Shown here in pieces: positions 1 through 64,000 of a stretch of 64,000 nt of DNA; within the stretch, counting starts at the first letter, position 1, and every line of letters starts with the position of its first letter. Where the stretch lies: the NCBI GenBank assembly GCA_032622095.1, contig CP136061.1, forward strand, positions 136,361,587-136,425,586. Reading direction: 5' to 3'. A program made the translations under genes and the position numbers. This stretch comes from Siphonodentalium dalli (lineage: Eukaryota; Mollusca; Scaphopoda; Gadilida; Siphonodentaliidae). The notes beneath the pieces were generated by a model. That model searched no databases. It was not told the origin of the DNA and worked only from the letters and a program-made list of their open reading frames with translations.

Positions 1-626
1 CCCTTCGTTGAATTACCGTGGCATATTTTGTCATGCCCTAGTGATTCTCTTGTTGAAGAATGTAACATTTAACCCTTTGACGAGTAGTTTCATTAGAAAA
101 TGTTCAAATAATAAGTTCAACAAACGACCTTAAGTTTGTTGAACTTATTATCTAAACATTTCCCTGTAATAAATAGGACTCCTTCTGTACTTTTATTATC
201 TATTGTCTGCTTACTTTATTGAAAACCCCTCCGAATGAACACCAGGCCGTTCAAATGTTTACTTATAACTGAGACAGAGAATCCATTTAGTATAGAAAAG
301 GTTAATCATTATTGCTGAAAATTTCAAAGGGTTCGCACAGCAATGAAAAGTCCTTGAATATCAGATCCTCAAATTGAAAGTCCTTGAATTATATTCGTAT
401 CTTGAATACCTTGGATACCTTGAAATCACCCATCCTCCTGAAAAGTACTTGATTGATTGGTTTTCCTTTTCTGTTACTAGTAAACTCTTTGTAAATAGAT
501 AATATGTGATCTATATGAGGTCATAAACAGGTAGATCTAGACATGACAATTGTTGTATGTAAAAATAACAACATTTAGTAATTCATTTCTTTGATTACTG
601 ACTATGTTATTAATATTATATTTCAG
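1..626. other. Intron upstream of E1 (partial)
   Basis: This is the 3' part of an intron that begins before the window. It holds an S-family TTAA element (73-301). The acceptor is TTTCAG at 621-626. Nothing else is recognised between 306 and 620. Confidence 0.8.
73..301. repeat. S-family MITE with TTAA flanks
   Basis: The element begins CCCTTTGACGAG and ends with the complement of CCTTTTCTATAC. It is flanked by TTAA at 69-72 and 302-305, as expected of piggyBac-type target duplications. An internal hairpin at about 105-168 is built on AATAAGTTCAACAAAC and its complement. Related copies occur at 7365-8177, 8182-8388 and 46157-47167. Confidence 0.65.
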
Positions 627-842
627 GTTATTACTGTGACATAGCTGATGCACCACTCATAATATACACACCATATCCATGCCCTGAGGGTTATTATTGC
701 TCAAATGGCACCCGGTGGGCTCAGCAGTATGGGTGTCCAGCTGGCACATATAACCCATATACCCAGCTAGAATCCATTGAACAGTGTACAACCTGCGACT
801 CTGGAAAATATTGTGGATCAGTGGGGCTTTCTAACTATACAG
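627..842 (+). CDS. E1, Cys-rich module exon (phase 1-1, 72 codons)
   Basis: Follows acceptor TTTCAG and ends before donor GTGAGA. It reads GYYCD, then PCPEGYYCSNGTRW, GCPAGTYNP and CTTCDSGKYC, closing with the sequon NYT. It corresponds to the middle of E7, to E16 and to E26, which occupy the same place in later super-repeat units. Splitting a Gly codon after its first base (G|GT) is the standard boundary of this gene. Confidence 0.9.
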
Positions 843-3800
843 GTGAGATTATGGAACAGAATATCATTCAAGCTGATATATCCATTCCACCATCTATTGT
901 TTTTTTTGCATCTGACGACCAACCTTGGCCACGCTGCACCTTACAATACAATATTTTAATACAAATATCATGTTCATTTTGTTATGTGAAATGTCCAACT
1001 TCTTTTATTTCTCACCATTTTAATTTGGTTGGTTGCGCTATAACATAAAAATGATATTTTTTTTTTACCATCATAATACTAATTATATATACATGATATT
1101 TTTATTATTATGATATAAAACAAATCGCGGTAAGTCACATGACTGATTAGTGCGATCACATGACTACAACGCGATCACATGACCAATCATCTGCATAATC
1201 GACGCGGGGAGTTTACCTGATTTGCTTTCGGGTGACAGCGGTGGGTGGGGCTTGAAATAATTCTGCCAATCGCGTAACGAGTTGATAAATTACGAGTTTG
1301 ATGAAATATCGCAGTCTCCGATTATATACCTTTATACGATACATAGCGATCATTAAATAAAAACTGTTTGAATGTGCTTATTATGATCTGGATTTGCTGG
1401 AATGTTAGATAATATAACAAATGATGATCGCTAAAGTGTACTTTGAAGCGATAAAACTGGAGTGAAATGAGGTTAGTTTATGCAGAAATGCAGTGAGCAG
1501 AATATAGTGTGATACGAAGTTGAAGTGTTTCTGAAAGAATACAAGTTGGACCTTCTAGCTTCTTCTTCGTTGTTTGGTACACATTTCGGAAGCTAATTTA
1601 TACCACTGAAATAGTGTCATACCGTTGAGCGCTATAAGAGTCCAATTGAATACAAATGGGGTGTGATTAAAAAAGGTCTTGGTTAATCTATATACACACC
1701 GCATTAGAGCTGAAACGGTTGACCCATTCTTCTAACCGGTTAACCAACGGGGTTAGCCGGATTTCAACCGGTTAACCGCTAATTTCTAGCGGACTTCTCT
1801 CACACTAATTATGTCGACATTATGCCATGCTCCAGGGACAAACCTAGGTGAGAAATAGTAGCTGAAATAAAGACCTTATTCACGGCATTTAACGATATTC
1901 AAAAACACGCATTCACTGTTCTTTTGCTGGCTCTCGTGATGGAGAATGAGCAAGTGAAATTTGTGAATGGCAGGGGGGATCGCTTATTTGCCGTGAACAG
2001 CATATGTTTGGGCATTTGTAAAACGAGTAACAATAGTATGGGTATTGGTAAAACGAGTAACAAAACTATATATTAAAGATCTGTAATATATCATTATCAT
2101 TGGTATATCCTCCAATGAATTATATATAAAGACAAGAAAGTAATAACTATAGAACAAAAAGGAAGGTCAGTTAGGTTAGACTCGCAGTCCTATTCAGTAT
2201 TCGAGCTATTCGTCGGTATCATGATCGCGGACACTAGTGTTGGAAGGTTATAGAATTTATGTTTCGGTTTCGTTTTTTTTGGTAAAAAAACCTCGGTTTC
2301 GGTTTTAGTATGCAATCACTTAACATATAGAAATTACTGCCAAATTGAGTGTCAATTAGTCTCACAGGCACAACCAGTTACATAGTAGCATGGAGCATCA
2401 ATTTCCTTGATAAAAGGGAAGATCATTGAAGAAGTTAAAGAGGTTTTGGGTTGCTTCAACTACGATGTCTGTTTGGTCACTCAATTGAATTGATCATATT
2501 AGATCACAACAGGGAGGAAGAACGGGAAGAGTGAAGACATTGTTCAGCTGATCTCAATCATTAAACTTTGTCGACTTACATAGTTTTTATAAACCCCACT
2601 GTAAAACAGTTTTAGTATGTCGTGGTGTGATTCCAATTTGAATCCATGTTTCTTCGTGCAGTATTAACTATTAAGTTACAAAAACACGCATTGCCACACA
2701 ACGCCACTTTTACGTTGTCACTTCCTTGTGTGCATTCAGACTTGATACACAGTGACTGCACACGTGCTTTTGTCGGAAGATCAGAGAAAACTTCAAAGGG
2801 TCGGAATTGATTGAAGGTCGTCGACACTTCCAGACAGTTCGAGAATTGCTACTAAGTATCTGATACTACCGCATGTACCAATTAATGCTTGCATTGCACT
2901 CTACTATCGGTGACACAGGATTTAGTATTAGTTTTGCATCATTTAACCTAATATTTTGAGGATTATTCACGTTCACATTCAACTGACAACGGGATGCGGT
3001 TACGTCCTGTTCATTTTTTTCTAACCGGTTATGCGATCGGAATTGGACTTGGGTCATTTTAATCACAACAGGGAGGGCTTTCCGATTGCGTTTGGTAGTT
3101 TCTAGACCGAATAAATCCTTTAACCACAGCAGAATTATGGGTAACTTTTTAGGATTTAGTTTCACTGAGAGCTTTCCGATGAATGACAACAAGCCATAAA
3201 TCCTAAAAAATTACCCATAATTCTGCTGTGGTCAAGGAGTCGATTATTTAGGGCATTACTGTAACATGCCAGTTCTCCAAAATAAATAGGGAGAAGAGAT
3301 CAGTTCTCTTCAGCAATGAGTCCCTGAAACTTCTTTATCACATTATTTTGTAGCCTTTTTTTTTAAAGAATCAGCAGTGTGTTTATATTGTGAACAAAAA
3401 AATACTTAAAAATGGTCTATCTATTACTAACAAGTTTTATATAGTTTCCAGAGTATAAAATAATAGATATGAATCAAGACACCGGTCCGGAGATGCTTCT
3501 ATCAAATAATATTGATATAATTCAATTTTGTTCTTGTATAACAGTTTTACTGGCTATTTTTAGAACCAAAATTTCAGGCGCATTCAGAGCTTAGCAAGAG
3601 GGAGAACTCTATCTTGTTAGCAACATTCCATCATTTCGATTAAGATATTTTGCTGGAATAAACTACTTTCTTATTCCTTCATAGACAAATAGTATACCCA
3701 ATCTTCAGTTTTGTCTATTTTCTTCACAAAAAAAAGGTATTTGTATTGGGTTTATTTGTATTGGGTTTTATAAAAATTATGTTGTAATTGTGGCCCGGAA

Positions 3801-6800
3801 GTGATACACCATCTAAAATATGTTCATGAGAACAAGACTATCTGAAAAACAAATTGTGCAACTGAAACATTTACATGAAATTAAATATCAACATATATCA
3901 TCAGCATCAATATCAATAATGCCGTTATATATATATATGTATATTGTCTGTTGAACAAAGGAATGTAATTAGAAATTTCTATTTCATAAAATACATTGAC
4001 GTTGTATATATCATTTTAAATTTTATTTGTCGAAAAATATTAAATTGCAGGAGATTGTACAGCTCGATATTGGTGTAAGAATGGATCTGCTGTAGCCACA
4101 CCCACCGATGGAATCACTGGCGAGCTATGTCCGGAGGGACAGTACTGTCCCCAGGGCTCCCCTGTTCCTATCCTATGTCCACTCAGTACATGGTCAAACA
4201 GCCGTGGTCTCGGCATAACTACAGAGTGCCAGGATTGCAGTGGCGGCCACTATTGTAACGGAACAGGTCTTACAGCACCATCAGGACCATGTGCATCTGG
4301 GTAAGCAACTCTAACATTCAATACATTGGGACTTTCCTGGATAAGTTGATATCAAAGTATTTAACTTGATACTTGATGTTATGGAGTAAACATTGCATTG
4401 TGTTATGATAATTTATTACCATAATCATTTATATTATTATGGTGGATGAAAACTGGGACATGTGTCTCACATCAAGGCTATATTTAGTTAACACAACAGT
4501 AATCAAAATGGTCTGAAATAATGTGCTTTATCTACCATTTCCTACGAAATTCCCTGATACAATTGGCGATAACGAATTGGCGATAACAACATCTGTATCG
4601 TTACTGCAGTTGCGAGACAAGGCGCTCGTGACGTCGTTGACTGGTTCAAAATCATGAATGAACTGACATCACATCAATCGCGTGAAAAATCAAAACGCCA
4701 TTCCAACGTATATTCTTGCGTACCATAAACAAATAGTTCCAAGGTTTTAACATTATTTGATTGCCCACCATCATGGGTATTATGGTATAACTTATCACAA
4801 AGTAACTAATATGTATTTGTTCAGTATTTATTATAAGTGTAAGAGATTGTGTCCATTGAATACAATTTCCATTAACTTGCAGGTTGTGAGAAATTAGCAA
4901 AGCGAGCTAATCGCGTGACACAGATACCTTTGCAGGTTGGGAGAATTTACTCAAGAAAGCTAATCGTCGGACACAAATTCAACAGTTTTGGCATTTAAGA
5001 AACCCCTAAAATGTAATTTGTGCGGTGGATTATGTCACCCCAATGGTAGATAAATGTGTTATATACACTATGTGTTTGTTACGATTCATGTATCGCGACT
5101 CGGCTAGTTTTCGTGGCCATATAGCGTCTCGGCGACCAAGGTCGCCTCGTCGCTATATGGTCACGAAAACTAGCCTCGTCGCGATACATGAATTGATACA
5201 AATACATTGTGTATATAACACATATTTATCAAAAGTCTGGTAGTTTGAAATTATCCTTTATTACTGATCCTGCATCTCAGAGAGTTTTCTATTTTAAGAG
5301 TTGTTCCATAAATCATTTTCGTGCATGAAAAAATAAGAATTGAATATCACGAAATATATATATCTTAGTAAGGTATGTAATAAACACAGAACTGCTGGAT
5401 ATAACTGGATATAATATAGAATACACACGTAGTGTTTCTGAATACCAAATTTACACCTTATGGTAAATCTTCAATCCCATGAGTGGTGTAAATTTGATAT
5501 TCAGAAACACTACGTGTGCATGCGTGTTGTTTATACCAATATAATCCTACCAATAACACTAACATTAGAAAGTTAGAACTTAAAACATCGAAAAAATTTG
5601 TCAACAATTCAACCGTCCATCGACCCAGAACATTAGTTTCGTTACCTGGCGAAGGGACATTAAACCTGAGGGAATTGTGAGTGTATGATAAGCTACCATT
5701 TTTTGGTCACATAATATCACTTAACATCACAGATTCATGAAAATATAACTAATGTTTTGTTTATTAACGTGTCAACTTGGAGCTATTTTCCTGTCAACAT
5801 GTAATGTAATCGCTATAAAGAGACAGAGCAACCTCATGGTATGGAGGTCACAAGAGGTCACGAGGATTGTAGTCCCTACTGTAGGCATATCACTTAAATT
5901 GCCATTCAAAGCATTTGGCAAACGTTTATACTTACAACGTGCCTTTATATCTACAGTGACAATTGACAACCTTTTCTTCACAATGACCGTTATACTATAG
6001 TAGAGCATGTGATCATGGTATGTAACTGGATATAAAACCAAAGATGCCCTGATTGCATAAACAATACATAATTTTCTGATAGCAAAAAACAAAACAAACA
6101 AACAAACAGTAGAAAAAAAAATTCACTCTAGTAATATGCATGTTAATTAAAAAAAAAAAAATCCCTAAACCTCACTTAAACCTTATTCCTACTCAGTTTC
6201 CACTCACACATGTATATTCATAGTATTCATTCATTATATCAACCAAGTAGGTGCCCATACATACATATGAACCACTTTTCGTACCATCGCCCTAACAAAG
6301 CCTGTATATTAAAAACCCAGTCTGCACACGATGAACGTAACCTAAAAACAATCAAATTAATTCGGCCATCTTCATCATATAATCTGTCACCACATTCAGG
6401 GGTGATAGGAAGACAGTCAGCCATGACTATATCACCCCTAGCAATATACATGTATAGTCCATTAATATTATATATATTTGTAATTGTACTTTCCATGTGT
6501 GTATATTGTAAATAAAATTATCCTATCCTAAGTTCTATTATGTGCTGTTTTAGATACTACTGTAGCAGTGCATCTGTATCAACAACACCCACAGATGGAT
6601 CTACAGGTGACCTCTGTACTAGAGGTCACTATTGTCCAGAGCAGACAACAACGCCACTCACTTGCCCTGACGGTACCTACATGACAGACACAGGGGCGGA
6701 GTTATGTTGGAACTGCACACCTGGTCATTACTGTACAACTGGTCTCGACCCAGAACTATGCCCCCCAGGATTCTTTTGTCCAGAAGGCACTGGTGTATAT

Positions 6801-9800
6801 TGGAAATCGTGTCCATTTGGATCGTTTAGTGTAAACAGTGGATTGTGGGATAGCAGTAATTGTACGCAGTGTACTGGAGGCTTTTACTGCTCAGAGATGA
6901 ATGCGACAGCTGTGACAGGGCAATGTGATTCAGGCTATTTTTGTACGACTGGATCAGACACACCTACGCCAGATGTAGGTTATGCAGGAGTTGCCGGCCC
7001 TTGTCCAACAGGGCATTATTGCAGACGACAAACATCTATACCTACCAAATGCCCGTTCGCAACATTCAGTAATGCCACCAATCTGAACAACGCATCTGGC
7101 TGCACTCCATGTTCTTATGGCATGTATTGTGGCGAAGAGGGGTTAACCGAGCCATCAGGTCCGTGCTGGGCAGGCTTCTATTGCTTGACAGGATCAGAGA
7201 CACCGAATAATCCAATAGCTGACGTCACTGGTGGTCCATGCACTGTAGGCCACTTCTGTCCTAATGGAACATCATATCCTCTCGGTTGTGAGGCTGGGAC
7301 ATACAGTCCATCAACTGGAGCATCAGAGTGTACAGCTTGTCCAGCAGGTTATTATATGTATTAAGCCTCTCTTAATGAATGCATTCTCCCATTAACCCTT
7401 TACCCAACAAAACGGCCAAAAACGCCCAAATAAAGCTTCAACAGCCTAAAATATCTTCGGTCTGTCTCAATAACACATGATACCAATATGGATATCATTG
7501 GAACCGGTTCATTGACCACATTGTGATGGTTACAGTTATGCCCTGTGCCAATGCATTCTCTTATATATGCGAGTCAACCATAGGTCGCCTCGCATATATA
7601 AGAGAATGCATTGGCCTAATAAATTTCTTTTTTTAACATTTTTTCTTACATTCTTTAACAATTTTATAATTTTTTCTTACATTTTTTAACAATTTTTATA
7701 ATATTTTTCTACATTCTTTGACAATTTTATAATTTTTAATATGTGTTAAGCCAATGCATTCTCTTATATATGCGAGGCGACCTATGGTCGACTCGCATAT
7801 ATAAGAGAATGCATTGGCACAGGGCCGTTCTGTTGGGTAAAGGGTTAAGTTATAAAAGAATACATTGGGATGGTCTATTATTAACTCTTCCATGACTGGA
7901 GCTTCCTCAAATTTTGCGAAAAACCATGTGCCAATGCATTCTCTTAGAAATGTGAGGCTCCCTATAGTCTTCCTATGGGAGACTCGTATATATAAGAAAA
8001 TGCACTGGCACAGAATCTTTAGAGCTGCACCAGATCAGCTCATGAAAGAGTTAATATGGAAGGATGTTCAAGAAATATATGAGCAGTCTAAAGATAATAG
8101 AAAGTGCAGAAGGATTCTTATATTCATTGGTGGGGAATGTTCAGATAATGAGTTCAATAAACAAACTAGTTGAGTTATTAACACTTTCTAAACTGAATGG
8201 ATTCTCCTATTCAGTTATAGAAGTATACACTGGAGTGGTCTATTATTCATTTGGAGGGGTTTTCAGAAAAAATAAGCAGACGACAGATAATAGAAAAGCA
8301 GAACGAGTCCTGTTTATTTGATGGAAATGTTTAGATAACAAGTTTACTAAGGGAACTACACTTGAATGAGTGCTTAGTAAAGAAAGTGTTAACTTCTCCA
8401 CTGATATACGTCCATATATGTGGTGAGACTGCAGGGACGTCATATAGATAGATAATCGGCAGATAGCTCAATTTAGAGGCTTTCGACCTCAATGGCCTTC
8501 TCTCAGCATTTAATATAAGGGACACAGGTAACAATATTACATTAATTAATTAATATTATGTAATATTGTTTCCTCGAAGATGTAGCTGTGTCCCTTAAAT
8601 TAAATGCTGAAGAAGGCCATAGAGGTCGAAAGCTTCTAAATTCAGCTATCTGCTGATTATCTATTCCAAGATTATGTATGACAATATTCTTTGTATGGAG
8701 TTAGTTTTATGGTCGCAAAATTACCATTAAAATTTTCCACCAAAAAAATGGACGTAACATCAACTGCCGAGCGCACAACGTCATGACGTCATTCAGCAGT
8801 GAAGAGGTTAAATTTATTAGCTGAACATTTCCACAAATTAATGCGAGAGTGGAAATGTAGTAAGTGCTCATCTGCAAGTATTCGATAATCAAAAGTTAAA
8901 CCTTCCATGACTGGAGCTTCCTGAAATTTTGCGAAAACCCCCTGCTATGCATTCTCTTATAAATGCGAGTCTCCCATAGGGAGCCTCACTTATATAAGAT
9001 AACACATTGGCCTAACAATATTTACCTCAACCTTGGAAGCCAGTGTATTCTCTTATATATGCGAGGCTCTCTATGGGAGACTCACATGTATAAGAAAATG
9101 CACTGACACAGGATCTTTAAAGCTGCACCAGCGCAGCTCCCACCATGAAATGGTTAATCACACCAGGAGGGTGTCATTCTGTGTTTTGGTAAACCATTCT
9201 TCACCCTCCCATTTTTTGGGGCATTCCATGTTTCTGTTTAATAACTATGCAGTCTTTTTATTAGTAATTACCAAGTTCATTTTCAGAATAAACAAATGAC
9301 AATGTTTGGTATTTATAAGCATACTTTCTATGACATGTGTCGTTACTAACAAGATTTTGAAGTGGTGTTGTCAACCTTAAACAAACGTTTAAAATATTGT
9401 TTACTTCTACGTGCACGATCACCACACTAATGTGATCATCATTACCAAGTCTGAGTTTAGTGTGCCTGTCTTTGCAGATTGAGGTCCCCAGACAGTGAAT
9501 TTAGTGACGCTATCCCGCATAGCGGGCTGGCATCACTAAATTCACCTTCTGGGGACCTCATTCTGCTTAGGCCTCATCTTCTCTGGAAAATTTCTTTATT
9601 ATCAATTTTCTATAGAAATTTATTCACATAGATTCTATTTCTTTTTTAGTTTAGTTTCTCTATATCCCCAAATTGGCAGATGACACATTGCATAAGCGAG
9701 GTTCCCAATTGGTGTACATCACAATTTGGTGATGCTAGCCTGCTATTCGGGATAGTGTCACTATATTCGCCCTCTGGCGACCTCATTCTGCAAATGACAG

Positions 9801-12800
9801 GCACACTTAACTCAGGATTGATCAGTACTTCCTTATCACTACAGTATTATTCAACAAACTGTTTGTAATGAACTGTTGTTTGTTTTTCTTCAGGTTATTT
9901 TTGCCCTGAGAACTCAACAGATTATTCCACTAATTCCTGTCCATCAGGACACTATTGTCCCACGGGAACAGGATATGATAGAGAATACCCATGTCCCCGA
10001 GGCTCATACAACGCCCACACTGGTCAGCAAGGCGAAGTCTCATGTCTGCCATGCACGCCTGGGAAGTACTGTGCATCATCAGGACTGTCAACACCAACTG
10101 CTGATTGCGATGAGGGATGGTACTGTACCCTGGGAGCTTGGTCAGCAAATCCAGTTTCTGTTGGGAATTCCAGTGTATCTGATTGCTTTTGTCCTGCTAA
10201 CTCCACCGGAGGCCAGTGTGAACCCGGCTATTACTGCCCACAGGGATCCGTTAGTCCACAGTCATGTCCTCCAGGTATGTAGAACTCACACAGACAGCAC
10301 TGCTGATTATCTCCGGCAAACAAGATTTAGATGGCGGGGATATAGAAATGGGTGTCATCCATTTGTCTGTCTTATGCATTCGTCCATACTTAACTTTGGA
10401 GCTTTCTATCCCAGTCATCTTAGGTCTGACTGATTTTAATGATCTTTGGTTTGCATATTGGCCGCCATGGGGAAAGGGAAGTCCACATGGAAGAGTTTTT
10501 TCCATTTTTTTTGCAGAGTTGTTGCAACTTAGTCTGTGTTTTTTTAGTACTACTGTGAAGGATATCCACATGAAACTCGGGTTTTATCAAGTTATTTCAG
10601 GCTGGATTAAGACAGCTTTTGAATTAAGACACCTCAGAAAATTAATAAAACTCAGCGAAAAGTCATGTACTTTTATGGGAAATATTATGTGCGGTGCACT
10701 TGTTGATGTAGGGTTTCCGATGAGCTGATGTGTAAAGAAATTCAGTCTGCTATTTTTTTAGGCAAGAATTTTTTTAGAAGCTTCTAATGTTCTGTGCCAA
10801 ATTGAACCAAATTGCTGCGGGCAATGTATTGATATCACATTGGGTCAATTGTATAAACAACGTAAATGGATTCTTAAATATCGAGTAGCTACAAGGACTA
10901 CCACCAACATCTTGAATTTTAAATCATCCCACACAAAATAATTCACAATAATGGGCTATAAGTTTCAATTATTTTTTATAGAGTATGCCACTATACAGAT
11001 CCTAAGAGTTTTAGGCCGAATCTCTAATTTTTGGCATATACATTATTTTTTAGCTTCGGACAATTTCTGCTAATAAACAGGACTTGTAGACATTGGTGCA
11101 AACTTGATACTCTCTTGCAGCAATATCTACACATATTCCTGCTACAGTAATGCCCTAAGTAATGGACTCCTTAACCACAGCAGAATTATGGGTAACTTTT
11201 CAGGATTTAGTCGGAAATATGGCTTGTTGCCATTCATCGGAAAGCTCTCGGGAAGAGCTTTCCGATGATTGGCAACAAGCCATATTTCCGACTAAATTCT
11301 GAAAAGTTACCCATAATTCTGCTGTGGTTAAGGAGTCGAATACTTAGGGCACTACTGCTACCTTGCAAGCTTTCAGACCAAATATTCTGATAGTTAATAT
11401 CCTCTTTTTCAGGCAACTTCTGTGAGAGTTACGGATTAAGAAATGCTACTGGACAATGTAACGCTGGCTACTATTGTACCCTGGGAGCTTACAGGCCAGA
11501 TCCTCAGAATGATGCAACAGGCGGAGTTTGTTCTAAAGGACATTATTGTCCTGTTGGTACCTCGGTACCTGTTATCTGCCCACCTGGATACTTTACCAAT
11601 GCTACTGGAAGTGAAGATTTCTCCGAGTGCCGACAATGTACAGCTGGTAAGTGAAGAACTAAAGTGATGGGAGGATGTTTTAAATTTTTGGTTGTCTAAT
11701 TATTTGAGTCTGACTAACTTTCATTATCTATATCTCAATATTAATAGAAACATGTATTGCATATTTCCTTTGGCAGTCCAGGCCTGCAAATAGGGTGTCT
11801 TGTCATTTGCAGAATGAGGTCCCCAGAGGGTGAATTTAGTGATGCTATACAACACAGTGGGCTATCATTACCAAATTCATCCTCGGGGACCCTCATTCTG
11901 CTTAAGCCTGAATGAGCAGAAGCAGAATGAGGTTTCCAGAGGGTGAATTTGTTGACACTAGCCCATTGTGTGGGGTAGTATCACTAAATTAACCCTCTGG
12001 GGACCTCATTCTGCAAATGACAGACACACTATTTGCAGGCTCCTTTGGCACTTCCTGCAGACTATATTCCTTATGAAATTTCATGTATGAGTATGAGTAT
12101 AAATATATATATTTTTTACTACAAAGCTTCATTTTCGTTTTCCAAATTTAGTTTGCTAAAACCAAGTATAAGTTATATAACAGGCTCTGGATTTCACTAG
12201 CTAACTCTTTCCTACATACTTAATCCTTTCCTGGTTTTAGGTTACTATTGTGACAGCTCTGGTATGGAGGAGCCCACGGGTCTGTGTGATAGAGGATACT
12301 TTTGTCCGCAGGGACAGAATGTCTCTGCTCCAGCTGAGTTTGTATGCACACCAGGACACTACTGTGAGACTGGCAGTCCTGACGAGTTAGTGTGCCCATC
12401 TGGAACCTACCAGGATGAACATAGACAAGTATGTATTTGAATTTCTGTGTGGTTGCTTATGTCATATACCTACATTTGAGTTCTCCTCTGACTATATTTT
12501 GACATTATAATCTAAACGAAAGTTGTTAATACGTTCATTATTTTTTTACTTAGAAATTTAAATTTTGGGGTTTTCAGATAATGCAGATTATGGCTGCTTC
12601 TTCACTGCCAAACACGGTATGTGACTGAATTGGCCCAAAATACAAATTGACTTTGGATTGGGGATTTGTACGATGCTTTAAATAGGTTAACTTAATCATC
12701 TGAACATACTTTGTCTCATTGTTAATTATACATCCTTGAGATGTTTTTATTTTATACCATTCACTACATGTAAAAGGCCAAATAAAAAATATGATTTGAG

Positions 12801-15800
12801 TCTCAGGTCTCAGATGCCACTGCATTGAGTTAAATGGCCTGCATTGGACGTTTTATTTCGATTTTTGATATTATGGCAAAAAAAATCATTAAATATGACT
12901 ATGTGACTCAGAATTCTATCATTGGTGACAAGGAAACATGTTTTTTCTTCAGCAGAGGCATTATAGTTCAGAATTTTTTGGTTTAAAATTACCCACTCAG
13001 TCAATCGATTTTGAGGTAAAAAATAATCAGGTGGGGGAGAAGGAGGAGATAAACTGGGTAATTTTCAACAAACAAAATTCTGAACTATAATGCCTCTGCC
13101 GAAGAAAAAAGCATGCTTCCTTGTCACCAATGATAGTTTTTCTGAGTCACATAGTCATATTGAATGATAAAATTAGACTAATTGGCCACTACATGTGGCA
13201 GGGGGTGGGGGATAAAAGAAGACAAACTAGGTAAAACCAGTCTTAGCAAACCTGTAATGATATAGAACCTTTTTGCATTTCTCCATCAATATTTTAGTTT
13301 CCAGTTGATATCTTTCTGAAATGAAATATGAAACAAGCTAGAGGCATTTTATGCCACACCTAGCGGTGTTCATGTTGATCATATATTAATCTACAGGTCA
13401 TAACAAAATAGTAAGTTTGTAGGCTATGATTAGTGTATTAAAGGTTCATGGAGTTACTATATCAACTGCATATAATGTGTTATCGACTGACTTCCATGCT
13501 TGTGAATTTCAGTCAACATGCAAGATCTGCCCAACAGGATATTATTGTGATGGAACCATACAGAACAACACAGTCTGCAGCCACGGCATCCAAAATCCAT
13601 CACCGTGTCCTGCAGGGTTCTACTGTTCGAATGGAACAAGGTTTGCCACCGAATATGGCTGTCCGAATGGCACCTATAGTAATCAGACACATCTGGAGGA
13701 GTCAATAGAGTGCACACCCTGTCCACCTGGGCAGTTCTGTGACAGTCTTGGTTTATCTGAACCGGCAGGACTATGTGAGGCTGGATTTTACTGTATTGGT
13801 GGAGCCACCATGACTTCTCCCACTGATGGGACCAGTGGTGACATATGTGCCAAGGGAGGCTACTGTCCAATTGGATCAAAGACCCCAGAATTATGTCCCC
13901 CTGGAACATATAATCCTACTGAAGGTATGTTTTTTGAAAGAAATTCTGGTCATATCTTGGTCATACCTTTTAAACTAATTCAAGCCTGATTATTATTATA
14001 TGACCGTTTTGAAAAAAAAATGACATATTATGTTATTGGCACAAAATACAGTTCAAGTTTGAATTTGGTTTCCGCCCACCAGTTTTTACCAGAGTTACAT
14101 CCCTTTTTGTTGGAATTTGCAATTAATTTTTGTTTCCTGACGATAACTTTAGTAAGTTTGAATTTAATGGAAAGAAATTTGGTATGTGAGTTTACTAGCC
14201 TAAAATACAGGTCACTTTCGTATTTGGGTTTTGCCCACCAATTTTCACCTGTGTTAAAAAAATGATTTTTTATCATTTTCATGTAAATTAACAACACTAA
14301 GTACGAATATTTTGTCAATATTAATTAATTTATTTGTTACAAGCCAATCAACTTTTCATTCAGTAATAGCTGTACGATATACATCAGAATATGTTTAGTC
14401 AAAATCATGCTCTTCAATTATTTGTTTTAATTCGGTGAGAGGAGCAACACTGACAACCAAATCTGGCAAACGGTTCCATGGTATTTGTAGTAAAAAATAT
14501 TTTCAACCATGTTCACTACTCGACTGTTGAAATGCAAATGAGTGTCCTCGAGCACTTCTACACACAGTCCTTCTGAATTGTTTGTTGGTACCCACATTAT
14601 AGTAACCATGCATGCATTTATATACCTCAATAAAATCTCCCCTCAGCTGTCGATATTTCATAGACATGAGATTCAGCTTAGTAAGTCTTTCTTTGTAATG
14701 GAGATGTTTTAGGTGAGGAAGAAGTCTGGTCGCTCTACTTAGAACCCGTTCACTATCTGTTCACATGAGTGGAATATTTCAACCAATTTACAGTGTGATT
14801 TACCTCTATGTAAACCTTACTATTTTCTAGAAGTTATATTTTCAGGTTTGAAATCAGTTGAACAGTGCACAGCTTGCGATTCAGGATATTACTGCCCTAA
14901 CTACGGCCACATAACTCCATACTCCAACTGCTCTGCCGGATACTACTGTAGTGGGAATGCTTCAACTTCCACACCAACTGATGGCAGCACTGGTGATCAG
15001 TGCCCAATCGGACACGAGTGTCCGGTGGGCTCATCCCAGCCAATACCATGTGCTGCGGGTACTTACACAGACATCCAACAGAGTGATACATGTGAAGATT
15101 GCCTCGCTGGTTACTATTGTATAAACGGAAGTCAGCCAGAGTTATGTCCTCCTGGGTTCTTTTGTCCACTAAGCACAGGATTCTACTGGCAGCCATGTCC
15201 GATGGGAACATTCAATCCTAGTTCAGGCTTAAAGAATGAATCACAGTGCTTGGCTTGTTCCGGGGGTCACTATTGCGACCAGTTCAACCTCACGGTTGAG
15301 TCAGGACAGTGTGGTGCTGGTTATTATTGTCGGCAATTATCAACCATGCCAAGACCGAGTGGATCGTCTGCAGATTTTGGAATTTGTCCTGCAGGCTATT
15401 ATTGTCCCGTTGGAACACAGGATCCATTCCCCTGTCCAGCCGGGAAGTTCAACAATGTTACCGGGATTACTAGTGAATTAGCTTGTCAGGCATGTACCTT
15501 CAGTAATGCCCTAAATAATCGACTCCTTAACCACAGCAGAATTATGGGCAACTTTTCAGGATTTAGTCGGAAATATGGCTTGTTGCCATTCATTGGAAAG
15601 CTCTCAATGAGAGCTTTCCGATGAATGGCAACAGGCCCATATTTATGGGTAACTTTTCAGGATTTAGTCGGAAATATGGCTTGTTGGCTCAGAAATGGTA
15701 ACGCGCTCAAGATCATATATTATATACCCATGATTGTAATTATAGAATATAAAATATATTGGTTTCACGAATGACCAACTCATAGAATTAATCGCCTTGC

Positions 15801-18800
15801 ACTTCTTGGCATCCGAATAACAATTGAAATTGAAATTCCCAACTACACCTTTTACCGGACTCGGCCTCCGGGTTGCAGTTTGACTTTTAATCCGTCTAAA
15901 AATTCCCATTCTATAAATAAAACGCCCATGCGCCCACTGTAATTAAGAAACCGCAGAACATTATACACGTTAATCCTTTCATGATGGGAGCTATATGCTG
16001 GGGCTGCATGAACCCTTTCAGTGCTTAGTCTGATTTTTGTATCAACCCATATTTCCTTGATCATTTTTCAAATTTATTGATTATAATAATGTGATACATT
16101 GATGGAAAGAGCTCGGACTTGGCACTGAAAGGGTTAATTAAATACCATGTGCCATTGCTTTCTCTTATATATGCGAGTTTTCTATTTGGAGACTCACATA
16201 TATAAGAGAATGCATTGGCACATGGTTTTCGAAAAAATATCAGAAAGTTATGTGATATCAAATATTTTGTTGCCAGTTCAATAACATGTCACTCATTCAT
16301 GCCATGCAGATATCAGGCCTATTCAGTAGTACCAGAACTAGAATTAAACCTCATATATGTGTGAACTGCATAACCTGAAGTTAACACTTTGATAACTTGA
16401 TACTCACATGTGAGTAGTTACTTGATTGATGTTCAGTCATTTTTAGTTCTTTAAGCTCTTTAAAAAGCAATTTTTAGTAAGTCAGAGAACAATAGAAAAA
16501 ACCCACACGTCAATATGGTCAGTAGAGCCACACTCCCATCTGTGCATCCGTCCATCGACAATTTTCGTTAGCACGCCCTACAGGTTACATCTATCACACG
16601 ATTGTCAACAAACTTCATGAGGATCTTCGGGGTGACCTCTAGATGGGAGCCATTTGAATCTATCGCCACACCCTGCAGCCCACATTTATTGGAGAATTGT
16701 TTTGAAAATTTACGCATGTTTTGGATCTCCTCTAGACATGAGCTATCAAATTTGAACAATTTGCAATGAAAAAGATGTCCACCAGAAGACACCTTGGATT
16801 TTACTCTTTGCATGACTAAATCCTTTGCAACACCATACAGACCACATCCCACATCCGATCATCAGCAAACTTGATATGGTTCTTTGGGGTGACCTCCAGA
16901 TCAGAGCCATCGATTTTTTCCTCAAAATTAGAATCCGATGTCTTCTGGTGAAAATAAAATCATGCTCTGATAATTCATCAATGCAAAACAATTGAGTATC
17001 AACAACCAAGTGTCGAAACAAAAATTCCTGGCGATTTTTGTATGCAATAAAACTGAATATTATGCAATCTCTATGCAAATATAAATGGGTGAGAAACAGT
17101 CTTTTTAGAAAGAAATCGCTTGGTGCAAGCGATATTTATGCAAATATCCGAAATATGCAGTTAAGCGATATGCAGTTAACTGAAACTGACTGCACATGTA
17201 GTGACTTTTGTTGACGGATGCATAGTGGTAATGCTTATGCCCATAATGTGTCGCAATTTAAGTAGTAAATATTTACATTTGTGCGAAGTTCAAACGTTGT
17301 GTACAGTCGATGTGGTTGGAATTTTCAACAATCTCAGTTAACTGCTACATTCTGCCAGATAACTTATCAGTCTTATTTACTGAATTGAGTCCACAATATG
17401 TCTTTAAGAAATGGATGTTGATTGTGTTGCATTCCTTCGAGTATGGATGTAAGTTGTTATTTGCGCTCCACGCATAAAAGTTTCAACTTCCATTCATACT
17501 CCACGGAACACAACACAATCAAGTCCATTTCTTATATTTACACTCAACTGTCAGATTAAAAGCGCATTTCAGATTTTCAACGATATTCTTATAGCGCGTT
17601 GCAAGTTGTGTCCATGCAATATAATAAAAAGTTGGGGCCTACGCACGACATCACATAACATGATTTCAATCAACCAATGTCTTCTGTTTAAGTTCCACAG
17701 TCCGAATTCATGTATGAGTATAAATATTTAAAGACATTATGGACTTGTTCAGGTGCGTGAAACTGATAAGTTAGTATGTAGTTCTATGTCAACTGGACGA
17801 ATGTAGCATTCTACTAACATCACAACAAATTTCAAACAAATCGGCTGCACGACTCCATAAAAAAAATCATCTGAACTATGCTCATTTGCAAATATTTATG
17901 TCTCAATTCGGGACGCAACTATCGCCGATAAACTGACGCAAAAGTTTACGCCACCGAGAGTCACTGAATTTAATTAATTTATAGGAATGACGGTGTGTGT
18001 TGTCAATTTGGATATAATATTTGTTAAAATAACTACTTAGAGCAAGATTATTCTCCAATTCTATCTGATCACCCTATTGGAGTGTTTCACATCACTTTAA
18101 ATATCAATTGTTTTTATGTTTGGATGTCATAAACCTGAGCTATAGTAATGCCCTAAGTAATCGACTCCTTAAACACAGCAGAATTATGGGTAACTTTTCA
18201 GGATTTAGTCGGAAATATGGCTTGTTACCATTCATCGGAAAGCTCTCGGGGAGAACTTTCCGATGAATGGCAACAAGCCATATTTCTGACTAAATTCTGA
18301 AAAGTTACCCATAATTCTGCTGTGTTTAAGGAGTCGATTACTTAGGGCATTACTGTACATCTTATTGACACAAGTTACCCCATGAATCATTTCAGGCTTG
18401 TCTGCCTGGCTATTATTGTGACAGGCCAGGACTCGAGGAGCCTTCAGGGATTTGTGAACCAGGATTTTTTTGCACATCTGGATCCAATTCTTCGAACATT
18501 CCTGTTACATCTGTCACTGGAGGTCCCTGTCCTCGTGGGACATATTGTCCAGAGGGAGCCAGCGTTCCGGTGTATTGTCCAGCAGGATCATATAACTTGA
18601 TAGAAGCTCAGAGTAATTGTACAGATTGTCCACAGGGATACTACTGTGAGAGCGGCAGTTACAACATTACCGCCTGCTTAACTGGTAAGCTATAGCATTT
18701 CAAAAGAAACAATATTTCTGGTTGGCATTTCACATACTCTACTTTTTTTGGTGTTCAAAAGAATTTTGATAGTGAACAATATACACTTTTCATTGTCCCA

Positions 18801-21800
18801 TAATGGGTTGATTTCTCATGTAGTCAAAAGTCTTCTGTGTATTACAGTTTATACAAAGAATATCATAACTAATCTTTGCTCAATCTTTCAGATAAAATAT
18901 ATCGCATGAAATATCAAATCTCAAAATAAAACAAATTTAATATTTTAGGCTTACTTACCTACCAACCCTAATGTTTTATGTTTTAATGCCAGACTTACTC
19001 AAGTTAGAGTTATTCATCTAATCTTTTTCTAATTTCCGCAAACACAGAGATGACTAATGCAGAACACACTTTAGTTATCCATGCCGAGGTAAACAAGTCG
19101 TCCTTGTTTTCTTCTGAGATGATAAATTCTATGACTTCACTGTCACTTCAGTGAGATTTTCCGAGAGCTGAAGTTTGTATATAATTTCATATATCTGTCT
19201 GGCAATTGTTATCAACCGAGCTTGCAATTGCAAAAAAACTATAAAGTACATTATAACCTCTCCAAGCCAAATGCCCTCTGACTGACCTATCTGTCAGTTT
19301 AAAGAGGTGTTGAATTTGGTTTTTAGAAAATCATGCCATCTCGAAATATGAAGCCACCATTACAAAGAGTGCTCCAGGCAAAGATTAATTGATGCAACTT
19401 TAATAGACAACACAATAATAATATTTATATATGCAATCAACATATCACGAATTTACACACCATGTTGTTCAGCCACCTACAATTTTATAAGCCCATATAT
19501 GCAACATAAAATACATTGATTGCTTATTATTACACCCGAGAACATTAATTTGAACATATTAGAAAGAATTATCTCTAATCTATCTGTTGTAAAAAATAGA
19601 AATTTCCGTTAGTCGAGTATCCAGTTCGATCGATTGGACGAAATTTTATTGGCCGAATTTGCCAACGAATAAAATGCGTGATAAAAGAAGTTCAAGGCTG
19701 CTCAAGTCAAGATCGACATGAATGTAAATAAAATAAAACTGACGCAGAGGAACAACTGACAATTGTGTCAATAAAAATCACTTTTCAAATTGGAAAATAC
19801 AAATTAGATACTTTATGAAATTTTCATGAATCCTCCTAATGCATTGCCATTCTGCAATTTTATCATGAATTTGAAATTACGTCTTCGAAAATGGAATTGG
19901 AATTTTTTTCTGATTAGCAGTACTAGTAGGCTGCTAACTGTCTAATTGTTACAGGTGAAGCCAATTATCGCCACAGACATGTCATTTGGCAACAATTTGG
20001 AGATGGGCCTCTTTTATTTTTAGAAAATGCAACGTAGTGATCAGTTATTACTTTGAAGCAAACAGTTTCAATTCACCAAGAAAAGATCGGTAACAATGGA
20101 CACACCAAACAATCTCTTGGTAAATTTACCATCGGGGACAATCAACTCGCATGAATTCCTACGCCGGTGACTTGGCCACTTACATCTTTATCGAGAAATA
20201 CAAGCAACAAGTAACTAAGGTATTGTTAGGACTTCTCCAATCAGAATCCTGGAAAATGAAACAGAAAAATAGAGGTGTAATTATATTAAACTGACAATGC
20301 AAATAAAAAGATCAAACAGAAATATGATGATCTTGTCGCAGTTTTTAGCTCACCTGAGACGAAGTCTCCGGTGGAGCTATAGTCATCACTTCTCGTCCGT
20401 CCATCCATCCGTCCATCCATCCGTCCGTCAACAATTCTTTGAACATCTTCTTCAGATCTGTAGGACCGAATGGGTTCATATTCAGATTTGTTCAAATGAA
20501 GTCACCAGGTCAAATAGTTGCGAAGCTAGGACCATAACTCTTTCCCACCATATTAATTCTTAAAATGACTTCTTCTCAAATTATATTGGACCAAATGGGT
20601 TCATATTTGGTATGAATGGTCCTTGGGTGACTGGGGTTCAGATTTGTTCAAATGAGGTCACTGGGTCAAATGTGGGATCCAGGGACATAACTAAAAAAAA
20701 AAAAAGTCTGATTGAACCCATTGCTCAATTAAAAAAAAAATTCAGATTAAACTCCTTCCTCAATTTAAAAAATTATTTATTTTTTTTTAGTTATATTAAG
20801 GCCAAAAAACAAAAAGTTTTTTGATTCTCGGGCATATACCTCGTCTGCAAAAAAAAGGCCCTCGTTGAACCATTTTAGTACAAATTTAAATTTTACCGAA
20901 GCTGTCAAATGATAACACGAAAATAGGAAACTAGAAAACAGAAATTATTTATGTTTCAAACATCGAATATGATAGACATACAATGGTGTATGTGTTAGTA
21001 TTCAAAAACAGACACTAGGCAACGATAACTACCAGGTAAGTTGTCACCACAAGCTGCCCAAACCCCAAGTATTGGTGATGTGTATGCTGGTTTAATATTT
21101 GAAGTTTTTATGACTAGCATGTATAGTTACTATAGTATAGATGGATAAATATTAAAGTATATAGATAGATATAAATAGATATATACTATAAAAGGTACAT
21201 ACATATATCAAATATATCAACAACAGTAATTTGAAATATACATTGTACATATATATCATTCTGGTAAATCCCTATAATAGGCTATATGATGTACGGATAG
21301 TACAATGTCATATATTTATGTCATACTTTATTTAGATTTCATGTACGGAATACTACGGATAGTACAATGTGATAATTGGTCATTCTTTATAGTGGAATAC
21401 ATTAGTTTATATCAAAACAATACCTGGGAAGGTATAATAACCCATGCTAACTATGGGCATTATTCCCATAACAAAAATAAAAAATAAAAATAAAACCCTC
21501 GCTCCCTCATCGATTCTCAAAAAAAATTGCCTGATCGAGATTCAAATTTTTTTTTTTTTTGGCCTAATAATAATTTTTTTTTAGTTAATTATTAAAGATA
21601 CAAATATATAAAGAAGCCCACCACCCTTGCCCATTGGTGCTTCTAGCATCCCTGTTATCAAACACTTGTTTTAAATTTATTTCACAGTCACAATACAATA
21701 CACCCTGTGCATATGCTAGAATGCTATCTCTTACAATGAAAGTCAGTAAGGCCTGTCTGCTCTGTTGATAATTATCCACATGTCAAATCTGACAGTGCAG

Positions 21801-24800
21801 ACAGCTCTCTCTCTCTAGCCAGACCAGAGAGGTTTTGTTTTCATAATTAATTTTGAAATTGAATGTCAAATGTATTCCCAGGAGCCTTCAGTCTCTACTC
21901 ATATGAACTATTACTGGTTACAGGTAAAGGAATTTGTTCAAATGGTGGGTCTGTCGAAATAGGTCATTTATACAGTTTTAACACTTCCTTTCAGTGAATT
22001 AATTTCTACCCTATGAATGGTTCTGTAGTTCTGTGTGTACCACCTTTTGTTGATTGATACTGTTTCTAATGGAGACAGCTTTATAAGTTTAAGAATTAGC
22101 CACTCACTCCAAAAACTTTAACCCCCTCCATAAGACAAACTATTTGAGTTGTTGAGTTCAAGTTTGGTACTGATTATAGTTTTAAGCTCACTTGAGGCAA
22201 AGTCTCCGGTGGAGCTACCGGGTATAGTCATCACTCATCGTCCATCCATCCATCAAAAATTGTTTAAACATCTTCTCCAGACCCATAAAACTGAATGGGT
22301 TCATATTTGGTGTGAGTGTTCTCTAGGTGACTCATATTCAGATTTGTTAAAATGAGATCACCAAGTCAAATAGTTGCAAAGCCAGGGCCATAACTCTTTC
22401 CCTAGTAATTCTTAAAACAACTTCTTCTCAAGAACCATTAAGCTTATATTTGGTATGGAGGGTCCCTGGTTTACTGTGGCCTGGTTCAGTTTATTTAAAT
22501 TGGGTCACTGGGGCAAACATGGGCAGAGCCAGTGTCAATATCTTTAAAAAAAAACTTAGATTTAATTTTTTAGATTTAACTCAATTTAACCAAAAAAAAA
22601 CATCTTTAAATGAAAAAAAAAAACATTTAGATTTTACTCCTTGCTCAAACTTTTCATAAAAAAAATAAATAATAATAATTTAAATTAAAATTTAGAAAAA
22701 TGTATTATATAACAATGTACTATTGTAGTCTTCAGAGTCCCAGTCTTCTCTGTCCTTACAGTCTGGTAAGCTACCCCACAGTCATTGACTGTCTTGTTAA
22801 TTATGTCGCTGATCACCGATTTGCCAATTCCTTGTTTTATGCTAAGCTCTATTTAGGACAGCTTTTGAACAGTGTAGATTGTTGATAATTTTATAAACTT
22901 AAATGTCTTCTCAGAATTCATTGCTATGTGAAAAGTCTGTGGCGATTCAATCATTCTGGATGAAAATATTTTGTGACAAATATACCACTAGAGATTTACA
23001 GAGAAATAGTATTTATAAATGTTGACAGTGCTTGTGCAAACGAGCTAATAGTATGTCTGTCATTTGCAGTATGAGGTCTCCAGAGTGAGTCACTTTATTA
23101 TTTACTTTCTGAGTTTGATTGCAAGTGACTCGAGAGATGAATCTAACCCCAAACAGAAATGTGTGGTGAAAATCACTTTCCAAACTTATGCCTAATTTTT
23201 AGTAAAGTTTAAAAAAAAAAACTCGACTTGTGCTTTGGCGAGGTTCGTAGGCAAGCGGGCGGGTGGGCGTTCAGATGGTTGGGCGGCTGTCCGGGTTAGC
23301 GAGAGACTGTTAGCGCGATAACTCAATCTAACGTCAACCAATTTATTGTTTATCATTGTTTTTCTGAATAATTAATTTGTGGGCTTCAATTTGATTTCCT
23401 TATGAGTTCACATAGACTATTTCTAAATCCACAGGTCACTATTGTCCAGAGAACACAGAGTTTGCGTCACAGTATCCCTGTCCAGTTGGCACTTTCAACA
23501 ACCTCAGTGCTACCTGGGGACCAGATAGTTGCCAGTTATGTTCTCCTGGAAAATACTGCCCAACAACGGGAATGACTGTACCAGCAGGGGTGTGTTCAGG
23601 TGGCTGGTACTGTGTGCTCGGATCATGGAATGACAAGCCAACCCAGGAGGGAAACTCGACATCTGGAGACTGCATGTGTCCATCTGACAGCATCGGTGGG
23701 CGATGCTTAGCCGGAGAGTTCTGTCCCGCAGGATCGTCATCCCCACAGACATGCACTGGTGGATATTACTGCGTTGTCGATGAGTTAGCGAATGTGACAG
23801 GACCTTGCCTTGCTGGCTATTATTGTAACTCAAGTTCAACATATTCAAACCCTGTGAATGAAACATTTGGAGATATTTGTCCAAAGGGACATTATTGTCC
23901 ACTGGCAAGTACATATCCGATTCCATGTGAAGAGGGCTTCTTCAGCGACACACTCGCAAATCAGAATGTTTCTAGTTGCCTCCCTTGCACTGCTGGCATG
24001 TATTGTACAGGAACAGGTAGGGTGCTGCCAAATGGTTACTGTGATGAAGGATATTATTGTCCAGAAGAAATGATTTACGCCCAGCCACCAGGAAAGCAAT
24101 GCTTGGCAGGGCATAAATGTCCAGTAGGAAGTGCTTCTCAGACACCATGCGTCTCAGGGAGTTACCAGCTGGATGTCGCGAAGGGAGAATGTTTCGATTG
24201 TCCTGCTGGGATGTATTGCGATCGAATGGAAGCAATCTACGAGAACCAAAGTGGACTTAATGTGACTTCTCATGGTGTTGTTACGCCAAAGGTTTGATGC
24301 ATGTCGTAATATTTCAATTCAGTTATCCATATGCTAGCAACATGGGGAACATGTATTTATCATTTTTAAAGTTTTTATACGCCCTTTTGAAAAAAGGTTG
24401 TGTTATGTAATCAGTCTGTCCGTCCGTCCATCTGCCTGTCCATTGAAATTAGGGGTATATCAGATATTCTTTGTAAGCTCAAATTATTATTTTATTTTGC
24501 TGCAGTACAATTCAAAATGACTAAAGGGCATATTTTGCCACGCCATAGCGATGCTCTTGTTACATTTAATGATAAAATACTTAACCGAAAATATTAACTT
24601 TATAAGGTTACGCAAAGTCAATGTCCCGTTTCTCAGGCCCGAGCAGATGGGCCATAAACCTGCATGTGCAACTTTTTATTCGCGTTCAATTTGTTGGGGA
24701 AAATTTTAACCTGTACGAAATAATTGTGGTACATTTTTATACAAACATAAATTGGTATCAAACATTCCTGTATACCATTTCAGATTTCCAATTCATTACT

Positions 24801-27800
24801 CTAATTGGAAACTTTATTGAACCATTTGTTAAACACGTGATATATTTCGACTGTAATCTCTGTAAAAATATATTGCTTTGGTCATACTTGATGGCCAATA
24901 TTTGATGAAATAAATCACGGAATCTATCAGCTAACTTTTTACGGACATACATTGACCAACCACAACTGAAATTACACCGGGAACTAGACAATGCGGAGGT
25001 GGAATGCTTCATTGTTGCGTGCATGCCATTCAACATATTTTGGCCTGAGAAACAGCGAAATTGACTTTGCATGGCCTGTGATCATGTCCCACTTTATATA
25101 TGCCAAAATTAGGACTGTACACAATTGTGTATCATATCTGTTGTAAATTCCAATTATTTCATGTGACCACATTTCTGGGTTTCTAAGTAATTGAACTTGA
25201 AGAATATTTGGTTGTTCATGTGTATATCTGTAATATATATGGGAATATAGAAATGGGTTCCCTCTGTCAATGCATCTGTCTGGCCATCCATCCAGCAGCG
25301 ATCTTGGATTTCACATTGTAATCCATCAGTACACCCTGTTGCCCACAATTATTGGAGAATTTTTTTGAAAATATTCAGGCATGTTTAGGATCACATCTAA
25401 ATGGGAGCTAGTTTAAATGACTAAATCCTTTGGTCTCCTCGAGTTGGGCTACAGTGTCATTGACACATTCATTTTCCGAAGTTATGGTCCTTAATTAGGG
25501 TGTAAAATATGCCCATCCCTGTATCTCTATCATATTACATAGGATGTAAAATGGTCTTTTAAATTTAACAATGGGATGAATGGATTCTACATATTTTGTT
25601 CAGTTATCACAGTCCAGATTAAGATGGGGGGGGGGCATTTAAAATTAAGAATTAAGAAGATATGTTCTCAGAGATATATCAACAACTTTGTTTCAAAATT
25701 TTCACTGTTTATATGTTTTGATATTTTTGCATTTAACCACTAGTTTAACTTTAGTTTTGAGTGTTGGCATTTGGTTACTAATTATTTTTAATGTTACATA
25801 TGTGCGATAACCTGCTTTTCATCTATTTCATATATTCTGTTATTTTGTTATTTACAGATTTGTCCTGCTGGATTCTACTGCCCAAATGGAACAAAGACAG
25901 ACCGAGAGAATCCGTGTCCTGTCGGGACATTCAGTAATACAACAGGATTAGAGACCATTGCAGAATGTCGCGATTGCTACCCCGGCTACTATTGTGAGGC
26001 CGAGAATACAACAGCTCCTACCGATCAATGCTTTGCTGGATATTACTGTGTGCTTGGGTCAACCACACCCACTCCAGGCCCCAATAACACATTAATTGGT
26101 GGTCCGTGTATGCAGGGAACATATTGCGAATCAGGGTCACACACACCAATCCCCTGTCCAAAGGGAACTTACGGAGATCGGGACAAACTTCCTTCTTTAG
26201 CAGATTGTGTGCATTGTCCTCCAGGAGAATACTGCTCTTCATCAGGTAATAATACAGTAATGCCCTAAATAATCGACTCTTTAACCACAGCAGAATTATG
26301 TGTAACTTTTCAGTATTTAGTCGGAAATATGTCTTGTTGCATTCATCGGAAAGCTCCACCTCTAGTCAAGCCTGCAAATAGTCTGTCTGTCATTTGCAGA
26401 ATGAGGTCCCCAGAGGGCGAATTTAGTTATGCTATCCTGCACAGTGGGCTAGCATCACCAAATACACCTACTGGGGACCTCATTCTAGGCCCCATCTTCT
26501 AGGAAGTATCTATAGTCTCAAATTAACATTGTTTTAAGTTACCTTTTTCCTTCTGGGAAGTTTCTATATCCCCTAATTTGAAGAAGATAAAATGCATAAT
26601 CGAGGTGACTTATGGGTGAACATTACCAACTTCAACTGGGGAACTTCAATCTGATCCTAGATCTCCCATAGCAGTTGAGGCCTAAGCGGAATGATGATGA
26701 ATAGCCCACCGTGCATCACAAAATTCACCCTCTGGAGACCTCATTTTGCAAATATGACAGACACACTATTTTGCTTGACTATTAGCCAAAAGGGCATCAT
26801 ATAAATCCCATCTGCGTCTTATTAGTTGATATCGGCCATTCTTTTATTATGTAAATCCTGTGACCTGTAGGCTGTATTTGTCACAAAACTTCATTTATAG
26901 GCTTCTTTAGGTATGTGACCAAGCTGCAAGACAGTTCAGTCCGCTATGTCTGCCTGCTGCCAGCATGTGTATTCTCTTAATTAAATCTAACATTTTTTAT
27001 TGAAGTGTTTTGTCAGTTACAATTCATCCTGGCTTGATCTAGACAATTTTTCAAATGAATATGGACAGTTCAGTTTCTCAGAATAATGCAGAATGTATTG
27101 TACGTAACCTACAAAGGTCTCAAATAAATAAATGCGACATTTCTTCACATTATGTGTAGGCCGGTTCTGGCAGCGGCAAGTCCTATGTAGGGGACTGAAC
27201 TCTGCATGCAGCTTGGTATGTGACAGTTAAATGTGTGCTTCTATTTTTAGTTGTCCATCAATAGGAGGTTTTCCAGCCCATTTACTCTTGTAAAATTTCC
27301 TTCCAATATAACAGCCTAGCTGATTTCTCACCCAATTAAAGTGATGTGAAACACTCCGGTACGGGGGTCAAATAGAAATATAGAATAATCTTGCTCGAAG
27401 TAGTTATCAATAATGACTCTCGATGGCGAAATCATTTGCGTTGGTTTATCGCCATTTGTTGCGTCCTGAATCCAGATGTAAATATTTACAATTGCGCTTT
27501 GTTCAGGCGATGTTATCTATGGAGTGGTTTGGTCCATTTCGTTGAGATTTTCGGCGATGTTAGTAGAATTCTACGTCCCTCAGTTGGCACAGTGCCTGAG
27601 TACTAACTAATTGCCTGTAAATTCACAAACTTTCTTGGGTGTTATAAATGTGATAGTCATCCATCAAAATCTTGGCTTCAAAGATATGGTAAGCGTTGAC
27701 AGTGGGTATTGCTGTTAAAATAGATTAAACTGCCATAAACAGAAACAATATTATATTATAGACAAACATGTTCTTATACCATTCATAAATATCGCGTAAA

Positions 27801-30800
27801 TTGCATTTTACTGTCATGTTAGTACTTGAACAAAAGCCATGCTATGTAAACAAACAGTACGTAAAGAATATACGATAAACAAAACACTCAACACCAGGGA
27901 GACTCCATCTGATGATTTTTGCCAGAGTTATGGCCCTTTTTTTCAACTTAGAATATTTGAATTTTTGCTTGTTTTTGGGTTTCCGGATCGCTTGTTTTTT
28001 GGTTTCCGGAATTTCTAGAAGTGATGATTGTACGAACTTCTTTTGGAATGGTCATATAGACCTCCTCGGATATCAAGAGTTTTGTCCATGCTTAATCCGA
28101 ATTGCTACGGTCGGGGGCAAATGCCACGCGACAGCGTACCTCTTGTTCTATACTATTAGTATATTGAGGAAGTTTTCATAATTTGGTAACTGTTATTTCT
28201 AAATTATAACCTATAATGAAGGCCATCCATGCCATTTAAACATGTTCAAGATTGCATGGTAACCCTAAACTGAAAATCATGTGCCAATGCATTCTCTTAT
28301 AAATTTATGCAAGTCTCCCATATGGAGCCTCACATATATAAGATATTATATTGACCTAACAATATTTATTATGATCTTGTAAGTCAGTGCATTCTCTTAT
28401 ATATGCAAGGCTCCCTGTGGGAGACTTGCATATATAAGAGTATGCACTGGTACAGGATCTTCAATGTTGCACCAGCGCAGCTCCCATCATGAAAGAGTTA
28501 ATGCACCATCTTCAGGTCTCAGCTTTCCAAATGGCTCATGTCTCGCTGGATATTACTGCACTTACGGATCAGAAGAAGCTAACCCAGTCAGCCAGGTCTA
28601 TGGGGATGAGTGCCCAACAGGACATTTCTGCCCAGAGCGAAGCTACCAGCCAACAACATGCCCTGCAGGCACATATCAACCGATCACCAGAATGACCAAT
28701 GAGAGTGCTTGCCTTCAATGCGATCCTGGAAAATTCTGCAATTCTACTGGATTGAATGCTGTATCTGGTGACTGTGATGAAGGATTTTATTGTGTTCTTG
28801 GTGCCAGTGTCTCTGCTCCACAAGATGGCACCATGGGAGATATTTGCCCAGCGGGATCTTATTGTCCAATAGGATCCACCCATCACTACTACTGTCCCAA
28901 TGGAACTTACACAAATCATACAGGAGCACCCTCGTGTTATGATTGTCCGCAGGGATACTTCTGTGTCAATCGGGATCAAGCTGATGCATGCCCACCTGGG
29001 TATTATTGTCCACCGAGGACTGGCGCCGACATCATGGCTTGTCCGTCAGGGACATATAATCCCTTGTATGGTATGAGTGAAATTTCTCAATGTGTGAATT
29101 GCGATGGAGGCCATTATTGTTTGACATCCGGACTCGTGAATACGAGTGGGAAATGCGAGGCTGGTTACTATTGCCAATCAGGTAAGTAGAGAACTATCTC
29201 CTGTTGCGATTAAGATCACGGAGTCAGCAATAAAGTTTTGAGACATTTCTTATACCCCTCATAATGAAGTTATGGGAGGTATATAGTATAGGAATCAGCT
29301 TGTCTTAATGTACGTCCATCCGTCTATGGACTCAACATTGTCCGAACTTGTATTGCTACATTCGGCACAGATTTTTAGTACCATGAGATCCTGTGCACCT
29401 GCGATTATGAGGTCTATCCATCTTTTATTTAGTGGAGTTACCCCACTTTTTTTGACAATTTTTTTTTCGCAACATGCTTAATTTTGTCCGAATATGTTTT
29501 CTTACATTTTCCGGTCAATTCATATCAATTTAAAAAAAATTTGGCACAGATATTTACTACTATGCGAAACTGCACCTGCAATTATGAGCTAGATCCGACT
29601 TTTTATAGTGGAGTTATCCCTGTTTTTAACCTTTTTTACAACATGCATAATTTGTCAAGACTTGTATTCCATGTTATGATAATATGGCTACCGTTGAAAT
29701 AGCCCAATTGCACTGCGGGGTGTATCCTTAGTTTCGTTGGGACAGCCTTCCTCTTGTTTATAATACACATACTATTGCCTTTAATCGAAAGTCAAAAACT
29801 AAAATTTTGTACACATACACAAAAGTTGCAAACCGCTCAAACTTTAAGCATACACAAAGGGAGGATCTAGTAACATGATGTGATCAAGTTTGTTTGAGGT
29901 TTCCATGTACACTGGCGAAGTTTGTAGTGAAATTAGACATTCCACTACCAGTGTTTGGTTCTGATATTGCCTCGTAATGCAAACGATGCTAAACAACCAC
30001 CACATTAATCAACCACAAGGCCTGCGCTGGATCGAAAATTCTTTTGCCAAATATTTTGCCAAATGAAAATATTTGTTTGCCAAATTCTTCTAGAAATGGT
30101 CAAATGCTATCAGTCTCTGCAACATTGAGTCAAATATACTTGATATCGATAGGATTTAGAAGGTTTGTTGTGTCAGAAGGGCACGTCAACACAATGAGCA
30201 TTAGCAATGATATCATCCTAATACCTACCAGTAATCCCTCCGCTCATCGATACTAATTTTATTCAGATTAACTGCATCTTGGTAGAGGTGTTAACTTTCT
30301 TAAACCTTATAACACAATTATATTGTAAACGTTTCCTGAAATGAATAGATTGATTGACTAATATTTACTTGCCAAAACTATGAAAATATTTTTTGCCAAA
30401 TTTGAATTATTTTTTGCCATTGGCAAATTTGGCAAGTGGCAGCGTAAACCCTGATCAACCATCACATAAATATCTTATAAAAGGCTCACACTGGTTCTCC
30501 AATCCTATTACCAAATGAATGAATCTATATGTATGCATAATATGGCAAATAAATATGTTCAAACTGATGATCATCCTAGGAACAAAAGCCTGTTTCTGAC
30601 ATTGTTCTTTATCTCAGATAGTGATAAAAAATCCATTTTAACGAAACTCACTCTGTCCTGGTTATGCAATCAGCAATATTGTCAAAATTTCCACCTTATA
30701 TTCCACAATTCATGTTGTTTAGGTGTTGATACGAGCACACCAACAGGAGGTCACCAGGGAACAGGTGGCATTTGTCCACAAGGGAGCTATTGTCCAGAAG

Positions 30801-33800
30801 GAACGTCCTTGCCACTACCATGTCCTCCAGGATCATACAGGTTTGTTATGAACTAACTAGGGGATTGCCCGTCATATATGATGGATTTCAAAGATGCCAT
30901 CGCTATCGATACAGGCAACTAATGTGTGTCTTCCGCACTAGGATTACAGGTCAAATTTTGTTTGTTTTCCAGGGCGCAATCGGACATGAGGGTCATATAT
31001 TTATAAACACACCAATATCATGACAGAGTTACAGACAGACACACAACACCCAATTGGCTTTTATATAGATAGCTTAGCGTCTTTGAATACCTGTATATAT
31101 TAAGCTAAAAAGATTTACATTAAATACTTACATTCTCAGCCACCTTATTCATTGTACAATCCAAAGAGTGTTTCATCAAAGCTATTTATTTGAAAATTTA
31201 TCCAGAGTTCAAACATATAATCTCCAATTTATCCACAATAGCGCTTGTACGCATTGATCTCCCGGGTACGTCACGAGTTATGATATCATATGCTAAAAAT
31301 AGATTTTCGGACAAACTTTCACATGTTGGAAAACGCATGCATTTACTGTATATATGTTAGATTTAGAGTGGGTCTATAAAACTAATTATAACTTTGTTAT
31401 TTTTCGTAGTTTTATGTGAAAATTTAAACATATATCAGGGACATATACTTCTTCCTGAATGTTAAAAAACATATTCAGTTGCTCATTGCATTTGTTTTTT
31501 ATTGTATGCGACAAAATAGTTCATAAAACTGCGCTAAAAACCCAATGTTTTGCAGTGTTAGAAAACGCCCCATAAAAATAGTTCTTTTGGAATTGTTTTC
31601 CAGAGAATATAGAGTAAACATAGTCCTCTCGGAATATCGAAATAATTAACCCCCAGACAGCCGACACCACCGACAATTAATTCGCTCTTCACACATCAGA
31701 CTTTGTCAGCGTGTTCGACGAAAATGAAAGTTGTCTGTCTAAATGTCCCATTTTCGTGTCGAATGGTGATATAAACCTCATTTGTCAGGTGCATGGATAA
31801 ATAATTATTAGTATTGCGGATTTTAAAACGCTCTTTATTAATTTCTTATTTGAGCTGTCATGAACAAACTCTAATTTCTATTCGAAATGGCCCCGTTTTG
31901 TTTTTTTGTTAATTTGTGACTGGATGCCTCGCTCAAATGCGTTATTTTACTATATAAATCTGCATGATGTCGCTGAAAGTATGGGACAATCAATATATAA
32001 GGCATATCTATAGTCTGTATACGATAGACACCGGGTCATGCATTTCAATCCACCATGCGTAATCCCAGATCTGCACCAGAAATGATTTAACAATAACATT
32101 AGCAAGATGTTCCTGCATGAACATGAGGCATGCATGGTGACATTTCTGAAGGTAACAAATTTATTCCCCTGAAGGAAAATAGTTAACGAATTATAAATAG
32201 TAACAACATGTTTGGTAACTCAGAATGGCAACAACAAACGCTCTTCATTTGTTCCGTTTTAGAGTATCAACGGACCTCATTAATTTTTTTGGAAATGGAT
32301 TCATTTTTCTTCAGGATTTTACTGAACATCACATTATTAATCACAAAAACATAAGTGGCTGTGAAAATTAATTTTGAATTTCAACTTTCTCACCGTCGGA
32401 AATAAGGTCTGTCGCGTTGACCCTGGTGGTAAAGGGGGAGGGTTCAACATAAACTGCATTTAATCTCACCATAAATATGTTGCATAAACTGTATGCTTTT
32501 ACTGATTTAAGTTTTTTGTTATGTGATTTATATTTACCTACCCATCAGAAGGCGGCATAATGATCCCCTTTATTGGGGGCGCTAATTAGCCTGGAGTGAC
32601 CATGCACACACGAGGAAGCTAGTTTGCGACAATGTCGTCACAGGAACATTGCATGGCTGGCAGCGTTATTCTCGGCTTAATGGCTTTATTACGGAATGTT
32701 ATTCAACTACGAATGGTAAACTTTACATCAGGAAACATATATATGGGCATTTCTAAGTTGACCAATAAACCACGAAAATTGACTCTCACGAAAATAAAGT
32801 CATTTAGAGTAGTGTTATATATCCTAATATAGTTGGGCGCTGTCAGGAAAACAACATTTATGGCCATGACACCGCCCTGCTTGGATTAATTGTACATATA
32901 TTTTTGACAAACCACTGTATTTAATAATGTATAATGAACACGCATATTTTGATCTAATAAAATGTAATAAATCATCATTCATTCGGCACATCCACACACA
33001 TTCGTACAGTGAGTAGCATACCATGTGGCAATGTTTGTCCAAAACTCCAGCGCCTCACAGTGGAATTAATTATTTTTAGAACATCTGGTCAATGCGTACA
33101 AACGCTATTATAAATATATATGATATCAGAAAGGGTGGAGGAGCCACTGCATGGCTCAGTGTGATGTATTCATTGCTTTTTGTGTAAACAATATTTTATT
33201 CTCAAGAATAGCACATATAATACATGATATAAAGACATTAACAATTCAACATTAGAGAAAAGGATTTGGCAGTATGCCAAAGGCTTATAGGTGGTCATTT
33301 CCTTGGTGCATATATATTGCATCATGGTTTGATTGCATCACAATAATGAATTGCCTGTTCCACAAGCACCCGCAACCTATCCCTTGGCCAATTGCTGCAT
33401 GTCCATCCACCCGCCAACCCCACACACAATCACGTCTCTGGCATGCATGAGTATACGAGAGCACAATTTTGTTTAGGCTTTTGGTTCACGCCTTACAGTT
33501 CTTAACCACATTATGTCAGTTAAATCGTTTGGTATCGTCGATGAACTTTTGTAATGAATATGTTGGCCTTTTTGGTATAAGATATATTTATAGACCCATA
33601 CAGTAATATTTTGACTTCCAAGTTCTCATTTAGATTAGCTAATCAATGGACTCTTTCATGCTCGATTATTGGAATGCGGAGTTGGAAGTGCTCGGCAGTT
33701 TCTAATTCTCCACAATCGCAAAATGGACTATTATTCAGTTGATTGCAAAAAGGTCATATTTCAGGTTACTGCTGTTCGTTCACAGGCGACAGTCAGTGGT

Positions 33801-36800
33801 AGATTTGACTTTGTACGCTTTTGATGATTTTCATTGCTTTTTATGTGAATGAACAATTATCATTTCTTATTGAAATGAAATGTTATGATTGGATTGGCAC
33901 ACTGAGTGGGTTTCTGGATATAGATTGCATCAAAAATTGTAAGGTATCATTGTATAAAATTTTGCATAAATTCATTAATTTCAAAATTCTTGGAAAAAAT
34001 ATAAGTAAAAACCTCCCTCCCTCATCCAATTTTCCATATAATTGCCTGACTATGTATACACAGGTTTTTATTTCTAATGGTCTTAATGAGATTTGTGAAT
34101 CACGCAGTTTCCCTCTATTTTTCAGTGACTCTTTTGGACAAATTAACTGCACTTTGTGTCCTCTGGGTTACTTCTGTCCGGAAAACTCAACAGGATTTGA
34201 TCAACAAATCTGTCCATCTGGTTATTACTGCGAGGAAGGCACCTATCTACCAGACCAGTACCCATGTCCTAAAGGAACATACAACCCATCTAATGGGAGC
34301 GAGAGTGCCACTGATTGTTTGATGTGCCCACCTGGGCAATTCTGTGAAGGTACATTTTAATGCTGTTAGTAATTAAAAACCCATAGTAGTTTAGCCTAAA
34401 ATTATTTCTAGTAATTTCATTGTAATGCTTGATATGGTCAGTTTCCTGTGATCTAAATAGGGGGATAAATATCTTAATTACATTTATAGGGACTATATCA
34501 TTTTCAGAAAGGCATATTGAAGTCATATAAATTAATTCTTTGATCACTGCTTTGATAAAAAAAAATGGATTATATTTGTCCTTAATGTGTTATGTTGCCA
34601 TTGAGGTTTTTTTCTTTCTTGTCACCTATTATTACCTCGTCCAATAAATTTTAAAACAGTAAATCGACATGAGGACCTGTATGTTAAAATATTAATAGTA
34701 GATTGTAACATTGTTTGAATATATTCCATTAATAGTGGGATACTAAAACAAATAACTAAAATCACTAAAAACCATCCAACGTCCATGCCAAAGATTTTTA
34801 TGGCAAAGCTTTCAGTTGCCACAAAGTATATTCCCAACCTTGTTATCTGGAGACAACCAATTAATTAGTCATTAAGCTCTTTGTTTTATTTTGACAGTTG
34901 ATGGTGTATCAGAGCCAACTGGTAACTGTTCAGCTGGCTGGTATTGTTCTGGTGGTTCATACATGTCGAAACCACCCAACCATGACAACGCTACTATCAC
35001 ATCAGACTGCACATGTCCACTCGCAAATTACACAGGCGGAAAGTGCTGGCCAGGAACATACTGCCGTGAAGGAACTACCTACCCTACACCATGTGACCGT
35101 GGCATGTACTGCGAAAACTACGAGCTGGCGGAACCTCAAGGGCCATGCTATGCAGGGTACTATTGTGGAGGCGGAGCCACACAACCTGATCCACCAGATG
35201 GCATTTGTCCTGAAGGCCATTACTGTGAAGAACAGACTGATGTACCAACACCATGTCCACCCGGGACTATCTCAAGCACTAGCGGGAACCACAATATTAC
35301 TGAATGCCTTCCTTGCACACCAGGATACTACTGTTCAGGCATGGGTAACGTCAACGTAACTGCACCATGTGATTCGGGATATTATTGTTTGGCGGGGCAG
35401 TCTGAGCCTACTCCTTCTGGCTATAACTGTACCATCGGTCACTATTGCCCCATTGGAACTTCAAATCCTGTACCATGTTCAGCTGGAAGCTATCAGGATG
35501 ATGAGGGATCCAGTGTCTGTAAAGCCTGTCCACCAGGAAGGTAAGTTGATCAATTTATATAATGGTACTGTACTGTACTGTCACTGGCCAGAAATTATTT
35601 TGGCTATTACATGGGGGATTTTTTTTGCCATTTTAAGCTTAACTTCACAAAGTCAAGTTTGAGCTATTGCCATGGTTTGGCATCCATCAGTTTAGCCATA
35701 CGTCTGTCAATGTCCTTTAATACACCCTACAGGCACAATCTCTATTATTACTAAATTTTATTATGCAACCTGCATTTATTAGAGAAATGTTTTGGAAATT
35801 TATAGGCATATTTTATATTTTAACTCTCACAGAGCTTTCCTATGAATGGCAACATAACATATTTCCGACTAAATCCTGAAAAATAACCCATAATTCTGCT
35901 CTGGTTGAGGAGTCGAATATTTAGGGCATTACTGTATATGAGCTTGAATATTCTCATATGACAATACAGCTCATGTTCGATTCCTCACATTGTCCTTGGT
36001 TACATTACAGATATTGTGACCCTGTGGAGGCTGCTTTGGATTTCGGAGTCCCGAGCCATGGAGTTGTTACACCTACTGACTGTGCTGCTGGCTACTACTG
36101 CGCCGCCAGCACCCTGAGTAGACATCAGTACCCATGTCCTCCCGGCACATATAGTAATGTTACAAATCTGGAGAGAGAGGACCAATGTTTGCAATGCACA
36201 GCAGGCTCTTACTGCCTTAATCCAGGTATATTAAATCCCCCTAGTATGGTTCATATTAAAAATAAAATTATAATTTACAAGAGGCATATAGGACGACCCC
36301 GGTATAATGTTTAGGGGAAGAACCTTGCGAAGGATCCTGTAAATAGTCATGAACGTATCTGTCTATTTAGGCCTAATGCATGGTAACGATGCAAATGCTT
36401 GCTTAACCCTGTGCACAACAGTAATATGACTAATACCATTGCCTCCACCCAATACTGACAGAAGACAACCTCACCACCCCAGCCAACAACTTTCCAGTGA
36501 CGTCAAAGTTATTGGGGAAAAAATGTATTATTACTAAATTTTATTATGGATCTTGTTATATGAAATTATGTTCATTTGTTTGGATGGGAGTAAATTTTTT
36601 TTCAGAGTTGTTAATCGCCCTCCCCCTAGAATGATAGTATTGTCAATATTTGTTAGGTTTTATATTTATATTTTTTAATAATAAATGTAATAAACAAACA
36701 AATGGTAAGTTTTGTTTTATCATGCGACTTTCAGTTTCAATTTCTCCATCGGCAAACCACATCATGAAATTGGGTGATTTATTATTGTTTTAAGCATTGG

Positions 36801-39800
36801 CTACATGGTGAAATGATACATAAAATAAATCATCAAGTGGCATATTAATTCTTGGATAGTTGTGTGTAAATTCAGTTACAATTGTCTGCATTATTAGTCA
36901 AAACTAGTCCACATTGCACCATCGATTACATCACACGTGTACTGGTTAGATGTGTTTTTATTTACTTCTGTCTGGCACCGGTTTTTAACCTTGACATTGC
37001 AGTCAATACATTCGGTGCATCTTGTGGAATTAATAAATTAAACAATTCATTCATGCCTGTATTACGATCAAGAAAAGTGCTTTTTCTTAGTGAAATTTTG
37101 AGCAATCATATTCAATATAAAATGACAAGACAATGCTGATAAGTAATATGCGGTAAATGCAGTCTCGCGCACTATTTTGAATTGCTTCGCGCACTTTTAT
37201 TTTGAAAATAGCTGTGTGTGTTTCATGAACTGGTGTGTTCAAATAAACATAACTAATGTATTACAAGGTCATTTCTTTGATGTTTCACATCATGGTGTGG
37301 CAATTCACTGGAGTATTTCGCAATGTTAAATCGCGGAGAATAATCATTTTATGAATCAAACAAGAGAACAAAGCAGCTAGACCATGCACATTTGTGCTAC
37401 AGTATTTTATCATTGCTGCTCTGACGTCAGCAATGTTCCCAGATTTGTTCATCGTCATCAGCTGATCAATAAGTTCAATGGCAACACTCGAGAAATGGTC
37501 AATTGATACTAACACTAACTCCAATATATATTCTGTTTGAATTTGCAACAAATGTCATTTATTTATTACTGAATGGGTAATAGTTATAGCCATGATAAAT
37601 GACAGTCCCCATTGTGCGCCCCACATGATAACAACACGTGTTCACAGGTACATATTGTTTAAGCACATTGTCAGTGGGCATTTCTTGGCGGGAGTGTTTT
37701 TTAAATAAACCATTTGGATTGAATCATGTCCATTCCTTTGTATTTTTGTATTATATTGTGGAGAATATACTCAAGGTTGGTTATGCACTTGTCAATGCAT
37801 TTTAAATACATAATTTATTTGGGTATTAATCTAAGAAATCTAATTGACTAATTTTTCACCAAATATAATATTGATTACATGTCGGATTGGTGCAGAAAAG
37901 TCTGACAAAACACTTACAGTAATGCCCTAAATAATCGACTCCTTAACCACAGAAGACCACCTGTCAGACAGACGGACAAGCTGATTCCAGTATATATTCC
38001 ATAACCTTGTTACAGGAGGTATAATAACCTGAGGAATACAGTAATTCCCTACATAATTGACTCATGTGGTCACTGTGACGTCATTGTTTGTATACAAAAT
38101 TCTCGCCTATTATTAATATTCACCAGAATTCTATTTATAATGCATTCAAATGAAATGTGTGAAATGAAGTACAGTAAATAATCGACTCCTTAACCACAGC
38201 AGAATTATGGGGAATTTTTCAGGATTTAGTTGGAAATATGGATTGTTGACATTCATCGGAAAGCTCTCACTGAGAGCTTTCCGATGAATGGCAACAAGCC
38301 ATAAATCCTGAAAAGTTACCCATAATTCTGCTGTGGTTAAGGAGTCGATTATTTAGGGCATTACTGTAGATCCAATGTTTTATCCCTTGGCAGGTTTGAC
38401 TGAGCGAACTGGACTGTGTGATTCTGGATATGTCTGTGTTAGCGGTGCCAACAACTCCCAGCCAAATGATGGATTTACTGGATATGAATGCCAACCTGGG
38501 TACTACTGTCCAACCGGATCAGGACAGGGTACAAAGTGTCCTCAAGGAACCTATGGCGATACCTATGGTCACCACAATGTCACAGAATGTTTATTGTGTA
38601 CCCCAGGAATGTACTGTCTAACAGAAGGTAAGAGGCTCACGACATGATAAGGGTAGGGCCCTGCGGATTGATTCAATTCTATGCAATTCAGAATATTTTG
38701 TCTGAATTGATATGATTTGAAATTGGATGGTCTTTTGCATCAGATTAGTTTGGCCAGATATATACATGATTCAAATCGTTATGGAGACTGATTTAAGTGT
38801 TTCTCTAAACTGTTCCAAATCTTCACTCCTGATATAATGATTCAATTTGAAATTCGATGCAAATCTGAATCTCCTGCCTGATTCTATTTCAGATTTGATT
38901 CAAAATGAACTAATGTCTTAAGTTGTTTCAAATGGTAAATTTGAACTGTCAATTGATTATGAATTTCAATGAAAAAGGTGGTTGCCGGCAGCCATCTTGA
39001 ATTTTACTCTTACTCAAAACATTGACTTTGTGTGGCCTCAGGATAGTTACCAATACCATAACATCACAGAATGCTCACATTGTATCCAGGAATGCATTGT
39101 CATACATAAGGTGAGAGAAACAGAGAATATGTCAAATATTTTAGGTACAAATGGGAAGTCATGTATACTTTCTTGACTTAGCGAGCAAATATTTTTTCAT
39201 GGTTATCACTTTTGAATTAATACGTCTATCCCTATATTCTCTTCTAGGACTAATAACACCGACTGGGAACTGCTCAGCTGGACACTATTGTACCATAGGA
39301 GCAATTCTTCCAAATCCTATTGGCACAAGTTATGGAGATTATTGTACACCAGGCCATTACTGTCATGCGAAGACGAGCTCTCCAGTTCCCTGCCCGATGG
39401 GGACGTATCTACCTGATGCTGGCCGCTCTGACATCAACCACTGTCTGGACTGCCCTGGAGGAAAATACTGCGACCAGCAAGGGCTTATAAACTACACCGG
39501 TAATAATTTAATTAGCTTTGTATTGATACAGTAATGCTCTAATTAATCGACTCCTTAACCACAGCAGAATTATGGGTAACTTTTCAGGATTTAGTCGGAA
39601 AGATGGCTTGTTGCCATTCATCGGAAAGCTCTCAGGGAGAGCTTTCCGATGAATGGCAACAAGCCATCTTTCCGACTAAATCCTGAAATGTTACCCATAA
39701 TTCTGCTGTGGTTAAGGAGTCGATTAATTAGAGCATTACTATATATCATGTTTATATTTCTATTATTAATCTCTTGGCTGCTATATGTCAGTACTGAGTA

Positions 39801-42800
39801 TTTTGATTATTTTGATGTGTTCAGGTTGCTAATCTGAATTTCTTAGAATGAATCATTGAAAACATTATTTATCACATCAGAAAAAGAATTGCCATTTTCC
39901 AAATCTAAAACGGTAAACATTTTATGGAACATGTGTTCCATGTCATTTTCACATGCACGTTTAAATAAACGGGAAGTATTATGTTCTATCCGTCCTTTCT
40001 GGTTTTTCGTTTCCGGATGATAACTTTAATAACTCTGATAAATATATATATTTTATGACATGTTTTCTGTAGGTATCTGCTCACCAGGCTATTATTGCGA
40101 TGGAAAGGCAAACACAAGCACACCGATAGATGGCAGCACAGGAGATGTCTGCCCCGCAGGAACCTACTGCCCTGAAGGGAGTGCCAGTCCATTGCCATGT
40201 GATGATGGTAAGATTTATTAAAACAAATGCTGGTTGTGTGGGATATATTTTCTACTGAGAAGACAAATAGGAAAGTTTTGTGTACAGTAATGCCCTAAAT
40301 AATCAACTCCTTAAGCACAGCAGAATTATGGGTAATTTTTCAGGATTTAGTCACTGAGAGCTTTCCGATGAATGGCAACAAGCCATATTTCCGACTAAAT
40401 CCTGAAAAATTACCCATAATTCTGCGTTGGTTAAGGAGTCAATTATGTAGGGCATTACTGTATTCCTCAGGTTATTATACCTCCTATAACAAAGTTATTG
40501 AATATATAAAAACTGGAATCAGCTTGTCCGTCTGTCTGACCGGTGGTCTTTCGGCGCTTGGATGCAACATTGTCCGAGGTTGTATTCCCTCATTTATCAG
40601 TCAATTGTTTTTTGAAACTTGGCACAGATATTTAGTACAATAGGAAAATGTGCACCTGCGATTATGAGTTCAGTCCGACATTTTTAGTGGGGTTATTCCC
40701 CTTTTTCAACTTAGAAATTTTGTGCAACCCTGTAATTTTGTCCGAGCTTGTATTAATTATGGGTCAATGTTTTTAAACTTGGCTCAATTATTTACCATCG
40801 TTGGAACTTGTGCACTGTGGCAGCATGTGCACCTGCATTTACGAAATTGGTTCGACATATCTTAGGGGTCATCTCAAAACTACTATCGGGATCCCGATAA
40901 ATATCCCGATAGGATTCCGATAACTCAAAACTATCTTCTAAATTTCCCGATAGATTCCGATAGAGCGGTCACCATTTCCCGAAAATATTCCGATACCGCA
41001 TCTAAATATTCCGATAACACGCTGATTTCCCGAAAATTTCCCGAAAACTTTCCGAAAGTAATGTACCAACTTTCCGATAATTTACCCATTTATTTCAAGA
41101 ACAATTAGGCCTATGTCTGTTTTGATAATCGACGAATCGAGCATGTTGTTTATGCTCGACGAATCGAGCATGTTTGTTATGTTTCCGGTTCTATTTGTTG
41201 TCATTACTTTTGGATTCGTCCACAGCCTCCTTCGTAAGCATATTTTTATTGGGGTGGAAGCTTGTTTAAAAGAATTAAAACTCTACACGTTTCATGTTTT
41301 GATTCCAAGTTATTAAATTGTCCATTGAATTCTTTTTGCATATTATTCATACAGCACATATCTCCTAGAAACGCTCTGAAGGAAACGTAAAAAGAAATGG
41401 ATTCATAAAGGTAGTATCCCTTCAACACTAGCAATAGACTGTTCCAAAGTGAACGTGATAAAAAATTGAAATATATATTTGATAAAACTCTTTTGGCCCT
41501 AGAAATGTTCTCAAATAAAACTGTCATTTGATTTGATTTTTTCCCTCATTCATCACAAGATCGAATAATATTTTATTTTAATACACTGAGTGAGCAATTT
41601 TGAGAATTCAATAAAGTTTTGATCGAAAAGTTCGACAACATTTTCGATTTTCTCTTCCGTTACACGTCCCAACGTCACGCCAATTCAGCCCAATATTGTG
41701 GGCACGGGGATTGCCTGGATTAGTACCCAAATAAATTATGTTGTTAAAGCGCATTGACAAATACATAATCTTGAGTATATTCTCCACACTATAATCGAAA
41801 AATACAAAGGAATGGACACATGATTCAATCTAAATTGTTTATTTAAAAAACACTCCCGCCAAGAAACCCCCACTGATGACGTGCGCAAAAAATATGTACC
41901 TACAGCAAACACGTGTTGTTGGAAATTGGGGCGCACAATGGGGACTCATTTATCATGGCTATATCTATTACCCATTTGGCAATTCATAAATGACATTCAT
42001 TGCAAATTCAAACAGATCGGCCGTTTTGTTCTCTCGTTTGATTAATAAAATTATTATTCTCCACGCATTAACACTGCCAAATATTCAAGTAAATTGGCCA
42101 TATCATGATGTGAAAAATCAAAGAAATGACATTGTATAACATTAGTTACTTTTATTTGAACACAAGAGTTCACGAGACAAACGCGGCTATTTTTAAATTG
42201 AAAGTGCGCAAATCAATTCCGAATAGTGCTGCATTTACCGCGAATTACTTATCGGCACTGTCTTGTCATTTTATATTGAATATGATTGCTCAAAATTTCA
42301 CTAAGAGAAAGCACTTTTCTCGATCATAAGATACAATGTAGACACGAAAGAATTGTTTAATTTATTAATTGCACAATATATGTGCGGTACGAATGTATTG
42401 ACTGCAATGTCAAGGTCAAAAACCGGTGCGTTGTAAATTGAAGTAAACAAAAAAACACGTGCGTTGTAATCGATGGCACAATGTTGACTAGTTTGGACTA
42501 ATAATGCAGTCAATTGTAACTGAATTTACACGTAACTATCCAAGAGTTGATAGGCCACTTGATGATTTATTTTATGTTTCATTTCACCATGACGTAGCCA
42601 TGGCTTAAAACATTAATAAATCACTCAATTTCGTGATATGGTTTTCCGACAGAGAAATTGAAACTGAAAGTCACATTGATCTGTTGATAAAATAAAACTT
42701 AACTTTCGTTTGTTTATTACATTTATTGTTATAAAATATAAATATAAAACCTACTAAATATTCACCAGACTATCATGCTTGGGGAGGGGGATTCACAACT

Positions 42801-45800
42801 CTGAATTTTTTTTTACTCCCAGTCCCCATCCATACAGATGAACATAATTTCATAAATCAGGAGCCACATAACATTTAGTAATAATACATGTTTTTCCCCA
42901 AAAACTTTGACGTCACCAGAAAGTTCTGTTGGCTGGAGGTAATATTACTGTTGGGTAAATGGTTAATATCGAAAGTAAACTAAATAAAAGTTAGCAAGAC
43001 ATCTTTTTGAAAGAAAAAAATGACGAAATATAGGAGCAGGCCTACTACAAATAAATCGCATCGTGTTACCTTGACCTTGATGATGCAATCGTGAAATTCG
43101 ACACTGTCAACATAATTAGGCTATGTTCAACTTATCGAAATAATCAATGCAGCATTATAATTAGTAGTAATTACAGAAAACGAAATTAATGTAGAATATG
43201 AAAAGCAGCCCATGCACACATTTAATTGTCAGTTAAATGTTATGATTACTTCGCGTATTTATAACCTTTGCACTGCAGATTTGCATGGAATTTTCCATTC
43301 ATATTTTCACACGCTCTTTATTTACCATATTACGATTCATGAAAAAGTATGGAATATTACTGCTAAATGTTGCTAAAACTTTACATGTACAGCAGGACAC
43401 CCCCCCCCCCCCCCATATGTCATGTTTCGAATTTCTATAGCCTAGGCTATGTATATTCGGAATATAGGCCTACGTGTACACAGGCCCGATATTTTTTTTA
43501 AGCTTGAGTTGTCCCATGTTTGAAATTGTTTTATAAATCCGTTCACTGTGTGAAATCTTCGAGACGTATTACTCTGCAATGCCACGCGTGTTCCCAGAAA
43601 CGTAAATATTGATGACCCCAATTCCGGGAATCGGGCTAAAAATAGAACATACGACATCTCGTGTTAAGACTGCACTCGATTGTGCATGCATTAATTGTGT
43701 TGTCGGCGATTCGCGATTAAATACAAATCTTTTACATTTGCCATAATATATGTATTTCTTTATTTCCTCCATAAAAGTCGGATGTATTTAAACATATTAC
43801 AAACACAATTAAGCTTTGAAGATAGTAGCCGCAACGCCGAAATAAATCTTAGAATTTAATCAATTGATGGATCTGTTCTATTTTTAGAAAGTGAAAGTAG
43901 CCGCTTGCATTAAGGCCTACTATACATATTTGGGTATGCTCCCCATGAATTTATTTATTGATTTTGAAGATTTCCCGATGGGTGGGGTGTATTGTCCAGG
44001 TAAAATACCGATATTGTACGTAGCACCCACTGATCACCACAGTATAACATATAATAGTTCTACGACACGTGTCCCCTGATACTTTAAAACTTTATACTAA
44101 CGATTTCTCATATTAGGACACTATTAAATCAATAACAAAGATAGGCCTATAAAACATAAAATCGTGATAAAAGTCCGGAGTAATCCCGATACAGAAACTT
44201 TCCAAACAACATGCGTTGTTTTCGGAATATGATACTCCGAAATGAAAGTAAACTCCGATAGAATCCCGATAGACTATGTAAATATTCCGATAATTTCCCG
44301 AAAAACGTTGTGTCATTTCCCGATAATTTCCCGATAACTGTATATATAACTATCGGTATCCTATCGGGAAATCTATCGGGATCCCGATAGTAGTTTTGAG
44401 ATGACCCCTTAGTTGAGTTATCACCCTGTTTGAATTGGCAATTTTTTTATAGTAGTTTTTTTTTGTTGCCATTTTGATCTGCGAGTTGAAGTTGTGGGGG
44501 GGGGGGGGGGGGTTAGCTTGTATGTTGATCTGTCCGTCTGCGATTTAAATATTTGTATCAAAATGCAACAATACAAATAATCGCAATTATCTAAAGTTTT
44601 TGTCTGTCTTATGCCAGCAGATGAACAACAACTAAAAGGCAATACAGAGACATTTTTCAATACTGTTCTTATCCCATTCCAGGAACATACATGAATCACA
44701 CAACAGCTAGTCAATGTGAAATCTGCCCACCAAGATACTACTGCGTTAACAAGGACCAACCAGACCCCTGTCCGAAAGGGCGTTACTGCACAGGAGGCAC
44801 AGGATTTAACATGAGCTTGTGTCCGGCCGGGACATTCAACCCTGTTGAGATGCTGCAGGATGAATCAGAATGTTTACCATGTGATGGTGGACGTTTCTGT
44901 GATACACCAGGACAGATTAATGTCACTGGGTCATGTGGGTCTGGATACTACTGTTTGAGTGGGGTTAATACTCCATACCCAAGCAACAATAATACAGGAA
45001 CTGGAGGTGAGCATACAGCTATTGTGTTCATGTTCATGCTGCTTTTGAGAACTTAGAGGCTTAAAGGTACTCAATCTGATTTGATGGTCCCCATATCATC
45101 ACATCCCAACAACAACAAAACATTTTGAAATGCTGATTCTGTTATCAGAATCGAGTAATTGCCCAAAAATAATGCTAACCAGTCAACTATAGTATAAAAT
45201 TGCCCAAAACTGTTATTTATCAACATTTTGTTCAACAAAATTGTGTCGGTTTGTCAAATATCTGACACAAAAAAGCCACTTGATTTTAAAGTTATCCATC
45301 TTCATCTGGGCCACTTAATATTATCGGTGGTAAAAATAAAATTGGTTTCAAAAATCGATATCTGATCACTCTGAGCTTTGATGGGTGGGCTCCTCGACTC
45401 TAATCAAATATTTTTTACCCCAAAGCCAAGGAAATAGTAATTTGCGAGCTTTATTCGGATTATGCATCTTTAACTGATCACATGAGCCAGTCTCCTTTGC
45501 TTTCTCCAAGCCTTGAAATAGTGAGGTTGTCATTTGCAGAACGAGGTCCCCAGAGGGTGAATTTAGTGATGCTATCCCGCACAGCAGGCTAGCATCACCA
45601 AATTCACCCTCTGGGGACCTCATTCTGCTTAGGCCTTAGCAGAATGAGGTTCCCAGAGGGTGAATTTGGTTATGCTAGTCCACTGTGCGGGATACCATCA
45701 CTAAATTCACCCTCTGGGAACCTCATTCTGCAAATGACAGGCTCACTATTTCAAGGCTTGGCTTTCTCACCAAAAAGATGGTTTGCTGTTACCTGCACCA

Positions 45801-48800
45801 AAGCAACTCAGCAAATGGGATAACTGTCTAACCCTCTGGGGACAACTCGGTTAGCCAGGACAAACTCGGCTCATGTTACAGCGGGGTCAACCTGGGAGGT
45901 AACATGATTTGCTGTGACATGATGTCAGAAAATAGAATGTTCACATAGCGTGAGTGACATTTCTTAATGACCACCCACATCACTTGCGACATTAGTGTAT
46001 CTAGTTTTGTGCACTTCAAACAGAGTTGTCCCTGCTGACCAAGTTGTCTCTACTCGTGTAACAGTGCGACCAAGTTATCCCTGCAAATTGAGCTGTCCCA
46101 GCTCGATGTGTTTTCCCGGCTCATGTAACAATAATTTTGTGGTAGTTCTGATCTAACCCCTTCTTTAATGAATGGATTCTGCCATTTAGTTATTAAAATA
46201 TATGCTGGAATGGTCTATTATTCATTTAAAGGGGTGTATGGTAATAAAAGCAAACAACAAACAGAAAAAAACAGATTATACAAGTGCTGAAGGATTCATA
46301 TTCATTGATAGTAATTTTCATATAAATAAGTTCAATAAATGACCGATGGTTGATTATTATACCCCCACTTTCGAAGAAAATGGGGGGTATACTGGATTGA
46401 CTGCGTCTGTCCGTCCGTCCGTCACACTATCTCCCTCTGTGTGTCCGTCCGTCCGTCTGTCCGACCTCATAACTCGAACAACTATGAACCGATTTCAATA
46501 ATTTTTTGTATGCAATCTCCTTAGGACCGCCTCTCCACATGATGCTAATTGCGGTGCGGTCCGACTTTCTTTTTTTAAGTTATGCCTTACTTTTCGACTT
46601 ATTTTGACTTAGAAAATTCTGTCCGACTTAATAACTTTAACAAATATGAACCGATTTCAATAATTTTTGGTATACATGCTTCTCACAACACCCTCTCTAC
46701 ATGATGCGGTTCAGGGTTGGCTCGGACTGTTTTTCCTAACATTACACTTCATTTTCGACTTATTTTGACTTTGAAATTTTGGGAATTTGTTTTTGTGGAT
46801 GCTTTTTTCCCTGGAGTTATGTGCCTTCTTAGCAGAAGTTTGGTTTGACTGACGAAACACTCGACAAAAGCCATCTTAGATGTTAAGGATGCGTTTCATT
46901 TTCTACCCTTTTTTGGGTTTCTGCAATCATTCGAACAAATATGAACCAATTTGAATATTTTTTTCTGTACAAGCTTCTTGCGACACCATATCGATATTAT
47001 TAATCCAAATTTTTCTTTAAAGTTAAAAATCTTTTTTGTTGGGTTTACGGATAATGCGGGTTGAATTTGCCATGGTGGGGGTATGCTAGCACGCGAGTGC
47101 ACACCTCTTGTTGAATTTGTTATCTGAATATTTCCTGAGGGAACTACTCATCAATGAGTATTTAGTAATAAATAAATAACTGTGAGTTATGTAAAATCCA
47201 CCGAAGTGCTTTAAAATGCTTGACATGTTGTACTTGTTTGGGTGCGTGAAACTGATAAGTTAATATTCGGGTGCTATACATAGGTACACAAGTTAAGATC
47301 AGCTGGTATTTTTCCTGGTTGATGCATATGATGTTAGCTTTCACCTGGCATAGCCTGGAGAAGAAAGAAAGAAATGGTTAAAAGTCATTTATATATATTG
47401 TGATATATAATATATTCTTACGTATTCAAAACAAAATTATAAAAAGAACTGGGCATTTAACATTGGAATAATCAATTATTATGATATAAAGTCTGCTATG
47501 TATGACATCGTAATTGAAAAAGATTGGAAGATTCAATAGTTTTCAAACATACATTGATGACTTCTAAAATGAGACCTATTGATTGAATATTGTGTAAGTT
47601 CAATCCACTATCCAATTTATTATTGAGTGAGTTTTGAGAAATTGTTTAATAAAACCAGGTATTCCAAACATTTTTAGACCTAGATAAAATGCAGTGGATT
47701 AGAACAGACGTAATGTGTCCTTGATTCTTATCAGTCAAGTTTGAGCTATTGCCATCGATTGGTCATCCGTGCGTGAGTGTGTGTGTGCGCCATCAACAAT
47801 TTCCTTTGGCACACCCTACAGGCCACATCTCTCATCCGATCATCACCAAACTTTATGTGAATAAATAAACTATCTATCAATGGATCCTTGGATTGACCTC
47901 TAGATGGAAGCTTACCATTTCTTTTCGAAATTTGTTAAAAAACATGGCCTCCACTGACCATTTTCGATTTCACATTTGAATCCATCTGCACATCATGCAG
48001 CCCACAATTATCGGCAACATGTTTTTGAATATTTACAGGCATTGTTTTGGATCACCTCCAGATTGGAGCTATTAGATTGGAATGATTTTCAATGGAAAAC
48101 ACGGCTGGCTGCAGTCATCTTTATTTTACTCTTTGCATCACTAAATCCTTTGGCACGCACAACAGGCCACATCCCTCATCCGATCATCACCAAACCTCAT
48201 AGAGATCCTCGGGGTGACCTCTAGATGGGAGTTTACCATTTTTCCCGAATTCTGTTAAAACACATGGCTGACAGCGGCCATCTTGGATTTTACCCTTTGC
48301 ACAACTAATTCCTTTAGCACACCGTATAGGTCACATCCGATTCGCACCAAACTTCAATGGATCTTCACTGGATAGTAGCTATAAATTTTTTTTTTATTTC
48401 ATTGGAAAATATGGCTTTATATATATCTCTTCATGTTGACATCTAGTATTACATAAATATTTCAACTATCCCATTCCCAATCACTCCATTGACTGTAACA
48501 CATGAAATTACCCCCCTTACAAGTTGTACTCCAGCTTCATTGACAATTTCATTTATTTTACAGGGCCATGCCCCACCGGTAGCTATTGTCCTATGGGCAC
48601 TGTGGAGCCACTTTCATGTGAAGCGGGTACATATAATGACATCACACACCAGGCTCAATGCTCACTGTGTGTCGCTGGATATTACTGTATGGCAAATTCT
48701 ACAACATATGTTGACACGCCATGCCCAAGAGGTGAGTTGATTAACTATTCAGAATTTTGTACTGTAATTTCTGACTTATAAAGGGTGTATTCCTACAACA

Positions 48801-51800
48801 ATATTTTTACATTTAAAAAAAATATTCATTCTTCAATTAAGTAGCCGAGTTCAACAAATTCAAATTAATTGAGTGGATTTATTGTCAATTGCTAGTGATT
48901 CATCAAGCCTGAGTTTAGTGTGCCTGTCATTTGCAGAATAAGGTCCACAGAGGGTGAAATTAGTGATGCTATCCTGCACAATGGGCTACCATCACCAAAT
49001 TCACCCTCTGGGGACCTCATTCTGTTATGAGAGACATAGACCCAGATTGAAGTTCCCAAATAGTGAATATTGTGATGTACACCCATTGGGAACCTCAATT
49101 ATGCAATGTGTCCTCTGCCAATTTGGGGATATAGAGAAACTAAACTAAAAGCGAAATAGAATCTTATGTGGGATAGCATCACTAAATTCACCCTCTGGGG
49201 ACTTCATTCTGCAAATGACAGGCACACTATTCTCAGGCCTGGACTTCATTAAATGATTAATTCATCTATTATGTTTAATTAATCATTGCTTACATAGCTC
49301 TGTAATATGAGCCTACTAATATGTGATTTTCTGGTATAGAAATATATGTCTTTAGGATCCACTGAAGATAGGAACTACAAATTACATGTGAATGCTTTCT
49401 CTTATAACTTAATCCCTCTTGCTGATGAATAGGGCAAGATTTGACGATGTCATACCAACACGTGTTCCTAGCAGTGTTAGGCAAAACATTGACCAGAGTC
49501 TACCAGATGTTCTTTGTTTACACTCACGTGCGGTCAAAATATGCGTGTTGGATAAATATGTATGAACAACAAAGAAAGATAAATGGCAAAAACAAAATAA
49601 GGGAATAGTTGTTATGTTATTGGGTGTTCCAATCGACTCGAACAGAAATTTTTCGTGTTTATATATCCGTTCTAAATGTTCAGAATAAGGTAGATTGGGT
49701 TATAGCAAATAAGATACGCAGAATATTTGTAATCGACCCATACATGAAATACTATCCTCAGAACATAAGATCTACGGAGTGCAGTGACTACTTCAACTTT
49801 GTTTATAGTTTCGATTTGATGGCTAAATGGTTGTTATAATTTAAAGACTTCCCCGACATTGGTGCAATTCTCAATGCGACTTCTATCATTTTCACTAGCG
49901 CCACTAAAATTCTTATATATATACATATCCATCTGGCTGTGCTTATTATCCCCCGCCAAATGAAATTTGTGTGGGATATAGGAATGGGTCCCGTCCGTCG
50001 TTCCGTCCGTCGGTCCATCCAGAATTTGTAAGAATCATAACTTGAACAAATGTCAACGGATGTCAAAGATTTTTGGATATGAGTTCACCTGACCATTACC
50101 TAGAATGAGTTCGCAAGCCAGGTCCGGCCAGATATTTTTATCGGAGTTATTGGACTTTGTTTATTATTTTTGTCGAATTTACCAAATAGCAAATAGACGA
50201 CGTCACAGGGTTCATTTCCACAAATGTCAATGGATTTCAAAGATTTTGGTATATGAGTCACATGACCAGTATCTAGAACATGTTCGCAAACCAGGACCGG
50301 CCGGATATTTTCAGCAGAGTTATTGGACTTTGTTTATTATTTTTGGTGCAAATGGACGACGTCGCATGGCTAATTTCCACAAATATTAACAGATTTTTGT
50401 ATATTCGTTCCCATGACCAGTACCTAAAATGAGTTCGCAAGCCAGGCTTTTTGACAAAATCCCCACCTCTTGTTTAGTACATACTGAGAAAGCAAACATT
50501 ATTGAGAATGCACTTCCCCAACTTCACAAATCGAAGGGGGATACTGCCGTCTGCGACTGCTTGTTATATTTCTTTTTCGTTTGAATTTGTGATCTACATT
50601 TATTCGTCTAGACATTTATTATTTTGTACTCCTGTTTCTAAATAGCAAGGGGTGCAAGGATATTCACCCGATGGTAAAGGGGCGAGGCAGTGTTTTTTCG
50701 TGTGTAGGCCTATGGCACAATTCAGATTCGACGGTGACGCATACATGATAGAAAAAAGCTAAAATACAATGGCAGTAAAATTAGATTTTAGTAACAAATC
50801 ATTTGTCGTAGAGTCAAAATACTATATGTGTTAAGAAATTGTATAAATGAACTTTAAACCTTATAAACTTGCTGTTAAATTAATTTATTTACTAGAATAT
50901 TCGAATAGCCTTAATTGGTGCATAGGACAAAGTAAATGAATAACATTGTGTATTAATTGCCGCTCATATGTGAGCCATGTTCCTTGAATTTATAAATTCA
51001 TATATTTGGCTTGTTACAATGCCAGTCAATCAACATCTATACGTAATGGGACAATTCATGCACTGCACGATAAGCTAACAGAGCTAGAGACCAAATTACA
51101 ATTACATTCGTCGCTGCACGTGTTATTGATATAAAATGAAACATTATGCATGGTGGGCACAATTGCAACCAAATACTAGAACTTGGTGATGCATTTTAAA
51201 TATCGAGGGTGTGCTAGTAAATGGAACACATGGGCAAATTTACCAAATACAAAACAATAACACTCGCAGTACTTAATAACGGCATGACCAAGTGTCGAAA
51301 TATCCTCCAAATTGTCAGCAAATTGTCAGTTATGATTATAATCCACTTTACGAAAGTGTAGCATGTTTTGCGAGACATCATTGTGTGTTTCCGTGTTAAT
51401 CGATTATACACAGCTGGCCTTTGTTTTGCCTACCAGCAGCCAACACACGTGGTCGCTGTGACGTCATTGTTTGTATACAAAATTCTCGCCTATTATTAAT
51501 ATTCACCAGAATTCTATTTATAATGCATTCAAATGAATGTGTGAAATGAAGTACAGTAATGTCCTAAATAATCGACTCCTTAACCACAGCAAAATTATGG
51601 ATAACTTTTCAGGATTTAGTCGGAAATATCGCTTGTTGCCATTCATCGGAAAGCTTTCAGTGAGAGCTTTCTGATGAAAGGCAACAAGCCATATCTCCAA
51701 CTCAATCCTGAAAAGTTACCCATAATTATGATGTGGTTAAGGAGTCGTTTATTTAGGGCATTATTGTAATATTGCCCAGGAGCTTAATTATGATGTTTTC

Positions 51801-54800
51801 TCTAGCTGCAAATACTTTGTCAAGTAATCTTTATAAAATAATAATATTCTTTTCAGTTATAATATGAGGCAGTATGCTCTATTATTTATGAGATAATTTC
51901 TAAGTCCCATTGATGTTTGTCTTTCCAGGAGCATATTGTCCTGCGGGGACACAGTATGCCAGGCAGTACCAATGTCCAACTGGCACTTATAATAATCAGA
52001 CAACAGCTGACAACATTTTTGATTGTCTCCCTTGCACAGGTTAGTGGGCAATTATGTTTTAAAATAATATAAATCAAATTAGCAAGCATTCATCTTGATT
52101 TCCTCAGACCAAGTTTTCATAATTATACCCCCAGTAAAGAAATAATGGGGGGGGGGGGGTATATAAGAATCAGCTCATCCGTCTGTGGACACAACTTTGT
52201 CCGAGCTTGTATTCCTGCATTTTTCAGTAAATTTTTTTTAACTTGCCACATATATTTAGTAGCATGGTGTACACCTGCTATTATGAGGTCTGTCTAGTGT
52301 AGTTATCCTACATCCGAATGATGATTTTGAAGCTTTTGTGATGAGTACAGAATCGCGGTGTGTAGAAAAATTTTCTCGGAGGTTTCCGATTCGAAATTAA
52401 GCCGTTTCCCAGCAAATTTCGATGATTGTATTACTGTAAAATCCTTTTTATTCGTGGGGGTTCATTATTCATTGATTTCGTGGTTCGACCCAACCACGAA
52501 ATCTAAACCCAACGAATTTATTGACTCAAAGTAAATCAGAGAAAATCTCAATACATGAAATCGAAATGAATATCGGGCATGAAGTTTGTTTTCGACATGT
52601 CGTAAAATGGGTTGACAAAAAACACGGAAGACGAGATGAAACATAATTTTCACCACCGTAATGTGAATAATCGCCACGCTTTCATGATGATCATTTGCCA
52701 ACAATTGTGTCGACGGCATCGTTCATGACTTGCGTTGTTGCAGTATGTTGTGCATCACTGATAATTTTTGGATCGGGAAGACCAGCAATGTTCGGAGATC
52801 GAGTTTCGACTTTTCCACATTTTAAACACGAAGTGAGAGACATAAAAGTTTGTTAGTGGCCTATATGTAATTGTTTGTGTATAACACAGTCTGCTCCCTA
52901 CTATAATAATTTGTATGAACAATGCTTACTGAATTGATCTCTTAATGAAGGCTAATGGTTTCATCATGCGCAGGTTTACATAAAACAATAAATGACTACC
53001 TCGCCAGCGTGTGAAATTAAGCCGATAGCTATTAGTACATTGATTGCGTGATGTCCTTTCGGCACCGGATATCTGGTGGCCCGATATCTCAATAATGTCC
53101 ACTCTCAATGATGTCAGAAACCTGCTATTGTAGGAGCTGTTGATGAAGATAAATATGACACCTGATCCACAAATTCATGTCCCCACGAAATAGCCTTTAT
53201 ATAAGAAACCACGAAAATTGAGGCCGATGAAATTAAAGCCAATCACAGTATATAAACTCTCTTTAATCAACTAATGGATACAATCTCATTATTTCCTGAA
53301 TAAATGGTCAGAATCTTACCACTGGTGACTGGTTCTTCTAGGGCTCTGTCCAATTTGATTACATTATTTACTCGACGTGAGCTGTTTGACAATTGTGTCA
53401 GAAATTCAATTGATGCTAATGTCAATGAGCAGTATTTAATATGTTTTGAGTAACCAGTGACCAATTGGTTGATTGCTATGATTGGTAAGATAGTTACCTA
53501 CTGTTCTCAGAGGTATTCATATCGTTGAAAAGAAACATCTTGTGTACATAATACCTCCGCCTAATGGCATCTCTGTCATCAACATGTGCTCAGTTCATGA
53601 ATGCCTTGAGACCAGTAGGTAATTAATACATTAAGTAAGTGTCAAGTTTTTTTCTGCTTTTCTCGGCATTGTACTTTGCCCTTGCCACGATATATATATG
53701 AACTTATCTGGATTAATATTTGTATCACATTAATAAAGTGTGGCCTATAGCTATTCAAGTTTCAATATATTGAAAATCTTAAAATGGCACTGTTTTCATA
53801 TCGAATGGGAATGTTTTACATGTTGCATAAACAAATTTTGTACCCAAGTCAATAAATTTACAGCTGGACAGTACTGTGGTGGTGACGGTTTATCAGAGCC
53901 GACATTAGACTGTGCAGCTGGGTGGTTCTGTTCAGGTGGAGCTTTCGAGAGCAAGCCATCACCTGCCTATAATGGCAGCAACCAATACAGCACTAACCAG
54001 ACATGTCCCATCTACTCACTAAATGATACCGGTGGTATTTGTGAACCAGGTATGTTGCTACATCATCATTTGTGCATTTTTAACCAATTGGCTGCTTTAA
54101 CTAAATTACGTCCGTACGGACGTCCATACTCAAGGATGTCTTTACTGAGTATACGGATCAACTTCAGCACACATGTAGTTGATCAACTTTCATAACTGAA
54201 CTCAGAAATTGGTGTATCGGAACCACTGTATCTCAAAGTTTGGAACAGTGTATGGTGTTCCAGGAATGTGAATGACAATAGCCTTTCAAATAAATCAGTT
54301 GTAGGGTTTTCGTTATATTCCCGTTATATGTTTTCACTGGAATATGGCCATACGGTCAATGACCCATCACACTTTGTCATGATGCCATTTAGCAGCAAAG
54401 AGGTTAAAATTGTACTCTATTTTATTCAGTCTTTACTTGTTTGATATTAGTGAGCCGTCTTAGCTCAGTCAGTTATAAGACATACCAACTACTGCAGAGA
54501 CTCATTGCAACATAATCATCTTTATGATAACTCCTCATTTATAGTTTAAATCTACTTTGAGTTGCAAAACTGGCTGTCTGAAATGACCACACATGTGGAA
54601 TTGCTGTGCTGCCAATGTTAATGACCGACCTGTACTACACAGACTCCAGTTTTTATGTGTATGTTTGGAGGCGATGAGGTCATAGGTCAATTGATGTTTT
54701 CAATGAGATGAGATGGAATAAAATTGTAGGAATATGGGGTGGGTTGGTAATCAGTTATAACCTGATTATAATTAAACAAATGTTCAAATAATGAAGAGGA

Positions 54801-57800
54801 ATTCAACATTAAATTTATATATACTCAATTGTTAAACATAATTAAAACATAATTAAGATGGATTCCTCACTGAGCAGACAGCTAGGAGGTCTATTTTATG
54901 TACATTTTGGTTTCGTTTGGTAAGTTGATAGGAGTGTACGATAGATTTTTTTTAAACATTGGTCTTGTTGATTTCTTTAAGTCTATCTTCCATTTGATTC
55001 TGTATTGTGGGAAAAGTTTGTTCCGGTAAATCTTCTGAGAAAACACTTTTAGGTTTTCCGGACGTTAGCATTGCATTCTGACGAGAATCATTTTGCAAAA
55101 TTGTGTAAAAGTTTTTAAAATGAACTGGGTAATAGTGAACCAATCGTGGATAATTAAGAGTCTTGCATGTAGGTTATGCAGATTATCAAATTTTAGAATT
55201 TCCATATTTTTGAACAGTGGATCAATGTGGCTTTTATATATCTTATTATTAATTATACACATGGCTTTTTTCTGAAGTTTAAATATATTGTTTTTTATTT
55301 GAATTCCCCCATATATATGGCATATATCAAGTGGCTATGAACCAATGAAAAATACAAGGATTTCAGTGCTTCATGGGGTAAAACATGGATGTTCACTACT
55401 ATAATTGTTTTTTCAGTTTTCCATTCTAGAGTTATTCATCTTTGTTCATTTGGAAGTGTTTGTTTTTTGTCCTTATCTCTACCGGTTGACGGATATCAAT
55501 GAAATTTTGTATGGATGTTTACCACCATGATTGCAATCAATTGAGTGCAGTTCAATTCGAAGAAAATCTAGAGATGTCGTAGCTTTCAAACATTTATTGT
55601 ACTGAATAATTTTAATGATTAATTTGAAGAGAAAGCTGTACGTGCGTGAAGTTTTAAAATAGTTTCATGTTAAGATAACGCAATATACCTCTTTGGGACA
55701 GTCACACATTATTTCGATTCTGAGTCCACAATTTCAATGAATACAAATATGGCTCTGTATTTGCTCACAACTGGGTCTGATTTTTATGTTCAAATCTATG
55801 TGGATTTAAAAGGAATTAATGCTGATCACACTATTTGTTTTTACAGGCACATACTGTCCAATTGGCTCCAGTCAGCCTTTGCTCTGCACAATTGGTCTGT
55901 ATTGTGAGGGATATGCTCTGGACTCACAGACCGGTGAATGCCATGCTGGATTCTTTTGTAATGGCAGTGCGAGTGTGCCTAACCCAGTATCATGCTCTAA
56001 AGGTCACTACTGCACCAATGGCACCACTGTTGAGGAGCCATGTCATCCAGGAACATATGCAGGTATGTAATTTTTTTTAGGCCAATGTATTCTCTTATAT
56101 ATGCGAGGCTCCTTACTCGCATGTATAAGAGAATGCATTGGCATGGGGTTTTCGCAAAATTTCAAGAGGTTCCAGTCATGGAGGTTTAAATCTGATCAGC
56201 CACATACACTATCATCAAATGAGACTATCTTTGGTCCGATAGGACACTATCATCAAATAAGACTATCTTTGGTCCGATGGGACACTATCATCAAATGAGA
56301 CTATCTTTGGTCCGATGGGACACTATCATCAAATGAGACTATCTTTGGTCCGATAGGTCTGGAACCTTTGGTATTTTGAGTAGCCTGAGCCAAAAGCTTC
56401 AATTTTGTATAATAGCATACAATGTAAAATAATTAAATGAATCAATGTTGAAAAATCACAAATAGGGAAAATAAATCATAGAAAGGCACATCACATAGAA
56501 AAGTCCCCATCTTGTGTAAATAACTTCCAATGTGAAAGTAAACAAGATGCTATAATTTTCTTTGAGTAAGAATGATGGCCAGAAGGAGGCTTTATAATTC
56601 CCATTTTGTCAACTTATTTCAGATATCATACCAGGGAGTAATCCAGGGCCCATTTGGTACCGGTGTAACACGATATCTCACCCCCTGGGTATCTTCTCCC
56701 CCACTCGTACCTTTTTTTTCCCTCACTTATTTTATATTATTATGGTAAGAAATGCTGAGAAAACTATTAAATTTTTTATTTTTTTTTGGTTATTTTGAAG
56801 TTTAACTTAACCCAATAATAGCATAAATATATCAAAATATTACCTTATGATTCTATCGTTTAATTTGCTTTATATAGTCATGAAATGGCAAGAAATTAAC
56901 TTTATATACCCAGGCCTGAGTATTTCCCCCCCCCCCCACCCAGCACCTACATATGACAAAAATTAAACGTATGATTTTATTGCTTAATTTGCTTTATATA
57001 GTTATGAAATGGCGAGAAATTAACTTTATATGAGCAAAATTTGATAGAGTAAGAATTTGGGGTGGGGGGGGGTGGAGATACCCAGGCTCTGAGTATCTTC
57101 CCCCCCCCCCACCCAGCGCCTACATATGACAAAAAATTAAACGTATGATTTTATTGCTTAATTTGCTTTATATAGTCATGAAATGGCGAGAAATTAACTT
57201 TATATGAGCAAAATTTGATTAGAGTAAGAATTTGGGGTGGGGGGGAAGATACCCCAGGCCAGATACCCCCCCCCCCCCCCCCCCCAGCACCTACATATGA
57301 CAAAAATTAAACGTATGATTTTATTGCTCAATTTGCTTTATATAGTCATGAAATGGCGAGAAATTAACTTTATATGAGCAAAATTTGATAGAGTAAGAAT
57401 TTGGGGTGGGGGGGGGGGGGGGGGGGAGATACCCAGGCCTGAGTATCTTCCCCCCCCCCCCCCCCCCCCCCCCCCCCACCCAGCACCTACATATGACAAA
57501 AATTAAACATATGATTTTATTGCTTAATTTGCTTTATATATAGTCATGAAATGGCGAGAAATTAACTTTATGTGAGAACAATTTTATTCTTACTCTATCA
57601 AATTTTGCTCATATAAAGTTAATTTCTCTCCATTTCATAACTATATAAAGCAAATTAAGCAATAAAATCATACGTTTAATTTTTGTCATATGTAGCCGCT
57701 GGGTGGGGGGTGAAGATACTCAGGCCTGGATATTCCCCCCCCCCCACCCCAAATTCTTACTCTATTAAATTGTTCTCATATAAAGTTAATTTCTCGCCAT

Positions 57801-60800
57801 TTCATTACAATATAAAGCAAAATAAACGATAAAATCGTAAGGTAATATTTTGACATATTTATGCTATTGGGTTGTGTGAGGGGTTAAGTTAAACTTCAAA
57901 ATAAAAAAAAATTAAATTTTTTTTTAATAGTTTTCTCGGCATTTCTTACCATAATAATATAAAATAAATGAGGGAAAAAAAATATATGAGTGGGGGGGGG
58001 GAAATACCCAGGGGGGAGATAAACTGTTACAACCGGTATCACGCCCAAATAAAACTTTTATTGGTGCGGCTCAAATTCATGTAAAACAATTTTTTACGTG
58101 ATTTGGACTAATTTTGGAGGGTTCTACAGTCAGGAAATTATCATAAATAAAGTGGATATACTACTAAAACCAGTTGGTGCCCATATTTCTTACAATAAAA
58201 GCTAACTCATCCAGCTATCCATCGGAAATGTGACATTGTAAATATAAACTTGTCATGTTATAACCGTCCCTTTTATTCAAGACCTATTTTTTGGTTAGAG
58301 ACAAACACTTGTAAATGGCGATGTTGACATGTTGGCCAAAAGTAAGATTATGTTCCAGCCACCCAAATTCATGCTACTGGTACGCCCAAATTAGCCCTGG
58401 ATTACTTACTCCCTGCATACAGCCAGTCAGTAGATCATGCTACGTTAATAGAAGTGTCATAATTTTTGGCTCCTTTCAGATTTTGAGGGAGGAATGAACA
58501 TCTCTGATTGTATGATGTGCACACCTGGATTTTACTGTCAGCAGTATGGTCTGCCGACACCAAATGGGCCATGTGATTCTGGATACTATTGCCCTGGCGG
58601 ACAAGATAATACTAGACCGAGTTCCCTCGCATGTAGTCCAGGTCATTTCTGCCCACAGGGGAGCTGGAATCAGACCGGCTGTCCGTCAGGAACCTACCAG
58701 CCACACTGGGGACAGTACGACTGCCTCGTGTGTCCACCTGGCTCCTACTGTAAAGCTTTTGGTGAGTGTATGTCCATTTATCTTCAGCACAATTCAGAAC
58801 TATTATCGCAATAAATTTTAGGCTATCATAATTGTGTGTTTGAGGCGTTCTGATATGACTAGGTTTGAATTTCATATGCACCAGGGTTGTTATGGGTTAC
58901 TTAGGAACGTTGTGGTGTTTTGTTTTTTCAGAAAGGTAAAGGGAGAATATTCTGTGGCAAATTTAGTTATTGGCGACGGCAGAGCCGGAGCCCATTAACG
59001 GATATTTGCCACAGTATATTTGCCCTGCACCTTTCTGAAATCACAAAACACCACACTGTTATCCCCATTCTAATTCTCTTCAAATTTAAATGTTATTTTG
59101 ACATACACATGCCTTGTAATTATCAACAAAATGTGCAGCCATAGAAAACACTCAGCCAATTCACGACTTTTTGTTTTAAATTTAATGCTCTGGATAAAAT
59201 ATAGTCCCCTCAATTAGCATCGCGCATACCGTTAAAAATGCTGATAAGGATGAAAAATTGCCACCTCGAATAAAAATGAATTTGCACAATTAGTTTTTGC
59301 ATGTACCTTATGTCTTTCTCAGATGTTTATCACTTACAAATTGCGGTTTTGATTTTACCGCAAACTTGAATTTGAAGTTGAATTGAAACAATGGAAATTT
59401 TTTTTACTAATTGAGATGTGTATTTCAAGCTGTATCTGTCACGGTTTCATGTCAAGAAATTTTGGTCAAATGATATTGAGACAATGATATTTAGGGGATA
59501 TAACGGTGTGGTGTTTTGTGATTTTTGAAAGTACATGTATACAGGGAGAATGTATTGACTATTAATTTTCGAAAAAAGCCGCTGCTGTGTTTTTTATATA
59601 GCAACCAGCTAGTAATGGAAGTCAGTGCATCTACTCCGTAACGTCGTCGCGGCAGGATGTCATGGAGAGGAGCGGAACAGTGAGCGGAGCTCGGTAGGCT
59701 AGGAAATCAGCTGCCGTCAATATTGGCATGTAGGAATATCTAACATTGAAGTGGTGAACCGGACTACACTACACTACACAGTTTTACGATAATTAACCCC
59801 CCGCAAATCTTTGATGTTTCATGGGGTATATTGGCACAAGTGCATTAGAATTGTGTCTTGAACCAGTTTAAGGGAACCCAGAACAAGTCTGAGAATAAGG
59901 TGCCTGTCATTTGCAGAATGAGGTCCCCAGAGGGTGAATTTGGTGATACTATCAAGCATAGTGGGCTAGCATCACTAAATTCACCCTCTGAGAACCTCAT
60001 TCTACTTAAGCCATCTTCTCTGGAAAGTATTTTTATTATCAAATTTCTATAGAAACTTCTTCACATAGATTCTATTTCTTTTTTAGTTTAGTTTCTCTAT
60101 ATCCCCAAATTGGCAGAGGAACATTGCATAATCGAGGTTCCCAATGGGTGTACATCACCATATTCACCAGTCTGAGTCTATGTCTTCCATAGCAGATGAG
60201 GCCATGCAGAATGAGGTCCCAAGAGGGTGAATTTGGTGATACTAGCCTCCTGTGTGGGATAGCATCACTAAATTCAGACTATTGAACAGCTGTAGATGTG
60301 TTCTATAATCTGAAACACTCAAGACATCCTCCTTATTATCACGGCTATATATAGGGCTTTGCAGCAGCCTGTTGACACCCCCCACATATTGTAATAAAAA
60401 TTCCATGTGACTGTTCTGATTGGCTTTAGCTATGTCCTGCCACATTTTGTGGTTCACTGACACTAACATAATACTTTTAGATTCAGATTTGTTGAACTCG
60501 GTCACTTGGTCAATAGGAGCGGCCATCCGAGCATAACTTTTCCCCTCCAATGTAATTTTTAAAACATCATCTTCTCAAGAAGCATTAGGCCTAGTTATCT
60601 TATATGTGCGGTCCTTGCATGACTGGGATTCAGATTTATTAAAATGGGCTGCTGGGTTAAAAGAAAATAAAAGAGGGAGGTACCTGAGAACACAGAATTT
60701 TCATTTATTTAGCCTAATTTAAGATATATATGAATGTTGATGAGTGTAATGCAGCACACAAGATCTTTGCAATCTAAATATGTCTGTCCCCACCATTTCA

Positions 60801-61077: not shown

Positions 61078-61583
61078 GTGGGTATAACTACGATAATACT
61101 AGGAGATTGTCCATAAACAAAAATTTATGGATTTCACCGATGGCACATGCATTGCGATCCAAGCGATGTAACTAAATTTTCACACCGTGCTTTTCATCTC
61201 AAGATTAAAACATATAGCTTTAGGACCCTGAGAAAGCATGCTATGTCTCAGGCCCTCTTTAGCAGATTGGCCTTTGATTCCTATTCTAAGAAGTGTAGCC
61301 AGACATGTTCAAAATGTGAGCACAATCGGGTGTAAGTGAGAGATATTATAGATGCACCTAAAGCGTGACAGATAACTATACAGATAAACAGACACAGACA
61401 AACACTTGGCTTATATATTTTGATTTGGTTCATCAATAGGGTAACATATACAGTAATGCCCTAAGTAATCGACTCTTGCCATTCATCGGAAAGCTCTCCC
61501 CGAGCCATATTTCCAACTAAATCCTGAAAAGTTACCCATAATTCTGCTGTAGTTAACCCTTTACCCAACAGAACGGCCCTGTG

Positions 61584-61650
61584 CCAATGCATTCTCTTAT
61601 ATATGCGAGTCGACCATAGGTCGCCTCGCATATATAAGAGAATGCATTGG
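61584..61650. repeat. 67-bp hairpin (family C)
   Basis: Perfect-looking palindrome CCAATGCATTCTCTTATATA to AGAATGCATTGG with centre ACCATAGGT, inside B2. Confidence 0.9.
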
Positions 61651-61733
61651 CTTAACACATATTAAAAATGATAAAATTGTTAAAGAATGTAAGAAAAAAT
61701 GGTAAAAAGTGTTAAAAAAAGATTTTTTTTAGG

Positions 61734-61800
61734 CCAATGCATTCTCTTATATATGCGAGGCGACCTTTGGTCGACTCGCATATATAAGAGAATGCATTGG
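61734..61800. repeat. 67-bp hairpin (family C)
   Basis: As 61584 but opposite central asymmetry (GCGACCTTTGGTCGAC). It is followed by CACAGGG, the B-element arm. Confidence 0.9.
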
Positions 61801-62240
61801 CACAGGGCATAACTGTAACCATCACAATGTGGTCAATGAGCCGGTTCCAATGATATCCATATTTGCATGGTGTTATTGAGACAGACCCAAGATAATTTAG
61901 GCTGTTGCAGCTTTATTTGGCCGTTTTTGGCCGGTTTGTTGGGTAAAGGGTTAAAGAGTCGATTACTTAGGGCATTAATGTAGGTAAGCCGTGCACGTAA
62001 ATGGAGCTTTCCAGACATTCATTAGTGGGAGGAGCTTACTTGCTGGGAGACAAGGCAGTAAATTACTTTTACAGCGCTGCCTATATGCTATTATACACCT
62101 GAGATAATACCTACATTTCATCTTCATTTGTTAAAAATATGACGACTGTCATGTTATATGAAAAACAGTGTTCGTATTATTGATTAATTTCCAACATTGC
62201 ACAAATAAAAGTTTCAGTAGATTATGATTTGACAACATAA

Positions 62241-62900
62241 GGGAGCATGTCAAAACCTTTTTCGCATATGCGAAAAATGTGGTGTCATTGACGTCGTTTT
62301 TTCGACATTATCGGATTTTTTTTCGTCATTATCGCACGCCGTAACGTTGTACGTTTTCGTAAATTTTTCGTCATTTTCGCTGTCTTGGTTCGATGTTTTC
62401 GCAATTATCGCAGTTTTGTTTCGCAGTTTTTGCTCAAATGTTCGCTGTTCTGTTTCGACATATTTTCGCAGTGTTTGTTTTCGTCAAGATCGCAGCATTA
62501 TATCTGTCAATATTGCTGTTGTGTCGATATGATTGGCAGGCCAGTTTGTGTTCAATAAATACTCCATAGTCGCAGTTTTATACTGATGTGTCGCGAACGG
62601 GAAGATGTCGATGTCCATGCTGAAATTTCTCAGATCGGAGTGACAGTTTGTGTTCAATAAATACTCCATAGTCGCAGTTTTATACTGATGTGTCGCGAAC
62701 GGGAAGATGTCGGTGTCCATGCTGAAATTTCTCAGATCGGAGTTTTTATCATAAGAATTCCATTGATTTAATCGGAGTATTCTCTACGATATGAAAACAT
62801 TTCCGATTTGATCGGAGTTTATAAATGTAGGCCTATTAGTAAATTTCTCCGATCTACTGAAATCTCCGATTTGGTTAATATCGGACAATTCAAACTTCGT
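62241..62900. mobile_element. Left end of an N-like DNA element (right end not found)
   Basis: GGGAGCATGTCAAAACC followed by the palindrome TTTTTCGCATATGCGAAAAA, then many TTTTCGCAATTATCG-type and later CTCCGATT/GATCGGAG-type short repeats. The layout copies element N: a CAT-x-TCAAAAC terminus, a palindrome, then subterminal copies of half the palindrome. The end is not identified; 62900 is only the limit of visible repeats. Confidence 0.6.
62542..62742. repeat. 102-bp tandem duplication
   Basis: CAGTTTGTGTTCAATAAATA through CTGAAATTTCTCAGATCGGAG occurs twice with period 102 and one visible difference (GATGTCCATG and GGTGTCCATG). Very similar copies imply recent duplication. Confidence 0.9.
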
Positions 62901-64000
62901 TTAATAATAAACTATTATTAATAGAAGATTATTTAAAGTCCCAAATAAATTATTCCCAGACCCAATTTATATAATAGGATAGGCCAACACAATCATTTCC
63001 TACGTTTTGATGTCACACGGTGCCTGCAAATCCGTGGGTTTATAGCAGTGATATTGCATCACTGGTTTACAGTAGATATTACAGTACAGGTTGAAGTCCC
63101 CCTAAATCTCGAGCAATAATTGCTACACTGTCGCATTAATACTGCAGAGTGGTACCGTAAACAATGCAAATTTTGATTTCGAAAATCGTTTTTGTTTGTG
63201 ATTATGTAACTTGTCTTCACTTTGGGTAAACCGTCACCATTTAATTGTGCGAACTATTATGAATAAAAGAATACAGCCGAGGACGACAATAAATTATTCC
63301 ACAACCCCGATTTATAGTATACTTTCTACAGTTTCAATCTGTCTTTCTAGACCAGACACATATTTTAATGTGGATGCAAATCAGGGTGTTTACGGCATCG
63401 TCGGACAGTCGCAATATAAGTATGAAATCATTGTTAGATATCGGAAGCGCAGCGTCATCATGATTAATTCGTCGGCGACTTTTATACTTTTATTTCAAAT
63501 CTACACATTTCATTTTATTCAATATATATCAGCGATCAGATGCGACAAAGTTAAGTTAATACAAAACATATTATATAATAGTTTAGAATTTCCACGAATT
63601 GCACAATCATGTTATGTTTTTAGCACTAATTTCCCAGGTCAATCCTAGTTTCGTTTGTGGGTAGCATTGACTGACAGAGGAGTTGAGTGTTATGTTTTTC
63701 TCGATTCTTTATTGAATGAATAATAAAAATATGGATAACATACCATTATAAACCAATGAACTTAGGGGGTATGGCTTTATATATGTCTGGCGTTGATACA
63801 ATGTGATGAGGGCTTGTTCTATATCGGGCCTATTGCTTCAAATGCTGGATCATGTGGATGGACGGTTGTCACTCCCGTTGTGGGTGTGTGCAGCTGGTTT
63901 CAAATTTCTGTGTGATTTCATCTTTTTCTGTTAGATGTGTGATACCTGGGGTTGTGAAAACCCTAACTTCTTTGTACTGTCGACCTGTGTAAACTGTTGG

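What the first reader, a model, noticed from the sequence alone, without database searches (positions are those of the whole stretch)
9894..61077. Super-repeat of about 700 residues above the module level
The segment G-W-[YF]-C, about 20 residues, CxCP, TGGxC occurs once each in E4, E10, E15 and E23. In joined coding sequence its Trp codons lie at 1484, 3578, 5702 and 7802 (from the first base of E1), giving periods of 2094, 2124 and 2100 bases (698, 708 and 700 residues). A second landmark (ELCPPGFFC in E3 and E8, DACPPGYYC in E12, DPCPKGRYC in E20) gives 701, 784 and 700. The gene therefore grew by tandem duplication of large, multi-exon blocks and not only of single modules.
Basis: seen in the sequence. 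Interest (0 to 1): 0.75.

Follow-up and report, generated by a model that had tools for sequence, protein, structure and literature searches.

The report
Nine-module super-repeat in cysteine-rich rod protein
A giant cysteine-rich, probably extracellular rod protein is built from four-plus copies of a 700-residue block of about ten small modules; the blocks are real and ancient, but their exon boundaries mostly differ, so the exons were apparently not copied along with them.

Summary
A self-alignment lag scan peaks at 680-720 and 1390-1430 residues; six module-order shuffles show no such peak. The window holds four whole units (696, 698, 706, 702 aa) and the start of a fifth. Each has nine modules, one of them double. 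In units 3-4 a 52-aa short module sits one full module later than in units 1-2, which explains the odd 784. The units are 42-46% identical, with synonymous sites near random, so the duplications are old. Intron gain after duplication, or heavy turnover, fits better. The closest solved protein by profile and predicted fold is Chlamydomonas mastigoneme protein MST1, whose cysteine-rich domain is 678 aa and 26 nm. Best reading: a disulfide-rich, N-glycosylated extracellular rod with about 27 nm periodicity. Super-repeats are known from titin and nebulin, so this is a new variant of a known kind.

The parts
627..13539 (+). Super-repeat unit U1 (696 aa; E1 to the start of E7), module order a-F1-F2-s-F4-F5-t-D-e; its first CxxC lies before the window's first exon
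13540..24210 (+). Super-repeat unit U2 (698 aa; E7 to E10), same module order as U1
24211..35538 (+). Super-repeat unit U3 (706 aa; E10 to E15), module order a-F1-F1b-F2-s-F4-t-D-e
35539..58742 (+). Super-repeat unit U4 (702 aa; last 2 bases of E15 to E25), same module order as U3; 10 introns
58743..61077 (+). Start of a fifth unit U5 (module a, 38-44% identical to the other four a modules, then the first residues of F1); the last exon found, E26, ends in a donor site, so the array runs off the window
10115..10126 (+). Landmark 1 GWYC in E4 (double module D of U1)
   Evidence: position computed from the model
23602..23613 (+). Landmark 1 GWYC in E10 (D of U2)
   Evidence: position computed from the model
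34936..34947 (+). Landmark 1 GWYC in E15 (D of U3)
   Evidence: position computed from the model
53920..53931 (+). Landmark 1 GWFC in E23 (D of U4)
   Evidence: position computed from the model
6756..6779 (+). Landmark 2 LCPPGFFC in E3 (short module s of U1)
   Evidence: position computed from the model
15142..15165 (+). Landmark 2 LCPPGFFC in E8 (s of U2)
   Evidence: position computed from the model
28983..29009 (+). Landmark 2 DACPPGYYC in E12 (s of U3)
   Evidence: position computed from the model
44763..44789 (+). Landmark 2 DPCPKGRYC in E20 (s of U4)
   Evidence: position computed from the model
15490..18395 (+). Intron 8, the only GC-AG intron of 25 (24 GT-AG), with a MITE-like element near each end

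Best explanation
This is a slice of one very large eukaryotic gene for a secreted or cell-surface, disulfide-rich, N-glycosylated rod. The rod is made of small cysteine modules of the growth-factor-receptor / ephrin-receptor-like type. A block of nine modules (ten if the double module is split; an ancestor with one more full module is possible) was duplicated in tandem to at least four copies plus the start of a fifth (the copies are shown, the duplication is inferred from them). The first split separated the ancestor of U1/U2 from that of U3/U4, and each was then duplicated again (inferred from similarity and module order). The duplications are ancient, and most of today's introns appear to postdate them (inferred). 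If the modules stack as in MST1, each unit would be about 27 nm long and would present the distinctive double module D once per period, as a regularly spaced docking or self-association site (inferred; the docking step is the least certain).
For: Super-repeat. Unit relations. Age: amino-acid identity 42-46% and nucleotide identity 49-53%; fourfold third bases agree in 31-37% of sites (31% if random); Cys codons agree in 48-61% (53-56% if random). Introns: 2 shared pairs among 24 introns. Extracellular character: 73-75 Cys in each of the 4 units, and 79 N-x-S/T sequons against 22.5 expected from composition. Module type: Ephrin_rec_like is listed for 17 of 26 exons and passes Pfam's cut-off in 2 of 26 (E14 27.0 and E25 23.9 bits, cut-off 23.1); no other Pfam family passes its cut-off in any exon. 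Fold: two predicted models from different exons both have only Chlamydomonas mastigoneme chains at E<=0.001 (7 of 7, 7 of 7; best E 5.7e-9 and 1.4e-6). Two sequence profiles also hit MST1 first (E 5e-5, 3.5e-4). MST1's cysteine-rich region is 678 residues and a single 26-nm domain (passages of PMC11015965).
Against: No gene end was identified in the window, no strongly hydrophobic 19-residue stretch exists in the model, and no transcript was available, so secretion and the splice model are inferred. The models are only moderately confident (mean pLDDT 68.4 and 66.3; pTM 0.56 and 0.50), and the mastigoneme chains superpose loosely (rmsd 6.7-14.2, TM by query 0.36-0.54), so the 27-nm figure is an extrapolation. 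The MST1 profile score is a sum over several stretches; the best single one has an i-Evalue of only 0.4. Three other PDB sequence searches found nothing. The tree of single modules is weakly resolved (1 well-supported fork of 21). No binding partner or period-matched structure is known.
Confidence: 0.72

Rival explanations
1. Block duplication of multi-exon genomic segments, followed by near-complete intron turnover in each unit.
For: 14 of 26 exons are symmetrical 1-1, a class fit for exon duplication; two intron positions are shared between units (F1b: introns 11 and 17; t: introns 9 and 21) and may be survivors; loss-only models with 40 or more ancestral positions per unit are not rejected.
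Against: Two shared pairs are within chance (mean 0.61, P 0.113). Loss from 22 or 30 ancestral positions per unit would leave 9.2 or 6.8 shared pairs; the expectation falls to 2 only near 100 positions, or exons of about 21 nt. Large intron turnover is unusual in animals (established knowledge, not tested here).
Confidence: 0.25
2. Not a block duplication: modules were added singly, and the ~700-residue order was produced by convergence or by gene conversion between units.
For: Single modules are weakly resolved, and U2.F1 pairs with U3.F2 (support 94/88), so some exchange between positions is possible; the s module has changed neighbours.
Against: Three specialised modules (s, t, D) recur in the same relative order four times; same-position similarity exceeds all 10,000 permutations; synonymous sites are near random, so no recent conversion.
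Confidence: 0.04
3. Artefact of assembly or of the exon model.
For: No transcript support is available here.
Against: Units are only 49-53% identical at nucleotide level, so mis-assembly cannot create them. The uncorrected DP exon set gives the same peaks at 700 and 1400. The landmarks sit inside single exons.
Confidence: 0.01

Closest known systems
Chlamydomonas reinhardtii MST1 (mastigoneme protein; PDB 9b4h, 8wa2, 8tx1; PMC11015965)
   Same: Long chain of growth-factor-receptor-type cysteine modules; best match by profile and by predicted fold; its cysteine-rich region is 678 residues, close to one 696-706-residue unit here; extracellular filament.
   Different: MST1 has one such region with 26 disulfides, nine Ig-like domains and a polyproline helix (passages). 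Here at least four regions of 73-75 Cys follow one another; no Ig family was listed for any of the 26 exons, and there is no run of three prolines and at most 6 Pro in any 20 residues. The paper gives MST1 a distribution limited to Chlorophyceae.
Pfam PF07699 Ephrin_rec_like
   Same: Listed for 17 of 26 exons and above the cut-off in 2 (E14 27.0, E25 23.9 bits).
   Different: 24 of 26 exons stay below the 23.1-bit cut-off or are not listed, and unit U1 as a whole scores 19.7; the model covers 48 residues and does not describe the 71-80-residue module or the super-repeat.
TNFR / 4-1BB cysteine-rich domains and ELAPOR1
   Same: Next best in both fold searches; weak in profile searches (TNFRSF9 E 1.3 and 0.18) and sub-threshold in Pfam.
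   Different: E-values of about 0.005 or worse in the fold searches; no super-repeat of this kind is known to me in these receptors (recalled).
Titin A-band (11-domain) and nebulin (7-module) super-repeats
   Same: Repeat-of-repeats, with position-specific modules; period matched to a filament: about 43 nm for titin (passages of PMC10665226) and 38.5 nm for nebulin (passages of PMC7109182). A works-like analogy.
   Different: Muscle proteins inside the cell, with unrelated modules.

Membership tests
Super-repeat proteins (titin/nebulin-like organisation, not homology) | Modules at equivalent positions in successive blocks are more alike than modules within a block | tested here: met
   full-length modules, same position 183.8 (26 pairs), different position in other units 156.8 (124 pairs), same unit 155.5 (40 pairs); 0 of 10,000 permutations reach it
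Super-repeat proteins (titin/nebulin-like organisation, not homology) | Period matches a partner filament or lattice | not testable with these tools
   no partner or ultrastructure known; about 27 nm per unit is an extrapolation from MST1
PF07699 Ephrin_rec_like | Score at or above the Pfam gathering cut-off (23.1 bits) | tested here: met
   met by 2 of 26 exons scanned one by one (E14 27.0, E25 23.9); the other 24 are below or not listed (best 22.4, E15); U1 as a whole 19.7. Membership of single modules is therefore supported, of the whole chain only by similarity among modules
MST1 / mastigoneme filament proteins | Growth-factor-receptor-type cysteine-rich rod | tested here: met
   profile and fold matches to MST1 rank first; models of moderate confidence
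MST1 / mastigoneme filament proteins | C-terminal polyproline helix region | tested here: inconclusive
   none in the 2,888 residues of the model, but the gene ends lie outside the window
MST1 / mastigoneme filament proteins | Antiparallel dimer and polymerisation | not testable with these tools
   needs biochemistry or a multimer model

The most novel reading that the evidence does not exclude
A mastigoneme-like filament protein outside the green algae: one chain that fuses four or more units, each the length of MST1's 26-nm cysteine-rich domain, so that a filament repeat that MST1 makes by polymerising separate molecules is here written covalently into one gene, with the D module as the self-association site.
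Probability: 0.12. Interest if true: 0.75.

Novelty: new variant of a known kind. Interest (0 to 1): 0.48.

Why it matters
It gives what looks like an extracellular case of repeat-of-repeats organisation, so far best described for muscle giants, with a measurable prediction (a period of about 27 nm). It also separates two histories usually assumed to go together: the protein blocks were copied, but their intron positions were mostly not inherited, which makes intron gain after duplication directly testable with orthologues. The link to MST1 offers a structural template for cysteine-rich proteins of this type.

Tried and rejected
Relatives: scans of viral contigs and genome contigs with the D-module alignment A1 matched 18 and 62 stretches by pattern, none confirmed. 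These are viral and prokaryotic collections, so the absence says nothing about eukaryotes. PDB sequence searches with a 419-aa piece, with A1 and with E10 alone found nothing. Rfam and tRNA searches found nothing, so the organism stays unidentified.

Single-module phylogeny was tried to see how the extra module of U3/U4 (F1b) relates to F5, which only U1/U2 have; it is too weakly resolved. The whole-unit alignment misaligned the middle of U3/U4 because of the shifted s module, and that script stopped with an error before printing identities; module-wise alignments replaced it. Alignment A3 was poor and was not used further. Literature searches: GCC2_GCC3 with repeats (1 paper), super-repeat with introns, extracellular and tandem duplication (0), Ephrin_rec_like (4), introner and intron gain (28, 8 listed), internal duplication with intron positions (3), MST1 homologues in animals (1,021, 8 listed), ELAPOR1 / TNFR-like (28, 5 listed); in the listings I saw nothing on this gene (listings only). 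Two further searches, on titin/nebulin super-repeats (42 papers, 8 listed) and on mastigonemes (150, 12 listed), led to the papers read. Papers of which I read passages, not the whole: PMC7109182, PMC11015965, PMC9671500, PMC10665226. PMC9671500 reports no MST1 homologue by BLAST in a choanoflagellate, which counts mildly against an animal-side MST1 relative. I considered classic introner insertion for the MITE-like family and rejected it, because the splice sites lie outside the elements.

Full report
What is there. The window is a slice of what reads as a single eukaryotic gene on the + strand. No genome is held for it and the organism is not identified; long introns and repeat content suggest an animal, but this is inference. 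A splice-aware dynamic programme, with three exon ends corrected from the junction DNA (E8 and E10 extended, E26 trimmed) and E1 started at its acceptor, gives 26 exons from 627 to 61077, 2,888 residues and no stop. Of 25 introns, 24 are GT-AG and one (intron 8) is GC-AG.

The super-repeat. A banded self-alignment over 196 lags gives 2.29-2.39 per residue at lags 680-720 and 1.97-2.04 at 1390-1430. The shoulders are 2.11 (730) and 1.75 (1380), and every other lag is at or below 1.63. The result does not depend on my corrections: the raw exon set peaks at 700 (2.32) and 1400 (1.97), and six module-order shuffles reach maxima of 1.41-1.63. Two details of the motif are looser than stated: CxCP is strict in 3 of 4 segments, and TGGxC is strict in 3 of 4 and occurs 8 times in all.

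Anatomy of a unit. Splitting at C-x-x-C anchors gives 38 pieces; 36 make four units of nine modules and two belong to a fifth unit. One module (D, 147-149 residues) is a double module carrying GW[YF]C. Two are short (s, 52 residues, with the second landmark; t, 54-56 residues). The rest are of 71-80 residues with 8 Cys, plus the variable a module that I take as the unit start. U1 and U2 have the order a-F1-F2-s-F4-F5-t-D-e; U3 and U4 have a-F1-F1b-F2-s-F4-t-D-e (my assignment from the pair scores). Total length stays at 696-706 residues. An ancestor with ten modules and one different loss in each lineage, or a gain plus a loss, both fit; a single-module tree cannot decide.

Relations and age. 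Summed module scores over eight shared positions are 1605 (U1-U2) and 1612 (U3-U4), against 1469-1496 for the four cross pairs, in agreement with module order. Identity between units is 42-46% in protein and 49-53% in DNA. Fourfold third bases agree in 31-37% (31% at random) and Cys codons in 48-61% (53-56% at random). The duplications are therefore old, and assembly error or recent conversion is excluded.

Introns. Mapped on module alignments, the 24 introns of U1-U4 (6, 3, 5 and 10) fall at 22 positions; two positions are shared by two units each (one search lists 23 positions because it includes intron 25, in U5). Random placement, with the observed number in Gly codons, gives 0.61 shared pairs on average and 2 or more in 11.3% of trials. 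Loss-only models give 9.2 or 6.8 shared pairs for 22 or 30 ancestral positions (P of 2 or fewer: 0.0000 and 0.0054), but larger sets are not rejected: P is 0.065 for 40 and 0.31 for 60, although these imply ancestral exons of 51 and 35 nt. Eighteen of the 24 introns are phase 1 and 15 of these split a Gly codon; 11 of those 15 follow AG in the exon. I therefore accept block duplication but not 'multi-exon block' duplication; intron gain after duplication is the better reading, with heavy turnover as the rival.

What it may do. The composition (73-75 Cys per unit; 79 sequons against 22.5 expected) fits a secreted or cell-surface glycoprotein; the model has no strongly hydrophobic stretch, and no gene end was identified. 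All 26 exons were scanned against Pfam one by one: Ephrin_rec_like is listed for 17 and passes its cut-off of 23.1 bits in two (E14 27.0, E25 23.9); no other family passes its cut-off, and no Ig family is listed. Unit U1 as one chain scores 19.7. AlphaFold2 models of E10 (285 aa, 9-row alignment, pLDDT 68.4) and of E12 (221 aa, 6 rows, pLDDT 66.3) are of moderate confidence. Foldseek lists only Chlamydomonas mastigoneme chains at E<=0.001 for both (7 of 7 each), with loose superposition (rmsd 6.7-14.2), followed by ELAPOR1 and TNFR-family receptors. Sequence profiles of the same two alignments also hit MST1 first (E 5e-5 and 3.5e-4), as a sum of weak stretches (best single i-Evalue 0.4); three other PDB sequence searches had no hit. 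In passages that I read of PMC11015965, the MST1 cysteine-rich region (residues 1,176-1,853) is one 26-nm domain with 26 disulfides that forms antiparallel homodimers. Scaling by length gives about 27 nm per unit here. By analogy with titin and nebulin (passages of PMC10665226 and PMC7109182), a module that is unique within the unit and conserved across units, such as D, is a candidate for a periodic contact. That last step is conjecture.

A side finding. A palindromic element of about 217 bp with TA-flanked ends was found at 13 places. Two lie beyond the last exon and were left out. Of the 11 in introns of the gene span, 8 lie within 100 bp of a splice site. The expected number is 1.15 with free placement and 1.96 when each copy stays in its own intron (0 of 20,000 simulations reach 8). 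Forty-six other repeat intervals are not enriched (4 within 100 bp, 5.10 expected; of 57 intervals in the span, 11 that touch this element were left out). The test was made after seeing the pattern, and in one gene only. The splice sites are outside the elements. It may bear on how the introns arose or grew, but no mechanism is shown.

Verdict. Its existence is a new variant of a known kind of organisation; the dissociation between block copies and intron positions, and the MST1-like rod of matching length, are the parts worth following.

Noticed in passing
11143-11357, 15501-15686, 18141-18357, 26252-26356, 35831-35937, 38175-38368, 39526-39744, 40283-40463 (near splice sites); 3120-3263, 37915-37956, 51552-51768 (further away); 61448-61556, 61949-61982 (beyond the last exon): Palindromic ~217-bp MITE-like family (ends TACAGTAATGCCC...GGGCATTACTGTA); 8 of 11 intronic copies lie within 100 bp of a splice site, while 46 other repeat intervals show no such bias. 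Unexplained.
   Followed up: partly
15490-18395: Intron 8 is GC-AG and carries a MITE-like copy 11 bp after its donor and another 38 bp before its acceptor.
   Followed up: partly
36479-37372 and 42025-42936: Inverted pair of about 0.9-kb repeats, 82% identical, in introns 16 and 19; probably an old mobile element.
   Followed up: no
56206-56357, 56906-57584, 62542-62743: Tandem arrays: 38-bp unit x 4.0, 170-bp unit x 3.8, and a 102-bp unit x 2 at 99% matches.
   Followed up: no
53864-56062: The D module of U4 has 15 Cys where the other three have 16: the first Cys of CxCP is missing, so one partner Cys may be unpaired.
   Followed up: no
36226-60837: U4 has 10 introns where U1-U3 have 6, 3 and 5, and E17-E26 are all symmetrical 1-1 exons: intron density differs sharply between units of one gene.
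   Followed up: partly
55849-56061: E24 has a sub-threshold match to the chitin-binding Peritrophin-A domain (PF01607, 18.0 bits, cut-off 22.1); E6 a weaker one (12.8 bits). Probably Cys spacing by chance.
   Followed up: no
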